From Azospirillaceae bacterium (lineage in GTDB: Bacteria > Pseudomonadota > Alphaproteobacteria > Azospirillales > Azospirillaceae), in NCBI GenBank assembly GCA_028283825.1, contig JAPWJW010000001.1, positions 1,116,001 to 1,180,000 of the forward strand: a stretch of 64,000 nucleotides of DNA, written 5' to 3'. The position numbers and the translations under genes are program-made. The notes under the pieces are model-generated. The model was not told the origin of the DNA. It ran no database searches and saw only the letters and a list, made by a program, of their open reading frames with translations. Shown in pieces: positions 1 to 64,000 of the stretch. Each line of letters opens with the position of its first letter. The first letter of the stretch is position 1.

Positions 1-1368
1 GAGGAGGGGATGGCCAAGCTGGACGACCCCGTCACCAAACACCTGCCGGAGATGTCGCCGGTGGCCGACGGCATCACCATGCGCCAGCTGATGAACCATG
101 TCAGCGGCCTGCGGTGCAGCCTGGAACTGTCCCTGCAACTGGGTGGCTTGGGGCGCTATGCCTCCACCGCCGACTGCATGCGGCTGATGGCCGACGATGA
201 CGACGTCAATTTCAAGGCCGGTGAGGAGTGGTGCTACAACAACGGCGGCTACGTCCTGTTGAGCTTGGCCATTGAGCGGCTGTCGGGGCAGAAGCTGGGT
301 GACTTCCTGCGCGACCGCCTGTTCCGGCCCCTGGGCATGAACGACACCCTGCTGCGCCTGGTGGACACCGACTATGTGCCCAACAGCGCGTCGCTGCACA
401 TGGTGGACGGCAAGGGCGGTTATTACCGCCAGCCCATCGGGGCGGAAATCGTGGCGGAGGGGGGCATCGCCTCCACCGTCGATGACATGCTGCGCTGGCT
501 GAAGCATTTGCGGGGCGCGCTGGCGGGCAATCCCGTCGTGGGCACGGCGGAGACCTGGGCGCGCATGGTGGAACCGGCGGTGCTGGCCAACGGCTATGCC
601 ACCGGCTATGGCCTGGGTCTGATGCACACGCCCTATCGCGGGGCGCGCACGGTGCATCATGCCGGGGGCGTCATGGGCGGTTCCTGCCAGATGATCACCC
701 TGCCGGACCATGGGCTGGACGTCATCGTCATGGCCAACCGTGCCGGCCTGGATCCCATGGACCTGGCCGCCCGAATCATCGACGCCTGCGTCCCGAACCT
801 GGCCCCGAAGGCGGAGGCCTACGACGGCCCCATCCCCAGCGGCAGCTATCACGACCCGCGCACCGGCGGCGTGTACGGCCTGCTGCGGCATGAGGGCAAG
901 GCGCTGATCAGCATGAGCGGGACGGGCGTACCCCTGGCCCGGCACGACGATGGCCTGTTCCGCGCCACCATTCCTGTCTTTCACCTGGCGCTGGACTTGC
1001 CGGCGGAGCAGACGGCACCCAAAACCCTGCGGGGGACGGAATGCGGGATACCGACGGAATTGGTGCTGCTGGAACCCGATCCCGGGGCTGACCTGCGCCC
1101 CCTGGCCGGTGCCTACCTGGCGCGGGCCTCCGGCACCCATGCGGCGGTGGAGACGGACGGGGACGGCAAGACCGGCCGCCTGATCCTCAGCGGCCGTTTC
1201 GGTACCCTGCGGCACAGTCTGGTCAACCTGGCGCCCGGCCTGTGGGATGCCAAGCCGCTGGACCTGCCGGTGCCCATCGTCGGCGGCCTGATCGCCTTCG
1301 ACGACCAGGGTTTCACCTTCAACAGCGGCCGCACCCGCCGCCTGCGCTTCCGGAAGGCCGCTCAATGA
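1..1368 (+). CDS. Serine hydrolase, class C beta-lactamase family (5' end outside the window)
   Basis: The reading frame is open to the first base of the window, so the gene begins upstream. The ATG at 10 is almost certainly internal, because the residues around it (EEG-M-AKLDDPVTKHLP) match the stretch that follows the catalytic SxxK motif in this family; the SxxK motif itself is missing from the window. Visible family features are the TMRQLMNHVSGL segment, the YNN triad (WCYNNGGYVLL) that corresponds to YxN, and HHAGGVMGG near the position of the KTG/HxG motif. A further C-terminal beta-domain of roughly 170 residues follows. The stop overlaps the next start by four bases (ATGA), so this gene and the M81 hydrolase are probably translationally coupled. 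Substrate unknown: esterase, D-aminopeptidase or peptidase are all possible. Confidence 0.85.
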   Translation, partial: EEGMAKLDDPVTKHLPEMSPVADGITMRQLMNHVSGLRCSLELSLQLGGLGRYASTADCMRLMADDDDVNFKAGEEWCYNNGGYVLLSLAIERLSGQKLGDFLRDRLFRPLGMNDTLLRLVDTDYVPNSASLHMVDGKGGYYRQPIGAEIVAEGGIASTVDDMLRWLKHLRGALAGNPVVGTAETWARMVEPAVLANGYATGYGLGLMHTPYRGARTVHHAGGVMGGSCQMITLPDHGLDVIVMANRAGLDPMDLAARIIDACVPNLAPKAEAYDGPIPSGSYHDPRTGGVYGLLRHEGKALISMSGTGVPLARHDDGLFRATIPVFHLALDLPAEQTAPKTLRGTECGIPTELVLLEPDPGADLRPLAGAYLARASGTHAAVETDGDGKTGRLILSGRFGTLRHSLVNLAPGLWDAKPLDLPVPIVGGLIAFDDQGFTFNSGRTRRLRFRKAAQ

Positions 1369-2876
1369 CCGCCGATACCAAGACCGGCCCCCTGACCGTT
1401 TTCGTCGCTGCCCTGGTGCATGAGACCAACAGCTTTTCCCCCTTGCCGACCAGCCTGCGGTCCTTCGACAACGACTTCCAGCATCGGGCAGGCGATCCCG
1501 CCACCCTGGCCACGGCCCGACAACTGCCGGCCTTCGGCGACCTGTTCACGGTGGCTGCCGGGCATGGTGACCGGGTGATCGACGGCCCCGCCGCCGGCGC
1601 CCAGCCGTCGGGCGAGGTGCCGCGCCCGGTCTATGAGGGCTTGCGCGACGGCCTGCTGGCCGATCTGGCCACGGCCATGGCGGTCCAGCCCATCGACATG
1701 GTGGTGCTGGTCCTGCACGGCGCCATGGTGGGGCAGGATTATCCCGACTGCGAAGGCGACCTGCTGACCCGGGTGCGGGCCCAGGTAGGGCCCGACCTGC
1801 CGGTGGGCGCCATCCTGGACCTGCACGGCAACGCCACCCAGGCCATGGTGGACAGCGGCGCCGTCATCCTGGCCTGCAAGGAATATCCCCACACCGATTA
1901 CCTGGCCCGCATGGGGGAACTGTACACTATCCTGTCGGCCACGGCGCGCGGGGGCCCCAAGGCCCGCACCCTGATCCGCCGCGTGCCGGTGCTGGGCTTG
2001 TTCGGCACCACCGAGCAGCCCATGCGCGGCTTCGTCGACGGGCTGGCGCGGTATGAGGGGCGGGACGGCGTGCTGTCCGTCTCCATGATGCACGGCTTCA
2101 TCTGGTCGGACACGGAACACACCGGGGCCGCCGCCCTGGTGGTGACGGACGGCAGCGACGCGGCCGCCGCCGACCGCGCGCTGGCCGCCATCGCCGCCGA
2201 TTTCCAGGCCATCGCGACCTCCGGTCCGCTGCAACAGCGCCTGCCCCTGGAGGCGGCGCTGGGCCGGGCGCTGGCGCTGGTGGATGGCCGGCCGGCGGGA
2301 CGTCCCGTCATCCTGGCCGACAGTTCCGACAATCCCGGCGGCGGGGCCGCCTGCGACAGCACCTTCGTCCTGCGCGCCCTGATCGACCGGGGCGTCCAGG
2401 ACGTGGCCCTGGGCATGATCTGGGACCCCCAGGCCGCCCGGATCGCAGCCGACGCCGGCGTTGGCGCCCGTCTGCCCATGCGCATCGGCGGCAAGGTCGG
2501 CCCGCTGTCGGGCGATCCGGTGGATCTGGAGGTCGCGGTGCTGGCGGTGCGGGACGATGTGCACCAGCACGCCCTGGCGGACAGCGGCGAACATCTGGGC
2601 CTGGTGGTGGCCCTGCGCGCCGGCGGCATCGACATCGTGGTCAACAGCACGCGCCAGCAGGTCTATACCCCGGAATGCTTCACCGAACTGGGCATCGACC
2701 TGACGGCCAAGGCCCTGGTGGTGGTGAAATCCACCCAGCATTTCCGCGCCGGCTTCGACCCGATCGCCGCCGCCACCGTCTATTGCGACGCGCCGGGGTC
2801 GCTGAACCTGAACCTGGCGGCCTTGCCCTACCGTCACCTGCGCCGGCCCATCTGGCCTTTGGATCCCTTGCCTTGA
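1365..2876 (+). CDS. M81 family metallopeptidase (MlrC-like)
   Basis: This 503-residue protein matches the M81/MlrC family of zinc metallohydrolases, named after the last enzyme of microcystin breakdown but far more widespread. Near the N-terminus it has VHETNSFSP, which carries a His/Glu pair typical of the family, then LHGAMVGQDYPDCEGDLL and LDLHGN, which supply further metal-binding His/Asp residues. A C-terminal beta-rich MlrC domain follows from about residue 310. The start at 1365 is chosen because it gives an ATGA overlap with the upstream serine hydrolase; an in-frame extension further upstream would lie inside that gene. Together the pair looks like a peptide or amide scavenging unit. 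The true substrate cannot be read from sequence. Confidence 0.88.
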   Translation: MTADTKTGPLTVFVAALVHETNSFSPLPTSLRSFDNDFQHRAGDPATLATARQLPAFGDLFTVAAGHGDRVIDGPAAGAQPSGEVPRPVYEGLRDGLLADLATAMAVQPIDMVVLVLHGAMVGQDYPDCEGDLLTRVRAQVGPDLPVGAILDLHGNATQAMVDSGAVILACKEYPHTDYLARMGELYTILSATARGGPKARTLIRRVPVLGLFGTTEQPMRGFVDGLARYEGRDGVLSVSMMHGFIWSDTEHTGAAALVVTDGSDAAAADRALAAIAADFQAIATSGPLQQRLPLEAALGRALALVDGRPAGRPVILADSSDNPGGGAACDSTFVLRALIDRGVQDVALGMIWDPQAARIAADAGVGARLPMRIGGKVGPLSGDPVDLEVAVLAVRDDVHQHALADSGEHLGLVVALRAGGIDIVVNSTRQQVYTPECFTELGIDLTAKALVVVKSTQHFRAGFDPIAAATVYCDAPGSLNLNLAALPYRHLRRPIWPLDPLP

Positions 2877-2910
2877 GGCGAGTGGCAGATTGTTTCTCAA
2901 CTGCAAAAGT

Positions 2911-2957
2911 CAATGATCATATGGGATCATTGTTGAGTTTTGGGGGGTGTTTATAGT
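2911..2957 (+). promoter_or_regulatory. Promoter with overlapping inverted repeat upstream of the VOC gene
   Basis: Two 8-bp arms (CAATGATC at 2911-2918 and GATCATTG at 2925-2932) flank a 6-bp centre. The right arm overlaps a plausible -35 (TTGTTG, 2930-2935), which lies 16 bp from a -10-like TATAGT at 2952-2957. This geometry suits a repressor that blocks RNA polymerase. The candidate is based on the symmetry and spacing only. Confidence 0.45.
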
Positions 2958-2995
2958 CAGGCCATCCTATGGGAAATACAGAGGGAGGGATGACC

Positions 2996-3379
2996 ATGGC
3001 GATCTACACTCACGTAGCCGTCGGCACCAATGACCTGGGCAAGGCCCGCGGTTTTTATGACGCCGTGCTGGGCAAGCTGGGCCTGAAGCGGGTGGCCGAT
3101 CTGGGCGACAACGGCTCCATCTGGGGCGAGGACAAGCCGTCCTTCTTCGTGCTGAAGCCGGCCAACGGCCAGCCGGCCACGGTGGGCAACGGCGTCACCG
3201 TCAGTTTCGAGGCGCCGAACCGCGCCGCCGTCGATGCCTTCCATGCCGAGGCGCTGGCACAGGGCGGCGTCTGCGAGGGCAAGCCCGGTCCCCGCGGCTG
3301 GGCGCCCGACGCCTATGCCTCCTACGCCCGCGACCTGGACGGCAACAAGCTGGCTGCTTACGTCTTCAAGCCGGAATAA
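2996..3379 (+). CDS. VOC (glyoxalase/bleomycin-resistance fold) family protein
   Basis: A 127-residue single-domain protein of the vicinal oxygen chelate superfamily. The opening IYTHVAVGTNDLGKARGFYD contains the usual first metal-ligand His and the beta-alpha-beta start of the fold; the end (DLDGNKLAAYVF) corresponds to the family's DPDGNKxE motif, but with Ala where the second metal ligand Glu often stands, so metal binding may differ. The start at 2996 is preferred over ATG 2990 because the purine-rich GGGAGG at 2983-2988 then lies 7 bases upstream; at 2990 it would abut the start. It is a single gene with its own promoter and terminator. Function unknown; such proteins include glyoxalases, dioxygenases and antibiotic binders. 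Confidence 0.8.
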   Translation: MAIYTHVAVGTNDLGKARGFYDAVLGKLGLKRVADLGDNGSIWGEDKPSFFVLKPANGQPATVGNGVTVSFEAPNRAAVDAFHAEALAQGGVCEGKPGPRGWAPDAYASYARDLDGNKLAAYVFKPE

Positions 3380-3399
3380 GTAGCCGGCACCAGCAAACA

Positions 3400-3431
3400 A
3401 AAACGGCGCCGCAGTGATGCGGCGCCGTTTT
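3400..3431. terminator. Bidirectional intrinsic terminator
   Basis: A perfect 13-bp stem (3400-3412 with 3419-3431) and a 6-base loop, with A-runs on the left and T-runs on the right. It lies between the convergent VOC gene and pyk and can serve both. Confidence 0.85.
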
Positions 3432-3465
3432 CTTTTCAGCAAAACAGATACTTAGGCCGCGCGTA

Positions 3466-4884
3466 TCACGCCCCGATCTGCAACAGACGCAGGTTGTTGG
3501 TGGTGCCGGCCTGGGCGAAGGGGATGCCGGCGACGACGATGATCTGGTCGTGCAGCTTGGCGAACTCCGTCGCCTGGGCGACCGTGGAGGCGACCTGGAC
3601 CATCTGCTCGTAGCTGTGGATGTCGTCGGACAGATAGCTGTGGGTGCCCCACAGCAGGCAGAGGCGGCGCGACACCGCCTGGTCGGAGGTGATGGCCAGG
3701 ATGGCCACCTCCGGGCGCTTGCGGGCGATGCGGCCGGCGGTGGTGCCGCTGGAGGTGAAGGCCACGATGACGGGGGCGTGCACCGCCTCCGCCAGGTCGG
3801 CGGCGGCCGCGGCCACGGCGTGCGGCGGGGTCTGTTCCTCACCCGGCTCAGAGGCACGGATGAGGGAATGGTACAGCTTGTGCTTTTCGGTGGTGGCGAT
3901 GATGCGGTCCATCATGGTCACGGCTTCCAGCGGGTACTGGCCGCTGGCTGATTCCGCCGACAGCATGACGGCGTCGGCGCCGTCATAGATGGCGGTGGCC
4001 ACGTCCGACGCCTCGGCCCGGGTGGGGGTGGGGGTGTTGACCATGCTTTCCAGCATCTGGGTGGCGACGATCACCGGCTTCACCGCCAGGCGGCAGGCGC
4101 GGACCAGTTCCTTCTGGCGGCCGGGCACCTCATCCTGCGGGATTTCCACGCCCAAATCGCCGCGGGCCACCATGATGCCGTCGGACAGGCGGATGATGTC
4201 GTCGATCTGCTCCAGCGCCTGGGGCTTCTCGATCTTGGCCATCAGGCCGGCGCGGTCGCCGATCAGGCCGCGCGCCTCGATCATGTCGCTGGGCTTCTGC
4301 ACGAAGGACAGGGCCACCCAGTCCATGCCCAGGCTGAGGCCGAATTCCAGGTCGGCGCGGTCCTTCACCGTCAGGGGCGACAGGTTCAGCAGGGTGCCCG
4401 GCAGGTTGACGCCCTTGCGGTTGGAGATGACGCCGCCGACGACCACTTCGGCGGTCATGACGTCGTCGCCCAGGCTGGTGACCTTCACCCGCACGCGGCC
4501 GTCATCGATCAGCAGGTGGTGGCCCGGCAGGACGGCGGCGAAAATCTCCGGATGGGGCAGGGGGATGGCGTCGCGGTCGCCGTCCACACCCTTCAGGACG
4601 AAGCGGATGGTCTCGCCGGCGGCGACGACGATCTTGCCGTCCTTGATGGTGCCGACGCGGATCTTGGGGCCCTGCAGGTCCTGCAGGATGCCGATGGGGC
4701 GCCCGACTTCCTTTTCCAGCGCGCGGATGGCGGCATGGACCTTGGCGTGGTCCTCATGCGTGCCGTGGCTGAAGTTCAGGCGGAAGGTATCGACCCCGGC
4801 CAGGAACAGCGCCTTCAACTTCTCCGGCGTGTTGCTGGCGGGTCCGACGGTGGCGACGATCTTGGCTCGGCGGTGGCGACGCAT
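3466..4884 (-). CDS. pyk: Pyruvate kinase
   Basis: This 472-residue enzyme converts phosphoenolpyruvate and ADP to pyruvate and ATP, the last step of glycolysis and the Entner-Doudoroff pathway. The N-terminus (KIVATVGPASN), the phosphate-binding FRLNFSHGTHEDH, the catalytic IEKPQALEQIDDI, the metal-binding MVARGDLGVEIP and the KPVIVATQMLESM signature are all present, followed by the C-terminal allosteric domain. Length is typical for bacteria. The gene stands alone on the minus strand; its leader contains a long hairpin (4946-4982). It shares the terminator at 3400-3431 with the VOC gene. Confidence 0.97.
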   Translation of the reverse strand: MRRHRRAKIVATVGPASNTPEKLKALFLAGVDTFRLNFSHGTHEDHAKVHAAIRALEKEVGRPIGILQDLQGPKIRVGTIKDGKIVVAAGETIRFVLKGVDGDRDAIPLPHPEIFAAVLPGHHLLIDDGRVRVKVTSLGDDVMTAEVVVGGVISNRKGVNLPGTLLNLSPLTVKDRADLEFGLSLGMDWVALSFVQKPSDMIEARGLIGDRAGLMAKIEKPQALEQIDDIIRLSDGIMVARGDLGVEIPQDEVPGRQKELVRACRLAVKPVIVATQMLESMVNTPTPTRAEASDVATAIYDGADAVMLSAESASGQYPLEAVTMMDRIIATTEKHKLYHSLIRASEPGEEQTPPHAVAAAAADLAEAVHAPVIVAFTSSGTTAGRIARKRPEVAILAITSDQAVSRRLCLLWGTHSYLSDDIHSYEQMVQVASTVAQATEFAKLHDQIIVVAGIPFAQAGTTNNLRLLQIGA

Positions 4885-4945
4885 GGTTATTTCCGGCCCC
4901 TTTGAGGGCCGCCCCAGAAGTGAGAAGGCCGTTATGGTTTTACGC

Positions 4946-4982
4946 GGCCGGCAATCGTTGGTCGTGCCAACGGTTGCCGGCC
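4946..4982 (-). other. Long hairpin in the pyk leader region
   Basis: Two 16-base arms (4946-4961 and 4967-4982) pair at 15 of 16 positions, the exception being a T/G mismatch, around a 5-base loop. There is no T-run on either side, so it is not a standard terminator. It lies 62-98 bases upstream of the pyk start and downstream of fabI. It could be a leader structure of pyk or a Rho-independent-like processing signal for the fabI operon. Confidence 0.5.
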
Positions 4983-5094
4983 GGGTCGGGCGCGATGGTA
5001 CCCGCTTCCCTGCCGGACAACAACATGGGGATATGCGAAATTCAGGTTAAAGGCTGTAATTTTACTACATCGTTCGGATCAGGGGCGCCCCCCA

Positions 5095-5886
5095 TCACCC
5101 GATGATGTTCATGCCACCGTCGATATACAGGGTGCTGCCCGTCAGGCGCCGCGCGAAGGGGGAGGCGAGGTAGGCGCAGGTGTAGCCCACGTCCATGATA
5201 TCGACCAATTCCCCAACCGGCGCGCGGGCGATGGCGTCGTTCAGCAAATGGTCGAAGTCCTTCAGGCCCGACGCGGCGCGGGTCTTCAGGGGCCCGGGCG
5301 AGATGGCGTGGACGCGGATGTGGCGGGGCCCCAGCTCATACGCCAGGTAGCGGCAGGACGCCTCCAGCGCGGCCTTCACCGGCCCCATGACGTTGTAATT
5401 GGGTACCACGCGGTTGGCGCCGTGATAACTCATGGCGAACATGGTGCCGCCCTCCGCCATCAGGGGGGCGGCCAGTTTCGCCATGCGCACGAAGGAATGG
5501 CAGGAGATGTCCATGGCCTTGGCGAAACCCTCGGCCGAACAGTCCAGCAGCCCGCCGCCCAGATCCTCCTTGGGCGCGTAGGCGATGGAATGGACCAGGA
5601 TGTCCAGCCCGCCCCACTGCTCGCGCACGGCGTCGAACACGGCCTCCAGTTGGCCGGGCACGCTGACATCCAGCGGCAGGAACAGCCGGGCGCCCACCTC
5701 GGTCGCCAGCGGTTCCACGTGCGGCTTGGCCTTGTCGTTCAGGTAGGTGACGGCCACGTCCGCCCCCACCTCGTGAAAGGCCTTGGCACAGCCATAGGCG
5801 ATGGACATCTCGTTGGCGATGCCCACCACCAGGGCACGGCGGCCGGCCAGGATGCGGTTGGCGGAGGGGTGTGAGGCCAGGGTCAT
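5095..5886 (-). CDS. fabI: Enoyl-[acyl-carrier-protein] reductase, FabI type
   Basis: A 263-residue NADH-dependent enoyl-ACP reductase of the SDR fold, catalysing the last reduction of each fatty acid elongation cycle. The divergent FabI nucleotide motif (VVGIANEMSIAYGCA) replaces the usual TGxxxGIG, and the catalytic Tyr/Lys appear as YNVMGPVKAALE (Y-x6-K), which is diagnostic for FabI. SIAYAPKEDLGG and the C-terminal YIDGGMNIIG are also typical. It is the last gene of a five-gene operon; its start overlaps the ackA stop by four bases. A housekeeping fabI is usually unlinked to acetate kinase, so this may be a paralogue serving acyl-CoA or polyester metabolism; that is inference. Confidence 0.9.
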   Translation of the reverse strand: MTLASHPSANRILAGRRALVVGIANEMSIAYGCAKAFHEVGADVAVTYLNDKAKPHVEPLATEVGARLFLPLDVSVPGQLEAVFDAVREQWGGLDILVHSIAYAPKEDLGGGLLDCSAEGFAKAMDISCHSFVRMAKLAAPLMAEGGTMFAMSYHGANRVVPNYNVMGPVKAALEASCRYLAYELGPRHIRVHAISPGPLKTRAASGLKDFDHLLNDAIARAPVGELVDIMDVGYTCAYLASPFARRLTGSTLYIDGGMNIIG

Positions 5887-7112
5887 GGTGTCGCTCCCGT
5901 CAGCAGGCGCCGCGTATGGCGGGCGATCATCAATTCCTCATCCGTCGGCACGATCCAGGCGGCGACCTTGCTGCCGGGCGTGCTGATGCGGGCGGTGTCG
6001 CCGTTGGGGGTGGCGGCGGGGTGGGCGTTGGCTTCCCCGTCCAGGTCCAGGCCCAGCCAGGCGGCATGGCGACAAACCGCCGCACGCACGCCGGCGCTGT
6101 GCTCGCCAATGCCGGCGGTGAAGACCAGGGCGTCCAGCCCGCCCAAGGCGGCGGCCAGGGACCCGATCTCCCGCCCGATGCGGTAGGTGAACAAATCCAC
6201 CGCCAGCCGGGCGCGGGGATCGTCGCTGGTTTCCAGCGTGCGCATGTCGGCGGAGATGCCGGAGACGCCCAGCAGGCCGGAGCGCTGGTACAGCAGGCGC
6301 TGGATGTCCCGGGACCCCATGTGCATCTCATCCATCAGGTACAGGATGACGCCGGGGTCCAGGGTGCCGCAGCGCGTCCCCATGGGCAGACCCTCCACCG
6401 CGGTGAAGCCCATGGTGCTGGCGACGCTGCGCCCACCATCGATGGCGCACAGGCTGGCGCCGTTGCCCAAATGGGCGACGATCACCTTGGAATCCGCCAG
6501 CCCCAAATCGGCCAGGTGGGACGCGATGTACTCATACGACAGGCCGTGGAAGCCGTAGCGGCGCACGCCCCGGTCGGTGATCTCCGCCGGCAGGGCGAAG
6601 GCTTGGGCCAGGGGCGCTTGCGTGGCGTGGAAGGCGGTGTCGAAGCAGCCGACCTGGAACAGGCCGGGCGTACTGGCCAGGATGCTGCGCGCCGGCGCCA
6701 GATTATGCCCCTGGTGCAGGGGCGCCAGCGGCACCAGGGTTTCCAGCTTATCCAGCACGGCGGCGTCCAGGGCGGCCGGGGCGGTGAAGTCCACACCGCC
6801 ATGGACGATGCGGTGGCCCACCGCCTCCACCGCGTGGCCTTCCAGATGGGTGTTGATGAAGTCCATCAGGAAACGCGTGGCCTCGTCATGGTCGAAGGCG
6901 CCGGCCTCCAGCCCCGTCCAGCGCCGCTCCCCCACCAGGTCGCCGGCCGGATGGCGGGCGATGAAATGGACGCTGTCGGTGTGCAGCCCCTCGATCTGGC
7001 CCTTCAGGAACAGCTGCAACTCCCGCACCTCATCCGCGAACAGCGAGAACTTGATGCTGGAGGAGCCGGCGTTGATGACGATGATGGCGTTGCTGATCTT
7101 TCTGCGGCGCAT
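5883..7112 (-). CDS. ackA: Acetate/propionate kinase
   Basis: A 409-residue ASKHA-fold kinase that interconverts acetyl phosphate plus ADP and acetate plus ATP. Motifs in order: NAGSSSIKFSLF (phosphate-binding N-terminus), GHRIVHGG (substrate Arg), AHLGNGASLCAI, STMGFTAVEGLPMGTRCG and TAGIGEHS near the C-terminus. Length fits the family. The start codon follows an AAGG ribosome site by about 5 bases and lies only 6 bases after the stop of the phosphotransacylase, giving the usual Pta-AckA pair for overflow to, or assimilation of, acetate. Its stop overlaps the fabI start. Propionate or butyrate could also be substrates. Confidence 0.95.
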   Translation of the reverse strand: MRRRKISNAIIVINAGSSSIKFSLFADEVRELQLFLKGQIEGLHTDSVHFIARHPAGDLVGERRWTGLEAGAFDHDEATRFLMDFINTHLEGHAVEAVGHRIVHGGVDFTAPAALDAAVLDKLETLVPLAPLHQGHNLAPARSILASTPGLFQVGCFDTAFHATQAPLAQAFALPAEITDRGVRRYGFHGLSYEYIASHLADLGLADSKVIVAHLGNGASLCAIDGGRSVASTMGFTAVEGLPMGTRCGTLDPGVILYLMDEMHMGSRDIQRLLYQRSGLLGVSGISADMRTLETSDDPRARLAVDLFTYRIGREIGSLAAALGGLDALVFTAGIGEHSAGVRAAVCRHAAWLGLDLDGEANAHPAATPNGDTARISTPGSKVAAWIVPTDEELMIARHTRRLLTGATP

Positions 7113-7118
7113 GGGGCC

Positions 7119-8081
7119 TTACCCCACAGCCTTGGCGGCGGTGGTCCGCCGGTGCTGCGCGATCAGGGACGCCACGGCGCAGGACGCCAGGCGCGCCGGC
7201 ACGCTGTCGGCCCTGCTGGTCAGGATGATGGGGACCCGGGCACCCAGCACGATGCCGGCGGCATCCGCCCCCGCCAGGAAGGTCAGGCTTTTGGCCAGCA
7301 TGTTTCCGGCCTCCAGATCCGGCACCAGGATGACGTTGGCATGGCCTGCGACGGGGGAGGTCAGGTGCTTGATGGTGGCGGCTTCCGGGCTGATGGCGTT
7401 GTCCAGCGCCAGGGGACCGTCCAGGATGGCGCCGGTGATCTGGCCGCGATCCGCCATCTTGCACAGGGCGGCGGCCTCGATGGTCGACGGGATCTTCGGA
7501 TTGACCGTCTCCACCGCCGACAGGATGGCGACCCGCACTTCGCCGAAGCCCAAGATCAAGGCCAGGTCGATGGCGTTCTGCACGATGTCCACCTTGTCGG
7601 CCAGGGTGGGCGTGATGTTGACGGCGGCATCCGTGATGATCAGCGGGTCGGCATGGCCCGGGATATCCATGATGAAGCAGTGGCTGAGGCGGCGGGCCGT
7701 GCGCAGGCCGGTCTCGCTCTTGACCACCGCCCCCATCAGCTCATCGGTGTGCAGGCTGCCCTTCATCAGGGTTTCGGCCCGGCCCTCGCGCACCAGTTCC
7801 ACCGCCCGCTGGGCCGAGGCCACGCTGTGGGCCGTGTCCACGATCTCAAGTCCGCTTATGTCCAGGCTGGACTGGGCGGCCACCGCCTGGATGCGGTCCT
7901 TGGGCCCCACCAGGATGGGGGTGATCAGGCCTAGGCGGGCGGCGTCCACCGCCCCCTCCAGCGAGCTCAGGTCGCAGGGGTGGGCCACTGCGGCCAGGGT
8001 GGGGCCGGCCTGATGGGCGGCGGCGATCAGCCGCTGGTACTTCTTGTGGGTCACGTGCGCGGATGTGGCCGAACTGTCCAT
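7119..8081 (-). CDS. Phosphate acetyl/butyryltransferase family enzyme
   Basis: A 320-residue protein of the PTA_PTB fold, transferring an acyl group from CoA to phosphate to feed the adjacent acetate kinase. It matches the short phosphotransacylase module also found as the C-terminal half of MaeB-type and enoyl-CoA hydratase/Pta fusions; here it is free-standing. VAHPCDLSSLEGAVDAARLG near the N-terminus and ADAAGIVLGARVPIILTSRA near the C-terminus are typical. The start at 8081 is chosen because a GGGAGAG site sits about 5 bases upstream; an upstream ATG at 8099 is possible. Acetyl-CoA versus butyryl-CoA specificity is not decided by the sequence. Confidence 0.9.
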   Translation of the reverse strand: MDSSATSAHVTHKKYQRLIAAAHQAGPTLAAVAHPCDLSSLEGAVDAARLGLITPILVGPKDRIQAVAAQSSLDISGLEIVDTAHSVASAQRAVELVREGRAETLMKGSLHTDELMGAVVKSETGLRTARRLSHCFIMDIPGHADPLIITDAAVNITPTLADKVDIVQNAIDLALILGFGEVRVAILSAVETVNPKIPSTIEAAALCKMADRGQITGAILDGPLALDNAISPEAATIKHLTSPVAGHANVILVPDLEAGNMLAKSLTFLAGADAAGIVLGARVPIILTSRADSVPARLASCAVASLIAQHRRTTAAKAVG

Positions 8082-8118
8082 GGGTCTCTCCCGTGTCACT
8101 CTTCCAAACGGGACGGGT

Positions 8119-8586
8119 TCAGGCCGTCCAGGAAATGTAGATGCCGATGTCGCCGGAAATGCCGCCGTCCTTGAAGCTGACCACTTCGGCCGACAGGCCG
8201 TAGCCGCGGGGCTTCAGTTCCGCCGACCAGAACTCGTACAGTCCGCGGGCGAACCCCAGCAGCGTGTCCGGCCAGTTGTCTTCCAGCACGTTGATCTTGC
8301 GCCCGCCGTCCGCGCACCATTCGCAGGGGAACTGCCCCAGCATCAGCTTCTTCTCGCCGTTCTCGGCCGCGTGCTGGACGCGGGTCATGACGGTGTGGAT
8401 GAAACCCGGCGTCAGCGTGCGTTCCATGAAGGCCGCACGCTTGGCCTTGTCCTCCTCCTCCTGGACGGACAGCCGCCGGCGGGCCTCATCCGCCCGCGCC
8501 GCGGCCTTGCGTTCGATGATGGCGCGGATTTCCGCGGCGGTGGGCAGGGCTATCGGCGCTTCGGCCGTTTGGGACTGCGTGCTCAT
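8119..8586 (-). CDS. Conserved small protein of unknown function in the DUF3141/pta/ackA operon
   Basis: A 155-residue soluble protein I cannot assign to a characterised family. The first 60 residues are Ala/Arg/Glu-rich and probably form a helix or coiled coil (AAEIRAIIERKAAARADEAR). The second half (FPCEWCADGGRKINVLEDNW, then GYGLSAEVVSFKDGGISGDIGIYI) looks like a small alpha/beta domain. A CEWC pair is present but no other metal site is obvious. The start at ATG 8586 has a GGAGAG site about 6 bases upstream; a TTG one codon earlier is less likely. It sits between the DUF3141 hydrolase (42-base gap) and the phosphotransacylase (37-base gap), so it likely works with them. Confidence 0.75.
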   Translation of the reverse strand: MSTQSQTAEAPIALPTAAEIRAIIERKAAARADEARRRLSVQEEEDKAKRAAFMERTLTPGFIHTVMTRVQHAAENGEKKLMLGQFPCEWCADGGRKINVLEDNWPDTLLGFARGLYEFWSAELKPRGYGLSAEVVSFKDGGISGDIGIYISWTA

Positions 8587-8628
8587 CAAGGCTCTCCTTC
8601 ACCGGTGGGGGAGGGGGAACGCGGGGGT

Positions 8629-10929
8629 TCAGGGGGTGGCACGCTTGCGGGCCGAGGGGCGCGGGGCCGGCTTCGGCGCGGGCGTCGCCTGGAACAGGGC
8701 CTCCACCCGGGCGAAGCGTTCGGCCATGGCCGGCGGCAGCGCGTCGCCCGCCGCCATCACGTCGCGCAGCACCCCCAGCGCCCGTTCGCGGGCGGCCGGG
8801 TCGGCGGGCAGCAGGTCGGGCAGGCCGGCCAGGGCTGCCTCCGCGTCCCGGTGCAGCAGCAGGTACTGGTCGCGCACCAGGGCCTTGAAACGCTCCAGCG
8901 TGATGGCGCCGCCATCGGGGGCCTGCTGGCGGATCTGGCGCAGCAGGGTGAAGCGGCGCTCATCCGCGCCGGCGTGCGGATCGGCCAGGGCGACGTACAG
9001 CAGGCCGCGCATCACCGCCTCCACCACCGCCTCCTGCTCCGTCCGGGGGACGATGGGTTCCTCCACCGGGGCGGGCGTCTCCAGCGCGTGGTGTTCCTTC
9101 ACCTTCGGCTCCAGCCCCAGCATGGATTGCAGGACGGGGGAGCCATAGAGGTTCAGGAACAGGTTCTCCGTCGTGCGGTCGCGCAAATCCTTCCAGGTGT
9201 CCAGCGCGTGGACGATGCCGTCGGACACGGCCTCCTGCACCTTCAGGAAGGGGTTGTCGGCCGACACCGGCCGGCGGTGGGTCCGCGCCCCTTCCGCCAG
9301 CTTGGCGACCGGCGCCATCAGCGGGTTCTTGTCCGAGAAGATCTCGAACCGCAGACGGTTGGGGTGCAGGCGGCGCAGCAGGGCCGCACTTTCCTCGCTC
9401 GACAGGCCCTTCACCACCGGCTGCAGCAGGGTGCGGTACAGCGACTTGTTGATGTCGGACATGCGGGCGACAGCGGCAAAGCGCTGGTCGTCACGGGTGT
9501 CGTTGCCGCCCAGTTCGCGGATGTCGTCCAGGCTGCGCCGCTCGAACCGGGTCAGATAGTCGCCGGCCACCAGGTCGGCGTGCGCCACCCCTTCCTTGGG
9601 CGTGAACACGGCCTCATACAGGCCCGGCGGCAGGACGTCGATCAGGTCCATGGTCCGGGTGAACTCGTCATGTTCCTTGGTCGCGACCTTGGCGGAGACG
9701 AAGATGCCCAGGTGGCCGATGCTCTGGTGCAGGGAATAGACGACGGTCTGGCCGCCGGCCGCCAGGTCGGCGTCGGTGTCGTACAGGTCCAGCAGCCAGT
9801 CCAGCGCCTGCTGCGGCGGGGTGATGTCGTCGCCCCAGGAACAGAAGACGATGATGGGCGACTTCACCGCCCGCAGGTCCAGGCGGGTGTCGTCCGACAG
9901 CACCATGCCGCCGGTGGACAGGCGGTTGCCCAGGAACAGCTCATCGGTGATGTACTGCATCTCGCCCGCGTTCAGCAGGACGGGGCTGCCCCACCACTTC
10001 TCGAATTCCAGGAAGCGCTGGGCCTCGGTGTCCACCTTGGAATAGACGGTGTAGTTCTTCTTCCACAGGGTGTTGGCGGGGTTCATGTTCTCGAAGTTGG
10101 CGACCAGCGCCGCGCCGTCGAAGATGCCGTGGCCCAGATCGCCGCTCAGCGTCGTCAGCCAGGTGCCGCCCAGCAGGCCGCCCAGGTAGCGCAGCGGGTT
10201 CTTCTCATGCACGCCCGCCCAGTAGGACAGGGGCGCGCCGGCCAGCACGATGGGGCCGACGATGTCGGGCCGCATGGCCGCCATCATCATGATCTGCCAG
10301 CCGGCCTGGCAGTTGCCGATCAGGCAGGGCTTGCCCTCGGCGTCCGCATGCAGTTCGCCGACCTTCTCCACGAACGTCGCCTCGGCGCGGCAGACATCCT
10401 CCACCGTCTGGCCGGGCACGGGCTCGGGCAGGAAACCCACGAAATAACAGGGGTGGCCGTCGCGCAGGGCCACGCCGATCTCACTGTCGTGCTTCATGCC
10501 GCCGATGCCGGGGCCGTGGCCGGCGCGGGGGTCGAAGACGACGAAGGGGCGCTTGTGCGGGTCGGTCACGGTGTCCGCCGGCGGCTGGATGCGCACCAGG
10601 CAGTAGTTGACGGGCCGGGGCAGCTGCCGCCCGTCCAGCACCAGTTCGTAACCGAAGCTCAGGACGTTGGGCCAGGGTTCGGCGATGTGCTCGAAATGGT
10701 CGTTGCCGCGCTGGCGCAGCACGTCCAGGAATAGCAAGGAGCGCTGGGTCGCGTCCACCCAGTATTCCTGCGCCTGCCGCGCCAGGCCGAGTGCGGGTGC
10801 GAAGGCGGCGGTGGGCCAGAGGCCGCCCCACGGCGCGCCCAGGCCACCGATCTTCCCACCGATTTCTTCTTTTTTCTGGGTGGTGGGTGCGGGTTTCTGC
10901 GCCGTTGCCGATGGAATCGCCGTGTCCAT
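8629..10929 (-). CDS. DUF3141 protein, PHA-synthase-like alpha/beta hydrolase
   Basis: A 766-residue protein of the DUF3141 family, distantly related to class III polyhydroxyalkanoate synthases. Residues of roughly 50-450 form an alpha/beta-hydrolase region with LIGNCQAGWQIMMMAA, a nucleophile elbow with Cys where lipases have Ser, as in PHA synthases. IIVFCSWGDDITPPQQALDW supplies the expected Asp and SIGHLGIFVSAKVATKEHDE the His. The C-terminal 250 residues are helical and charged and end in a Pro/Lys/Arg-rich tail. An AAGGAGG site lies just upstream of the ATG. As first gene of the operon with pta, ackA and fabI it probably handles acyl-CoA or polyester, but no activity has been shown that I can name. 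Confidence 0.85.
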   Translation of the reverse strand: MDTAIPSATAQKPAPTTQKKEEIGGKIGGLGAPWGGLWPTAAFAPALGLARQAQEYWVDATQRSLLFLDVLRQRGNDHFEHIAEPWPNVLSFGYELVLDGRQLPRPVNYCLVRIQPPADTVTDPHKRPFVVFDPRAGHGPGIGGMKHDSEIGVALRDGHPCYFVGFLPEPVPGQTVEDVCRAEATFVEKVGELHADAEGKPCLIGNCQAGWQIMMMAAMRPDIVGPIVLAGAPLSYWAGVHEKNPLRYLGGLLGGTWLTTLSGDLGHGIFDGAALVANFENMNPANTLWKKNYTVYSKVDTEAQRFLEFEKWWGSPVLLNAGEMQYITDELFLGNRLSTGGMVLSDDTRLDLRAVKSPIIVFCSWGDDITPPQQALDWLLDLYDTDADLAAGGQTVVYSLHQSIGHLGIFVSAKVATKEHDEFTRTMDLIDVLPPGLYEAVFTPKEGVAHADLVAGDYLTRFERRSLDDIRELGGNDTRDDQRFAAVARMSDINKSLYRTLLQPVVKGLSSEESAALLRRLHPNRLRFEIFSDKNPLMAPVAKLAEGARTHRRPVSADNPFLKVQEAVSDGIVHALDTWKDLRDRTTENLFLNLYGSPVLQSMLGLEPKVKEHHALETPAPVEEPIVPRTEQEAVVEAVMRGLLYVALADPHAGADERRFTLLRQIRQQAPDGGAITLERFKALVRDQYLLLHRDAEAALAGLPDLLPADPAARERALGVLRDVMAAGDALPPAMAERFARVEALFQATPAPKPAPRPSARKRATP

Positions 10930-11297
10930 GCTGCCTCCTTAAGGTCAGTCAAGAATACTGATGGGCGGGACTATATCGGAATAATGTGAAAAGTATGCCA
11001 CTTCCGGCACGCTTTCCCGTTAGTTCCGCCAATGAACTATCCGGCTTTATTTACCGATGTTTGCGTAATCTGGAATGACTTAGGTCAACTATTGAACGTT
11101 TTTGGCTCGACCCTATCCGGGTGCGGCCGTCTGCCGCCCCCGGGGGCCCCGCGTGCGATGCAGCATAATTCAATATCCGCATCAGTGACTTATAAAACCA
11201 TCTGCCCCTGAGGGCGTAGCCAGGTCGGCTGGATCCGGGGACCGCCGGCGCGATTTTTCCGACGTTACGGCACCTATTAACTGTGAGCCGATGGCGC
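10930..11297. other. Intergenic region between the DUF3141 operon and the efflux operon
   Basis: Contains the ribosome site and presumably the promoter of the DUF3141 gene (minus strand; a TATAGT-like element lies near 10971-10976) and the 3' flank of the NodT gene. I found no clear terminator for the efflux operon and no open frame with convincing coding character. Confidence 0.4.
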
Positions 11298-12671
11298 TTA
11301 TGGCCGCACGTCCGGGGCCGGCATCCAGCCGCCGCCCAGGGCCTGGGCCAGGGTGATGGCGGCGTCCAGGCGGTCGGCGCGCGACTGTACCAGGGCCAGT
11401 TCGGCCGACAGCAGCCCCCGCTCCGCGTCCAGCTGTTCCAGATAGGGGGAATATCCGGCGCGATAGCGGTTGGTGGCGATGGCCAGGGTGCGGGCCAGGG
11501 CGTCGCGCTGGCGCAGCAGCGCCTCCTCCTGCTCCGCACTGCGCTGGACGGTGGCCAGCGCGTCCTCCACCTCGCGGAAGGCGGTCAGGGCGGCCTTGCG
11601 GTAGCCGAAGGCGGCCGCGTCGCGCCGGGCGGCCGCCGCATCCTCCTGCGCCCGCAGGCGGCCGCTGTCGAACAACGGCGCCAGCACGCCGCCGCCCAGG
11701 CTGAAGACGTTGATGGGGTCGGTCAGCAGGCTGGACACCACGGTGCCGCCCACGGCGCTCAGCTGCACGTCGGGCATGAAGGCGGCCCGCGCGGCATCCA
11801 GCGAGCGGTCGGCCGCCACCACCTGCTGTTCCGCCTGGGCGATGTCCGGCCGGCGGCGCAGCAGGTCGGACGGCAGGCCGGCGGGCACGGAGGGCGGCGC
11901 CAAGGTGGCCAGGTCGGCACCACGCCCGATGGCGCGCGGGTTTCCGCCCAGCAGCAGGCTCAGGCCGTCTTCCTGCCGGGTGATGGCCAGTTGGGTGGCG
12001 GGGATCAGCTGGGCCGCCGCCTCATACTCCGCCTGGGCCTGGGCCAGATCCAGCTGGGCGGCGTAGCCTTGCTCCGCCCGCCGCCGGGCCAGGTGCAATG
12101 ACGCCTCCCGCGCCGCCAGCGTCTGGCGCACCACGTCCAGCCGTGCGTCCAGCGCCCGCAGGCCGATATAGCCGGCGGCGGCCGACGCGGCCACGGCCAG
12201 GCGCACATTGTCATGGGCGGCCTGGGTCGCCAGCAGGGCTGCCCGTGCCGCCTCACCGGCATCGGCCAGGCGGCCGAACAGATCCAGGTCATAGGACGCG
12301 GTCGCTTCCCATTGGCCGGCGGTCTGCTGCTGGGGCTGGCCGAAGGCGTCGACGTCGCGCTGCCGTCCGCCGGTGGCGGCGAGCGTCACGTTGGGCAGGC
12401 GCTGCGCCTCCGCCAGACGGTACTGCGCCCGCGCCTCGGTCACGCGGGATGCCGCCACCATCACGTCGGTGTTGTTGGCCAATGCGGCGTCCACCACGCG
12501 GGTCAGGGCCGGATCACCGAAGGCCTGCCACCAGGCGGCGTCCAGACCGCCGCCCGGCGTGTCGGGGCCGCGCCAGGCGGCCGGTGGCGCCACGTCCGTG
12601 GTCAGGGGCGCTTCCGGCCGGGGGCCGCTGCACGCGGCTAGAAGCAGCAAGAGGGCGGCATAACGCTTCAT
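11298..12671 (-). CDS. NodT-family outer-membrane efflux lipoprotein
   Basis: A 457-residue TolC-like outer-membrane factor. The N-terminus is a lipoprotein signal (KRYAALLLLLAAC, lipobox LAAC), followed by two repeats of the OEP domain rich in long Ala/Arg helices; SYDLDLFGRL and LPSDLLRRRPDIAQAEQQV are hallmarks of NodT/OprM proteins, and the C-terminal YLEQLDAERGLLSAELALVQ is conserved. It forms the exit duct of a tripartite pump across both membranes. Its start overlaps the stop of the HlyD adaptor gene by four bases. Last gene of the four-gene efflux operon. Confidence 0.95.
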   Translation of the reverse strand: MKRYAALLLLLAACSGPRPEAPLTTDVAPPAAWRGPDTPGGGLDAAWWQAFGDPALTRVVDAALANNTDVMVAASRVTEARAQYRLAEAQRLPNVTLAATGGRQRDVDAFGQPQQQTAGQWEATASYDLDLFGRLADAGEAARAALLATQAAHDNVRLAVAASAAAGYIGLRALDARLDVVRQTLAAREASLHLARRRAEQGYAAQLDLAQAQAEYEAAAQLIPATQLAITRQEDGLSLLLGGNPRAIGRGADLATLAPPSVPAGLPSDLLRRRPDIAQAEQQVVAADRSLDAARAAFMPDVQLSAVGGTVVSSLLTDPINVFSLGGGVLAPLFDSGRLRAQEDAAAARRDAAAFGYRKAALTAFREVEDALATVQRSAEQEEALLRQRDALARTLAIATNRYRAGYSPYLEQLDAERGLLSAELALVQSRADRLDAAITLAQALGGGWMPAPDVRP

Positions 12672-13750
12672 CGTTTCGAATCCGTATCAACCCGCGTTTC
12701 CACCGACATGCCGGGCCGCAGGCGGTCGGCCAGGGGCTGGTTCGGGTTGATGGCGATGCGCACGCCGATGCGCTGCGGCACCTTGATGAAGTTGCCGGTG
12801 GCGTTGTCGGGTTTCAGCACCGCGAATTCCGATCCCGCCGCCGGCGACAGGGTTTCCACCGTGCCCGCCAGTTCGGCACCCGACAGGGCGTCGACGGTGA
12901 AGCGCACCGGCTGGCCGGGCGCCATGCGGGCGGTCTGCGCCTCCTTATAGTTGGCGATGATCCAGCGGTCGGCGGGCACCAGCGACAGGAACTGGGTGCC
13001 GTTGGTGACGTACTGGCCCAGGCGCACGCCCACCTCCCCCACCTGGCCGTCCTCGGGTGCGTAAATCACCGTATGCTCCAGGTCGATCTCCGCCAGGGTC
13101 AGCTGTGCGGCCGCCGCCTCCACCTGGGCTTCCAGGCCGCCCCGGCCCACGTCCACCGTGCGCACGTCCTGGTGCGCGATCTCACCGCTGGCCTCGGCCT
13201 GGCGCACCTGCGCCTCGGCCTGGGCCAGGGCCGCCTGGGTCTGGTCGCGTTCGCGGATGGAGACGGAACCGTCGCGCACCAGATCCATCACGCGGGCCAT
13301 GTCGGCCTTGGCGCGTTGCAGTTGGGCCCGCGCGTTGGCCAGGTTGGCCGTCTGGCCCTGCACGGCGGCGCTGCGGGCGGCGTGGGCCTGTTCGCTGTTG
13401 GCCAAGGCGGCGCGCTGGGCCGACAGGGTGGCGCGGGCCTGGTCCACCCGCGCCCTGTAGATACGGTCGTCGATGCGGGCCAGCACCTGGCCGGCGTGCA
13501 CATGGGCATAGTCGCCGATCTCGACGGCCACGACGTAACCGCTGACCTGCGGGGCGATCACCGTGGTGCGGCCCCGGATATAGGCGTTCTCCGTCGCCTC
13601 CACCGTGCCGGCGAAGGGCGGCAGGCGCCAAGCCGCCAGCAGGGCCGCCACGGCCCCCAGCGTCAAGGCGACGATGACCAGCACCACGGCCACGCTGTGG
13701 CGGGGTGGGTGCCAATGGTGATGGGCGGTTTGCGCGTCCGACGCTGTCAT
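12668..13750 (-). CDS. HlyD/EmrA-family periplasmic adaptor
   Basis: A 360-residue membrane-fusion protein linking an inner-membrane pump to an outer-membrane duct. After a short cytoplasmic tail there is one transmembrane helix (VAVVLVIVALTLGAVAALLA), then the biotinyl-lipoyl-like piece (TENAYIRGRTTVIAPQVSGYV), a long coiled-coil hairpin (about residues 100-210) and the returning beta-barrel (TVIYAPEDGQVGEVGVRLGQ). The EmrA-like NAYI motif fits the DHA2-type MFS partner encoded just upstream. Both gene junctions are ATGA overlaps. Confidence 0.95.
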   Translation of the reverse strand: MTASDAQTAHHHWHPPRHSVAVVLVIVALTLGAVAALLAAWRLPPFAGTVEATENAYIRGRTTVIAPQVSGYVVAVEIGDYAHVHAGQVLARIDDRIYRARVDQARATLSAQRAALANSEQAHAARSAAVQGQTANLANARAQLQRAKADMARVMDLVRDGSVSIRERDQTQAALAQAEAQVRQAEASGEIAHQDVRTVDVGRGGLEAQVEAAAAQLTLAEIDLEHTVIYAPEDGQVGEVGVRLGQYVTNGTQFLSLVPADRWIIANYKEAQTARMAPGQPVRFTVDALSGAELAGTVETLSPAAGSEFAVLKPDNATGNFIKVPQRIGVRIAINPNQPLADRLRPGMSVETRVDTDSKR

Positions 13751-15372
13751 GGGCGGCTTCTCCGGCCAAGGGTGGTGATCAGGGTGGCGTAGCCGACATA
13801 CAGGGCCGTGCCGACGGCCAGCGCCGCCACGAACAGGAAGACATCGTTGAAGGCCAGCACGCTGGCCTCGCGCGCCATGGCCTGGCCCAGCAGGCCGCCG
13901 CCTTGTGCCGTCCGCAGGGCAGCGTCGGGCAGGGCGCCGGCCAGGGCGGATGTGCCGGCCGCCAGGCGCTGCACCACCTGGGGGTCGGCCGCGATCAGAT
14001 GTTCCGACAGGGTCTGGGCGTGCCAGTGGGTGGCCGCCACCTGCAAACTGCCCAGCAGGGCCGATCCCGCCAGGCCGCCCACGTTCTGGGTGATGCTGAA
14101 CAGCACCATGAAGGTGACCAGATGGTCCGGCCCCTGCCGCACCATGCGCAGGAAACCCAGCACCAGGGCCGGCCCGATGAACAGGGTGGTGCCGAAGGCG
14201 ATCAGCGCCTGGCTGAGGTACAGTTCCGGCGGCCGGGTCAGGTTGGTGGCGTCGCTGTCCAGCCAGGCACCCGCCGCAATGATCAGGCCGGCGGCCATCA
14301 CCTGGAAGGGCAGGCGCTTTTCGGACAGGGTCAGGGCCGCCGTCGCCGTGCCGCCCAGCATGGCCAGGACGACGAAGCCGAACAGGGTGCGCAACTGGTC
14401 GTTGGTCAGGCCGCCCGCCGTCAGCAGGCCGACCGCGCCATAGGTCTGCTCCGCCAGCGCCACCCGCACCAGCAATGCCGCCGCCGCGAACCGCGCCATG
14501 TCCAGGGTGGTCAGCCAGCGCACCTGCACCAGCGGCGTGGCCCGATAGCGTTCGATCAGCCAGGCGGTGGCGAACAGCGGCACCGCCGCCGCCAGGGCCC
14601 AGCCCAGCCAGGCGGTGTCCGTCCACCACAGCAGCCGGCCTTGTCCCAGCACGCCGCAGACCAGCACCAGGCCCGGCAGCAGCAGGCCGATGGTGACGAA
14701 ATCCAGGGGGCGGAAGGCGGGGCTGCGCTCACTGGGTGGCAGGGGCAGGGCGGTGATGGCCGCCAGCACCGCCAGCGCCAGCCCGATCTCCATCAGGTGC
14801 AGCCCCTGCCATTCCTGCAAAGCCAGCATCTCCACCGGTACCAGGCGGGCCAGCGGCGTGCCCAGCTGGGTCAAGCCGATGCCGATGACCAGCGCCAGGG
14901 GCCGCAGCCGGACGGGGAAGGCCTGCAGCAGGTTGTAGACCGTCATGGTGGTCAGGCCGGCGGCGGTCATGCCGCTGACGCAGCGGATGACCACGGCCGC
15001 CGCGAAGCCCGGATGGATGAATTGCAGCAGGCCGGCGGCCAGGTAGGCCAGCAGCAGGGCGCGGGTGACGGCGGGAATCCCGAACTGCTGGCGCGCCCGC
15101 ACCAGCGTCAGGTTGGCACCGGCGTTGAAGGCGACATACAGCGCCGGCAGCCAGCTGGCCTGGTCGATATAGACGCCCAGCGCGCCCGTCAGGTTGGCCA
15201 GGTTGACGTTGACCAGGGCGTTGCCCAGCGTGGCGGTGACGCCCACCAGCACAGCCACCGCGGCGTACCCCAGCCGCCGGAGTGTCGGATGGCTGGGGGC
15301 CGCTGGCGACCCGGGAAAGGCCGGCCGCTCATTGGGGGCGAACTGGTAATCCTGATCGGTGGACGCGCTCAT
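13747..15372 (-). CDS. DHA2-family MFS multidrug efflux transporter (EmrB-like)
   Basis: A 541-residue polytopic protein with about 14 predicted membrane helices, the number expected for DHA2 drug:proton antiporters. The ATG at 15372 is chosen because it overlaps the stop of the SnoaL-like gene (ATGA); frames further upstream lie inside that gene. Helix 1 begins near residue 35 and GALGVYIDQASWLPALYVAF after it is typical of the family. It works with the downstream HlyD and NodT proteins as an EmrAB-TolC-like pump; fatty acids, uncouplers or phenolics are common substrates of such pumps, but specificity here is unknown. Confidence 0.92.
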   Translation of the reverse strand: MSASTDQDYQFAPNERPAFPGSPAAPSHPTLRRLGYAAVAVLVGVTATLGNALVNVNLANLTGALGVYIDQASWLPALYVAFNAGANLTLVRARQQFGIPAVTRALLLAYLAAGLLQFIHPGFAAAVVIRCVSGMTAAGLTTMTVYNLLQAFPVRLRPLALVIGIGLTQLGTPLARLVPVEMLALQEWQGLHLMEIGLALAVLAAITALPLPPSERSPAFRPLDFVTIGLLLPGLVLVCGVLGQGRLLWWTDTAWLGWALAAAVPLFATAWLIERYRATPLVQVRWLTTLDMARFAAAALLVRVALAEQTYGAVGLLTAGGLTNDQLRTLFGFVVLAMLGGTATAALTLSEKRLPFQVMAAGLIIAAGAWLDSDATNLTRPPELYLSQALIAFGTTLFIGPALVLGFLRMVRQGPDHLVTFMVLFSITQNVGGLAGSALLGSLQVAATHWHAQTLSEHLIAADPQVVQRLAAGTSALAGALPDAALRTAQGGGLLGQAMAREASVLAFNDVFLFVAALAVGTALYVGYATLITTLGRRSRP

Positions 15373-15827
15373 GCCGAGGCCCCGCCTGAGGTTCGCAACT
15401 GCCTCAGCATCAAGGCGGTATCCAGGTGCAGACGGTAGTCGACGATCCAGCCCCGGTCCCACCGGCATACCGCCAGGCGCAACACATTAAACGGCCGGCG
15501 CAACGATGCCGGGTCCGGGTCTTCGCCTTGGGGGGGCGAGGGCGCGCCGTGGGCGGTGCCGGTCAGCCGCGCGATGGAACAGCTGTGCAGGCCGTCATGG
15601 CTGCTGAACAGCTCGACATAGGGGGTGGTGTGCAACCGGGCGTCGGGGAAGGTGCTGCAAAAGCCCATGACCTGTTCGATATGCTGGCGCTTGCCCACCG
15701 GGCCGAAATCGCCATCGCCATGGGCGGTCATGGCCTCATCCAGGAACTCGGCGTAGTCGTCCCACCGCCGCTCGTTCCAGGCGCGATCAAGGGCCCGCAT
15801 CCGATCCAGCGTGCGGCGTACGGCCAT
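15369..15827 (-). CDS. SnoaL/NTF2-like small protein
   Basis: About 152 residues with the SnoaL/NTF2-like alpha+beta cone signature: an N-terminal helix with RALDRAWNERRWDDYAEFLD, then AHGDGDFGPVGKRQHIEQVM and beta strands ending in WIVDYRLHLDTALMLRQL. Members bind or isomerise small hydrophobic molecules such as polyketides and steroids. The start at ATG 15827 is a judgement: no strong ribosome site is visible and a longer frame to 15896 starts with an unlikely Gly/Arg-rich segment. First gene of the efflux operon, overlapping the pump gene by four bases, so it may act on or sense the pump's substrate. Confidence 0.7.
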   Translation of the reverse strand: MAVRRTLDRMRALDRAWNERRWDDYAEFLDEAMTAHGDGDFGPVGKRQHIEQVMGFCSTFPDARLHTTPYVELFSSHDGLHSCSIARLTGTAHGAPSPPQGEDPDPASLRRPFNVLRLAVCRWDRGWIVDYRLHLDTALMLRQLRTSGGASA

Positions 15828-15965
15828 GTCATGCCGGCGCCTTGGCGCGTGATGTCCCAACCCAGCACCCCATCTTCCGCCCCCTCCGGCAGCCACGGGG
15901 CCAATGGTAGGAAGGGGCGGGTGCCGGGCGGTAGTGAGGACAGCCGCGCTTACTGTTATATGCGC

Positions 15966-15994
15966 GGCATTTGAACGTGACCGTTCAAAATGCC
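15966..15994. promoter_or_regulatory. TetR-type palindromic operator upstream of the efflux operon
   Basis: Two 8-bp arms (15970-15977 and 15982-15989; TTTGAACG and CGTTCAAA) around TGAC, with further GGCAT/ATGCC symmetry outside. The arrangement resembles TetR/AcrR sites in front of efflux operons. A TATAAC -10-like element follows on the minus strand at about 15956-15961. No TetR gene is present nearby in the window, so the regulator would act in trans. Confidence 0.55.
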
Positions 15995-15995
15995 G

Positions 15996-16126
15996 CCCCT
16001 CAAGCGCCGGGCGCGACCATCCGGTCGCTTGGCTTCCTCAGTTTCCAGTCCACTGCGTTCCCCGGAAACTTCCGGCGGACGCCGTCGCGTCCTACAGCGG
16101 CACGAGCCACTCGTGCCGCTGCTGGT
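15996..16126 (-). repeat. Dispersed structured intergenic element, copy A
   Basis: First of four related elements, reading on the minus strand and starting about 7 bases after the stop of the winged-helix/TPR gene. Stem 1 is 16095-16106 with 16110-16121; stem 2 16077-16082 with 16087-16092; stem 3 16040-16046 with 16064-16070; stem 4 16013-16018 with 16023-16028. The GGAT loop of stem 4, the segment around stem 3 and the CTTGAGGGG tail are shared with the other copies, while stems 1 and 4 differ by paired changes. Confidence 0.85.
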
Positions 16127-16127
16127 A

Positions 16128-17894
16128 TTAGCCGGCGTGGCTGCCCGCCCGCGGGGCGGGACGCAGCCGGTCCAGCAGGGCGCGGAAGCCCGCTCGTTCC
16201 CGCCAGACGTCGAACCGGGAATCGGTGCGCAGCCAGACGGTGGACAGTTCCCGCCGGTCGATGGCGCGGTTCAGCGCCGCCAGGCCCTGCACCTCATCAT
16301 TCAGGGATGCCGCCAGGGTGGCGTGGGCGAAGGCGGTGGCCCCGCCGGTGTCGCCCGCCGCCAGCAGGCGCCAGCCCCGCTCCGGCTCGCCCAACCAGGC
16401 CTTGATCTCGGCCTGGGCGAACATCAGGTCGGGATGCCGTGCCGTCGCCTGGCCCACGGCGGCCAGCAGCGCGCCAGCGGCCGCCGCCTCCTGCGTGAAG
16501 ATGTGGGCCAGCGCGCGATAGACCAGCACCTCCGCCGGCGCCTGTTCCATTGGGGCGGGCGCCTGGGTCAGCAGGGCGAAACGGCGCGCCTGGTAATGGC
16601 AGGCGGCCTCCGCGATGTCCTGCTGCACTGAGAAAGGCTCGATCGCCCGGGCCTGGCGGAACAAATGCTCCGCCTCGTCATGGCGTTCGAAGATGGTCAG
16701 GAGCGTGCCGTACAGCCGGGCCGCACGGGCGTGGTCGCCCAGGCGCAGGGCCTGGCGGAAGTCGGCCTCCGCCCCTTCCGCGTCCCGGTCCAGCCAGGCG
16801 GTGATGGTGGCGCGGGCCGCGTGCGCCTCCACCGACTGCGGGTCGGCCACCAGGGCGCGGCGCACGGCGGCCTGGGCCGTGGCTTTCGCGGTGGCATGAT
16901 CGATCAGGCCCAGGCGGAACAGGTCGCACTGGCAATCGGCGATGCCGGAATGGCCGCGGGCGTAGTCGGGGGCGGTGTCGGCCACCCGCTGGAATATCTC
17001 CTGCGCCTCATAAAGCGACGCCGGCGTCTGATGGTCCAGCAGCTGGCGGGCGCGGTAGACGCGGGCGTGCGCCTCCAGCAGCAAGGGTGCCGGGCCGACG
17101 CGGGCGGCGCGCATGGCGGAATTGTCCAGGCGCACGCGGCTCAGCACCGTGGCGGCGATGCGTTCCTGCAAGCGCATGCGTTCATGGTCGGGCGCGTCGA
17201 ACCGGTCGGACCAGACGACGAAACCCTGGGGGTTCGATACCTCCACCGTCACGCGCAGGGTGTGGTCCTGCCGCCGCACCGTGCCTTGCAGCACGGCGTC
17301 CACGCCCAGTTCCCGGGCCAGCGTGGGAAGGGAATAGCCCTTGTCCTGCGCCTGGAAGGCGACACTGCGCGAGGTGACGCGCAGGCCCTGGGCGCGGCCC
17401 AGCGCGTAGATCAGCTCATCCGTCAGGCCGTCGGCGAAGCTTTCCTCATCCCCGCCGCGGCTGAGCGCCCGCAGGGGCATGACGGCCACGGCCGCACCGG
17501 GGCCCTGCGTGAACAGGGCGGCCGGGGGCGTGGCGTCGACCGTGACCACGGCCGGCGCGTCGTTCGCGCCGAACACCGGCACATACCCCCCGGTCGGCAG
17601 GGTGACGACCACGGGATCGTGCCGACCGGGTCCGGCGTAGTGCTCCTCCAGCTTGCGGCGCAGGCGCCGGGCCTCCACCCGCACGGTGCTGTCGATGCGG
17701 GGATCATAGGGCGGTTCGCGGCCGTAGATGGCATTGCCGATCACCGCCTCTTTCAGCGCGCTTCCGCGGCCGTCCAGCGTCTCCTCCACGACGAAGCGCA
17801 GGAAGGTCAGCAGCCGTTCCGAACCGGCGAAGACCGGGCTGGTGCACAGCCGGTCGATCTGTTCGCGCACAGCCCAGGGCGATGGCGTGTCCAA
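16128..17894 (-). CDS. Winged-helix / TPR regulatory protein (CadC- and FlgO-like)
   Basis: A 588-residue soluble protein. Residues 1-115 form the DNA-binding-like module seen in many alphaproteobacterial TPR regulators (LLTFLRFVVEETLDGRGSAL, DSTVRVEARRLRRKLEEHY, PTGGYVPVF). Residues of about 140-270 match the FlgO/adenylate-cyclase-associated segment (VAVMPLRAL, SFADGLTDELIYALGR, ELGVDAVLQGTVRR, VVWSDRFDAPD). The rest is a series of TPR-type helices. No membrane segment is visible. It is divergent from an FAD monooxygenase and the shared region carries CTAACGG repeats (18012-18040), so it may control that gene; ligand unknown. Repeat copy A follows the stop. Confidence 0.8.
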   Translation of the reverse strand: MDTPSPWAVREQIDRLCTSPVFAGSERLLTFLRFVVEETLDGRGSALKEAVIGNAIYGREPPYDPRIDSTVRVEARRLRRKLEEHYAGPGRHDPVVVTLPTGGYVPVFGANDAPAVVTVDATPPAALFTQGPGAAVAVMPLRALSRGGDEESFADGLTDELIYALGRAQGLRVTSRSVAFQAQDKGYSLPTLARELGVDAVLQGTVRRQDHTLRVTVEVSNPQGFVVWSDRFDAPDHERMRLQERIAATVLSRVRLDNSAMRAARVGPAPLLLEAHARVYRARQLLDHQTPASLYEAQEIFQRVADTAPDYARGHSGIADCQCDLFRLGLIDHATAKATAQAAVRRALVADPQSVEAHAARATITAWLDRDAEGAEADFRQALRLGDHARAARLYGTLLTIFERHDEAEHLFRQARAIEPFSVQQDIAEAACHYQARRFALLTQAPAPMEQAPAEVLVYRALAHIFTQEAAAAGALLAAVGQATARHPDLMFAQAEIKAWLGEPERGWRLLAAGDTGGATAFAHATLAASLNDEVQGLAALNRAIDRRELSTVWLRTDSRFDVWRERAGFRALLDRLRPAPRAGSHAG

Positions 17895-18011
17895 ACGCGT
17901 TCCTCAAAAGTCAGAAAAGGGGAATGGCTGCCGGGATGGGCCCGGTCGTTGCGCAATTTATGCGGGCGCGGGGGCGGCCCGGTCAAGGCGGGGCGGTGAT
18001 ATGGCGCGGGC

Positions 18012-18040
18012 CTAACGGTTAGCTGTGATGGCGCTAACGG
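18012..18040. promoter_or_regulatory. CTAACGG direct repeats and palindrome in the divergent promoter region
   Basis: CTAACGG occurs at 18012-18018 and 18034-18040, 22 bp apart (two helical turns). The first copy belongs to an 11-bp palindrome at 18012-18022 and, with GCTAAC at 18033-18038, to a wider GTTAGC/GCTAAC inverted repeat. It lies between the divergent TPR regulator and monooxygenase genes, the expected place for an operator. Confidence 0.4.
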
Positions 18041-18176
18041 GGGTGCTGCGTTCCGGGCGGCTGCCACCCCCGGTGGTCACCAGGCGGACAGCCGCGCCAC
18101 CGGGTGCGACCCGGCCGGTGGCACGCTGATACTGGTTTCCGTGGGCGCCGGAAAAGGCGTTGTCGCGGGGACCAGG

Positions 18177-19379
18177 ATGCACGGCATGAAGAAGACGAAG
18201 GTTATCATCGCGGGCGCGGGGCCTGTCGGCACGGTCGCGGCCTATTACCTTGCCCGCCACGGGATTGAGGTGGTGTTGCTGGAGGCGGGCCCGGACTGCG
18301 CCATGGACCTGCGCGCCTCCACCCTGCACCCGCCGACCCTGGAGATGCTGGACACCCTGGGCATCACCCCGACCCTGCTGGAACGCGGCCTGAAGGCGCC
18401 GGTCTACCAGTTCCGCGACCGGGGCAGCGGCGATGTCTATGCCTTCGATATGTCGGAACTGTCGGACATCACGCGTTATCCCTTCCGCGTTCAATGTGAG
18501 CAGTACCATTTGTCCCGCCTGCTGGCGACCAAGCTGGAGAACGAGCCGAACGCGGAGGTGCTGTTCAACCACCGCCTGGTGCATTTCGAACAGGACGCCG
18601 ACGGCGTGACGGTGACGGCGGAGACGCCCATCAGCCTGGAAAAGGTGCGGGGCGACTACCTGATCGGCGCCGACGGCGCCAGTAGCCTGGTGCGCAAGTG
18701 GCTGGGCGTGGAGTTCGACGGGTTCACGTATCCGGAAAAGTTCCTGTGCCTGACGACGGAAACCCCGCTGGAGCAGTACATCGACGGCCTGTGCCACGTG
18801 AACTACGTGTCGGACGCCACCGAATGGCTGGTGCTGCTGCGGGTGCCGTCGCTGTGGCGCATCCTGGTGCCGGCGGGCGATGTCTCGGACCTGGCGCTGG
18901 TGTCGGATGAGAAGAAGAACGCGGTGTTCGGCGGGCTGATCGGCCTGACGGATGAGGTCAAGACCCACCACCGCACCATCTATCGCGTGCATCAGCGGGT
19001 GGCGCAGTCGTTCCGCCAGGACCGGGTGATGATCATCGGCGACGCCGCGCACCTGAACAACCCGATCGGCGGCTTCGGCATGAACAGCGGCATCCACGAT
19101 GCCTTCAACCTGTGCGCCAAGCTGGTCGCGGCTTACAACGGGGGCGACGCCGACGCGCTGCTGTCGCGGTTCGACCGTCAGCGGCGGACGGTGACGCACG
19201 ACTTCACCCAGGCGCAGACCATCAAGAACATGGAGTTCATGCGGGAAGGCCAGGCGGCCGGCCATCGCAAGCGCCATGCGGAGATGGAACGGCTGGTCAA
19301 CGACCCCGTCGCCCGCCGCCAGTACCTGATCACCCAGTCCATGTTCGGCAGCCTGAAACAGGAAGAGGGCATCGCCTGA
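18177..19379 (+). CDS. FAD-dependent aromatic monooxygenase (UbiH/PHBH family)
   Basis: A roughly 400-residue class A flavoprotein hydroxylase. The N-terminal Rossmann motif (IIAGAGPVGTVAAYYLARHG), the DG-type motif (YLIGADGASSLVRKWLGV) and the second FAD motif (RVMIIGDAAHLNNPIGGFGM) are all in place; the latter two are diagnostic. It should hydroxylate an aromatic substrate with NAD(P)H and O2, as 3-(3-hydroxyphenyl)propionate or 4-hydroxybenzoate hydroxylases do; the substrate cannot be told. ATGs at 18177 and 18186 are both possible starts. The gene is divergent from the winged-helix/TPR regulator and is flanked on both sides by GTTAGC-type inverted repeats. Confidence 0.9.
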   Translation: MHGMKKTKVIIAGAGPVGTVAAYYLARHGIEVVLLEAGPDCAMDLRASTLHPPTLEMLDTLGITPTLLERGLKAPVYQFRDRGSGDVYAFDMSELSDITRYPFRVQCEQYHLSRLLATKLENEPNAEVLFNHRLVHFEQDADGVTVTAETPISLEKVRGDYLIGADGASSLVRKWLGVEFDGFTYPEKFLCLTTETPLEQYIDGLCHVNYVSDATEWLVLLRVPSLWRILVPAGDVSDLALVSDEKKNAVFGGLIGLTDEVKTHHRTIYRVHQRVAQSFRQDRVMIIGDAAHLNNPIGGFGMNSGIHDAFNLCAKLVAAYNGGDADALLSRFDRQRRTVTHDFTQAQTIKNMEFMREGQAAGHRKRHAEMERLVNDPVARRQYLITQSMFGSLKQEEGIA

Positions 19380-19408
19380 TCCAGAACCGCCACCCTGTCC
19401 TTGCGACG

Positions 19409-19430
19409 CGTTAGCCGTTCGCGGCTAACG
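19409..19430. repeat. Inverted repeat after the FAD monooxygenase
   Basis: Perfect 8-bp arms (19409-19416 and 19423-19430; CGTTAGCC/GGCTAACG) with a 6-base centre, followed by CCTCTTT. It may be a weak terminator, but its core GTTAGC/GCTAAC also matches the repeats upstream of the monooxygenase at 18012-18040, so it could instead be a regulatory site for the next gene. Confidence 0.45.
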
Positions 19431-19493
19431 CCTCTTTCCCCCGGATGGTGGTATGCTCCACCCGGGGATCGGGGCACGTTGGGGGACGGGGCG

Positions 19494-20015
19494 ATGGACA
19501 TTCCGTGGATACAGATGTCGGGCGCCATGGCGGGGGGCGTCGTCGGCGGCTTTTCCGGTTTCATCGCCAACACCTTCCACGATTTGCGCGCCCGGCGCCG
19601 GGCCAAGCGCAACATCGCCTGCGCCCTGATCGGTGAGATCGGCGCCCTGTCCCAGCATATCGAGGAAAACTACCTCTCCATGCTGCGGGCCGACCTGCCG
19701 GTGGCGGGCCAGGACCTGGAATTGCCCGCCGTCCTGCACCATCATTTCCGGGGCGATCGCGACTACATGCCGGTTTTCCGTTCCCTGGGCGGTGCGGTGG
19801 GCCTGCTGTCCACGCCCCTGCCGCGCGAACTGGTGTCCTGGTACACCAGCCTGGCGGCCGGCCTGGAACGGGCCCGCGCCCTGCACGAACTGTCGGGCCA
19901 GCGCGATCCGGAGATGGTGGCCTTCGCCGTGCGCCTGGCACGGCTTCAGGATGCGTCCTTCATTGATCTATTGGCGCGATCCCGGACCCTTCTGGCCCGT
20001 TTGGGCGAAGTGTGA
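19494..20015 (+). CDS. Small membrane-anchored protein of unknown function
   Basis: A 173-residue protein I do not recognise. The N-terminus carries one Gly/Ala-rich hydrophobic helix (MSGAMAGGVVGGFSGFIA) followed by a basic segment (DLRARRRAKRNIA), so most of the chain is probably cytoplasmic. The remainder is helical, with HIEENYLSMLRADLPV and a central LGGAVGLLSTPLPRELVSWY. ATG 19494 is chosen because GGGGGACGGGG precedes it closely; the frame is open further upstream through the inverted repeat, which is unlikely to be coding. The gene is isolated and gives no functional context. Confidence 0.6.
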   Translation: MDIPWIQMSGAMAGGVVGGFSGFIANTFHDLRARRRAKRNIACALIGEIGALSQHIEENYLSMLRADLPVAGQDLELPAVLHHHFRGDRDYMPVFRSLGGAVGLLSTPLPRELVSWYTSLAAGLERARALHELSGQRDPEMVAFAVRLARLQDASFIDLLARSRTLLARLGEV

Positions 20016-20363
20016 AACGGGCGGGTGTCAGAACAGTTCGGCGTGTCCAAAGGGACCACGTTCGCCAATCGCGCGTATTTCCATAAATTTTTTTTAGTCG
20101 TGGAAACCGGTGACTTCGGCTTACGGTCAAACCGTTCCCTATGTCGAGAGTTTTGGCAGACTCATCAATCGTGATACGGGGGCGGACCTCATCCAATAAT
20201 GGATGAAATGCCGAAGGCAGGTTCGCACCCCGCATAAAAGGAACAAACGGGACAGCGGTGTCCCCGGCGATGGACCCATCCGATGGGATGGTGTCCAAAG
20301 CCTTCCTTTTTGCCCGGTCGCCCCTATCATGTGGGTGGGCGTCGAAAAGTGGAGATGACGGGC
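20016..20363. other. Intergenic region upstream of the gluconate dehydrogenase-type operon
   Basis: About 350 bases with lower GC than its surroundings and an A/T run near 20083-20096. It presumably holds the promoter of the operon. A minus-strand frame of 112 codons spans much of it (20298 to 19960) but overlaps the previous gene and lacks a recognisable motif or ribosome site, so it is not called. Confidence 0.35.
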
Positions 20364-21080
20364 ATGGACCGCCGTTCTGTTTTCAAATCGCTTGCCGGCC
20401 TGGCGGCCTTGGGTGCCGCCCCGTCGGCCGCCACGGGTGCGGTGATTGGCAAGCACACCATCCTGGACCCCGGCCTCAACCCCGAAAGCCTGCCCCAACC
20501 GGCGCTGACCGGCGGCTTGGCCTTCCTGACGGTGGCCGAGGCGCGCACCGTGGGCGCCGTGTTCGACCGGCTGATCCCGGCCGATGAGTTGAGCGTGGGC
20601 GCCACCCAGGCGGGCTGTGTGGAATTCCTGGATCGCCAATTGGCCGGCGATTACGGCCGGGCGGCGACGCAATACCGCCAGGGGCCCTTCGTCAAGGGCA
20701 CGCCGCAGCAGGGGCCGCAGTTCCAGCAGACGCCGGCGGAACGCTACCGTGCCGGCCTGGCGGCGCTGGACGCCTATTGCGCCCAGGCCCAGGGCAAGGC
20801 CTTCGCCGATCTGACACCTGACCAGCAGGACGCCCTGCTGACGGATATGGAGGGCGGCAAGGTCGACTTGGGCGGCACGGACGCCAAGGCCTTTTTCGAG
20901 CTGATGTTGCAGAACGTGCGCGAAGGCTATTTCGCCGACCCGATGTACGGCGGCAACAAGGACATGGCGGGCTGGAAGCTGGTGGGCTTTCCCGGCGCCC
21001 GCTACGACTATCGTGACGTGATCGGCAAGCGCGGCCAGAAGCTGGACCTGCCGCCGGTCAGCCTGCTGGACCGCGGTTAG
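20364..21080 (+). CDS. Gluconate 2-dehydrogenase subunit 3 (small/gamma subunit) family protein
   Basis: A 238-residue periplasmic small subunit of a membrane-bound flavocytochrome dehydrogenase. It begins with a twin-arginine-like signal (MDRRSVFKSLAGLAALGAAP), which would export it folded, and continues with LTVAEARTVGAVFDRLIPAD, FLDRQLAGDYG and DPMYGGNKDMAGWKLVGFPG, all typical of the family. ATG 20364 is preferred because GGAG then lies 9 bases upstream; ATG 20355 directly abuts that site. It heads an operon with the GMC flavoprotein and the cytochrome c subunit and probably escorts the flavoprotein through the Tat pathway. Confidence 0.9.
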   Translation: MDRRSVFKSLAGLAALGAAPSAATGAVIGKHTILDPGLNPESLPQPALTGGLAFLTVAEARTVGAVFDRLIPADELSVGATQAGCVEFLDRQLAGDYGRAATQYRQGPFVKGTPQQGPQFQQTPAERYRAGLAALDAYCAQAQGKAFADLTPDQQDALLTDMEGGKVDLGGTDAKAFFELMLQNVREGYFADPMYGGNKDMAGWKLVGFPGARYDYRDVIGKRGQKLDLPPVSLLDRG

Positions 21081-21147
21081 GCCCGCAACCGCATCCTCCC
21101 AACACGAACGACCGGCGCGGCTACGGGCGGCGCCTGAAGGTGGAATC

Positions 21148-22920
21148 ATGGCACAACAACGGGCGCGTGTGGACGCCGTCATCGTCGGCCTGGGCTGGGC
21201 CGGTTCCCTGATGGCGGAGGAATTGACGCGGGCGGGCTTGACGGTGGTGGCCCTGGAACGGGGCGCCTGGCGCGACACCACCACGGATTTCCCGCCGGCG
21301 GTGGATACCGATGAACTGCGCTGGTCCACCCGTCGCGGCATGCTCCAGCCCCAGGCGGTGGAGACGCTGACCTTCCGCAACCGGCCGGACCAAGGCGCAC
21401 TCCCCTTGCGCGACTGGAACTGTTTCCAGTTCGGCTGGAACGTGGGCGGGGCGGGCACCCACTGGAACGGCATGACCTGGCGGTTCAAGCCCTATGATTT
21501 CCAGCCCCATACCCTGACGCGCCGCCGTTATGGCGACAAGAAGCTGGCCGACGGCCTGCAGGTCCAGGACTGGGGCGTCAGCTATGATGACCTGGAACCT
21601 TTCTACGACCGGTTCGAACGGCTGGCCGGCACCTCGGGCAAAGCCGGCAACATCCAGGGCCAGGCGCAGCCGGGCGGCAACCCGTTCGAGGGGCCGCGCC
21701 AGCGCGACTACCCCCTGCCGCCGCTACAGCGCACCCGTGCCTGCGACCTGTTCGATGCCGGGGCCGCCAAGCTGGGCCTGCATTCCTTCCCCGTGCCGGC
21801 GGGCAACACCTCGGGCGCCTACGTCAACCCGCTGGGCGTCCATATGGCGCCCTGCACCTATTGCGGCTATTGCGAGTTCTTCGGCTGCGGCAACTGGTCG
21901 AAGTCCAGCCCCCAGGCTTGCATCCTGCCGGCGCTTAAGCGCCGCCCCAACTTCAGCGTCCTGACACAGTCTGAGGTGCTGAAGGTCAATTTGGCGGCGG
22001 ACAAGAAGACGGCCACCGGCGTCACCTTTATCGATGCCGCCGGCCGCCTGTGGGAACAGCCGGCCGATATCGTCGTCATCTCCGCCTACCAGATGGACAA
22101 TGTGCGGCTGATGCTGCTGTCGGGCATCGGCAAGCCGTATGACCGCGCCAGCGGCACCGGCGTGGTGGGGCGCAACTACGCCTATCAGACCATCTCCGGC
22201 GCCAGTGTGTTTTTCGAGGATGAGCACCTGAACCCCTTCATCGGGGCGGGCGCCCTGGCGCAGGCGGTGGACGACTACAACTCCGACAATTTCGACCACA
22301 CGCACCACGATTTCATCGGCGGTGCCAACATGCTGATCCATTCCACCAACGGCCGGCCCATCGGCATGGGTGGGGCGGTGCCGCCGGGCACGCCGCGCTG
22401 GGGCAGCGATTGGAAGAAGGCCTACCGCGACAGCTACCAGAACAGCAATTCCGTCTATTGCCAGGGCACCAGCTACGGCCATCGCGACGTCTACCTGGAC
22501 CTGGACCCCACCTACACCGACCGCCACGGCATGCCGCTGCTGCGCGTGACCTTCGACTGGAATGAGAACGACGCCAGGATGGCGCACTTCATCGCCGACC
22601 GGGCGGTGGAGATGGGCCACGCCATGGGCGCCAAGGTCGTTTCGCGGTTCGAGCCGACGGCCAAGGCCTTCAGCCCCATGGACCAGTTGTCGTCCCACAC
22701 CACCGGCGGTGCCGTCATGGGCGCCGACCCGACCACCAGCGCCCTGAACCCGTATCTGCAAAGCTGGGACGTGCACAACGTCTTCGTGGCCGGCGCCTCC
22801 TGCTTTGCCAATAACGGCGGCTGTAACCCCACGGGCACGGTGGCCGCCACCACCCTATGGGCGGCGCACGCCATCAAGGAACAGTACCTGAAGAACCCGG
22901 GCCCCCTGGTGAAGGCGTGA
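21148..22920 (+). CDS. GMC-family flavoprotein, large subunit of a gluconate 2-dehydrogenase-type complex
   Basis: A 590-residue glucose-methanol-choline oxidoreductase. FAD is bound by AVIVGLGWAGSLMAEELTRA at the N-terminus, NVGGAGTHWNGMTWRFKPYD is the second family signature, and the C-terminus has SHTTGGAVMGADPTTSALNP and NNGGCNPTGTVAATTLWAAH, where the catalytic His/Asn region lies. No own signal peptide is visible, consistent with hitch-hiking export with the Tat-signal small subunit. It oxidises a sugar acid, sugar or polyol on the periplasmic side and passes electrons to the tri-heme cytochrome encoded next (TGATG overlap). Gluconate, 2-ketogluconate and sorbitol are all possible substrates. 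Confidence 0.92.
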   Translation: MAQQRARVDAVIVGLGWAGSLMAEELTRAGLTVVALERGAWRDTTTDFPPAVDTDELRWSTRRGMLQPQAVETLTFRNRPDQGALPLRDWNCFQFGWNVGGAGTHWNGMTWRFKPYDFQPHTLTRRRYGDKKLADGLQVQDWGVSYDDLEPFYDRFERLAGTSGKAGNIQGQAQPGGNPFEGPRQRDYPLPPLQRTRACDLFDAGAAKLGLHSFPVPAGNTSGAYVNPLGVHMAPCTYCGYCEFFGCGNWSKSSPQACILPALKRRPNFSVLTQSEVLKVNLAADKKTATGVTFIDAAGRLWEQPADIVVISAYQMDNVRLMLLSGIGKPYDRASGTGVVGRNYAYQTISGASVFFEDEHLNPFIGAGALAQAVDDYNSDNFDHTHHDFIGGANMLIHSTNGRPIGMGGAVPPGTPRWGSDWKKAYRDSYQNSNSVYCQGTSYGHRDVYLDLDPTYTDRHGMPLLRVTFDWNENDARMAHFIADRAVEMGHAMGAKVVSRFEPTAKAFSPMDQLSSHTTGGAVMGADPTTSALNPYLQSWDVHNVFVAGASCFANNGGCNPTGTVAATTLWAAHAIKEQYLKNPGPLVKA

Positions 22921-24230
22921 TGGCCATGCGCAAGAAGACGATCCTGGGGTTGGGCCTGCCCTTGCTGGCCATCGCCGTGGCGGCGGGCGGCTTGCTGTAC
23001 CGCGCCAATGATGCCGCCCGCGACCGCGTGGCGGATGATAGGCTGAAGACGGCGGACGCCGCCCCGCCGGATGCCGCCGCCATCCAGCGCGGTGCCTATG
23101 TCGCGGCCACGGCCGATTGCGCCGCCTGTCACACGGCGCCGGGCTCGGCCCAGGCCTTCGCGGGCGGCTATCCGCTGAAGACGCCGTTCGGCGTGCTGAT
23201 CTCCAGCAACATCACGCCGGACCGGGAAACCGGCATCGGCGACTGGACGGAACGCGACTTCTTCCGCGCCGTCCGCCATGGGCAAAGCCCGCACGGGCCC
23301 CTCTACGCCGCCATGCCCTACAACGCCTATGTCAAGCTGACCGACCAGGACATGCACGACCTGTGGGCCTATATGCGCAGCCAGGCGCCGGTGCATAACC
23401 ACATCGTCAGCAACCAGTTGCCCTTCCCCTTCAACATCCGCCTGCTGAACCTGGGCTGGAACCTGCTGTTCTTCGACAACCATCCCTTCCAGCCCAAGGG
23501 CGAGCAGTCGGCGGAATGGAACCGGGGTGCCTATCTGGTCGATGGGCCCGGCCATTGCGCCGCCTGCCACACTGCCAAGAACCCGCTGGGTGGTGACAGC
23601 AGCGCCTATCTGCAGGGCGGTCCCCTGCAAGGTTGGTACGCGCCGGAGATCGCCAACAACCCCCATGTCGGCCTGGGCGCCTGGACGGTGCCGGAAATCG
23701 CCCAGTACCTGAAGACGGGCAGCAACGGCCGGGCCGTCGCCTCCGGCCCGATGGCGGAGGCGGTGGAGAATTCCACCCAACACCTGACCGACGCCGACCT
23801 GGTCGCCATCGCCACATATCTGCGCACCGTGCCGGGATCCAACACCCAGGCGCCGGGGCCGCTGGCGGCGGATGACGCCCGCATGCGGCGCGGCGCCCAG
23901 GTCTACGCTGTCAATTGCAGCGCCTGCCATGAGGGCCGGGGCCAGGGCGTGGCGGACATGGTCACCGGTTTCGCCGGCAACCCGGCGGTGCAGTCCGCCA
24001 ACCCCGACAGCCTGGTGCAGACCCTGCTGAAGGGCGGGCGTGGGGCGGTGACCGAGGCTAACCCGACGGGTGCCGGCATGCCGGCCTTCGGCTGGAAGCT
24101 GAACGACGCCGATGCTGCGGCGGTGCTGACCTTCATCCGCAACAGCTGGGGCAACGCCGCCGCCCCCGTGACCGCCGATCAGGTGGCCGCCACCCGGGCC
24201 GCGCTGGGGGCCCCGGCGGTGGTGAAGTAA
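22920..24230 (+). CDS. Tri-heme cytochrome c subunit of the dehydrogenase complex
   Basis: A 436-residue membrane-anchored cytochrome c with three CXXCH heme sites: CAACH near residue 67, CAACH near residue 213 and CSACH near residue 333. An N-terminal hydrophobic helix (ILGLGLPLLAIAVAAGGLLY) acts as signal or anchor. Spacing and length match the cytochrome subunits of alcohol, gluconate and sorbitol dehydrogenases, which carry electrons from the flavoprotein to ubiquinone. The start codon overlaps the stop of the GMC gene (TGATG), confirming translational coupling, and a strong terminator follows. Confidence 0.94.
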   Translation: MAMRKKTILGLGLPLLAIAVAAGGLLYRANDAARDRVADDRLKTADAAPPDAAAIQRGAYVAATADCAACHTAPGSAQAFAGGYPLKTPFGVLISSNITPDRETGIGDWTERDFFRAVRHGQSPHGPLYAAMPYNAYVKLTDQDMHDLWAYMRSQAPVHNHIVSNQLPFPFNIRLLNLGWNLLFFDNHPFQPKGEQSAEWNRGAYLVDGPGHCAACHTAKNPLGGDSSAYLQGGPLQGWYAPEIANNPHVGLGAWTVPEIAQYLKTGSNGRAVASGPMAEAVENSTQHLTDADLVAIATYLRTVPGSNTQAPGPLAADDARMRRGAQVYAVNCSACHEGRGQGVADMVTGFAGNPAVQSANPDSLVQTLLKGGRGAVTEANPTGAGMPAFGWKLNDADAAAVLTFIRNSWGNAAAPVTADQVAATRAALGAPAVVK

Positions 24231-24259
24231 GCGTTTTTAAAAGACGAAAACGGTTCAGT

Positions 24260-24301
24260 AATGCCCAGGCCCGCGTCATGCGCGGGGTGGGCATTCTTTT
24301 T
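24260..24301 (+). terminator. Intrinsic terminator of the dehydrogenase operon
   Basis: A GC-rich stem of about 15 bp (24260-24275 with 24280-24295) with a 4-base loop, followed by CTTTTT. Confidence 0.85.
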
Positions 24302-24758
24302 GTGTTGGGGAATCGACGTTTTGTTGAATGCCTTGACTTGAGTGCATCCGCATGCGGGTGGGTAAAAGTTAATAAATTTCAAAATAATCCGTTTCAGTCC
24401 AGCTCTCTATAGAGATTAGCTGCGCGCCATCTTGATAAAGATCAAATCTAAAATTTTAGGAATATTTCGAGCGCGGGAAAGCCTGGCACCTTGCCCCGGC
24501 ATAGGTCATGCTTAGATGAAAGTGGTAGGATAAACGGCGAAGCACGCTGTTTGGGGAATGTTCATGGGCTATGGGGGCCTATGAATCTCTTTTAGATCAT
24601 GTAGTTGATCCTAATCGCTCGACGGATTTGGCCTGGGCTAACTCTTCGGAGATATGCGGCTAGGTCTAGGTCGTTGGCGATAAATTAACCTTTATGGCCT
24701 AGAACTTCACATCGGGACGCACTACAAATCCGCAGCTCATTTTAAAAGGGTATATTAC
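24302..24758. promoter_or_regulatory. AT-rich leader region of the type II secretion operon
   Basis: About 460 bases, clearly more AT-rich than its neighbours, with no convincing gene. It contains two perfect 12-bp palindromes, TCTCTATAGAGA at 24404-24415 and CTAAAATTTTAG at 24448-24459, both possible operator sites, and several AT-rich -10-like segments. AAAAGGG at 24744-24750 is the probable ribosome site of gspE. I could not fix a promoter with confidence. Confidence 0.45.
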
Positions 24759-26478
24759 GTGACCCCGATCCATGATTCAGCTTTGCGTGTTGTTAGCGAT
24801 ACCAACGCTCCAGCCGGCATCCATGATGATGCCCTGGGCCGGGTGCTGTCGGTGCTGGCGGCGCAAGGTCAGATGGCGCCGGGGGCCCTGGGCCGGGCGC
24901 AGGCGGCGGGCGGCCGGGTGGACCGGCGGCTGGTGGATCTGGGCCTGGTGTCCGAAGACCATATGGCGGCGGCCTACGCCCGGGCCCTGGGCCTGGCGCT
25001 GTGGCCGGCCGACCATCTGCCCGAGGCCGCGGTCATGGTGGACACGGCCAATCTGGGTTTTCTTAAGACCAACCAGATGCTGCCGCTGACCGCCGACGGG
25101 GCGGAGGCGGTATTCGCCATGGCCGATCCGCTGGACCGCCAGGCGCTGGGGGCGGCGTCCTTCCTGGCCGGCCGGCCGGTGCGGGCGGTGGTCATGACCG
25201 GCACCGCCATCGCCGCCGCCTTGGACCGGCTGTACGAGGTGGGGAACCCCACCGCCAACGACGACGACCTGCCCGACCTGCTGGAGGGCGATGCCGAGCG
25301 CCTGCGCGATCTCGCCAGCGAGGGGCCGGTGGTGCGCCTGGTGGGCAACGCCATCCAGGCGGCCCTGGCGGCCGGCGCCACCGACATCCATGTCGAGCCC
25401 ATGGCCGACCGGCTGGTGGTCCGTCACCGCGTCGACGGCATCCTGCGTGAGGCGGAGGTGCTGCCCCGCCGTGTGGCCCCCGGCATGATCACCCGCATCA
25501 AGGTGATGGCGGGCCTGGACATCGGTGAACGCCGCCTGCCGCAGGACGGCCGCATCCGCCAGACCCTGCAGGGCCGCGAGATCGATTTCCGTGTTTCCAC
25601 CACCCCCACCGTGCATGGCGAGGATGTGGTGATGCGCATCCTGGACCAGCAGACGGCCGGCGGCACCTTGGACACGCTGGGCCTGCCGGCCGACGTGGCG
25701 GGCCCGCTGGCCGCCGAACTGAACCGGCCGCACGGCATCGTGCTGGTGACCGGCCCCACCGGCAGCGGCAAGACCACCACCCTGTACGCCGGCCTGCGCG
25801 GCATGGACGCGGTCCGCCGCAAGATCCTCACCGTGGAGGATCCGGTGGAATATCTGCTGGACGGGGTGAACCAGACGCAGGTGAAGCCCGGCATCGGCCT
25901 GACCTTCGCCCACGCCCTGCGCAGCTTCCTGCGCCAGGACCCGGACGTGATCCTGGTGGGTGAGATGCGCGATGCGGAAACCACCAAGGTGGCGGTGCAG
26001 GCGGCCCTGACCGGCCACCTGGTGCTGTCCACCCTGCACACCAACGATGCGGCCGGTGCGGTGCCGCGGCTGGTGGACATGGGGGTGGACCCCTATCTGC
26101 TGGCCTCCACCCTGAACGGGGTGCTGGCGCAGCGGCTGGTGCGCACGCTGTGCCCCAGTTGCCGCCAGCCCTATGCCCTGTCGGCGGACGCGGCGGTGGC
26201 CCTGGGCCTGCCGGCGAAGATGGTGACGGTGTACCGGGCGGTGGGGTGCGCGGCCTGCAACGGCACGGGCTATCGCGGCCGCATGGCCATCGCCGAATGG
26301 CTGCCGGTGAACGACCAGGTGCGGGCGCTGGTGCGCCGGGGCGCCTCGATCGGCGGAGATCGAGGCGGCGGCGGTGGCCACCGGCGGCATGGTGCCGCTG
26401 TACCAGGACGGCCTGTCCCGCGTGCTGGACGGCGACACCACGCCCGAAGAAATCCTGCGCGTCACCAAGGCGGATTAA
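24759..26478 (+). CDS. gspE: Type II secretion ATPase GspE, with an apparent +1 frameshift near the C-terminus
   Basis: Cytoplasmic hexameric ATPase that powers pseudopilus assembly. It has the N-terminal N1E-like domain, Walker A GPTGSGKTTTLYAG near residue 332, Asp/Glu-box regions (LRQDPDVILVGEMRD), HLVLSTLHTNDA and the tetracysteine zinc site (CPSC...CAAC). The start is GTG 24759 after AAAAGGG. From about 26352 the frame yields Gly/Arg-rich nonsense to a stop at 26495, while the next frame continues with the family C-terminus (IEAAA, GGMVPLYQDGLSRV, LRVTKAD) to TAA 26478. One extra G at 26352-26353 explains this. The given end assumes correction. It may be a sequencing error or a real mutation. 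Confidence 0.88.
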
Positions 26479-26491
26479 GTGGCGGATTGAG

Positions 26492-27706
26492 ATGATGATG
26501 GCCAGTTTCACCTACCGATCCGTCGACGCCGAAGGCCGCGCCCGTCGTGGCACCATTGAGGCGGCCAACCGCAGCAGTGCCGTGGACCAATTGATGCAGC
26601 GCGGCCTGACGCCGCTGTCGCTGCGTGAGGCCGGGGCCAGGAAAGGCCTCAGCCTGGGCCGTGGCCGCGACCTGAACCGGGCCGAACGGCTGTCTTTCGT
26701 GCGTGACTTGGCCAACCTGGTGTCCGCCGGTTTCGCGCTGGAGCCCGCCTTGGGCCTGGTGGCGGACCAGATGCCGCGCCCGGCCTCCGCCGCATTGGTG
26801 GGCCGCCTGCGCGAACGGGTGCGGGCCGGTGAAGGCCTGGCCGCCGCCCTGTCGGCCCACGCCACCGTCTTCCCGCCGGAGTTCGTCGGCCTGGTCGCGG
26901 CGGGTGAGCAGGGCGGGTCGCTGGCCGCCGCCCTGGGCCACCTGGCGGTTCTGGAGGAAGAGCGCACCCATTTCCGCCAGCGCCTGATCAGCGCCATGGT
27001 CTATCCCGCCTTGATCGCGCTGCTGACCCTGGCGGCGCTGGCGCTGATGGCGGGATATGTCCTGCCGCAATTCCAGGATCTGTTCGCGGGCAGCAAGGCC
27101 AAGCTGCCGGCCGCCACGGCCGCCGTTCTGGCCATCGGTGATTTTCTGGGCAATTTCGGTCCCGGCATCGTGGCCGGCGTGGTCCTGACCCTGCTGCTGA
27201 TGGCCCGGGCCTACCGTCAGCCCGACATGCGCCTGCGCATGGACCGGGTGTTGCTGGCGGCCACGGGGCCGCTGGGCCGGTTGATCGGCGATGCCCAGCT
27301 GGCGCTCTACACCCGGACCCTGGCCAGCCTGCTCAGCGGCGGCGTGCCGCTGGCGGCGGGCCTGGCGACGGCCGGTGGTTGCCTGTCCAACCGCGCCCTG
27401 GCGGGGGCGGCCGACCGGGTGCGCATCGCCGTGCGCGGCGGCAGCGACCTCAGCACGGCGGTGCAGGGCGAGCCTTTGTTTCCCCGCCGCCTGTCGCGCA
27501 TGCTGGCCATGGCCGAACAGACCGCCAGCCTGCCGCAAGCCCTGCTGGATCTATCGAAAGTGTTGGAGCGTGAGAGGGGTCTAGCACTGGATAGGGCCTT
27601 GTCTTTGGTGACGCCCGTCCTAACCCTTGTTCTCGGCGGCATGGTCGGTGGGATCTTCGCCGCCCTGATCGCGGGGATCCTCAGCCTGAATGACATCGCC
27701 ATCTGA
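26492..27706 (+). CDS. gspF: Type II secretion inner-membrane platform protein GspF
   Basis: A 404-residue polytopic protein with the duplicated T2SF domain and three membrane helices: ISAMVYPALIALLTLAALAL near residue 170, a second near residue 220 and the C-terminal VTPVLTLVLGGMVGGIFAAL. The start FTYRSVDAEGRARRGTIEAA and the YPALIAL motif are typical. It couples the GspE ATPase to pseudopilin assembly. Three consecutive ATG codons begin at 26492; the first is used here, 13 bases after the corrected gspE stop. The end overlaps gspG by 17 bases. Confidence 0.95.
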   Translation: MMMASFTYRSVDAEGRARRGTIEAANRSSAVDQLMQRGLTPLSLREAGARKGLSLGRGRDLNRAERLSFVRDLANLVSAGFALEPALGLVADQMPRPASAALVGRLRERVRAGEGLAAALSAHATVFPPEFVGLVAAGEQGGSLAAALGHLAVLEEERTHFRQRLISAMVYPALIALLTLAALALMAGYVLPQFQDLFAGSKAKLPAATAAVLAIGDFLGNFGPGIVAGVVLTLLLMARAYRQPDMRLRMDRVLLAATGPLGRLIGDAQLALYTRTLASLLSGGVPLAAGLATAGGCLSNRALAGAADRVRIAVRGGSDLSTAVQGEPLFPRRLSRMLAMAEQTASLPQALLDLSKVLERERGLALDRALSLVTPVLTLVLGGMVGGIFAALIAGILSLNDIAI

Positions 27707-28142
27707 CAAGACCGACCTGAACCGTCCTGACCGTCGCCGAACCGCAGGCTTCACCCTGGTGGAGGTGCTGGTCGTCCTGGTGATCATCGGCCTGCTGGGC
27801 CTGCTGGTGGCACCCAACCTGGTGGCCCGCTTGGGAAAAGCCAAGGGCGAGGCGGCGCAGGCCCAGATCAACACCCTGGTCGCCGCCGTCGACCTGTTTT
27901 ACGTCGATGTCGGCCGTTACCCCACCAGCCAGGAAGGGCTGGAGGCGCTGATGACGGCCCCGGCTGGCGACGCCAACTGGCGTGGCCCCTACCTGCGCAA
28001 GCGTCAGGCCCTGATCGACCCCTGGGGCAACCCCTATCGCTACAAGGCGCCGGGCGACCACGGCGCCTATGACCTTTTCAGCTACGGCAGCGACAACGCC
28101 CCGGGCGGCGAGGGCGACGCCCGCGACGTCACCAGTTGGTAG
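27690..28142 (+). CDS. gspG: Major pseudopilin GspG
   Basis: A 150-residue class III prepilin. The leader ends in RTAG before FTLVEVLVVLVIIGLLGLLV, the cleavage and methylation site recognised by the prepilin peptidase encoded downstream; Glu at +5 is present. The C-terminal part has the GspG signature (YPTSQEGLEALMTAP, LIDPWGNPYRYK, YDLFSYGSDN), which binds calcium in studied homologues. The leader is 19 residues, longer than usual. It polymerises into the pseudopilus that pushes substrates through the secretin. Confidence 0.97.
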   Translation: MTSPSDKTDLNRPDRRRTAGFTLVEVLVVLVIIGLLGLLVAPNLVARLGKAKGEAAQAQINTLVAAVDLFYVDVGRYPTSQEGLEALMTAPAGDANWRGPYLRKRQALIDPWGNPYRYKAPGDHGAYDLFSYGSDNAPGGEGDARDVTSW

Positions 28143-28570
28143 GCGCGGCCCGCGTGCGCGCCGGTTTCACCCTGGTGGAAACCCTGGTGGTGCTGGTGAT
28201 CCTGGGCATCCTGGGGGCCGCCTTGGCCGTCGGCATCCAGGACCGGTTGCCGGGCCTGCGCTTCAGCGCCGCGGTCGGCGCGCTGGAGGAGGAGCTGCGC
28301 AACCGCCAGGTGGAGGCGATGGTGACCGGCCGGCCGGTCGTCTTTTCCCTGGCCGACCTCGGCCATCCCGACCGGGGGGCCGCCGGCCGCCGCCTGCGGC
28401 GCATCGCCGCCGTGCGGCTTCGCATCGATGGTGCCGACGCCACCCATCCCGGCCAGGTGGTGTTCCTGCCCGGCGGCTGGTCGCCCGGCGCCCAGGTTCA
28501 GTTGGTCCAGGACGGCCGCAACGCCACCGTGCGGGTGGACTGGCCCCTCGGCACCGTGCATCGGGAGTAG
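28136..28570 (+). CDS. gspH: Minor pseudopilin GspH
   Basis: A 144-residue prepilin-like protein with a short leader (VGAARVRAG) before FTLVETLVVLVILGILGAAL, then a GspH-type globular domain (LRNRQVEAMVTGRPVVFSLA, VVFLPGGWSPGAQVQLVQDG). The start codon is uncertain: TTG at 28136 gives a 10-residue leader and overlaps the gspG stop; GTG at 28154 would leave only four residues before the cleavage site. It is part of the pseudopilus tip complex. Confidence 0.88.
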   Translation: MVGAARVRAGFTLVETLVVLVILGILGAALAVGIQDRLPGLRFSAAVGALEEELRNRQVEAMVTGRPVVFSLADLGHPDRGAAGRRLRRIAAVRLRIDGADATHPGQVVFLPGGWSPGAQVQLVQDGRNATVRVDWPLGTVHRE

Positions 28571-28575
28571 GGGGC

Positions 28576-28998
28576 ATGCCGTCTTTACCCAGGCCGTCTG
28601 GCGTCGCCGGTTTCACCCTGCTGGAAATGCTGATCGCGCTGGCCATCTTCGGCCTGGGCACCGCCTTGCTGATGCAATCCGCCTGGTCGGGGGCCTGGGC
28701 GGCGCGCCAGGCCTGGACCGAGACGGCGGCGCTGCGCCTGGCCCAGTCGGCCGCGGCGGAGGCCGGCGTCGCGCGGCCTATCACGCAAGGGGTGCTGGAC
28801 TTCACCGAAGAGGGATTGCCCTACCGTGTCAAAATTGTGCCCCTTGGCGTTTCCGGAACCGGTGACCTGGACTTTCGGGTAGAGGTTCGGGCATCGCCCC
28901 CCGCCAGCAACCCGGATGCCGCCATTGCGGCGGGCGGATCGGCGGGCCCTGTTCTGGCGACCGTGACCAACCGATCCGTGGCGGACAACACGCGATGA
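28576..28998 (+). CDS. gspI: Minor pseudopilin GspI
   Basis: A 140-residue prepilin-like protein with leader PSLPRPSGVAG before FTLLEMLIALAIFGLGTALL, including Glu at +5. The remainder is compact, ending in beta strands (YRVKIVPLGV, DLDFRVEVRA). Position between H and J and length fit GspI, which nucleates the tip complex with GspJ and GspK. The stop overlaps the next start (ATGA). Confidence 0.85.
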   Translation: MPSLPRPSGVAGFTLLEMLIALAIFGLGTALLMQSAWSGAWAARQAWTETAALRLAQSAAAEAGVARPITQGVLDFTEEGLPYRVKIVPLGVSGTGDLDFRVEVRASPPASNPDAAIAAGGSAGPVLATVTNRSVADNTR

Positions 28999-29696
28999 CG
29001 GCAACAGCCAGGCCCCCGATGATGATGCGCCGTGACGCGGATCGGGGGAGCACAGGCTGTGAGGGTTGCCAAGCGGGCATGACATTGGTCGAGGCGCTGG
29101 TGGCCCTGGCCCTGTTGGGCATGCTGGCCATGGCCGCCGTGGGCCTGCTTCCCCTGATGAACCGGATGGCCGACCGCAGCGGTGCCCTGCAACGCCAGGC
29201 GGCCGATTTGGGCCGGGTGCACGACTTCACCCGTTTCCTGGTGGCCAACGCGCTGGGCCTGGGTGACCTGGGCACGGCCGGCCCTGACATGGCGCCGCTG
29301 GCGCATGAGCCGGGCCGGCTGGAGGTGGTGGCACCCCTGCCGGCCGGCCTGGGTACCGGCGGCCTCTACCGCATCGCGCTGACCGTGGAGGGGGCGCCCG
29401 GCCACCAGTCCTTGCAGCTGCATGTCGCCGCCCTGCGGCCGGACGGGCCGCCGGCCGCCGACGGCGTGCTGATCGCGGGCGCCAGCCGCATCGCCTGGTC
29501 CTATTTCGATGCGGCAACCCATGCCTGGGTCGATCGCTGGTCCGATCCCGACACGGCGCCGGCCCTGGTGCGCCTGGATGTGGAGATGCCGGACGCCGGC
29601 CGGTGGCCGCCCATGATCGCGGCACCGCTGGTGCGCGGCGGCGCCCTCTGTTCCTTCGACACCGTGCTGGGCGCCTGCCGCCCCGGGGGGGTGTGA
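28995..29696 (+). CDS. gspJ: Minor pseudopilin GspJ
   Basis: A 233-residue protein with an unusually long leader of about 28 residues (many Arg and Met, two Cys) before the cleavage site CQAG-MTLVEALVALALLG. The mature first residue is Met rather than Phe. The rest resembles GspJ (RIAWSYFDAATHAWVDRWSD, PALVRLDVEM). GspJ forms the pseudopilus tip with I and K. The leader length suggests that the true start may be further in, for instance at one of the Met codons in the leader; the ATGA overlap with gspI supports 28995. Confidence 0.85.
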   Translation: MTATARPPMMMRRDADRGSTGCEGCQAGMTLVEALVALALLGMLAMAAVGLLPLMNRMADRSGALQRQAADLGRVHDFTRFLVANALGLGDLGTAGPDMAPLAHEPGRLEVVAPLPAGLGTGGLYRIALTVEGAPGHQSLQLHVAALRPDGPPAADGVLIAGASRIAWSYFDAATHAWVDRWSDPDTAPALVRLDVEMPDAGRWPPMIAAPLVRGGALCSFDTVLGACRPGGV

Positions 29697-30697
29697 TGAC
29701 CCCGGCCCGCCGTTTCAAGCGCCTGCTGGTGCGGACCATGGACGGCCTGGTCGATGGCGTGGCGGCGGCCTTGCCGCGCCGCTTGTGCGCTTTGTTGGGC
29801 CTGGCGGTGCCGGCCTTTGCCTTGCCGCCGGGCGGCACCGGCGTGACGGTGGGGACGGAGGCGGGGCCGGTGCGCCTGGTGCTTGATCCGCAGGACGTGC
29901 TGGCCGTGGACGTGCCCTTGCCCAAGGGCGGGCTGATGGCCGGCATGGTCGATGCCCGGGGATTCGTGGAGATGCAGGCCCATCGTTTCATGCCGATGCG
30001 CCCCGACCTGCTGGCTTGGGATGTGGTCATCCTGGAAAACGCGGACGGGAAAAAGGGCGATGGCGTCGCCCGGGTGCACATGGTGCGGCGATCGGTGCTG
30101 TCGGCGGCGCAGGCCACGGCGGCGCGCATGGGCCTTCAGGTCCGGGGCGTGACGGCGGCGGTGGCGGTGGGGCCGCCGCCGGAGTTCCTGCGTTTCGACC
30201 GGGCACGCGTGCGGCGCCGCGCGGTGGCCGTGGCGGTGGCCGCTTGCCTGTTCTGGCTGGCCCTGCCCATCCCCTTGGTTATCGCCATCCGGGTGCTGGA
30301 CCGACAGACGGCGACGGTCGAGGCCACCTTGGCCGCGGTCGCCAAGGATGCGCGGGGCGTGCAGGACATGCGCGACCGCATCGCCTTCCTGGCCCCCGAT
30401 GCCGCCGCCACCGCCGTCCTGCTGGCGCAGCCGGGGCGGGGCCAGGTGCTGGACGAACTGGCCTACACCCTGCCGGATACGGTGTGGGTGCGGGACCTGG
30501 TCGTGCGGCCCGGTGGCATCGAGGTGCAGGGCCGCGCGGCCGATTTGGCCGACGTGCTGGCGCGGATGCGTGCCGCCAGCCCCTTCACCGATGCCCATTT
30601 CGTGGAACCGGCGCAGGTGGCACCCGCCCCGACGCCCCCCGGCATCATGCCGAAGGACTTCACCCTGGCGTTCTCCCTGGTCGGCGGGGGGGACTGA
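29696..30697 (+). CDS. gspL: GspL/PilN-like inner-membrane assembly protein
   Basis: A 333-residue bitopic protein. The N-terminal 180 residues are cytoplasmic and actin-fold-like (PVRLVLDPQDVLAVDVPLPK), followed by one membrane helix (VAVAVAACLFWLALPIPLVI) and a periplasmic coiled-coil plus PilN-like ferredoxin-fold domain (VLDELAYTLPDTVWVRDLVV). This is the layout of GspL/PilN, which recruits the ATPase to the platform. The start is TGATG-coupled to gspJ. Sequence conservation in the family is low, so the assignment leans on domain order and position. Confidence 0.82.
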   Translation: MTPARRFKRLLVRTMDGLVDGVAAALPRRLCALLGLAVPAFALPPGGTGVTVGTEAGPVRLVLDPQDVLAVDVPLPKGGLMAGMVDARGFVEMQAHRFMPMRPDLLAWDVVILENADGKKGDGVARVHMVRRSVLSAAQATAARMGLQVRGVTAAVAVGPPPEFLRFDRARVRRRAVAVAVAACLFWLALPIPLVIAIRVLDRQTATVEATLAAVAKDARGVQDMRDRIAFLAPDAAATAVLLAQPGRGQVLDELAYTLPDTVWVRDLVVRPGGIEVQGRAADLADVLARMRAASPFTDAHFVEPAQVAPAPTPPGIMPKDFTLAFSLVGGGD

Positions 30698-30700
30698 CCC

Positions 30701-31327
30701 ATGGCGTCCACCACCCTGCGTCCCGGTTTCGTGCTGCTTGTGGCGGGCTGCCTGCTGGCCGTGCCGCCCTATTTCTTCCTGGCGCCGCTGGCGGAGGGGG
30801 TGCAGGACGCGGCCGCCCGCCGCGTCGCCCGCCTGTCGCAGCTGGATGAGGCCCGCACCCTGCTGGCCCAGCGCGATGATCTGGCCCGGCGTGCCGGCGT
30901 GCTGGACCGGGGCTTGGTGGTGCGTACCCTGCTGCGCCACGGGACCGACCTGCCCGCGGTGCAGGCGGATGCGGAGGCGGAGGTGCGCCGCGCCGTGCAG
31001 CAGGCCGGTGCCACCGTGCGCACCCTTTCGACGCAGGTGCGGCCTGGCCGCGGGGCTTACCGCCGCCTGACCCTGACGCTGGCCGCCGATGGCGACGCCG
31101 TCGCCGTGACCAACGCCGTGGCCGCGCTGGACGCCGTGATGCCGCGCCTGCTGGTGCGGTCGCTGCACATCCACGCCACACCGCCGGCCACCGTCACGGT
31201 GCCCACCGGTCCCGCCTTCGGCCGGGTGGCGCCGCAGGCCAGGCCGGCGGTGGAGAGTGAACCCGTCACCCTGGAGATGGAGATCGACATCTATGCCGAC
31301 TTGGCCGGTTCCCGGGCTGCTTCCTGA
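30701..31327 (+). CDS. gspM: GspM-like inner-membrane protein
   Basis: A 208-residue bitopic protein with one N-terminal membrane helix (FVLLVAGCLLAVPPYFFLAP), a coiled-coil region and a C-terminal ferredoxin-like fold (RRLTLTLAADGDAVAVTNAV, EMEIDIYADL). This matches the GspM/GspMb type that pairs with GspL. It starts three bases after the gspL stop and overlaps the following gene by about 35 bases. Confidence 0.8.
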   Translation: MASTTLRPGFVLLVAGCLLAVPPYFFLAPLAEGVQDAAARRVARLSQLDEARTLLAQRDDLARRAGVLDRGLVVRTLLRHGTDLPAVQADAEAEVRRAVQQAGATVRTLSTQVRPGRGAYRRLTLTLAADGDAVAVTNAVAALDAVMPRLLVRSLHIHATPPATVTVPTGPAFGRVAPQARPAVESEPVTLEMEIDIYADLAGSRAAS

Positions 31328-32000
31328 GCGTCCCGCCTGGGCGCTGGCGGCGCTCGGCCTGGTGGTCGGTGCCGGCGTCGCCCTGTTCGTGGTGCTGGAC
31401 GCGTCGGACCGCACGGCGCGGGCCCTGGCGCCCCTGCCGCCCATACCGGCGCTGGCGGGCCCCACCCCCATGGGCCTGTCGGCGGATGAGGGGGAGGCAG
31501 CACGCCGCCCCCTGTTCACGCCCGACCGCCGTCCGCCGGCCACGCCCCTCGGCCCCGCGTCAGCCGATGGTCCGGACCTGCAAGTGACGGGCGTGGTGAC
31601 CGGCGGGGGTGGCGGGGCCGCCACCGGCGTGGATCACCACGGGCAAAAGCCGTTCAGCGTGCGCCTGGGGGATGAGATGGAGGGCTGGATCGTGGACGCG
31701 GTGACGCGTGACGGCCTGCGCCTGCGCCGGGGCGTCAGCGTCCGCGATTATCCCCTGGCGGTGCCGCCGCCACCCGCGTCGCAGGCGCGGCCGACCTTCC
31801 AACCGCCATCGCAGGCGTCGGGCAGGGTGTCGCCCGGTGCCCCGCCCACGGCCCCTGCCATGCGCCCACCCCCAGGCCCCAACGGTCAGCCGCCGGATCC
31901 AGGGCAGTTGGACGCCCAGCCCAATCACCCGCCCTCCCGCACACCTTCCCCCGACGGCCCACCCCCCAACACCCCGCCCAAGGCGACCCCCCAGCCATGA
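31293..32000 (+). CDS. GspC/GspN-like periplasmic linker protein with a proline-rich tail
   Basis: A protein of about 235 residues. One membrane helix (AWALAALGLVVGAGVALFVV) is followed by a small domain resembling the HR domain of GspC (RPLFTPDRRPP, LQVTGVVTGG, PFSVRLGDEMEGWIVDAVTR, GLRLRRGVS), which in GspC contacts the secretin. The last 80 residues or so are very rich in Pro, Ser and Gln. The start at ATG 31293 lies inside gspM; an ATG at 31257 would add 12 residues. No PDZ domain is present, so it is not a full GspC. It directly precedes gspD with an ATGA overlap. Confidence 0.72.
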   Translation: MPTWPVPGLLPERPAWALAALGLVVGAGVALFVVLDASDRTARALAPLPPIPALAGPTPMGLSADEGEAARRPLFTPDRRPPATPLGPASADGPDLQVTGVVTGGGGGAATGVDHHGQKPFSVRLGDEMEGWIVDAVTRDGLRLRRGVSVRDYPLAVPPPPASQARPTFQPPSQASGRVSPGAPPTAPAMRPPPGPNGQPPDPGQLDAQPNHPPSRTPSPDGPPPNTPPKATPQP

Positions 32001-34312
32001 GCCAGCACCTCTCCGCCTCACGGATTTCGTCTCGCGCCGGTCGCTGGGGCCGCGCACTGTTTCTTGCCTGCCTGACCCTGGCCGGCTGTGCGGACAGCCC
32101 CACGTCGCGGCTGGGCACGCCGCTGCCCACGGCACCGCCGCCGTCGCCCGCCCCGGCCAGCAGCATCATCGGCCCTGACACGGCGCCGCCGCGCGTGCCG
32201 GCGCAGGAGGTGCGGGGCAGCGGGCAGTTCGTGCGGCAGGCGGCCCCGCCGGTATCCGGCCTGGGCGGGGCGGTGGCGGCCGGCGAGGGCGAGCCGGTGG
32301 AGATGAACTTCGTCAACGCCGATGTGCGGTCGGTCCTGGATGCCGTGCTGGGCGGCATGCTGGGCCTGAACTACACCATCGACCCCAAGGTGCAGGGCCA
32401 GGTCACCATCCGCACCACCCGGCCGTTGGCGCGGTCCCAGGCCCTGGGCGCCGTGGACGCGGCCTTGCGGGCGCAAGGCTTCGCCATCGTTGGCGGGGAC
32501 GGCTTCTACCAGGTGGTGCCGGCGGCCGAGGCCGCCAACCAGGCGCCGGTGCAGACGACGTCCGCCGCCGAACGGACGGCGGGCTTCAGCACGGCCATCG
32601 TGCCGGTACGCCGCGTTTCGGTGGCGGAGCTGGACAAGATCGTGCGGCCGCTGACCCGGCAGGGCTTCATCCAGCAGGCCGATTCCGGCCGCAACATCTT
32701 CATCGTCAGTGGCACGGCGCATGAGATCGACAGCTTCACCCAACTGGTCGCCAGCTTTGATGTGGACTGGCTGGCCGGCCTGTCCTTCGCCCTCCATACG
32801 CTCCAGGCGGTGGATCCGGCACGGCTGGAGGCGGAACTGCGCCGCGTGCTGCAACTGGAGAACGGCCCCTTGCAGGGCATGATCGACTTCGTGCCCATCG
32901 CGCGGCTGAACGCCCTGCTGGTGGTGGCCAAGCGGCCGGAACTGCTGCCCACCGTGGCCGGCTGGATCGAGCGGCTGGACCGGCCGGGCCCCGATGGCGG
33001 CAAGGTCGTGCATTTCTATGAGGTGCAGAACGGCAGCGCTGCGGAATTGGCCAGCGCCCTGACCCGGCTGATCACCGGCCGCGCCGACCCGCAGCAGTCG
33101 GCGACGGAACAGACGGGCAAATCCTCATCGCGCGCAGGCACCATCGGCGGCAACAGCCGCACGGGCAGCAGTGGCAGCAGTTCATCCACCAGCATCATGG
33201 GTGGTCCGCCCAGCGGCAGTGTCGCCACCGGCGCCTCCGGCTCCGCCGCCAGCGCGCCGCCCAGCCCGGTGACCAGCGCCACCACGCCCATCACCGGCAC
33301 CGGCGGCGACACGGGCGGCGGTGACGACGGCCTGTCGGAACTGAAGGGCGTGCGGGTGGTGGCGGATGAGCGGCGCAACGCCCTGCTGATTTTTGGTTCC
33401 GGCACGCAGTACGCCCTGCTGGAACAGGTGCTGACCCGCCTGGATGCGCCGCGCGAACAGGTGCTGATCGAGGCCACGATCGCGGAGGTGACGCTGAACA
33501 ACCAGCTGAACTTCGGCGTGCAATGGTATCTGGACCGGGGCAGCAGCACGGGCGGCTATTCCACCGCCGCCGGATCCACGCTGGCGCCCAGCTATCCCAA
33601 CTTCAACTACACCTTCCTGACGCCCAGCACGCGCGTGGTGCTGAACGCCCTGTCCAGCGTGACCGACGTGCAGGTGCTGTCGGCACCCCGCCTGATGGTG
33701 CTGAACAATGAGACGGCGCGCCTGCAGGTGGGGGACGAGGTGCCGGTCGTGGTACAGTCCGCCACCAGCACGGTGACCAGCGACAGCGCCGTGGTGAATT
33801 CCGTCGAATACCACGACACCGGCGTGATCCTTGAGGTCACCCCCCGCATCAACCGAAGCGGTGCCGTGGTGATGGACGTGAATCAGGAGGTCAGCACGGT
33901 GGCCACCACCACCACCTCGGGCATCGACAGCCCCACCATCCAGCAGCGCAAGATCACCAGCGTGGTCAACGTGCAGGATGGTGAGACCGTGGCCCTGGGC
34001 GGCCTGATCAGCGACAGTTCCAGCAAGGGCGGCAGTGGCATTCCCTACCTGCGCGACATCCCCGTGCTGGGCAAGCTGTTCGGGACGGACACCAATGCCA
34101 AGACGCGCACCGAACTGCTGGTGTTCCTGCGTCCCGTCATCGTGCGCGACGCCACCCGGGCGCGCGAGGTCACCGACGCGCTGCGCGCCAGCATGGGCCG
34201 GCTGGAGGTTTTCGCCGGCAGCACCGGTGGTTCCCTGGGCGCCTATCCCGGCGCCCCCATCACGGTACCGGCACCGGCCGCCACCTCCTCCACCCTGCCG
34301 CCGGTCCAATGA
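31997..34312 (+). CDS. gspD: Type II secretion outer-membrane secretin GspD
   Basis: A 771-residue lipoprotein-type secretin. The signal ends in the lipobox LAGC, then come the N0 domain (VEMNFVNADVRSVLDAVLGG), N1 to N3 domains, and the secretin barrel with VLIEATIAEVTLNNQLNFGV, VPVVVQSATSTV and the conserved LGGLISD...VPVLGKLFG-type motif (here IPVLGKLFG). Between N3 repeats there is a Ser/Gly/Thr-rich linker of about 60 residues around residues 370-435. It forms the 15-fold gated pore for folded exoproteins. A lipoprotein signal suggests that it can reach the outer membrane without a separate GspS pilotin. Confidence 0.96.
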   Translation: MSQHLSASRISSRAGRWGRALFLACLTLAGCADSPTSRLGTPLPTAPPPSPAPASSIIGPDTAPPRVPAQEVRGSGQFVRQAAPPVSGLGGAVAAGEGEPVEMNFVNADVRSVLDAVLGGMLGLNYTIDPKVQGQVTIRTTRPLARSQALGAVDAALRAQGFAIVGGDGFYQVVPAAEAANQAPVQTTSAAERTAGFSTAIVPVRRVSVAELDKIVRPLTRQGFIQQADSGRNIFIVSGTAHEIDSFTQLVASFDVDWLAGLSFALHTLQAVDPARLEAELRRVLQLENGPLQGMIDFVPIARLNALLVVAKRPELLPTVAGWIERLDRPGPDGGKVVHFYEVQNGSAAELASALTRLITGRADPQQSATEQTGKSSSRAGTIGGNSRTGSSGSSSSTSIMGGPPSGSVATGASGSAASAPPSPVTSATTPITGTGGDTGGGDDGLSELKGVRVVADERRNALLIFGSGTQYALLEQVLTRLDAPREQVLIEATIAEVTLNNQLNFGVQWYLDRGSSTGGYSTAAGSTLAPSYPNFNYTFLTPSTRVVLNALSSVTDVQVLSAPRLMVLNNETARLQVGDEVPVVVQSATSTVTSDSAVVNSVEYHDTGVILEVTPRINRSGAVVMDVNQEVSTVATTTTSGIDSPTIQQRKITSVVNVQDGETVALGGLISDSSSKGGSGIPYLRDIPVLGKLFGTDTNAKTRTELLVFLRPVIVRDATRAREVTDALRASMGRLEVFAGSTGGSLGAYPGAPITVPAPAATSSTLPPVQ

Positions 34313-34324
34313 AGGCATGACTTG

Positions 34325-35149
34325 ATGGTGTTTCCGGTGGGAAAGGGCGGGGAAGGCCAGCGCGGCTACGCGTTGCTGCTGGTGCTGTTCCTGCTGGCCA
34401 TGGGCACGGCCGTGGGCTTGGTGGTCATGGGCAACGGCCTGTCGGCCCGAAAGCTGGCGCGGGTCGCGTCCATCGGCGTCGGGCGGGACCAGCGGGCGGC
34501 GGCGGCCACCTGGTCCGCCCTGGATACCCTGCTGGAACGGGGCGACGGCGACATCCCGCCCATCCGCCGCCTGGTGGTGGACGGCCAGGCGCTGACCGTG
34601 ACGGTGGTGCCGGAAAGCGGGCGCATCGATCTGAACGGCCTGTCGCGCCAAGCCCTGGGCGAGGCCATCCACGCCCTGGGGTTTCCCGAAAGCGCGGCGG
34701 TGAAGGCGGCCGATGCCATCACCGCCTGGCGCAACATGGATCCGCCCGACGCCCGCACCCCCGGCCTGAACCTGACCATCGATCCGCTGCGCGCCTTGTG
34801 GTCGCTGGACGACCTGGACGTCATCCCCGGCCTGGACCCGGCGGTTGCCGGTTGCCTGCGCCGCTGGGGCACGGTACATGCGCGTGGCGGTTTTCGCGGC
34901 GTGGCGGCCTTGACCCGCCGGCAACGGGTGGGCGACGCGGACGGCCCCATGACCCTGGTGTCCGGCGGCATGGTCCGTGTGACGGTAGCGGAGGAAGGGG
35001 CGCCCCAGGTGATGCGCAGCATTCTTCTCTACCGGGGTGTCGGGCGGCAGGCGGCGGGGGCGGCGCGGGGTGATGAATCGCCGTGGCTGCCGCTGGAATG
35101 GCTGCGGCCCACGCTGGCGGGCCGCGACGCCTGCCCGGTGGCGGATTGA
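34325..35149 (+). CDS. gspK: Minor pseudopilin GspK
   Basis: A 274-residue protein with leader QRG before YALLLVLFLLAMGTAVGLVV, the GspK-type N-terminus lacking Glu at +5, as is usual for the tip pseudopilin. The large globular domain contains SGRIDLNGLSRQALGEAI and DDLDVIPGLDPAVAGCLRRW, typical of the alpha-helical insertion. Start ATG 34325 has GAAGG about 8 bases upstream. GspK caps the pseudopilus with I and J. Confidence 0.92.
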   Translation: MVFPVGKGGEGQRGYALLLVLFLLAMGTAVGLVVMGNGLSARKLARVASIGVGRDQRAAAATWSALDTLLERGDGDIPPIRRLVVDGQALTVTVVPESGRIDLNGLSRQALGEAIHALGFPESAAVKAADAITAWRNMDPPDARTPGLNLTIDPLRALWSLDDLDVIPGLDPAVAGCLRRWGTVHARGGFRGVAALTRRQRVGDADGPMTLVSGGMVRVTVAEEGAPQVMRSILLYRGVGRQAAGAARGDESPWLPLEWLRPTLAGRDACPVAD

Positions 35150-35157
35150 GGGGATTG

Positions 35158-35934
35158 ATGGATTTGCCTGCCGATAGCCTGTGGACCGCCCTGTCCCTGA
35201 TGGGCGCCGCCTTGCTGGGCCTGGTGGCCGGCAGCTTCGCCATGGCCCTGGCCTGGCGCCTGCCGCGGGGGGAGGACTGGGCGACCGGCCGGTCCCGCTG
35301 CCCCGCCTGCGGCACGCTGCTGGGCCCGCGCGACCTGGTGCCCGTCTTTTCCTGGTTGGCGGCGGGCCGGCGGGCGCGCTGCTGCGGCGCGCCCGTTTCC
35401 CCCGCCTATGCGGTGGGGGAGGCGATGGCGGCCCTGGCCTTCATGGCGGCGGTGGCCCGCCTGGACTGGACGCCGGAGGTGGCGGCCCTGGGGTTGCTGG
35501 CCACCCTGCTGCTGGCCAGCGCCGTCATCGACCTGCGCCACCGCTATTTGCCCGATGGCCTGACCCTGGCCGTGGGCATCCTGGGGCTGGGCTGTTCCCT
35601 GGCCGGCTGGACCGTGCCGCCGGTGCAGGGGCTGGTGGCCGCCCTGGGCGTGGCGGCGGTGCTGCTGATCGTGCGCTGGGCGCTCGGCCGTCGGCTGGGG
35701 CGCGTGGCCCTGGGCCTGGGCGACGTGAAGCTGTTCGTCGCCGCCGGATTCTGGATCGGCGTCCCCGGCATGCCCTGGCTGGTGCTGGCTTCCGCGGGCG
35801 TGGGGCTGGCGGCCTACCCGCTGTGGTGGGTGGCGCGGCGCCATTGGCGCGCAGGCGCTGAGGGCGGTCCCGAAATGCCTTTCGGTCCCGCCATCGCATT
35901 GGCCCTCTACGTCCTGGTCCTGCTGACGATGTGA
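35158..35934 (+). CDS. gspO: Prepilin peptidase (type IV leader peptidase)
   Basis: A 258-residue membrane aspartyl protease that cleaves and N-methylates the pseudopilins encoded upstream. The N-terminal methyltransferase-like loop has RCPACGTLL and RCCGAPVSPAY (a CxxC plus CC in place of the usual second CxxC), and the two catalytic Asp lie in SAVIDLRHRYLPD and GLGDVKLFVAAG. About seven to eight membrane helices. Start ATG 35158 has GAGGGG upstream. It is the last gene of the operon; only four bases separate its stop from the convergent monooxygenase gene. Confidence 0.94.
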   Translation: MDLPADSLWTALSLMGAALLGLVAGSFAMALAWRLPRGEDWATGRSRCPACGTLLGPRDLVPVFSWLAAGRRARCCGAPVSPAYAVGEAMAALAFMAAVARLDWTPEVAALGLLATLLLASAVIDLRHRYLPDGLTLAVGILGLGCSLAGWTVPPVQGLVAALGVAAVLLIVRWALGRRLGRVALGLGDVKLFVAAGFWIGVPGMPWLVLASAGVGLAAYPLWWVARRHWRAGAEGGPEMPFGPAIALALYVLVLLTM

Positions 35935-35938
35935 GGGC

Positions 35939-37282
35939 TCATTCCGCCGCCTGGGCCGCGTTCCGGGCGGCGGTGTACCGGTTTTCTGGCACGGGCAGGC
36001 CCAGATGGCCGCGCAGGGTGGTCGCGGTGTAGTCGGTGCGGAACAAACCGCGCGCCTGCAGGATGGGCACCACCCGCTCCACGAACAAATCGAAGGCGCC
36101 GGGCTTGGAGACGTGGATGTTGAAGCCGTCCGCCGCCCGGCCCAGGAACCAGCGTTCGATCTCATCCGCCACCGTCTCCGCCGTGCCGACGAAGCCGGAC
36201 CGCCAGCGGCCGAAGCGCCAGGCGGCCTGGCGCAGGGTCAGCCCTTCGTCGCGCGCCACCTGGATGATGCGCTCCGCATGGCCTTTGTAGCCGTTCAGGC
36301 TGACATGGCTGAGGTCGGGGAAGGGGGCGTCCAGCTCATACTGGCGGAAGTCGTGATAGTTGAAGGGCCGGCCCAGCTGGACCAGCAGCTTGTCCAGGTC
36401 CAGTTGCCCCTCCGCCTCTTTCGCCAGGCGCTGGGCCTCCGCCACCGTGTCGGCGATGGTGATGGTCAGGCCGGGGAAGACGAAGATCTGGTCGGGGTCG
36501 CGGCCCAATGCTGCCGCCCGCGCCTTCAGGTCGGCGTAGTAGGCCTGCGCCGTCTCGAAATCCTCGGCACTGGCGAAGGTGGCATCGGCGATGCGGGCGC
36601 CCAGGTCGCGGCCGGTGCCGGAATCGCCGGCCTGGAAGATGACTGGGTGGCCCTGCGGCGACCGGGTCAGGGCCAGCGGCCCCGCCACGGAATAGAAGCG
36701 GCCCTTGTGGTTCAGCGCGTGCTGGCGGGACTTGTCCAGGAAGACACCGCCGGCCTTGTCGCGGGGGAAGGCGTCATCCTCGTAACTGTCCCACAGGCCG
36801 CGCACCACCTCCACGAACTCTGCGGCGCGCTGATAGCGTTCGCCATGGTCCAGATGGTGGTCGCGGCCGTAATTGCGGGCGGCCCCCTCCAGCCCGGTGG
36901 TCACCACGTTCCAGCCGGCGCGGCCCCGGCTGATGGTGTCCAGCGAGGCGAACTGGCGGGCGACGTTGTACGGCTCCCAATACGACGTGGTCAGCGTGCC
37001 CACCAGCCCGATGCGGCTGGTGGAGACGGCCAGCGCCGACAGCAGGGTCAGCGGTTCCAGCCGGTTCAGGAAGTGTGGTGCGCTTTCCGGCGTGATGTAG
37101 GGGCTGTCGACGATGAACACCAGGTCGAACTTGGCTGCCTCCGCCTTGCGGGCGTTCTCGACGTACCAGTCGATGTTGACGCTGGCGTCGCCGGGCAGGG
37201 CCGGATCGCGCCAATTGTCGTGGTCGGTGCCGACGCCGGCCAGGATGGCGCCCAGGCGCAACTGGCGTTTGGTCTCAGCCAT
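35939..37282 (-). CDS. Flavin-dependent monooxygenase of the NtaA/SnaA/DszA family
   Basis: A 447-residue luciferase-like (LLM class) enzyme that uses reduced FMN and O2. Family signatures include LRLGAILAGVGTDHDNWRDP, YVENARKAEAAKFDLVFI, SRGRAGWNVVTTGLEGAARN and HPVIFQAGDSGTGRDLGARI. Homologues oxidise nitrilotriacetate/EDTA, sulfones such as dibenzothiophene sulfone, or alkyl C-S and C-N bonds, so attack on a C-N or C-S bond is likely. ATG 37282 has a GAGGGG site about 9 bases upstream. It is divergent from an AraC regulator that probably controls it; no flavin reductase gene is adjacent. Confidence 0.9.
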   Translation of the reverse strand: MAETKRQLRLGAILAGVGTDHDNWRDPALPGDASVNIDWYVENARKAEAAKFDLVFIVDSPYITPESAPHFLNRLEPLTLLSALAVSTSRIGLVGTLTTSYWEPYNVARQFASLDTISRGRAGWNVVTTGLEGAARNYGRDHHLDHGERYQRAAEFVEVVRGLWDSYEDDAFPRDKAGGVFLDKSRQHALNHKGRFYSVAGPLALTRSPQGHPVIFQAGDSGTGRDLGARIADATFASAEDFETAQAYYADLKARAAALGRDPDQIFVFPGLTITIADTVAEAQRLAKEAEGQLDLDKLLVQLGRPFNYHDFRQYELDAPFPDLSHVSLNGYKGHAERIIQVARDEGLTLRQAAWRFGRWRSGFVGTAETVADEIERWFLGRAADGFNIHVSKPGAFDLFVERVVPILQARGLFRTDYTATTLRGHLGLPVPENRYTAARNAAQAAE

Positions 37283-37539
37283 GGTCTCAATCCCCTCGAA
37301 TTTCAGCGCGCCGGATGTGCCGGGCCGTCGGGGTCCAGGCTGGCCGGCGGCGCGTCCGCAATCCAATTCGAAGTTCTGAAGAGGCTGTTTGGCCCCGCGC
37401 ATGAATTGGCCATGCGCACGATGGCTGGCCCAAATGATTTTGATTCTTAACGGTATGGTTGTTGCGCTTATCACGGTAGTCATGGGCCGCCGGCTAAGGT
37501 GGCCTGTCGCCTGGCAATCTGGGGGGCGCGAGGGTTCCG

Positions 37540-38589
37540 ATGACAGCATGGCACGTGATCACCGATCAGTTCCCTGTCGAGCAACGCCGTGACGTGTGGC
37601 GGGGCGCGCTGGAAAAACTGAAGCTTCCGCTGGACCATCTGCCGGAAGATGACGATTTCTTTGCGAAATTATTCTGCCTCAAGTCTCCCTTGGGCATAGA
37701 ATTCGCCCGCATCACGTCGTCGCCGCAAGAAATCTCCGGGCGATTGATGCAGAAGCTGGACGCGGTCTGGTTGATCGTCCTGATCGAGGGCAGCGCCACC
37801 CTGACCCATCCCGGCGGCACGCTGGAGTTGGGGCCCCAGGACATCATTTATGGACAGACCGGCATCCCGGCATCGCTGTCCTTCAGCACCAAGTTTCAGC
37901 TACTTTATTGTTTAATTCCAAAGTCGGCCGTCAATCCCCGGTTGATCACGCCGCTGTCCTTCGGCGTTCTGCATTTGCCGGGGCGGTCAGGAATTGGGCA
38001 TGTGCTTTCGGGAATGCTCAAGGCTTTGGCAGAAACATTCGGCACCCTGACCGAGGGGCCGTTGCGGCCCATCGACATGGCGCTGTCGGAATTCCTGATG
38101 ACCGCCCTGGCCGACAATCCGGCGGTGCAGACGGCGCGGGGGGCGGCGGGTATCCGCTCCATGGCCTTGCAGCGCATCTGCCAGATCATCGAGACGCGGC
38201 TGACCGATCCGGACCTGACCTTGGAGGACGTGGCCAACGAATACGGCGGCTCCGCCCGATACCTGCAGAAGCTGTTCAAGGAGGTCGACCAGACCTTCAG
38301 CGGTTATGTCCGCAACCGCCGGCTGGAACGCTGCCGCCACGATCTGATCAACCCCACCTTCGCGCACCTGGGCATTTCCCAGATCTGCTTCCGCTGGGGC
38401 TTCAACGAGGCCGCGCACTTCAGCCGCGCCTTCCGCGACCGCTACGGCACCACGCCGCGCGCCTATCGTCAATCGGCCGGCGTGATGGATACCCATCTGG
38501 CGGACAACGATGGCGAGGGCGCGGATTTCATGACACCCGCCGGCGCCTTGGCCGCCGACCCGGTCGATGCCTTGCAGTTCGCGGAATAA
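37540..38589 (+). CDS. AraC-family transcriptional regulator
   Basis: A 349-residue regulator. The N-terminal half (to about residue 200) is a cupin-like sensor domain of the AraC_binding_2 type (ISGRLMQKLDAVWLIVLIEG, LELGPQDIIYGQTGIP). The C-terminal half carries two helix-turn-helix motifs (LTLEDVANEYGGSARYLQKL and LGISQICFRWGFNEAAHFSR) and the ending RDRYGTTPRAYR. It is divergent from the monooxygenase and close to the SDR and Rieske genes, so it is a candidate activator of the catabolic island. GAGGG precedes the ATG by about 6 bases. Repeat copy B follows the stop. Confidence 0.92.
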   Translation: MTAWHVITDQFPVEQRRDVWRGALEKLKLPLDHLPEDDDFFAKLFCLKSPLGIEFARITSSPQEISGRLMQKLDAVWLIVLIEGSATLTHPGGTLELGPQDIIYGQTGIPASLSFSTKFQLLYCLIPKSAVNPRLITPLSFGVLHLPGRSGIGHVLSGMLKALAETFGTLTEGPLRPIDMALSEFLMTALADNPAVQTARGAAGIRSMALQRICQIIETRLTDPDLTLEDVANEYGGSARYLQKLFKEVDQTFSGYVRNRRLERCRHDLINPTFAHLGISQICFRWGFNEAAHFSRAFRDRYGTTPRAYRQSAGVMDTHLADNDGEGADFMTPAGALAADPVDALQFAE

Positions 38590-38591
38590 GG

Positions 38592-38729
38592 CCAGACCGG
38601 CGGCATGAGGTTCAACCTCATGCCGCCGTAGGACGCGACCGCGTCCGCCGGAAGTTTCCGGGGAGCGGAGCGGACTGGAAACTGAGGATCAGCCAAGCCG
38701 GCGGATGCCGGCGCCCGGCGTCTGAGGGG
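38592..38729 (+). repeat. Dispersed structured intergenic element, copy B
   Basis: Begins a few bases after the AraC stop and ends 12 bases before the stop of the convergent SDR gene. Stem 1 38599-38612 with 38614-38627 (innermost pairs unlikely to form); stem 2 38631-38636 with 38641-38646; stem 3 38653-38659 with 38677-38683; stem 4 38697-38702 with 38707-38712, loop GGAT. The tail is TCTGAGGGG. There is no T-run, so it is not an ordinary terminator. Confidence 0.88.
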
Positions 38730-38741
38730 ATATTCAAATAA

Positions 38742-39494
38742 TCAGAACTGCACGCCGCGCGTCAGCCCGCCGTCGACCAGCAGGTCGGTGCCGGTGGTGA
38801 AGCTGGCGGCGCGGCTGGCCAGGAAGACCACGGCGTTCGCCACCTCATCCGGGCGGGCCATGCGGCCCAACGGGTTCTGCGCCAGGCACTGGGCGAAGGT
38901 CTCGGGCGTCTCACGCTCGATCTTGCCCCAGACACCGTCGGGGAAATAGACGTTGCCGGGGGATACGGTGTTGACGCGGATGCCGTCCGGCGCGTGGCGC
39001 ACCGACAGCGTCTTGCCGTAGTGGATCAAGGCCGCCTTCAGCACGCCGTAGGGCTCGGCGAACATGTCGACCTCGCGGCCCGACACGCTGGAGATCAGCA
39101 CGACCGACGCGGCGTCGGATTGCTTCAGGAAGGGCAAGGCCGCGGTCACCATCGACACGCTGCCCAGCAGGTCGGTTTCAAACGCCCGGCGCCAGGTGGC
39201 CAGATCGCCGCCGCCGGCCAATGCGCTGACGTTGGGCACGACGATGTCGATGCCGCCCAGGCGTTGGCCCGCCTGGTCCACCCAGGCCGTCATGGCGTCA
39301 GCGTCGGTCACGTCGACCACCGCGCCGAACACCTTGTCACCCAACGCCTGTTCCGCCGCCGCGATGTCGCCGGCGTTGCGGGCGCAGAACGCGACCTGTG
39401 CGCCCTCGGCCACGAAGCATTCCATGATGGCCCGGCCAATGCCGCGCGACCCGCCGCTGACGATGACCTTGCTGCCGTTCAATCCAAGATCCAT
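38742..39494 (-). CDS. Short-chain dehydrogenase/reductase (SDR)
   Basis: A 250-residue classical SDR. The cofactor motif is SGGSRGIGRAIME, the catalytic Ser lies in VVLISSVSG and the Tyr/Lys pair in EPYGVLKAAL. VNTVSPGNVYFPDGVWGK and LLVDGGLTRGVQF complete the family pattern. It would oxidise or reduce a hydroxyl/keto group, possibly a dihydrodiol or alcohol from the neighbouring Rieske oxygenase. It has its own upstream inverted repeat (39557-39578). Substrate unknown. Confidence 0.9.
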   Translation of the reverse strand: MDLGLNGSKVIVSGGSRGIGRAIMECFVAEGAQVAFCARNAGDIAAAEQALGDKVFGAVVDVTDADAMTAWVDQAGQRLGGIDIVVPNVSALAGGGDLATWRRAFETDLLGSVSMVTAALPFLKQSDAASVVLISSVSGREVDMFAEPYGVLKAALIHYGKTLSVRHAPDGIRVNTVSPGNVYFPDGVWGKIERETPETFAQCLAQNPLGRMARPDEVANAVVFLASRAASFTTGTDLLVDGGLTRGVQF

Positions 39495-39556
39495 GGGGTG
39501 CTCTCCCAGTGAAATGAAGGGGAGTGCACAGCCTTTAGTGCCGTGAATGTCGGCAT

Positions 39557-39578
39557 CAATAAACCAATGGATTTATTG
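39557..39578. promoter_or_regulatory. Inverted repeat upstream of the SDR gene
   Basis: Perfect 7-bp arms CAATAAA (39557-39563) and TTTATTG (39572-39578) with an 8-base centre, 63 bases upstream of the SDR start and just downstream of the reductase stop region. A regulator site is plausible; the AraC protein is one candidate. Confidence 0.35.
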
Positions 39579-39691
39579 TGGGATGATTGAAGCTATTCCG
39601 TGGAAATTCAATCGAATAGGCCGTGCACACATGTCCCGCGACAATAGGTCCATCCGGGTTGTGGCATCAACCTAAAACGACTGGCGGCGAT

Positions 39692-40645
39692 CTACAGGTC
39701 CAGCACCAGCATCCCGCCGCGGCTGCGGGAACAGCAGGGGGTGAACAGCCGGTTGGCCGCATGCTCAGCATCGGTCAGAACACAGTCGCGATGTTCCGGC
39801 GTGCCGTCCAGCACGCCGGTGATGCAGGCGCCGCACACCCCCTCGGCACAGGAAATGGGCAGTTCCACGTTGGCGGCGGCCAGGGCCTCGGCCGCCGTCT
39901 GGTCGGCCGCCACCGGGATGACGGCACCGGTGGAGCGCAGGCGCAGCAGGAAGGGTTGGTTGGCCTCGACTGAGGCGGCCGGGTCGGCGGCGAAGCGCTC
40001 CAGGTGGATATGGCCGGCGGGCCAGCCCAGCCCTTCGGCCGTGGCGACGGCGGCGTCCAGCAGTGCTGCGGGGCCGCAGAGATAGAGATGGCGCCCCGGG
40101 GCTGGCGGGCCGATCAGGGCGCCCAAGTCGGGCCGCCCGGTCTCCCCCGTCACGTGCAGATGCAGGCGGCCCGATCCCACCGCCCGGGTGGAGGCGTCCA
40201 GCAGGGCGGCGCGTGTCCGATCGCGCACCAGGTAATGCAGGGTGGTGGCGCCCCCGCATCCCAGATGGGATGCCATGGACAGCAGCGGCGTGATGCCGAT
40301 GCCGCCGGCCAGCATGACGTGGTCGGTGCCGCCCTCGGCCACGGTGAACAGGGCGCGGGGCGGGCGGATGCGCACGGTATCGCCGGCATGGATGCTGTCG
40401 CACAGGGCCTTGGACCCGCCCCGGCCGTCCGCTTCCCGCTGCACGGCGATGCGGTAGTGCCCCCGGTCGGCCGGTGTGCCGTACAGTGAGTACTGGCGCG
40501 TCAGGTCGCCGACCTGGATGTCGATGTGGGCGCCGGGTTGGAAGGCGGGCAGGGGCCGGCCCTCCACGTCGCTGAGCGCGAACAGGAAGATGCCGTCACC
40601 ATCCTGTTCCTTGGTGGCCACCCGCGCCTCAAACCAATCCTCCAT
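39692..40645 (-). CDS. Oxygenase reductase, phthalate dioxygenase reductase type (FMN, NADH, 2Fe-2S)
   Basis: A 317-residue electron-transfer protein in the order FMN-NAD-ferredoxin. The flavin motif is RQYSLYG, the NAD domain has HVMLAGGIGITPLLSMASHL and LYLCGPAALLDA, and the C-terminal 2Fe-2S ferredoxin has CAEGVCGACITG with the fourth Cys in EHRDC. This class passes electrons from NADH to Rieske oxygenases, and the Rieske alpha subunit is encoded two genes upstream on the same strand. ATG 40645 avoids overlap with the extradiol dioxygenase gene; an ATG at 40678 would overlap it. Confidence 0.92.
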   Translation of the reverse strand: MEDWFEARVATKEQDGDGIFLFALSDVEGRPLPAFQPGAHIDIQVGDLTRQYSLYGTPADRGHYRIAVQREADGRGGSKALCDSIHAGDTVRIRPPRALFTVAEGGTDHVMLAGGIGITPLLSMASHLGCGGATTLHYLVRDRTRAALLDASTRAVGSGRLHLHVTGETGRPDLGALIGPPAPGRHLYLCGPAALLDAAVATAEGLGWPAGHIHLERFAADPAASVEANQPFLLRLRSTGAVIPVAADQTAAEALAAANVELPISCAEGVCGACITGVLDGTPEHRDCVLTDAEHAANRLFTPCCSRSRGGMLVLDL

Positions 40646-40658
40646 GGCGCCCACCCCG

Positions 40659-41456
40659 TCAGGCCGCCAGATCGCCAAAGGCGATCGTCAGCATGCTGAG
40701 GGAACCGTGCTCCACCCGGTCATTGACCAGGGTGACGGCATCGTCCGGCTGGCGGGTGCCCAGCACGTACAGCAGCGGCAGGTAATGGTCGGGCGAGGGG
40801 ATGGAGGCGCGGGCGTCGTCGCCCCCCTGCTGGAAATCGATCAGCGGCTGGGGCGTATCGGCCGCCACGCAGCGCTTCACCAGGTCGTTGAAGCGCGCGG
40901 CCCAGGGATAGGGCGGCGTGGTCGGGTCCCAGTTCATGCGGCCCAGATTGTGGACCACGTTGCCGGTGCCGACGATCAGCACGCCCTCGTCCCGCAGGGC
41001 CGCCAGCCGCCGGCCGACCTCGTAATGGTGGGCGGCGGGCTTGGTGCCGTCCATGCTCAGTTGCACCACCGGGATGTCGGCCTTGGGGAAGGCCTTGACC
41101 AGTACCGACCAGGTGCCGTGGTCCAGACCCCAGTTCTGGTCCTGGATCACCGCGGCCGGCGCCACCACCGGTGCCAGCAGCTCCGCTACCCGCTGGGCCA
41201 GTTCCGGGCTGCCGGGGGCGGGGTAGCGCACATCGAACAGCGCCTGGGGAAAGGCACCGAAGTCATGGATGGTGCGGGGGGCGGTCATGGCCGTCACCGC
41301 CGTGCCCCGGGTGTACCAGTGGGCGGACACCACCAGGATGGCCTTGGGCGCGCCCAGCCGGGTGCCCATCCGGGTCCATTCACGGGTGCAGACATTATCT
41401 TCCAGGGCGTTCATGGGGCTGCCATGGCCGAAGAAGATGGTGGGCAGGCGTGTCAT
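40659..41456 (-). CDS. ygiD: Class III extradiol ring-cleavage dioxygenase, LigB/DODA (YgiD) type
   Basis: A 265-residue non-heme Fe/Zn enzyme resembling 4,5-DOPA extradiol dioxygenase. Metal and catalytic His residues lie in PTIFFGHGSPMNALE, ILVVSAHWYTRG, GLDHGTWSVL and VGTGNVVHNLGRM; SPDHYLPLLYVLG is also conserved. It would cleave a catechol-type ring next to the hydroxyl pair. It sits between the Rieske alpha subunit and the reductase genes on the same strand, so it is a good candidate for cleaving the diol made by that oxygenase. The symbol reflects the family rather than proven function. Confidence 0.88.
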   Translation of the reverse strand: MTRLPTIFFGHGSPMNALEDNVCTREWTRMGTRLGAPKAILVVSAHWYTRGTAVTAMTAPRTIHDFGAFPQALFDVRYPAPGSPELAQRVAELLAPVVAPAAVIQDQNWGLDHGTWSVLVKAFPKADIPVVQLSMDGTKPAAHHYEVGRRLAALRDEGVLIVGTGNVVHNLGRMNWDPTTPPYPWAARFNDLVKRCVAADTPQPLIDFQQGGDDARASIPSPDHYLPLLYVLGTRQPDDAVTLVNDRVEHGSLSMLTIAFGDLAA

Positions 41457-41484
41457 CGTGTCTCTGTCCTTTGAACTTGGGGCG

Positions 41485-42675
41485 TCAGGCTTTGGCGGGC
41501 TTGATGCGGTCCCAGGTGCCCTTATAGCGGCGCACCAGCCAGTCGTTGAACTCGCGCTGCGCCTGTTCCTGCCAGGAATAGCGGCCGCGGATGGCGTGGC
41601 GGGAGCGCAGGCCGACCTGCACCAGTTCGTCCACGTGCAGATCCTGGGCGATGATGGCGGCGGTGGAATGCTTGTTCATCGCCAGCTTGTCGTCGAACAG
41701 CGGGTCGTCCAGGGCGCCCGGCGCCACCAGGTAGCCCTGGTCCATCAGATGCGTCTCCGCCCCGTCGGCGCGCAGGATCAGGTAGATGATCATGTCGCTG
41801 GTGATGACCAGCGACAGCGTGGGCGGCACGTTGACGAACAGCATGCGGTTGCGTTCGGTGTCGCCCAGCGCGGGGAACACCGGCAGGATGGCTTTCTGCG
41901 TGGGGTTGAAGCTGGCGTCGGCATGCAGCGTCCCGTTGGTGCGATAGTAGCCGGCGGTGTCCCCCGGCAGGTCGTCGGGGAAGGCCGCCAGGCGTGACGG
42001 CACGAAGTCGTGCAGCGCGCCGCCGTGCAGGCGGTTGGCGTGATAGCCGTCGTTGTTGTTCTCGAACATCACCTTCCAGTTCCAGGGGAACTTGATGTCC
42101 CGGTCCGGTGCCGGGCCGTTCAGCGTTTCCATGGAATAGGGGGCCATCACCGCCTCCAGCGCCGCCAGGCGCGGGGCCAGGGGGGCGGCGTCCATGTCAA
42201 AGTTCACGAAGACGAAGCCGTGCCAGATCTCCACCTTGAACTGCGGCAGCTTCACGTCCTTCTTGTCGAACTTGCAGGTCTTCTCCATGGCCGGCGCGCC
42301 GATCAACTGTCCGTCCAGGCCGTAGGACCAATGGTGGTAGGGGCACAGGAAGGCGCGGGTGTTGCCCTGGCCCTCCGCCACCAGCATGGCGCGGTGCTGG
42401 CACACGCTGGACATGGCACGGACCACGCCGTCGCGGCCACGCGCCACCACGACGGGTTCGTCGATGATGCTGGTGGTGAAATAGTCGCCGGTCTCCTTCA
42501 CCCAGGATTCCCGGCCCACGCACAGCCATTCGTGATTGAACAGCGCCTCTTTCTCGAACTCATAGAAATCGCGGTCGGTGTAGCACAGCGGCGGCAAGGT
42601 CTCCGCCTCGTCCACGCCCAGGGCGGAACTGTCCAGGCCCTGGAAGAATGCGTCATTCAGGAAAGAGTGCTTCAT
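41485..42675 (-). CDS. Rieske non-heme iron oxygenase, alpha subunit
   Basis: A 396-residue ring-hydroxylating oxygenase. The Rieske 2Fe-2S ligands are C92/H94 (SVCQHRAM) and C111/H114 (CPYHHWSYG); the catalytic iron ligands H212 and H217 are in ENNNDGYHANRLHGG, with the bridging D209. The C-terminal StAR-like domain is complete. No beta subunit gene is nearby, so it is likely an alpha-only (phthalate, carnitine or vanillate-like) type served by the reductase downstream. The start at 42675 gives MKHSFLND; an upstream ATG at 42696 is less likely. The substrate is unknown; an aromatic or N-heterocyclic acid is plausible. Confidence 0.93.
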   Translation of the reverse strand: MKHSFLNDAFFQGLDSSALGVDEAETLPPLCYTDRDFYEFEKEALFNHEWLCVGRESWVKETGDYFTTSIIDEPVVVARGRDGVVRAMSSVCQHRAMLVAEGQGNTRAFLCPYHHWSYGLDGQLIGAPAMEKTCKFDKKDVKLPQFKVEIWHGFVFVNFDMDAAPLAPRLAALEAVMAPYSMETLNGPAPDRDIKFPWNWKVMFENNNDGYHANRLHGGALHDFVPSRLAAFPDDLPGDTAGYYRTNGTLHADASFNPTQKAILPVFPALGDTERNRMLFVNVPPTLSLVITSDMIIYLILRADGAETHLMDQGYLVAPGALDDPLFDDKLAMNKHSTAAIIAQDLHVDELVQVGLRSRHAIRGRYSWQEQAQREFNDWLVRRYKGTWDRIKPAKA

Positions 42676-42761
42676 GGTTTGAACCCCCACGCCCATGCCC
42701 CTCGGCGTCCCGGGCTCACCCGGGCGCCATCGTCTTGGTTTCTTGTCCGGTGATCCGGCGA

Positions 42762-43838
42762 TCAGTCCTCACGCGGCGGGAAGACGCCGCGGGGGATGCG
42801 CACGTGGATGCCCTGCGTGCCGTCCACCACCTGGGTGACGCCGAAATCCGCCGCGACGCTCATCAGCGAATAGGCGTCGTCGCGGCTCAAGCTCTGCTGC
42901 TCGGTCAGCAGCTTCAGCATGTCGATCGAGGCGTTGCGCATGGCGACGTTCAGGTCCGGATCGAAGCCGTGGACGATCCAGCAATCCGGCGCCTCCAGCA
43001 GGGGCGAGGGGAACTGGAAATCCTTGCGCAGGAACACCTGGAACATGACGTTCAGCGATGCCTCGATGGCCGTGCCGCTCAGCTCCCCGTCCCCTTGCGA
43101 GACGTGGGGGTCGCCGATGGAAAACAGGGCGCCGTCCACCTGGACCGGATAGTACATCGTGGCCCCGGCGCCGATGCGCCAGTTGTCGATGTTGCCGCCG
43201 TGCAGGCCGGGCGGAATGGTGCTGATGCGGCCCGTCACGTCGGGCGCCACGCCGGCGGTGCCCAGGTGCGGGCGCACCGGCACCCGCACGCCGGCCAGCG
43301 CCGGCTGGCGGTCGCATTCCGGGCAGTTGGTGATCTTGCCCGGCACGTCGTACAGGCCGGGGAAGTCGTAGGCGTAGAGCGCGTGGGCCTGCTGGCTCAT
43401 GGCGTCCAGCTCATAGATGGTCACCCGCTCCTTCCCCATCTCCTTGTACAGATGGCCCCAGTTGGCCGCCAGGTTGGAGCCATAGCGGGTGCGCGGCGTC
43501 ATCTTCAGGTAGTGGACCTCCAGCATGTCGCCGGGCTTGGCGCCCTCGACGAAGATGGGCCCGGTCATGATGTGGACGCCGGGGTTGCGGTCGGCCTCGG
43601 GGATTTCCTTGAAAATCCGGGCGACCGCCTCGTCCATCATCAGGTCGGGTGCGTCGCCGGCGTGGTGGGTGATGGCCTCCGCCTGGATGATGTCCCCGCT
43701 CTTGACCGTCAGGACCGGCGCCTGGGTGGCATTGAAATAGCCCCAATGCACGGTGCGCGGCGTGGCCGGCAGCATGTGCAGCGTCGGCCTGATCTTGTGC
43801 CGTTCCGCCGCGGCGGCGCGATCCAGTTGAACGGTCAT
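42762..43838 (-). CDS. Acetamidase/formamidase family protein
   Basis: A 358-residue member of the FmdA_AmdA family, which hydrolyses formamide or short amides to the acid and ammonia. Typical segments are VHWGYFNATQAPVLTVKSGD, VHIMTGPIFVEGAKPGDMLE, ISTIPPGLHGGNIDNWRIG and LFSIGDPHVSQGDGELSGTA. Start ATG 43838 follows AAGGGGG by about 5 bases, a strong ribosome site. It is read in the same direction as the Rieske, extradiol and reductase genes, so release of formamide or an N-formyl/acyl intermediate in the same pathway is likely; this is inference from position. Confidence 0.9.
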   Translation of the reverse strand: MTVQLDRAAAAERHKIRPTLHMLPATPRTVHWGYFNATQAPVLTVKSGDIIQAEAITHHAGDAPDLMMDEAVARIFKEIPEADRNPGVHIMTGPIFVEGAKPGDMLEVHYLKMTPRTRYGSNLAANWGHLYKEMGKERVTIYELDAMSQQAHALYAYDFPGLYDVPGKITNCPECDRQPALAGVRVPVRPHLGTAGVAPDVTGRISTIPPGLHGGNIDNWRIGAGATMYYPVQVDGALFSIGDPHVSQGDGELSGTAIEASLNVMFQVFLRKDFQFPSPLLEAPDCWIVHGFDPDLNVAMRNASIDMLKLLTEQQSLSRDDAYSLMSVAADFGVTQVVDGTQGIHVRIPRGVFPPRED

Positions 43839-44081
43839 TGTTCCCCCTTGGTTGGAACGTGTCCTCTTAGGCGCCCCTCGTGGCGCCCAGTGGGGAAAGC
43901 TTAGGACCAGACCGGTGCGCCGATCTTGCCTGCACGCGCATGGCCGCTTTCGCATTTCCCTTGGCCGGGCGCCGTTGTTCCGTCCGGGCAAGCTTTCATG
44001 CGTTAATCGGCAAGAATGGGTGGGAAACCCCCGCCTATGATCCTCATCAGAAACAAGCCGAACAATTGGGGCAGGGCAATC

Positions 44082-45374
44082 ATGACGACACAGGCGCTCA
44101 AGGTTTCCGATGCGGAGGCCGCGGCCATCACCCAGGCCATCGACCGGGATGAACTGGTCAAGCTGGTGCTGGACCTGTGCGGCATCCCCTCGCCCATGCG
44201 CCAGGAACGCCGGGTGGGGGAGTTCGTCTTCGACTGGATGGCGGGTAACGGTTTCGCCCCGCGCAAGGCCGGCCTGGTGGAACACCGCTTCAACGTCATC
44301 GGCAGTTATGGCGGCAAGGGCGACGGCCCCAACCTGCTGTTCACCAGCCACCTGGACACCGAAAGCCCGTTTTATGATGAGACGGACCAGTTCACCTACC
44401 GTCCGGAAACGGTGGCCGACCCGCAATGGCTGGGCGCCTGGCTGGAGGGGGAGACGTTCTTCGGCCACGCCGTGGGCAACGACCGGGGGCCTATGGCCTG
44501 TTTCCTGATGGCGGCCAAGGCCCTGCGCAAGGCCGGCATCGACCTCAGCGGCCTGATGTACCTGACGGCCTGCCCGGGGGAGATCGGGCCCGAACCGGCG
44601 GAGGACAAGGCCGGTGTCGATTATTTGGGCAAGGAACTGGGCGCCTGTTACCTGATGTCCCACGGCGGGGTGGCGCCGGATTACGTGATCTCGGCCGAGG
44701 GTACGGACTTCGGCATCAACTGGACGGCCTGCGGCTATGCCGATTTCCGCGTCACGATATACGGCCAGGGTGTGTTCACGCCCCTGCTGACCCATCCGGA
44801 GGCGCTGGCCGACCATCCCAGCCCGCTGGTCAAGGTGGCGCCGGCCATCGAGATCATCCAGCGTTGGGCGCGGGAATATGAGGTCAAGCACCGGTATGAG
44901 GGACCCGGCGGCACGGCCGTGCCCAAGGTGCAGATCGGCGCCATCCGGGGCGGCACGCCCCAGGCCATGGGTGCCGCCAGCGAGGTGTGCAACCTCTACG
45001 TCCAGGTGGCGCTGACCCCGGTGCAGACCATCGCCGCCGTGGACCGCGACCTGAAGCGCGCCTTCCGCGATGCCGGCTTCGGTGATGTGAAGATCCAGCC
45101 CTACACCGTGCGCCACGGCTTCACCGCCGACCCCACGGCGGTCAAGCCTCTGCAATCGGCCCTGGGCCATGCGCATGAGCGGGTGAAGGGCGGGCCGCAG
45201 CCCATCAGCAATCCCATCTATTCCAGCATGTGGCGCGACCATAACGTCTTCAACATGAACCGCATTCCGTCGGTGACCATGGGGCCGCGCCGCTGGCGGC
45301 CCAGCATCGACGATCTGGTGGATTGCACGCGGCTGTACGCCATGGCGGCGCTGGCCCTCTGCGGTCGCGCTTGA
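44082..45374 (+). CDS. M20-family metallohydrolase
   Basis: A 430-residue M20/ArgE-DapE-type zinc amidohydrolase. LLFTSHLDTESPF supplies the first metal His and Asp, GHAVGNDRGPMACFLMAAKA the bridging Asp, and CPGEIGPEP the catalytic Glu; VISAEGTDFGINW and DHNVFNMNRIPSVTMGP carry the later ligands. Such enzymes remove acyl or carbamoyl groups from amino acids or split dipeptides. ATG 44082 has GGGGCAGGG upstream. It is divergent from the formamidase gene and TGATG-coupled to the amidohydrolase that follows, so both probably act in sequence on amide intermediates. Confidence 0.87.
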   Translation: MTTQALKVSDAEAAAITQAIDRDELVKLVLDLCGIPSPMRQERRVGEFVFDWMAGNGFAPRKAGLVEHRFNVIGSYGGKGDGPNLLFTSHLDTESPFYDETDQFTYRPETVADPQWLGAWLEGETFFGHAVGNDRGPMACFLMAAKALRKAGIDLSGLMYLTACPGEIGPEPAEDKAGVDYLGKELGACYLMSHGGVAPDYVISAEGTDFGINWTACGYADFRVTIYGQGVFTPLLTHPEALADHPSPLVKVAPAIEIIQRWAREYEVKHRYEGPGGTAVPKVQIGAIRGGTPQAMGAASEVCNLYVQVALTPVQTIAAVDRDLKRAFRDAGFGDVKIQPYTVRHGFTADPTAVKPLQSALGHAHERVKGGPQPISNPIYSSMWRDHNVFNMNRIPSVTMGPRRWRPSIDDLVDCTRLYAMAALALCGRA

Positions 45375-46753
45375 TGACCGGCGACATCGCCCCCGATCTT
45401 CTGGTCCTGGGTGGCGACGTCGTCACCATGGACGCCCGGCGCACGGTGTGGTCCGACGGTGGTGTGGCCATCGCCGACGGCGCCATCATCGCGGTGGACA
45501 AGGCGGCAACCTTGCGCGCCCGCTGGCCTACGGCGCCGGTGCTGGATGCGGGCGAAGGCCTGATCACCCCCGGCCTGATCAACGCGCACCAGCATCTGAC
45601 GGGCGACCCGCTGGTGCGCAGCCTGATCCCGGATTTGCAGAAGTCGGAGGTGTCGATCTTCGACTGGGCGGTGCCCGTCCACGGCGCCCACAGTGCCGAT
45701 GATGATGAGCTGTCGGCCACGCTCAGCGCCGTGGAATCGCTGAAATACGGCACCACCACTTTGGTTGAGGCCGGCACCGTGGCCCATCCGTTCCGCGTGG
45801 CGGCCGGCCTGGCCAAGGCCGGCATCCGGGCAGCGGTCGGCTGCTGGGGCTGGGACATCGCGGACGCGCCCCACGCCGCCCCGGCGGATGAGGTGCTGGC
45901 CCGCCAGGCCGCCGTGCTGGACGGCCTGCCTAAAGGCGGATTGGTCGAGGGCTGGGTCACCCTGGTGGGGCATGACCTGGCCAGCGACGCCCTGCTGGCC
46001 GGGGCCGCCGATCTGGCGCGGGCGCGCGGCGTGGGTATGACCATGCACATCTCGCCCACCGAGGCGGACGTGACGGCTTATTTGCGCCGGTCAGGCCGGC
46101 GGCCCTTGCTGCATCTGGCCGATCTCGGCGTGCTGGGCCCCCACCTGCTGCTGGCCCATGCCGTCTGGCTGGACGATGCGGAGGTGGATGCGTTGCTGGC
46201 CAGCGACACGGCCGTCGCCTATTGCCCCTGGGCCTATCTGCGCCTGGCCCAGGGCGTCACGCGCGCCGGCCGCCATGCCGAGATGGTGGAACGCGGTGGC
46301 CGCGTGGCGTTGGGCTGCGACGCGCCCAACGCCGCCGACCTGCCCGACATCCACCGGGCGGCCGCGCTGGCGGCGGGCCTGGCGCGCGACATGCGGCTGG
46401 ATGAACGTTTCGGGGCCGATACGGCCTTCGGCCTGGCCACCGTCGAGGGGGCGCGGGCCATCGGCATGGCCGCCCGCATCGGTTCGCTGGAGGTGGGCAA
46501 GCGCGCCGATCTGGTGGTGCATGATCTCAAATCCGCCCCCTGGATGGTGCCGGGCGATCCGGCGCTGCACCTGGTGTGGGGCACCGATGGGCGGTCGGTG
46601 CGCGACGTGGTGGTGGACGGCCGCGTCGTGGTGCGCGATGGCCGGTGCCTGATGGTGGATGAGGATGCCCTGCGCACCCAGGCGCGCGCGGCCCGGGGCG
46701 ACCTGCTGCGGCGGGCCGGCATCACCCCGCGCAGCCGCTGGCCGGTCCGCTGA
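45374..46753 (+). CDS. Amidohydrolase of the TRZ/ATZ/guanine-deaminase type
   Basis: A 459-residue metal-dependent hydrolase of the amidohydrolase superfamily. The metal-binding HxH is in GLINAHQHLTGDP, a further His in MTMHISPTEADV and VTLVGHDLASD, and the catalytic Asp in ALGCDAPNAADLPD; IGSLEVGKRADLVVHDLKSA marks the returning beta domain. Members remove amino, chloro or alkylamino groups from s-triazines, guanine, cytosine and similar rings. The start overlaps the M20 stop (TGATG). With the RutA/RutB-like genes downstream this points to an N-heterocyclic or N-substituted substrate. Confidence 0.9.
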   Translation: MTGDIAPDLLVLGGDVVTMDARRTVWSDGGVAIADGAIIAVDKAATLRARWPTAPVLDAGEGLITPGLINAHQHLTGDPLVRSLIPDLQKSEVSIFDWAVPVHGAHSADDDELSATLSAVESLKYGTTTLVEAGTVAHPFRVAAGLAKAGIRAAVGCWGWDIADAPHAAPADEVLARQAAVLDGLPKGGLVEGWVTLVGHDLASDALLAGAADLARARGVGMTMHISPTEADVTAYLRRSGRRPLLHLADLGVLGPHLLLAHAVWLDDAEVDALLASDTAVAYCPWAYLRLAQGVTRAGRHAEMVERGGRVALGCDAPNAADLPDIHRAAALAAGLARDMRLDERFGADTAFGLATVEGARAIGMAARIGSLEVGKRADLVVHDLKSAPWMVPGDPALHLVWGTDGRSVRDVVVDGRVVVRDGRCLMVDEDALRTQARAARGDLLRRAGITPRSRWPVR

Positions 46754-46793
46754 TTGCCCATTCCATGGGCAATTCCAATGGCGCCGTTTTTTT
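46753..46793 (+). terminator. Probable terminator after the amidohydrolase gene
   Basis: An 8-bp stem (46753-46760 with 46766-46773) directly after the stop, then a second short GC palindrome (GGCGCC) and seven T residues (46787-46793). The distance from the main stem to the T-run is longer than usual, so termination strength is uncertain. Confidence 0.5.
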
Positions 46794-46984
46794 AGGCGAT
46801 TGAACCATTTAGTGTGCCTATGATCACAGTGGGCGGGCGTTTTCCGCATAAGTTTGTTCGCCTGTTGGTAAGCGCGGCGACCGGTTCGGCTGATAGCGTT
46901 TCGTTGATGAATAAATGATGAAGCCGGCCACGGTTCCGCTTGAGAACTGGGCCGGCTTTGGACCCAAAGCCCGGGGGTATCCTG

Positions 46985-48256
46985 ATGCGGCGAGAATGGT
47001 TGGTCCTGGCGGCGGTGTCGTTGAGCTTCTTCTTCCTCAACGCCGCGACGTTCGCCTCGCTGGGCGTGGTGCTCTACACCATGGTCGGCGAATTGCACTG
47101 GTCCTTCAAGGCGGCCGGTTTCTGCTTCTCCCTGCTGGGCATCGCCTGCGGCCTGTCCAGCGTCTTCCCCACAGCACTGATGAAGCGGTTCGGCCCGCGT
47201 GCCACGATGGTGCTGGGCGGGCTGGTGCTGGTGGCGGCCTACGCGCTGGCCTCATTCACCCATGGCCTGATGACCTTCTACGCGGCCATGCTGCTGCTGG
47301 GCCTTGGGTATTCGCTGTCCGGCAACGTGCCGGCCATCTACGCCATCGCCTGCTGGTTCCCGCGCCGGGCGCCGCGCATGATGGGCATCTACCTGATGAT
47401 CGGTGCCTTCGGCGGTGTGGTCGGCCCGCCCATGGCCCGCGCCCTGGTGTCCATCACCAGCGACTGGCGCGCCTATTGGATGGAAATGGCGGGTGTCGCC
47501 GTGGCCGTCACCCTGGTCAACCTGCTGTGCATCCGTGACAAGGCCATCGAGACGGATGAAGCGGCGGCGATGGTGGTGGACACAGGCCCCAAGCCAACCC
47601 CCGTCGCGGCCACCGGCTGGACCTACCGCACCGCCATCATGACGCCGCAGTTCCTGGCGGTGGCGGGCGCCATGACCATGAACATGGCCTGCGTCACCAC
47701 CATCAACAGCGTGGCGCTGAACCATCTGGGCATCCTGGGCGTGTCGCCGGACATGGCGGCTTTCGCCCTGGCGGCCATGGCCCTGGTCATGACCGTGGCC
47801 AAGGGTGTGGCCGGCCCCTTGTGCGAACATGTCTCCACCCGCCTGCTGCTGGTCATCGGCATGGCCTTGCAGGTGGTGGGCATCGCCCTGTTCGCGCGGG
47901 CCGGCACGCCGCTGGGCATCGGCGTCTTCGCCCTGACCTTCGGCGTCGGCTGGGGCATCGCCTACCTGGCGGCCAGCGTCCTCCTGCTGGAATATTTCGG
48001 CAAGGACATAGGGTCCCAGGTGCTGGGCATGGTCTGGACCATCACCACGGTGGCGGCCGCCGGCCCGGTGGCGGCGGGTGCCATCGCCGACCAGATGGGC
48101 ACCTTCGCGCCCATCTTCTATTTCTACGCCGTGTTGATGGTCGGCACCGTCGTGCCGCTGATGATGCTGGGGCGCCCGGTGCCGGCGGCCCGCCCTTTCG
48201 CCCGGCCGTCCGCTGAAAACGCGGACGGGGCGGCGGTTACGGTTCAGGCCGGCTAA
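46985..48256 (+). CDS. MFS transporter
   Basis: A 423-residue major facilitator with about 12 membrane helices and no long N-terminal domain. The loop between helices 2 and 3 has ALMKRFGPRATMVLGGL, a form of the MFS signature, and the central loop (about residues 185-210) is short. WFPRRAPRMMGIYLMIGAFG resembles the oxalate/formate-antiporter and monocarboxylate group. ATG 46985 is preferred, with GGGGG upstream. It lies between the amidohydrolase and the TonB receptor, so import of the island's substrate across the inner membrane is likely. Confidence 0.9.
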   Translation: MRREWLVLAAVSLSFFFLNAATFASLGVVLYTMVGELHWSFKAAGFCFSLLGIACGLSSVFPTALMKRFGPRATMVLGGLVLVAAYALASFTHGLMTFYAAMLLLGLGYSLSGNVPAIYAIACWFPRRAPRMMGIYLMIGAFGGVVGPPMARALVSITSDWRAYWMEMAGVAVAVTLVNLLCIRDKAIETDEAAAMVVDTGPKPTPVAATGWTYRTAIMTPQFLAVAGAMTMNMACVTTINSVALNHLGILGVSPDMAAFALAAMALVMTVAKGVAGPLCEHVSTRLLLVIGMALQVVGIALFARAGTPLGIGVFALTFGVGWGIAYLAASVLLLEYFGKDIGSQVLGMVWTITTVAAAGPVAAGAIADQMGTFAPIFYFYAVLMVGTVVPLMMLGRPVPAARPFARPSAENADGAAVTVQAG

Positions 48257-48295
48257 GGGCTGGCCCAACAATAAAACAGAGTTTCGGTGTCACAG

Positions 48296-48327
48296 GCGCC
48301 ATCCGCGGTAACATCTGCGGGTGGCGC
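48296..48327 (+). other. Stem-loop between the MFS and TonB receptor genes
   Basis: 11-base arms (48296-48306 and 48317-48327) pair at all but one position around a 10-base loop. No T-run follows. It may be an attenuating structure or a processing site between transporter and receptor genes. The remaining 180 bases before the receptor gene presumably hold a promoter; none is clear. Confidence 0.4.
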
Positions 48328-48507
48328 TTCGTGTCATATCCGCATCACAATAAAAAATGATGGGTGGCAGGGACTTATGGGGACTTTGGGCAACGGTAAA
48401 TTCAGGCAACTTCTCGGGCGCCGTACAACAAGAATACTTTCAGTGATGCCCCCATGCTTGGTCCCAAGGCGATGGCTTTCGCCAACTACCAAGAATGGGG
48501 GTCGGGC

Positions 48508-50817
48508 ATGTTGAGAGAGTTGAAGCAGCGTTGTTTGCTGGGTGCTGCGGCGGTGGCGATGCTGGCGGGTGGGTCCGCCTACGCCCAGACCACGCAGGCG
48601 CCCGCACCGGCCAACCCCAATGACGCGCCGGTCCAGGGGCCGGCCGCCGATGAACTGGAACCCATCATCGTCACCGCCGAGAAGCGGCAGGTCGATCTTC
48701 AGCACGCCCCCATCTCGGTCACGGCCGTTTCCGCCGATACGCTGGAAAAGGGCAATGTCACCGGCCCGCTGGGCCTGAACGGCTACGTCCCCGGCCTGCA
48801 GATCAACCCCAGCGGCGGGTCGGAGGTCATGGTCTCCATCCGTGGTGTCGGTTCGCAGACGCCGGAGAATTTCTTCACCCAGCCGGGCGTGTCCTTCCAC
48901 ATCGACAACGTCTATATCCCCAACAATATCGCCCTCAACCTGGGCTTCCTGGACGTCGACCATGTCGAGGTGCTGCGCGGGCCGCAGGGCACGGTGTTCG
49001 GCCAAAGCTCCACCGGCGGCGCCATCAACGTCATCAGCAAGCAGCCGCAGCTGGGCAAGCTCAGCGGCGACGCCACCGCCACCTTCGGCAACTACAGTTA
49101 CGCCATGGGCAAGGCCGACCTGAACGTGCCCATCGGCGATACGGCCGCCATCCGCGCCGTGGTGCAGAAGACCAGCCACGACGGCTATGCCACCGCCACC
49201 GGCATTCCGGGCGGCTACGACCTGGATGACGCCAACAATGTGAACTACAAGCTGGCCGGCCTGTGGCAGCCGACCGACAATCTGTCCATCACCCTGACGG
49301 GCCAGCATTTCGAGGATGACCACCACGGCAGCGCGCTGAAGTCCATCGACGATCCCAACCCCGATCCGCGGGAGGTGACGCAGGACTTCCCGGCCAAGTT
49401 CAAGCTGTCCATGGACGTGGACACGCTGAACATCAACTACTCCCTGCCGTTCGGGAACCTGAAGTCCATCAGCAGCTATCAGTACATGGACGCCAAGCAG
49501 TCGTTCGATAGCGACCGCAGCACAGAGGCGCTGTTCGGCGGCTACGATACCGTGGCCGCCTGGAACACCAAGAGCCGCGCCATCATGGAGGAGGTGACCC
49601 TCAGCTCCAACCCGGGCACCGACCTGGATTGGATTGCCGGTGTCTTCTACATGCACTCCCACAGCAGCCAGTACGTGGTGGAATACAAGGGCACCGACAC
49701 CAGCGACCCGACGCCGGTGCTGCCCACCAGCACGTCGGCCAGCGCCATCCCGGCCAACCTCAGCTATGAGAACCTGTCGTCGGTGGACCGTGACTCGGTC
49801 GCACCTTTCCTTCAGGGGACCTACCATTTGACCGACCGCTGGCGCCTGACCGGCGGCGTCCGCTACAACGTCGATCTCTACAACGGCTGGGGCTCCGACT
49901 ATTACGGCGCGCCGTCGCCACGCACCACCCAGGTGTACGCGCTCACCGGCAAGGCCGAGACCGACTTCGACCTGACCAGCGACAACATGATCTACGCCAG
50001 CTGGTCGCGCGGCTATAAGCCGGGCGGCATCAACACCGGCACCAACAGTGCGGAGGTTGTGTCCAACACCTATTCCAAGGAAACGGTGGACAGCTTCGAG
50101 GTTGGGTCCAAGAACCGCTTCCTGAACAACCACCTGAACGTCAACGTCTCCGCCTTCTACTCCAAGTACAACAACATGCAGTACATTGAGGAGGATCCGG
50201 TGCCCTACAGCGGTGGCATCGGCAACATCCCGCAGGTGAACATGTGGGGTGCGGAGATCGAGGCCAAGTACCGTCTGCTGGACAACCGGCTGGAACTGGG
50301 CGGCAACCTGACCTTGATGGACGGGGAGATCCCCGACAGCTATCTGGCGCTGGACCGGCGCCTGGCCGATGCCGCCGCCGCCAAGGCCGTGGCCGCCGGC
50401 GTGACATATCCCTACAGCGCGCAGTGGTTCGCCATCCGCGCGGCCCAGTCCATCAACGTGAAGGGCAACACCCCGCCCGACATGCCGGGTGCCGCCGGCG
50501 GCGTCAACGCCAGCTGGCTGCAGACCCTGGGCAACTATGGCAGCCTGACCTCGCGCATCGAACTGCTGTTCCGCAGCGATTATGAGGCGCGGGTGTTCAA
50601 CGAGAGCGTGGATCACGTACCCTCATACAGCCAGATCAACCTGTTCTTCGAATATTTGCCGGAGTCCGGTCCGTGGCGTGCGACCTTCACGGTCACCAAC
50701 CTGCTGGACCGCTCGGGCATCGCCGGTCGCTACACCGACCCGTACGGCAGCGGCGTGGTCAGCAACCAGTACATCCCGCCGCGCCAGATGCTGGCCAGCG
50801 TCAGCTACTCGTTCTAA
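48508..50817 (+). CDS. TonB-dependent outer-membrane receptor
   Basis: A 769-residue receptor. The signal peptide ends in GGSAYAQ, a TonB box-like EPIIVTAEKR follows near residue 53, then the plug domain (ISVTAVSADTLEKGN, VMVSIRGVGSQ, VEVLRGPQGTVFGQSSTGGA) and a 22-strand barrel ending in aromatic Phe (ASVSYSF). Size and plug motifs match the large receptor group used by alphaproteobacteria for aromatic and plant-derived compounds rather than classical siderophore receptors, though iron chelates are not excluded. It starts an operon with the RutA-like, TauD-like and RutB-like genes, 16 bases upstream of the first. Confidence 0.94.
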   Translation: MLRELKQRCLLGAAAVAMLAGGSAYAQTTQAPAPANPNDAPVQGPAADELEPIIVTAEKRQVDLQHAPISVTAVSADTLEKGNVTGPLGLNGYVPGLQINPSGGSEVMVSIRGVGSQTPENFFTQPGVSFHIDNVYIPNNIALNLGFLDVDHVEVLRGPQGTVFGQSSTGGAINVISKQPQLGKLSGDATATFGNYSYAMGKADLNVPIGDTAAIRAVVQKTSHDGYATATGIPGGYDLDDANNVNYKLAGLWQPTDNLSITLTGQHFEDDHHGSALKSIDDPNPDPREVTQDFPAKFKLSMDVDTLNINYSLPFGNLKSISSYQYMDAKQSFDSDRSTEALFGGYDTVAAWNTKSRAIMEEVTLSSNPGTDLDWIAGVFYMHSHSSQYVVEYKGTDTSDPTPVLPTSTSASAIPANLSYENLSSVDRDSVAPFLQGTYHLTDRWRLTGGVRYNVDLYNGWGSDYYGAPSPRTTQVYALTGKAETDFDLTSDNMIYASWSRGYKPGGINTGTNSAEVVSNTYSKETVDSFEVGSKNRFLNNHLNVNVSAFYSKYNNMQYIEEDPVPYSGGIGNIPQVNMWGAEIEAKYRLLDNRLELGGNLTLMDGEIPDSYLALDRRLADAAAAKAVAAGVTYPYSAQWFAIRAAQSINVKGNTPPDMPGAAGGVNASWLQTLGNYGSLTSRIELLFRSDYEARVFNESVDHVPSYSQINLFFEYLPESGPWRATFTVTNLLDRSGIAGRYTDPYGSGVVSNQYIPPRQMLASVSYSF

Positions 50818-50833
50818 GGGGGCCTGATTTCAA

Positions 50834-51949
50834 ATGACGCAACCGAAAACGACCGAGCTGAAGCGCGCGGCCCTGCCCTCCGATACGGGGGGGAAGGATC
50901 TGGGCATCTTCCTGCCCATCGCCAACGGCGGCTGGATCCTGTCGTCCTCCGCCCCGCCCATTGATGGTTCCTACGCCTACAACCGCCAGGTGGCGCAACT
51001 GGCCGATGGTGCCGGCTATGACTTCATCATGGCGATGGCCAAGTGGCGCGGCTATGGCGGCACCACCGACCATTGGCGCTACGCCATGGAAAGCCAGATG
51101 ATGATGGCCGGCCTGGCGGAGGTGACGAAGGAGGTCAAGGTGTGGGCCACGGTCCACACCCTGCTGCAGAACCCGGCCGTGACCGCCAAGATGATCATGA
51201 CCCTGGACCACATCAGCCACGGCCGCGCCGGCCTGAACGTGGTCAACGGCTCGTTCAAGGGCGAGTTCGAGCAGATGGGCGCCTGGCGGGATGAGTTGGA
51301 CCATGACGAGCGCTACACCTTCGCCGAGGAATGGGTGCACGCCATCAAGCGGCTGTGGACCGAGGACACGGTCGATTACCAGGGCAAGTACGTGAAGCTG
51401 ACGGATTGCCAGTCCGATCCCAAGCCCTTCTCCCGCCCCTTCCTGGTCTGCGCCGGCTCCTCCAAACGGGGCATGGCCTTCACCATCAATGAGATGGACG
51501 CCATCTTCCTCTCGGGCACGACCAAGGAGGAACTCGCCAAGAACAGCGGCATGGCCAAGACCATGGCGAAGGAGGCCGGGCGCACCATCAAGACCTATTC
51601 CATGATGACCCTGCTGCCCGCCGACACGGATGCGGAGGCCGAGGCCCTGGCCGCCCAATACGTCGAGGGCTTCGACGAGGGCGCCTGGCGCGGCATGATG
51701 AAGGCCTACGGCTTCCTGGATGTGGAGATCGGGCGCCAGAACGACTTCACCACCAAGGCCCGGTCGGGCTTCATGTCCAGCCACCTGGTGGGCTCGCCCA
51801 AGACCCTGGCCGACAAGCTGATCGACATGCTGGGCGGCTGCGACCTGGACGGCATGATGCTGATCTTCCCCGACTACATCACCGGCGTGCCGCGCTTCGC
51901 CAACGAGGTGCTGCCCGCCATCCGCAAGGCCTTCCCGGGCAAGGTGTGA
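50834..51949 (+). CDS. RutA-like flavin-dependent monooxygenase (LLM class)
   Basis: A 371-residue luciferase-fold enzyme that resembles RutA, the pyrimidine oxygenase that opens the uracil ring with a flavin-peroxide. Shared features are the opening DLGIFLPIANGGWILSSSAP, FIMAMAKWRGYGGTTDHWRY, WATVHTLLQNPAVTAKMIMT, ISHGRAGLNVVNGSFKGEFE, the DCQSDPKP segment and the C-terminal GCDLDGMMLIFPDYITG. It differs enough that uracil need not be the substrate; related enzymes cleave amides or other N-heterocycles. It lies 16 bases after the TonB receptor and is followed closely by a TauD-like dioxygenase. The island has a RutB-like but no RutC-G-like gene. Confidence 0.85.
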   Translation: MTQPKTTELKRAALPSDTGGKDLGIFLPIANGGWILSSSAPPIDGSYAYNRQVAQLADGAGYDFIMAMAKWRGYGGTTDHWRYAMESQMMMAGLAEVTKEVKVWATVHTLLQNPAVTAKMIMTLDHISHGRAGLNVVNGSFKGEFEQMGAWRDELDHDERYTFAEEWVHAIKRLWTEDTVDYQGKYVKLTDCQSDPKPFSRPFLVCAGSSKRGMAFTINEMDAIFLSGTTKEELAKNSGMAKTMAKEAGRTIKTYSMMTLLPADTDAEAEALAAQYVEGFDEGAWRGMMKAYGFLDVEIGRQNDFTTKARSGFMSSHLVGSPKTLADKLIDMLGGCDLDGMMLIFPDYITGVPRFANEVLPAIRKAFPGKV

Positions 51950-51954
51950 CCGCC

Positions 51955-52785
51955 ATGGACAACGGCATCCGCGCGTATCAGAGCTTCCAGGTGAAACCCA
52001 GCGCCGTGGCGCTGGGGGCGGAACTGCTGGGGATCGACCTGTCGCAGCCGCTGACGGAGTTGCAGGTGGCGGAGGTCAAGGACGCCTTCGCCCGTTACCA
52101 GGTCATCTTCTTCCGCGACCAGGCCAAGCTGACGCATGAGGCGCACAAGGATTTCGGCCGCCATTTCGGCAAGCTGGCCATCCATTCCGCCGTGGCTGGC
52201 ATCGACGGCCATCCGGAGATCGTGGCCATCCACGCCGACGCCAATTCCAAGTATGTGGCGGGGGAGAACTGGCACAGCGACCTCAGCTGTGATGCCGAGC
52301 CGCCGCTGGGCAGCATCCTCCACATCCACACCCTGCCGCCGGTGGGGGGCGACACCTGCTTTTCCAGCATGTACGCCGCCTATGACGCGCTGTCGGACCG
52401 CATGAAGGCCTATCTGGACGGCCTGACGGCGGAGCATGACGCCAACCACGTCTACCACGCGCTGTTCAAGGACTACGACAAGCGCTACCCCTGCAACAGC
52501 CACCCGGTGGTGCGCACCCATCCGGTGACGGGGCGCAAAAGCCTGTTCGTGAACTCCTCCTACACCACCCGCATCAACGAGGTGCCGGAGGAGGAGAGCC
52601 GGGCCGTGCTGGCCATGCTGTACGACCATGTGAAGAACCCCAACTTCCAGATCCGCTTCCGGTGGGAGCCTCATTCGGTGGCGTTCTGGGATAACCGCGC
52701 CGTGCAGCACCTGGCCGTCTGGGATTATTTCCCCAACGTCCGCTCCGGCTTCCGCGTCACCGTTGCCGGGGACAAGCCCTACTGA
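51955..52785 (+). CDS. TauD/TfdA-family Fe(II)/2-oxoglutarate dioxygenase
   Basis: A 276-residue enzyme that couples oxidation of a substrate to decarboxylation of 2-oxoglutarate. The iron ligands are H and D of ENWHSDLSCD and the distal His of NRAVQHLAVWDY; the 2-oxoglutarate Arg lies in VRSGFRVTVAG. The protein resembles taurine and 2,4-D dioxygenases, which break C-S or C-O bonds by hydroxylation. ATG 51955 lies six bases after the RutA-like stop; a GTG at 51946 overlapping it is possible. It is TGATG-coupled to the RutB-like hydrolase. Insertion between RutA- and RutB-like genes is unusual. Confidence 0.92.
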   Translation: MDNGIRAYQSFQVKPSAVALGAELLGIDLSQPLTELQVAEVKDAFARYQVIFFRDQAKLTHEAHKDFGRHFGKLAIHSAVAGIDGHPEIVAIHADANSKYVAGENWHSDLSCDAEPPLGSILHIHTLPPVGGDTCFSSMYAAYDALSDRMKAYLDGLTAEHDANHVYHALFKDYDKRYPCNSHPVVRTHPVTGRKSLFVNSSYTTRINEVPEEESRAVLAMLYDHVKNPNFQIRFRWEPHSVAFWDNRAVQHLAVWDYFPNVRSGFRVTVAGDKPY

Positions 52786-53498
52786 TGCCGACAATCGCGA
52801 AAGAGGGGGCGGTCCCCGTCGAACTGACGCTGGACCCGCCGGTGCCGGCGGCGGCGCTGCCACCCATGATCGATCCCAAACGCACCGCCCTGCTGATCAT
52901 CGACCCGCAGGTGGACTTTATCGCGCCCGAGGGCGCCATCGGCCAGGCCGGGGTGGATCTGGGCGTGGTGGAGCCGACCCTGGCCCGCATCCGCCCGCTG
53001 ATCGACGCCGCCCGCGCCGCCGGCGTGCCGCCGGTCTTCATCCGTGTCATCACCCGGCCGGAGACGGATGGGACGGCGCTGAAGGCCCTGTATGAACGCC
53101 GCGGCTGGCCGGCCGAATCCCTGGCCATCTGCCGCGCCGGCACCCCCGGCGCCGGCTATTACGGCGTGGCGCCCGAACCCGGCGATATGGAGGTGGAGAA
53201 GGTCCTGTTCTCCGCCTTCGCCGGCACGGATTTCGAGGCACGGCTGAGGGAACGGGGCATCGATACCCTGGTGGTCTGCGGCTTCACCACCGAATGCTGT
53301 GTCGATTGCACCGTGCGCGACGCCTTCCATCGCGACTTCCATGTCTTCGTGGTGGCGGACGCGTGTGCCGCGTATGAGCCGGCGCTGCACCTGGGCGCGC
53401 TCTACGCCCTGTCCAAGAACTGCGCCCTGCTGGTGGAGACGGACGCGGTGGTGGGGGCCTTGAGGGCGCCGTCGTCTTCAGCCGCCGCCGTAGGCTGA
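52785..53498 (+). CDS. Isochorismatase-family cysteine hydrolase (RutB-like)
   Basis: A 237-residue hydrolase with the family triad: Asp in LLIIDPQVDF (residues 36-45), Lys in EVEKVLFSAF and Cys in CGFTTECCVDCTVRDA. Members include RutB, which hydrolyses the peroxyureidoacrylate made by RutA, N-carbamoylsarcosine amidohydrolase and nicotinamidase. The RutA-like gene two positions upstream supports a RutB-type role (cleavage of a carbamate or amide after ring opening). About 30 extra residues precede the domain. The 3' end overlaps the convergent small secreted protein gene by 21 bases. Confidence 0.88.
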   Translation: MPTIAKEGAVPVELTLDPPVPAAALPPMIDPKRTALLIIDPQVDFIAPEGAIGQAGVDLGVVEPTLARIRPLIDAARAAGVPPVFIRVITRPETDGTALKALYERRGWPAESLAICRAGTPGAGYYGVAPEPGDMEVEKVLFSAFAGTDFEARLRERGIDTLVVCGFTTECCVDCTVRDAFHRDFHVFVVADACAAYEPALHLGALYALSKNCALLVETDAVVGALRAPSSSAAAVG

Positions 53499-53862
53499 CC
53501 GGCATTCCCCGATGTTGGCGCAGTTGATGGACTTGGGGCCCGCGACGGTGCCGCTGTTCAGGTCCTTGGGCCGGCTCAGCACGTCGGCGCGTGAGACCAC
53601 GGGCGGGTCGGGGGCGTAGATGCCCTTCAGCCGGCCGTATTCCTCATCATGGAAGGCTTTCACTTCCTCCGGCGTCGGCAGGAAGCTGGGCGTCACGATG
53701 ATTTCGCCGATGATGGGTGCTTGGGCATTGGGCTGCGGCTGGCTGGTGGCCGCAGGCGCCGGCGCGGCGGCGGCCGCCTGGGCCTGGGCCCTTGGTGCTG
53801 ACAGCGACAGCAGGGCGGCGGCCAGGAGGGGCAGGCGCGCGCGGTGGAGGAAAGCGGTGCAT
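53478..53862 (-). pseudogene. Small secreted protein of unknown function, apparent +1 frameshift in the signal peptide
   Basis: The downstream frame encodes a perfect secretory signal (RLPLLAAALLSLSAPRAQA), an Ala/Pro linker and a compact domain (IIGEIIVTPSFLPTPEEVKA, then VSRADVLSRPKDLNSGTVAG) with two Cys near the end. This frame has no ATG or GTG before the signal. ATG 53862 opens a different frame, and removing one T from the TTT at 53851-53853 joins the two exactly (MHRF then LHRARLPL), giving about 127 residues. So the gene carries either a sequencing error or a real inactivating insertion. A GTG at 53696 would give only 72 residues without signal. No recognised family. Confidence 0.6.
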
Positions 53863-53887
53863 AACGGTCCCCGTGGCTGGCCGGTTC

Positions 53888-54643
53888 TTAGGTTCCAATC
53901 AGGCCGCCCTGGCCCAGGCTGTCGAAGCGTTGCTGGTGCCGGGTCACGGCCTGGCGCCAGATGTGCCAGGCGACATAGGGCGCCAGGGTCAGCAGCAGGT
54001 TGATGGCGATGTGGCGCAGGTCCGTGATGGCGGCGGCCACGTTCATGAAGACGGCGCCCACCCGTATCTCCACGATGGCCTGCGGATCGGCCGGCACCAC
54101 GATGTTCAGTTCAAAGAGGCCGCTCAGCACGCTGATCAGCAGCAATCCCACCACCGGCCAGAAGGCCGGCATGCGCTGGCGGGTGGCGGTGATGGCCAGC
54201 AGGCCGCCCACGCCCAGGGGCAGCAGGATTCCGTAGGAATAATTCAGGACCCAGGCCACCTCGCCGAACCAGGCGGGCGGGATGGGGTGCAGGCCGGGAC
54301 CCGGCCGCAAGGGTTCCAGGATGGACGCCACGATGGCGACGGCCAGGGCGATGCCGCCGACCACCGCCATGATGGGGGCGGCGCCGTAGACGGCCCAGGG
54401 CGCCCTGGCGCTCCACGACCGGAAGTGGCCGCGCGCGATCAGGCTTTGGGCCAGATCGTCCGGGTCGCCCAGGCGGGCCAGGGCCCGCGCTTCCGCGATC
54501 CGGTCGTCGTGGCCGGCGGCGATTTCCTCCGCCACCAGATCGTCGGCATGATCGTGCAGTTCGGCGACATAGCGCCGGGCGTGGCGGGGCGCTATGCCGG
54601 CTTCCAGCAGACGTTCGCGCAAACGGTTGAACAGGTCATGCAT
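53888..54643 (-). CDS. HAAS/permease-prefix-type membrane protein, copy 1
   Basis: A 251-residue protein. The first 65 residues form the helical prefix domain found in HAAS/DUF1700-like proteins paired with PadR regulators (MHDLFNRLRERLLEAGIAPR, YVAELHDHADDLVAEEIAAG, ARLGDPDDLAQSLIARG). The rest has about four to five membrane helices (PIMAVVGGIALAVAIVASIL and others) and the terminal LRHIAINLLLTLAPYVAWHI. It is clearly homologous to the next upstream gene along the full length, indicating a tandem duplication. Same operon as PadR. Function unknown; such proteins are thought to be sensors or negative regulators. Confidence 0.82.
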   Translation of the reverse strand: MHDLFNRLRERLLEAGIAPRHARRYVAELHDHADDLVAEEIAAGHDDRIAEARALARLGDPDDLAQSLIARGHFRSWSARAPWAVYGAAPIMAVVGGIALAVAIVASILEPLRPGPGLHPIPPAWFGEVAWVLNYSYGILLPLGVGGLLAITATRQRMPAFWPVVGLLLISVLSGLFELNIVVPADPQAIVEIRVGAVFMNVAAAITDLRHIAINLLLTLAPYVAWHIWRQAVTRHQQRFDSLGQGGLIGT

Positions 54644-54659
54644 CGCGACCCCAGAAGGT

Positions 54660-55418
54660 TCAGGTTCCGATCAGGTGCACGTCGTCGGGGGGACGGGCGT
54701 CCGCCGCGTACCGGGCCACCGCCTTCTGCCAGACATGCCAGGCGAGATAGGGCGCCAGGGTCAGCAGCAGGTTGATGGCCATGTGGCGGATGGAGGTTTC
54801 CAGGCTGGGAAAAGGCGGGATCAACCCGAAGGACAGGCCCAGCGCCAGGCTGCCGGCCTGGCCGTTGCCGGGGTCGAAGGACCAGGTGCCGGTGGCCCCC
54901 ACGATGCCGATGATCAGCAGGGCCACGCTGGGCCACAGCGCCGTCATGCGCTGGCGTGTCGCCATGACGGCGTAGACGGCCCCTAGGGCCAGGGGCAGCA
55001 GCAGGCTGGTGCCGTAGCTGACGCCCTCGAAGGCGGTCTCGAACCAGGTGGGCAGCACGGGGTGGATGTCGGGCGCCGGCTGATGCGCCTCGATGATGCC
55101 CGCCAGGGCGAACACGCCCAGCACATAGGGGATCAGCAGGCCCAGCACCGCCCCCAGGCCGTAGACCGCCCAGGGGGCCCGTGCCCCCCAGGACCGGAAC
55201 TCGCGCCGGGCCGCCATGGCGTGGGTCAGGTCGGTCAGGGTGCCCAGGCGGGCCACGGCCCGCGCCTCGGCCTGATCCTGCGACCAGCCCCGCGCCATTT
55301 CTGCCGTCGCCAGGTCGGCGGCATGGTCCTGTAACTCGGTGATGTAACGACGGACGTGGCGCGGGGCGACGCCGGCGGCCAGCAGGCGTTCCCGCAAGGG
55401 GGCGAGCAATTCATGCAT
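54660..55418 (-). CDS. HAAS/permease-prefix-type membrane protein, copy 2
   Basis: A 252-residue paralogue of the downstream neighbour. Both share MHxLxxxLRERLLxAGxAPRH at the start, the RARAPWAVYG-like junction (here SWGARAPWAVYGLGAVLGLL), the TRQRM loop and the ending MAINLLLTLAPYLAWHVWQK. About four to five membrane helices follow the N-terminal helical prefix. The start overlaps the padR stop by eight bases, so translation is probably coupled. A regulator-sensor pair with PadR is typical of this family, often linked to envelope stress. Confidence 0.82.
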   Translation of the reverse strand: MHELLAPLRERLLAAGVAPRHVRRYITELQDHAADLATAEMARGWSQDQAEARAVARLGTLTDLTHAMAARREFRSWGARAPWAVYGLGAVLGLLIPYVLGVFALAGIIEAHQPAPDIHPVLPTWFETAFEGVSYGTSLLLPLALGAVYAVMATRQRMTALWPSVALLIIGIVGATGTWSFDPGNGQAGSLALGLSFGLIPPFPSLETSIRHMAINLLLTLAPYLAWHVWQKAVARYAADARPPDDVHLIGT

Positions 55419-55749
55419 GCTGCGGCCCCGCCAGGATGGACTGGATGGCGTCGGTCAGGCGCGACCAGTTGCCGGACAGGTCGTCCAGGCGTTTGGTGCC
55501 GGCGGGGGTCAGGACGTAATAGACCCGGCTGCGCCCGTTCACCGTCTTGCGTGAGGACGACAGGGCGCCGTCGCGCTCCAGCGCATGCAGCACCGGATAG
55601 ATGACGCCTTCGCCCAGGGCGATGGCCTCATTGGTGCGCTCGCGGATGGCCTGCACCAGTTCGTACCCGTACATCTCCTTCTCCCGCACCAGGCGCAGGA
55701 TCAGCAGTTCGGGCACGCCGCTCATGAAGTTGGAGTTGTTTTCGGCCAT
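55411..55749 (-). CDS. PadR-family transcriptional regulator
   Basis: A 112-residue winged-helix repressor of the compact PadR-s2 type. The conserved core is ELLILRLVREKEMYGYELVQ, GEGVIYPVLHALERDGALSS and GRSRVYYVLTPAGTKRL, followed by a short C-terminal dimerisation helix. ATG 55749 is chosen because the long palindrome at 55756-55798 lies directly upstream; extending further would translate it. PadR proteins bind phenolics or other ligands and usually repress their own operon; here that operon includes the two HAAS-type genes and the small secreted protein. Confidence 0.92.
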   Translation of the reverse strand: MAENNSNFMSGVPELLILRLVREKEMYGYELVQAIRERTNEAIALGEGVIYPVLHALERDGALSSSRKTVNGRSRVYYVLTPAGTKRLDDLSGNWSRLTDAIQSILAGPQHA

Positions 55750-55755
55750 GGTCCG

Positions 55756-55798
55756 ATACCTTGTGACGCGAGGCATGATGCCTTGCGCCACAAGGTAT
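55756..55798. promoter_or_regulatory. 43-bp palindrome upstream of padR, probable PadR operator
   Basis: Two 21-base half-sites (55756-55776 and 55778-55798) that match in 19 of 21 positions around a single central base, with outer arms ATACCTTGTG and CACAAGGTAT fully conserved. It ends 6 bases before the padR start codon, so bound repressor would block transcription and possibly translation. The size and position fit autoregulation. Confidence 0.65.
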
Positions 55799-55812
55799 GG
55801 CAAGAGGCCAAG

Positions 55813-56673
55813 TTAGGAGAGGAAGTCGGTATCCACCGACACGGCCCGCCAGGCCTCGATCTCCGCCAGTTGGCGGGCGAATTTGTCGGTGGCGTAGCCC
55901 ACCGCATCCTCGCCCAGCAGCAGGCGCAGCGGTGGCGTTTCCGCGTCCACCGCCTTCAGAATGGCCAGGGCGGCGCGGGCGGGGTCGCCGCGCTCGTGCC
56001 CCGCATGGCCGGCCAGGATGCGTTTGCACTTACCCACCGTGGCATCATAATCGGCGGCCAAGTCGGTCGGAATCGCCGCCGGCTCGCCGCGCTTGCGTGA
56101 GCGGCCGGCGAAGTCGGTGCGGAAGCCGCCCGGCTCCACCATCGTCACCTTGATGCCCAGGTGGGCCACTTCCTGGGCCAGGGTCTCGGTGATGCCTTCC
56201 AGGGCGAACTTGCTGCCGGAATAAAGGCCCAGGCTGGGCCAGCCCACCAATCCTGAGACGGAGGTGACGTTGACGATGTGGCCCGCGCGACGGCGCCGCA
56301 TGGCGGGCAGGGCCGCCTGCATGACGCCCAAGGCGCCGAAGACGTTGACCTCGAACTGGGCACGGGCGTCCGCCAGGCTGGTTTCCTCCACGCCGCCCAC
56401 CAGGCCGTAGCCGGCGTTGTTGACCAGCACGTCGATGCCGTCGCTGGCCGTTTCCACCGCCGCCACGCCGGCCCGCACTGCGGCCTCGTCGGCCACGTCC
56501 ATCACGAACGCGTGGGCCAGGTCGGGTGCCAGCAGGCGGAAGGCCTCGGCATCGGCGGCGTTGCGCACGCTGCCCCACACCCGCTCGCCCCGCGCCAGCA
56601 CCGCCACGGCCAGGGCGCGGCCGAAACCGGAACTGACGCCGGTGATCAGCCAGGTACGCTTCTTTTCAGTCAT
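55813..56673 (-). CDS. Short-chain dehydrogenase/reductase (oxidoreductase, SDR)
   Basis: A 286-residue classical SDR. The motifs are WLITGVSSGFGRALA for NAD(P), DVLVNNAGYGLVGG, the catalytic Ser in NVTSVSGLVG and Tyr/Lys in LYSGSKFALEG, then VEPGGFRTDFAGRS. The opening MTEKKRTWLITGVSSGFGRA is typical of a widespread subgroup of unknown specificity. ATG 56673 lies close to the leftmost part of repeat copy C; longer frames upstream run through the repeat and are not coding. The stop is next to the PadR operator region, so the two genes may share regulation. Confidence 0.88.
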   Translation of the reverse strand: MTEKKRTWLITGVSSGFGRALAVAVLARGERVWGSVRNAADAEAFRLLAPDLAHAFVMDVADEAAVRAGVAAVETASDGIDVLVNNAGYGLVGGVEETSLADARAQFEVNVFGALGVMQAALPAMRRRRAGHIVNVTSVSGLVGWPSLGLYSGSKFALEGITETLAQEVAHLGIKVTMVEPGGFRTDFAGRSRKRGEPAAIPTDLAADYDATVGKCKRILAGHAGHERGDPARAALAILKAVDAETPPLRLLLGEDAVGYATDKFARQLAEIEAWRAVSVDTDFLS

Positions 56674-56764
56674 GACACAGTCCCTCGGGAAAAAGGCCGT
56701 GGGCAGGTTCGCCGCCCACGGCCAGTCATTCTCTCGGAGAAATGGGGGAATCGGACTAAAACTT

Positions 56765-56901
56765 GCCAGTGGCATGAGGTTCTGCCTCATGCCGCTGTAG
56801 GCCGCGACCGCGGCCGCCGGAGCTTTCCGGGGAGCGGTAGCGGACTGGAAAGCGAGGACGAGGCCAAGCCGGCGGATGCCGGCGCCCGCCGCCTGAGGGG
56901 G
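56765..56901 (+). repeat. Dispersed structured intergenic element, copy C
   Basis: Read on the plus strand, but both neighbouring genes run on the minus strand: it lies between the SDR start and the TauD-like stop. Stem 1 56768-56779 with 56785-56796; stem 2 56800-56805 with 56810-56815 (GGCCGC/GCGGCC in place of GGACGC/GCGTCC); stem 3 56822-56828 with 56847-56853 (paired change relative to A and B); stem 4 56868-56873 with 56878-56883, loop GGAT. Ends in CCTGAGGGGG four bases from the TauD stop. Confidence 0.87.
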
Positions 56902-56904
56902 CAA

Positions 56905-57762
56905 CTAAAAAGGTTTATCGCCCTTCACCCACATGCGGTGCATCAGGCGGGTGTACTTCTTGTCGTCGTACAGGGTGCCGGTGTGCAGGGTGCAGCGGTT
57001 GTCCCAGATCAGGATGTCGCCCACCTGCCACTTGTGGGCATGGACGAAGCGGTCCTGGGTCACGAACTCCACCAACTCGTCCAGCAGTTCCAGCCCGTCG
57101 GGGTTGGGCATGCCCACCACTTCCTTCACCGTGCCGGTGCTGACCCACAGCGCCTTGCGGCCGTCCGCCGGGTGGGTGCGGACCAGGGGATGGAAGACGT
57201 CGGGGTTCTGGGCCTTCAACTCGGGGCTCAGCTTGTCCACCCGTAGGAACTGGCGGCTGGTCATGAAGTATTCGTAGCTGTGGTGCAGTTGCAGCCCGTC
57301 CAGCTGTGCCCGCTTTTCTTCCGGCAGGGCGTCATAGGCGGCGCACAGATCGGCCAGCAGGGTGTCGGAGCCCTCGTCCGGCACCTCCACCGCGTACAGC
57401 ATGGTGCACATCACCGGTTCGGCCTTGTAGGAATAGTCGGTGTGCCAGCCCACGCCGTCGTTGTGGGCGCCGATGGGCTTACCGTCCACCACCTTGTTGG
57501 ACAGGATGTAGACCTCGGGGTGGCCGGGCAGGGTGAACTTAGTCTGGGTGTGGCCCTCCAGGGGTCCGAAACGGCCCAGGAAGGCCTTCAGGCCGGCGGG
57601 GTCCAGATCCTGGCCGCGCAACAGGATGGCGCCAAAGCGGTGGAAGGCGTCCACCACCTGGCCCACTTCGGCGGGACCGGCCGTCTTCAGGTCAACGTCC
57701 AGGATTTCCGCGCCGAACCCGGGCTTCAGGGCGCGCGTGCGCAAGGCTTCGAGGGCTTCCAC
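56905..57762 (-). CDS. TauD/TfdA-family Fe(II)/2-oxoglutarate dioxygenase
   Basis: A 285-residue enzyme. The iron ligands are H and D of GVGWHTDYSYKAEP and the distal His in NRCTLHTGTLYDD, with the 2-oxoglutarate Arg in LMHRMWVKGD. LSNKVVDGKPIGAHNDGVGW and VRTHPADGRKALWVSTGTVK are typical of the taurine/2,4-D group. Start GTG 57762 follows AGGAGAA by six bases; it is the best ribosome site near the start. It shares only moderate similarity with the TauD-like protein at 51955, so it is a separate paralogue. It is divergent from wrbA. Substrate unknown. Confidence 0.92.
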   Translation of the reverse strand: MEALEALRTRALKPGFGAEILDVDLKTAGPAEVGQVVDAFHRFGAILLRGQDLDPAGLKAFLGRFGPLEGHTQTKFTLPGHPEVYILSNKVVDGKPIGAHNDGVGWHTDYSYKAEPVMCTMLYAVEVPDEGSDTLLADLCAAYDALPEEKRAQLDGLQLHHSYEYFMTSRQFLRVDKLSPELKAQNPDVFHPLVRTHPADGRKALWVSTGTVKEVVGMPNPDGLELLDELVEFVTQDRFVHAHKWQVGDILIWDNRCTLHTGTLYDDKKYTRLMHRMWVKGDKPF

Positions 57763-58008
57763 TGACTGTTCTCCTAAGTCTCCTCGGCCGTGCGGACCGT
57801 CCGATGGGGGTGTCGGGCACCCACGCACCAGGTCCGTCATCCACAGACTAGGAAAGGCATCAGGGCCCGTCTTGTCCAGATCTGCCCGGTGACTTGTCTG
57901 GCGGGGACCCGGCCTTGCCCACCGCCGGGGGCTATGGACAATGCCGCTGCCGACCGTTCGTGATCCGCGGGCGTCGGCCCCAAACCCGGAACCGCCTGGA
58001 GACTGACG

Positions 58009-58611
58009 ATGGCCAAGATTCTTGTTCTTTATTATTCCACCTGGGGCCACATCGAAAAGATGGCCTATGCCGTGGCCGAGGGTGCCAAGTCCGTCGCCGG
58101 CACCGAGGTGGTGGTGAAGCGGGTGCCCGAACTGATGCCCCGCGACGTGGCCGAGAAGGCCTACGCCAAGCTGGACCAGGAGGCACCGATCGCCACCCCG
58201 GACGAATTGGCCGACTATGACGCCATCATTTTCGGCACGCCCACCCGGTTCGGCATGATGGCGGCGCAGATGCGCAACTTCCTGGACCAGACGGGCGCGC
58301 TGTGGGCCCAGGGCAAGCTGATCGGCAAGATCGGCAGCGTCTTCGCCTCCACCGCCACCCAGCACGGTGGCCAGGAAAGCACCATCCTGTCCTTCCACAC
58401 CAGCCTGTTGCACCACGGCATGGTGGTGGTGGGCGTGCCCTATTCCGAACCCCGCCTGGGTGAGCTGGGCGCGGTGCAGGGCGGCACGCCGTACGGTGCC
58501 ACCACCCTGTCGGCCAGCGACGGCTCGCGCCAGCCGTCCGAGGCCGAACTGGGCATCGCCACCTTCCAGGGCGCCCACGTCGCCAAGCTGACGGCCAAGC
58601 TGGCTGGCTGA
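58009..58611 (+). CDS. wrbA: NAD(P)H:quinone oxidoreductase WrbA
   Basis: A 200-residue flavodoxin-like tetrameric enzyme that reduces quinones by two electrons, avoiding semiquinone radicals. The FMN-binding [57 protein letters not shown] and the ending [18 protein letters not shown] are family signatures. Length matches WrbA. It could detoxify quinones formed from the aromatic substrates handled by nearby oxygenases. It is convergent with the MFS gene, with repeat copy D in between. Confidence 0.96.
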
Positions 58612-58628
58612 TAGCGGTGTTCGCGAAT

Positions 58629-58762
58629 ACCAGCGGCATGAGGTTCAGCCTCATGCCGCTGTAGGACGCGACGGCGTCCGCCGGAGATTTTCGGGAAGCG
58701 GTCGCGGACTGAAAATCGAGGACAAGGCAAGGCCCCGGATGGGGCCGCCCGCCGCCTGAGGG
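58629..58762 (+). repeat. Dispersed structured intergenic element, copy D
   Basis: Lies between the convergent wrbA and MFS genes, starting 18 bases after wrbA. Stem 1 58632-58643 with 58649-58660; stem 2 58664-58669 with 58674-58679; stem 3 58686-58692 with 58711-58717 (GATTTTC/GAAAATC); stem 4 58731-58736 with 58741-58746 (GGCCCC/GGGGCC). It is the most diverged copy, yet every stem keeps full pairing. Tail CCTGAGGG. Confidence 0.87.
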
Positions 58763-58774
58763 AACCGCTAAGAC

Positions 58775-60064
58775 TCAGCCCCGTAAGGGGTGATCATGGG
58801 CGGGCAGGAACAGGAAGGCGATGGTGGAGAGCAGCAGCAGGCCCTCGATGATGTGCAGGGCCGGGTCGTAGGAGCGGAAGGCGTCGAAGATGCCGTTCAT
58901 GGCGAAGGGGATCATCCCCATGCCCACGGCGATGCCGCCGTACAGCACGCCAGCGATGGCACCGAAATGGCGGAAGCCAAAGTAGCGCGACAGCAGGAAG
59001 GGCAGGGCGCTGTACTCCGCCCCCAGCCCCAGGCCCATCAGCACGCCCGCCGCCACCAGCCACGGCATGGTGGGCCCGAACTGCAGCAGCAGCAATCCCA
59101 CCAGCCCCAGGACATAGAAGGGTACCAGCACCAGCGGTCGGGCGAAGCGGTCCAGCAGCGTGCCCATCAGCCATTGCCACACGGCGCAGACCAGGGCGAA
59201 GGTGGTCACCACCGTGACCCCCTGGGCCAAGCTGAACCCCCGTTCCATCAGCACCGGCACCACGTTGGTGAACATCGCCGTCATGCAGGCGGCACACAGG
59301 CCGATGGCCAGCGCCGTGATCCAGAAGGCCCGCGTGGTCACGGCCTGACGCAAGGTCAGGTCGGTGGCGGATTTACGGGCCATGGCCGTTTCCGTTGCCG
59401 GCACGGCGTCACGGAAGCCGCCCGGCGGCGGGTCGCGCAGGAAACGCCACAGGATGGGAAAGCCGATGGCCCCCACCATCAGCGCCATGCCCTGGTAGGT
59501 GACGCGCCAGCCGAAATGCGACAGCAGCACGCCGCCGACGATGGGGATGATTGTGGCGCCGACGCCGTTGCCGACACCGCCGGCGAAACCCAGCGCCGCC
59601 CCCCGCATGCGGTCGAACCAACCGGACACCGCCTTGCTGTACACCATGGGCGAGGCGAAGGCGGCGGCGATGTCGGCCAGCAGGAACAGGCCGTAGAACG
59701 GCAGCACCCGGCCCGGCGCCAGGGAGAACAGGGCCAGCGCCACGGCGAACGACAGGCTGCCGAACAGGATGAGGCGGCGGGGGCCGAAACGGTCGACCAG
59801 CGGCCCGGTGACGAAGGCCATCAACGCCGCGAAGATGGCGGCCAGGCCCAGCACGCCCGACACCTGCGCCCGGGGCCAGTTGAATTCGGTGGAGATGGGG
59901 ACCAGCACCATGCCGAACACGGTGTACAGCACCGGCGTGGCGCTCATGAAATTGCCCATGGTGGCGGCGAACAGCACGCCGCGCTGGGCCGGGCTCATGC
60001 CGATGGCCGGGATGGGCGCTTTGGCGTCCGTGAAATCGGGAGATGTCGTGGCGGGAACCGTCAT
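58775..60064 (-). CDS. MFS transporter
   Basis: A 429-residue major facilitator with about 12 membrane helices, starting after a 20-residue cytoplasmic tail. GPLVDRFGPRRLILFGSL is the MFS motif between helices 2 and 3, and YSKAVSGWFDRMRGAALGFA resembles the oxalate/formate antiporter and monocarboxylate family. ATG 60064 is chosen because longer frames upstream run through the divergent regulatory region. It is divergent from the semialdehyde dehydrogenase gene and might import the sugar acid of that pathway, but it could also belong with the TauD-like dioxygenase. Confidence 0.9.
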   Translation of the reverse strand: MTVPATTSPDFTDAKAPIPAIGMSPAQRGVLFAATMGNFMSATPVLYTVFGMVLVPISTEFNWPRAQVSGVLGLAAIFAALMAFVTGPLVDRFGPRRLILFGSLSFAVALALFSLAPGRVLPFYGLFLLADIAAAFASPMVYSKAVSGWFDRMRGAALGFAGGVGNGVGATIIPIVGGVLLSHFGWRVTYQGMALMVGAIGFPILWRFLRDPPPGGFRDAVPATETAMARKSATDLTLRQAVTTRAFWITALAIGLCAACMTAMFTNVVPVLMERGFSLAQGVTVVTTFALVCAVWQWLMGTLLDRFARPLVLVPFYVLGLVGLLLLQFGPTMPWLVAAGVLMGLGLGAEYSALPFLLSRYFGFRHFGAIAGVLYGGIAVGMGMIPFAMNGIFDAFRSYDPALHIIEGLLLLSTIAFLFLPAHDHPLRG

Positions 60065-60415
60065 GGCGTTATTCCCTTGTATTTCGCGTGGGGCCGCGGC
60101 CGGCCGCGTCAGCGGCGGAAGCCAGGACCCAACTGCCCGTGATGGCGCATTCTTCAATCCGGCCCTGTGCCCGGCGGGATGCGCGTTGCGATGCAGCATA
60201 ACAAAACCGTCCTGGGGGTCTTGATCGCAGGCGCCCCGCAACTTGCCAGACGCGATCCCAGCGGCATTGCATGTTACCGGTATCAGACCTACATTCCGGA
60301 GGTCCCCGCGGCCCCGATGGCAGACCCGCCGGGCGGGCTGTGGATTTGTCGTACTAATTAGGTTAACAAGGGCGGCGACCCGATCTCGGGCCACCCAGAG
60401 GGATAGGAACACCAG
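60065..60415. promoter_or_regulatory. Divergent regulatory region between the MFS and the semialdehyde dehydrogenase genes
   Basis: About 350 bases with no convincing gene. At 60346-60369 there is a 24-bp partial palindrome (TTGT...CTAATTAG...ACAA, 8 of 12 positions symmetrical), a likely operator for a sugar-acid regulator. AGAGGGATAGGA at 60398-60409 forms the ribosome site of the dehydrogenase. No regulator gene lies next to it. Confidence 0.45.
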
Positions 60416-61987
60416 ATGTCTTTGCACGGTAAGCTGCTGATCGGCAGCGCCCGCGTCGCCACCGACGCCACCTTCACCGCCATCAATCCCGCCACCGATG
60501 GGGCTCTGGACACCGCCTTCTACCAGGGTGGGGCGGAGCACGTCGCCCAGGCCTGCGCCCTTGCCGCCGCGGCCTTCGACACCTTCCGCGAGACCAGCCT
60601 GGAGCTGCGCGCCAGCCTGCTGGAGAAGATCGCCGACAACATCCTGGCCCTGGGCGACGAGCTGCTGGACCGCGCCGGCGCCGAAAGCGGCCTGCCGCGT
60701 GGCCGCCTGGAAGGCGAACGTGGCCGCACCATGGGCCAGCTGCGCCTGTTCGCCAGCGTCATCCGCCAGGGCGACTGGCTGGGCGTGCGCATCGACCCGG
60801 CCCAGCCGGAGCGCAAGCCGCTGCCGCGCGCCGACCTGCGCCTGCGCCACATCCCTGTCGGCCCGGTGGCCGTGTTCGGTGCCAGCAACTTCCCGCTGGC
60901 CTTCTCCGTCGCCGGTGGCGACACCGCCTCGGCCCTGGCCGCCGGTTGCCCCGTCGTGGTGAAGGGCCATCCCGCCCACCCCGGCACCGGTGAACTGGTG
61001 GGTGAGGCCATCGCCGCCGCTGTCAAGGAACTGGGCCTGCCCGAGGGCGTGTTCAGCCTGCTGGGCGGCACCACCAATGAGCTGGGCGGCGCCCTGGTGG
61101 CCGACCCGCGCATCAAGGCCGTGGGCTTCACCGGTTCGCGTGCCGGCGGCCTGGCCCTGGTCCGTATCGCGCAGAGCCGTGCGGAGCCGATCCCGGTGTA
61201 TGCGGAGATGAGCAGCATCAACCCCGTCGTGCTGCTGCCCGCCGCCCTGGAGGCCAAGGCCGAGGCGCTGGGCCAGGCCTTCGTCGGTTCGCTGACCATG
61301 GGCGCCGGCCAGTTCTGCACCAACCCCGGCCTGATCCTGGCCGTGGACGGCCCGGACCTGGAGCGGTTCACCGCCGCCGCCACCGAAGCCCTGGGCAAGA
61401 CCACGCCGCTGGTCATGCTGACCCCCGGCATCGCCAAGGCCTACAAGCAGGGCGTCAAGGCCCTGGCCGACAAGGACAGCGTCACCATCCTGGCCCAGGC
61501 GGAACAGGGTGCGGGCAACACCTGTGCGGCCGTTCTGTTCAGCGTGTCGGCCGCCGAGTTCCTGGCCGACCCGGCGCTGAACCATGAGGTGTTCGGTTCC
61601 TCCTCCGTCATCGTCCGTTGCCCGGATCTGGCGGCGGTGAAGGCGGTGCTGGAAGGCCTGGAAGGCCAGCTGACCGCCACCCTGCACCTGGAAGAGGCCG
61701 ACCACGACGCGGCCGCCGGCCTGCTGCCCACGCTGGAACGCCGCGTGGGCCGTATCCTGGCCAATGGCTGGCCGACGGGTGTCGAGGTCTGCCACGCCAT
61801 GGTCCACGGCGGCCCGTTCCCGTCCACCTCCGACGGGCGTACCACCTCGGTCGGCACCCTGGCCATCGACCGCTTCCTGCGGCCGGTCAGCTACCAGGAT
61901 CTGCCGGACGCGTTGCTGCCGGCGGCGGTGAAGCACGCCAACCCGCTGGGCCTGAACCGCCGGATCGACGGCGTGGTGCAGAAGTAA
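60416..61987 (+). CDS. 2-Ketoglutarate semialdehyde dehydrogenase (aldehyde dehydrogenase family)
   Basis: A 523-residue NAD(P)-dependent aldehyde dehydrogenase of the KGSADH type, which oxidises 2-ketoglutarate semialdehyde to 2-ketoglutarate, the last step of the non-phosphorylating L-arabinose, D-xylose and D-glucarate routes. The general-base Glu264 is in [16 protein letters not shown] and catalytic Cys301 in [35 protein letters not shown] is the usual cofactor region. The family is typically near 525 residues, matching. The next gene encodes an aldose 1-dehydrogenase of the first step, which strongly supports the pathway. Confidence 0.93.
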
Positions 61988-61994
61988 GGTACTG

Positions 61995-62982
<988 letters not shown>

Positions 62983-63002
62983 AGGACCGCACGGTTCGCA
63001 TG

Positions 63003-63035
63003 AAAGCCGGCGGGGGCGACCTCGCCGGCTTTTTT
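63003..63035 (+). terminator. Intrinsic terminator after araA
   Basis: A 10-bp stem (63003-63012 with 63023-63032) with a 10-base loop, followed by TTTTTT. Confidence 0.85.
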
Positions 63036-63123
63036 GTTGTCTGGATCAATGGATTGGCGGTGACCGGGCGGCGATTCGCGGTGAGGGGGATAAGCGGCCT
63101 CGCCATGGGGGAAGGTCTATCCA

Positions 63124-63208
63124 GACAAGGTTGGATGACACATCAACCTTCAACTGCATGATTTGTATTATTTTTGCAGTGCGGCGTAATTTTGCATCCA
63201 ATCTTGTC
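63124..63208. promoter_or_regulatory. Promoter flanked by spaced inverted repeats, upstream of the sugar TonB receptor
   Basis: GACAAGGTTGGATG (63124-63137) and CATCCAATCTTGTC (63195-63208) are inverted copies that match in 13 of 14 bases. Between them is a promoter-like TTGTAT (63163-63168), 18 bases, TAATTT (63187-63192). Symmetrical sites on both sides of a promoter are typical of repressor looping, for example by LacI-type sugar regulators. Confidence 0.5.
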
Positions 63209-63426
63209 AGTTGCCGTAGTGTGATCTTTCCTTGACTGCGCTGTCATACACGACCAAAGATGGCAGCCTTGTTAGCCCGCGCCTTGGGGGGTGCGGGAAT
63301 AAGAAAGCCGGGGAGGCACCTTTTACGACGTCATTGCCGAAGTTGTGATGCGCCTTGGCCGCCAAGCCGGCCGATCGCGCGCTTTTGCGTGCGATTGAAT
63401 AAATAAATTAAATTGGGAGAGGAAAC

Positions 63427-64000
63427 ATGCGTACTGGCACAAAGGCCATCGCACTGCTGTCTGTTTCGGGATTGGCGCTCGCCTGGGCCGGCCTGGCCCA
63501 CGCGCAATCCGCCGCTTCGACACCTGCGCCGGCCGATCAGGCGGCCGCGCCGCCGGCGGATGCCCCGATTGACGAAATCGTCGTCACGGGTATGCGCAAG
63601 GCACTGCAGAACGCCCAGGAAATCAAAAGGAATTCCGAAGAGATCGTGGATTCCATCTCCGCGGTCGATATCGGCGCCCTGCCGGACCGCTCGGTGACCG
63701 AGGCGCTGCAGCGTATTCCGGGCATCAGCATCGGACGCACGGATGAGCCCCGCGACATCGACCGCCTGAACGTCGAAGGTTCCGGCGTCCAGATCCGCGG
63801 CCTGACCTGGGTGCGTTCCGAAATCAATGGCCGTGACAGCTTCGGCGCCAAGAACGGGCGCGCGCTGGGTTGGGACGATGTGACGCCTGAACTGGCGGCC
63901 GGCGTCGACGTTTACAAGAACCCCTCGGCCGATATCGTCGAAGGCGGTCTGGGCGGCACCATCAACCTGCGCACCCGCATGCCGTTCGATGCCGATGGCC
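63427..64000 (+). CDS. TonB-dependent receptor, carbohydrate-associated type (3' end outside the window)
   Basis: Only the first 191 residues are visible; the gene runs off the right edge. The signal peptide ends in GLAHAQ, a Ala/Pro linker precedes a TonB box (DEIVVTGMRKALQNAQEIKR), and the plug domain has VTEALQRIPGISIGR, VQIRGLTWVRSEINGRD and IVEGGLGGTINLRTRMPFD, which is the pattern of the Xanthomonas/Caulobacter receptor group used for plant oligosaccharides. A strong GGGAGAGGAA ribosome site precedes the ATG. Beside the arabinose genes it probably imports arabinose- or galactose-containing oligosaccharides. Confidence 0.93.
   Translation, partial: MRTGTKAIALLSVSGLALAWAGLAHAQSAASTPAPADQAAAPPADAPIDEIVVTGMRKALQNAQEIKRNSEEIVDSISAVDIGALPDRSVTEALQRIPGISIGRTDEPRDIDRLNVEGSGVQIRGLTWVRSEINGRDSFGAKNGRALGWDDVTPELAAGVDVYKNPSADIVEGGLGGTINLRTRMPFDADG

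Follow-up and report, generated by a model that had tools for sequence, protein, structure and literature searches.

The window, which is the whole stretch of 64,000 nucleotides analysed from an Azospirillaceae bacterium of the genus Nitrospirillum (contig JAPWJW010000001.1), carries a block of about 16 genes that extends from an AraC-family regulator at 37540 to an MFS carrier ending near 60064, minus the segments 38742-39494 and 53888-55803 (Table 1). All the enzyme classes named in the original prediction, which had placed one catabolic island at 35939-53498, were recovered at or near their predicted positions by open reading frame and family searches.

Table 1. Genes assigned to the block, with positions in the window
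Feature	Position	Strand	Family evidence and remarks
AraC-family regulator, block left end	37540..38589	+	Pfam HTH_18/AraC_binding_2; 90-91% in other Nitrospirillum blocks
VanB-type ferredoxin/flavin reductase	39692..40678	-	Fer2 + FAD_binding_6; C-x4-C-x2-C motif; start codon uncertain
LigB/YgiD-type extradiol dioxygenase	40659..41456	-	NF007914; PDB YgiD 2pw6
Rieske oxygenase alpha subunit	41485..42696	-	Pfam Rieske + Ring_hydroxyl_A
Acetamidase/formamidase-family (FmdA-type) hydrolase, distinct subfamily	42762..43838	-	PF03069
NaaA-like M20-fold hydrolase	44082..45374	+	PDB 5k8p, 289 bits
cog0402 (TRZ/ATZ-type) amidohydrolase	45374..46753	+	Amidohydro_1
MFS transporter 1 (MFS1)	46985..48256	+	PF07690; recurs in most clusters
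TonB-dependent receptor	48454..50817	+	TonB families, under equivalog cut-offs; 39-46% in other clusters
LLM2, RutA-like flavin monooxygenase	50834..51949	+	TIGR03612, 251 bits; PDB 5wan/6sgl best
TauD1, Fe(II)/2-oxoglutarate dioxygenase	51946..52785	+	NF007104, 267 bits, cut-off 313; 4-nt overlap with LLM2
RutB-like isochorismatase-family hydrolase	52785..53498	+	TIGR03614, 90 bits; 1-nt overlap with TauD1
SDR2, cluster-conserved short-chain dehydrogenase	55813..56673	-	NF004824; 50-82% in other clusters
TauD2, second Fe(II)/2-oxoglutarate dioxygenase	56905..57780	-	NF007104, 176 bits; approximate start
WrbA-like flavoprotein	58009..58611	+	Member by synteny
MFS transporter 2 (MFS2), block right end	58775..60064	-	79-83% in G002, G003, G005, G006

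The Rieske alpha subunit contains both the C-x-H...C-x2-H and the N-x2-D-x-Y-H-x4-H motifs, and the VanB-type reductase, which shares 73-76% identity with its counterparts in other Nitrospirillum genomes, is its likely electron supply. The predicted extradiol dioxygenase proved to be of the YgiD/4,5-DOPA-dioxygenase type, scoring 376.9 bits against a cut-off of 233 for 4,5-DOPA extradiol dioxygenase (NF007914). The FmdA-type hydrolase retains 68-79% identity across clusters; on plasmids outside such clusters one close copy was found (Paraburkholderia, 74%), the others reaching at most about 42%, and an FmdA domain is often fused to the relatives of the AraC regulator in other clusters. The top NCBIfam match of the cog0402 enzyme is 5'-deoxyadenosine deaminase, at a score under the cut-off, and the protein is likely an aminohydrolase. 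TauD2 has relatives of 64-72% identity in three other loci (L047, L054 and L057), while the WrbA-like gene is present in every island-bearing Nitrospirillum block and its copy in a Nevskia cluster shares 72% identity.

Most of the genes in the predicted island belong together, with two removed from its left part and four added at its right. Beyond 53498 the block continues with SDR2, TauD2, the WrbA-like gene and the second MFS carrier, and the permease/PadR genes at 53888-55803 form part of the native locus and lie outside it. The two predicted luciferase-type monooxygenases both exist, the second being RutA-like and the first, at 35939, an NtaA/DmoA-family monooxygenase (506.7 bits versus the TIGR03860 cut-off of 279.7) whose homologous part begins near 37282 rather than 37549. 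Orthologs of this first enzyme with 82-85% identity sit away from the island in five other Nitrospirillum genomes, including island-less G004, and it was therefore placed outside the island; its candidacy as the riboflavin lyase of the island was dropped on the same ground. The G006 ortholog is split in two pieces. The SDR at 38742-39494 was likewise excluded, since it is missing from the blocks of all five other island-bearing Nitrospirillum genomes, and the conserved SDR is SDR2 instead. The G+C content of the island (66.3%) differs uninformatively from that of the window (68.4%), and searches of two small regions for terminal repeats gave nothing convincing.

Five other Nitrospirillum genomes (G001, G002, G003, G005 and G006) carry the block with its gene order unchanged, and among the six island-bearing genomes it occupies at least two chromosomal sites. 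In G005 the order runs AraC, reductase, LigB, Rieske, FmdA, M20-type, cog0402, MFS1, TonB, LLM2, TauD1 and RutB-like; the block neighbours gspDKO as in the window, and continues with permeases/PadR, SDR2, TauD2, WrbA and MFS2. G001 is arranged like G005, but a match to MFS2 was not seen in the stretch read. In the stretches read, the blocks of G002, G003 and G006 are flanked by genes other than gspDKO, and they lack the permease/PadR insert. G004 has neither LLM2 nor a close MFS2, and its empty site consists of gspDKO, the permeases/PadR, ALDH and Gfo/Idh. Given its different sites and one empty site, the block counts as mobile.

Outside Nitrospirillum, relatives of LLM2 with 49-65% identity were found in rearranged clusters of Nevskia, Altericroceibacterium, Caulobacteraceae, Novosphingobium, Kozakia and two further genomes (G401 and G777), spanning other alpha- and gammaproteobacteria. 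Gene content varies, some genes being missing from some clusters. The Kozakia set is self-contained on a mobilizable plasmid, is flanked by IS5-family transposases and includes a RutF-like reductase (185 bits). In the LLM2 tree the gammaproteobacterial Nevskia is nested among alphaproteobacteria, with several forks poorly supported. A minimal module stands alone in Thalassolituus and on plasmids of Paraburkholderia and Acinetobacter; it comprises LLM2, the RutB-like and NaaA-like hydrolases, a flavin reductase, an MFS carrier, an AraC regulator and a Tsx-type channel. The host of one module-bearing plasmid is an Acinetobacter strain isolated from a human source. Across 385 genomes sampled from the class, the window's own included, the NaaA-like protein was found in 2 of the 384 others, both among the four with LLM2 (chance 6/73536). 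Of the genomes sampled across the phylum, one besides the window's own carries the Rieske enzyme, and it is one of the two with LLM2. The clustering exceeds chance, as the set recurs rearranged in distant genomes. Neighbourhood comparison, which the original prediction had named as able to overturn it, found genes that travel together, apart from the luciferase-type enzyme at 35939 and the SDR at 38742. On this comparative evidence the island is real, mobile and coherent, and the core of the original prediction stands; the reading of it as degrading a nitrogen-bearing ring draws on families and neighbourhoods, and the choice of a flavin on neighbourhoods and chemistry.

LLM2 has its closest PDB relatives in RutA (5wan/6sgl; 31-32% identity), at 251 bits where the curated RutA cut-off (TIGR03612) stands at 498.3. 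Its model superimposes on RutA with a Z score of 37.5 (rmsd 2.5 over 328 residues, 32% identity), which ties with SfnG at 37.4, although the identity to SfnG is lower at 25%. LLM2 keeps T105, N134 and V136, and the O2-site residues Thr105 and Asn134 are conserved in all alignment rows. The position of Trp139 is Ser in Nitrospirillum LLM2 and Ser or Ala in 16 of 16 LLM2-like rows, while the tryptophan is retained in RutA of E. coli and Azospirillaceae in the same alignment. In RutA, Thr105 and Asn134 coordinate O2 and Trp139 borders the si-side substrate cavity (PMC10005588), and turnover requires an intact ring amide (PMC7662398). From the kept O2 residues, the lost tryptophan and this need for a ring amide, we infer that LLM2 is an amide-cleaving enzyme for a bulkier ring. 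The predicted isochorismatase-type hydrolase could be narrowed to a RutB-like one: although it scores 90 bits against a curated TIGR03614 cut-off of 377.95, its D40, K139 and C172 align with the Asp, Lys and Cys of RutB, which we take to be the positions of the catalytic triad.

The M20-type label was sharpened in the same manner, the nearest solved structure being 5-nitroanthranilate aminohydrolase (NaaA of Bradyrhizobium, PDB 5k8m-5k8p). The model of the NaaA-like protein, of moderate confidence (pLDDT 73.5), gave a Z score of 40.8 to 5k8o/5k8p at 34% identity, and the next M20 protein reached 32.9. Unlike NaaA, the island family carries Ala, Ser or Gly at the position of Arg289, the residue mutated in chain 5k8p, as read by eye from the alignments; the replacement suggests that its substrate is probably different from 5-nitroanthranilate.

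Further clues to the substrate come from the accompanying genes. A ribokinase gene is present in four clusters, those of Nevskia, Altericroceibacterium, Novosphingobium and Caulobacteraceae; it adjoins the Rieske oxygenase-LigB pair on the same strand in Nevskia and lies directly upstream of LLM2 in Altericroceibacterium, each time in an apparent operon, hinting at a ribose-bearing substrate. The Nitrospirillum block contains no ribokinase, and no RutF-type reductase was recognised in it, two weak matches lying elsewhere in the genome. Searches for a PF01156 (inosine-uridine) nucleoside hydrolase found none in the Nevskia, Altericroceibacterium and Caulobacteraceae genomes, of which the Nevskia and Caulobacteraceae ones are metagenome-assembled so that absence there weighs little, none in the G401 genome, and none inside the clusters of the window's own genome (G000), G005 and G777. 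Since this hydrolase was not detected, free ribose may come from oxidative dealkylation by the TauD enzymes. Riboswitches as evidence of a vitamin substrate were sought in the window, L037, L041 and L043, with no Rfam match at the gathering threshold. A Beijerinckiaceae contig (L041) carries a VanA-type Rieske enzyme, a molybdenum hydroxylase and a two-subunit ThDP enzyme, followed by LLM2 and the RutB-like gene. These are enzyme kinds of lumichrome catabolism, whose pathway comprises ring opening, ureide hydrolysis, deamination, ThDP decarboxylation, molybdenum hydroxylation, and Rieske and extradiol steps, and variants of which were expected by its authors (PMC12746152). A flavin (riboflavin, or lumichrome plus ribose) is for this reason the best guess for the substrate, ahead of pteridines and purine nucleosides.

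From gene content, co-travel, homology and key residues, the reactions, their order and the substrate may be proposed as follows. The TonB receptor and two MFS carriers would import the compound, probably a ureide-containing heterocycle carried on ribose or ribityl. LLM2 with reduced FMN would cleave a ring amide oxidatively in the manner of RutA, and the RutB-like enzyme would convert the resulting ureide to amine, CO2 and NH3. Ring amino groups would next be exchanged for oxygen by the NaaA-like enzyme, assisted where needed by the cog0402 aminohydrolase. What remains of the ring would be opened by the Rieske system (oxygenase and reductase) and the LigB dioxygenase, and the final amide nitrogen would be freed by the FmdA-type amidase. 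Hydroxylation or oxidation of side groups would fall to TauD1, TauD2 and SDR2, one of which might also liberate ribose. The families thus suggest that a uracil-type ring is opened oxidatively, the ureide hydrolysed and an aromatic amine deaminated before the Rieske/LigB and amidase steps, and the trio of RutA-, RutB- and NaaA-like enzymes fits the original prediction that a ring with amide or ring nitrogen is degraded. That the island imports and dismantles an N-heterocycle holding a uracil-type cyclic ureide and larger than free uracil, with a flavin as best guess, is given about an even chance.

The block resembles the Rut pathway (E. coli RutA, RutB and RutF) in the RutA fold and O2 residues, the Asp, Lys and Cys of RutB, and the RutF-like reductase of Kozakia, but RutC, RutD, RutE and RutG were unrecognised in it, Trp139 is replaced by Ser, and it adds Rieske, LigB, FmdA, NaaA-like and TauD genes. 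With lum of Nocardioides simplex it shares the logic of pyrimidine opening, urea-nitrogen removal, deamination and Rieske plus extradiol steps; lum, however, employs hydrolytic opening by LumH, a P450, a ThDP decarboxylase and a molybdenum oxidase (PMC12746152), whereas in the block a RutA-like enzyme and TauD dioxygenases stand in their place, and family searches found no P450, two-subunit ThDP decarboxylase or molybdenum oxidase among its genes. A third comparison is the riboflavin degradation of Pseudomonas RF (the Stadtman route), whose genes were never identified and whose strain was lost; it attacks the pyrimidine ring first and forms a pyrone, a catechol ring-cleavage product, and an oxamide-type amide (PMC12746152). 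The pyrone and oxamide would suit the LigB and FmdA enzymes of the island, but that route releases urea (PMC12746152). The broader proposal, of an oxidative RutA-type route for complete riboflavin/lumichrome breakdown in proteobacteria that is a mobile, plasmid-borne counterpart of lum and possibly supplies the missing genes of Pseudomonas RF, is decidedly doubtful. The original prediction knew of no pathway with this exact set, and no description of the gene set was found in the open-licence literature.

A pteridine or purine (nucleoside) substrate is unlikely. Here the cog0402 enzyme would act on a 2-amino-4-oxo ring like a guanine or pterin deaminase, LLM2 and the RutB-like enzyme would open the dione, and the NaaA-like enzyme would deaminate an aminopyrazine or aminoimidazole carboxylate. 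A second cog0402 clade (53-76% mutual identity) accompanies LLM2 in six clusters (seven rows), the channel of the minimal modules is of the Tsx nucleoside type, the ribokinases point the same way, and the W139 replacement suits any fused ring; against this, no cog0402 enzyme was found in the Kozakia, G401 and G777 clusters or in the minimal modules, and it is hard to see what a LigB step or two TauD enzymes would do on a pyrazine or imidazole. Very unlikely is a smaller pyrimidine or aromatic amine, such as a modified uracil or uridine, the thiamine pyrimidine or a nitroanthranilate-like compound, on which the NaaA-like enzyme would act first and LLM2 would then open the lactam. The homology to NaaA agrees with such a substrate, as does the position, in Rhizobium and Pantoea, of a 42-43% relative of LLM2 next to TenA and to genes for NMT1/THI5-like or BMP-type ABC transport, but R289 of NaaA is not conserved, the pocket Trp139 is lost, and the Rieske, LigB and FmdA enzymes would be superfluous. 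That the genes are unrelated catabolic neighbours is extremely improbable. The monooxygenase at 35939 and the SDR at 38742 do lack linkage with the block, but the other genes are found together again in different classes, on plasmids and at no fewer than two sites in chromosomes.

If the flavin reading of the island is right, its genes would serve the turnover of vitamin B2 and lumichrome in the rhizosphere, where lumichrome is a signal. If the proposed enzymology is right, flavin-N5 oxygenation of the RutA type would reach beyond free uracil to a larger ring system, and it would share a portable plasmid-borne module with a metal-dependent aromatic aminohydrolase. Whatever the substrate, the island defines about ten enzymes whose pathway can be tested directly.

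An apparent fusion of an AraC regulator with an acetamidase/formamidase (FmdA) domain was observed in several clusters, in which the complete open reading frames span about 770-860 amino acids. Among the six examples tabulated, the Pfam check was made on that of L036. The fusion may represent a sensor derived from the pathway's own amidase. A close relative of the island FmdA (74%) was also found on a plasmid of Paraburkholderia aromaticivorans. Its neighbours there are a dihydropyrimidinase gene and the gene for another FmdA-family protein of larger size, but LLM2, the island's RutA-like flavin monooxygenase, is absent.

A more distant LLM2 relative (42-43%), in which the RutA pocket residue Trp139 is replaced too, occurs at L050 and L051, where it adjoins genes for a flavin reductase, a Rid-family protein and BMP-type ABC transport, and in Rhizobium also TenA; this gene set perhaps constitutes another RutA-like pathway. 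In a Bradyrhizobiaceae MAG, genes resembling by eye those for tryptophan 2,3-dioxygenase and kynureninase lie close to an LLM2 relative.

Two near-identical copies of LLM2 and the RutB-like gene are located about 120 kb apart on contig C1 of the cluster carrier G777 (L057, ~74.6 kb; L058, ~198 kb), and the remaining cluster genes are found close to the first copy only. The minimal module is carried, amid many transposases, by an Acinetobacter baumannii plasmid (L049; strain of human origin). Putative nitrite/nitrate assimilation genes, so assigned by the look of the sequence, lie ~20 kb or less from the cluster in G777 and in another carrier, G401, hinting that the cluster might serve in nitrogen supply.

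Permease-prefix proteins and a PadR regulator are encoded in the window and at L089. These genes are native to the locus, and the island separates them from gspDKO; the island-less Nitrospirillum G004 has three permease-like genes of the permease-prefix kind.

Positions of features in the compared loci and the window
Feature	Locus and positions	Remark
Apparent AraC-FmdA fusion	L036 12647-14385	Pfam: FmdA part 25 bits, slightly under cut-off; ORF cut by contig end
Apparent AraC-FmdA fusion	L046 10834-13140	
Apparent AraC-FmdA fusion	L127 4575-6989	
Apparent AraC-FmdA fusion	L118 5506-8098	
Apparent AraC-FmdA fusion	L120 4089-6494	
Apparent AraC-FmdA fusion	L040 15902-18241	
Putative nitrite/nitrate assimilation genes	L126 5659-11170; L127 11544-17792	Appearance of sequence
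Tryptophan 2,3-dioxygenase- and kynureninase-like genes	L043 449-3580	
FmdA relative, Paraburkholderia plasmid	L052 17998-21545	
Permease-prefix and PadR genes	Window 53888-55803; L089 7171-9810
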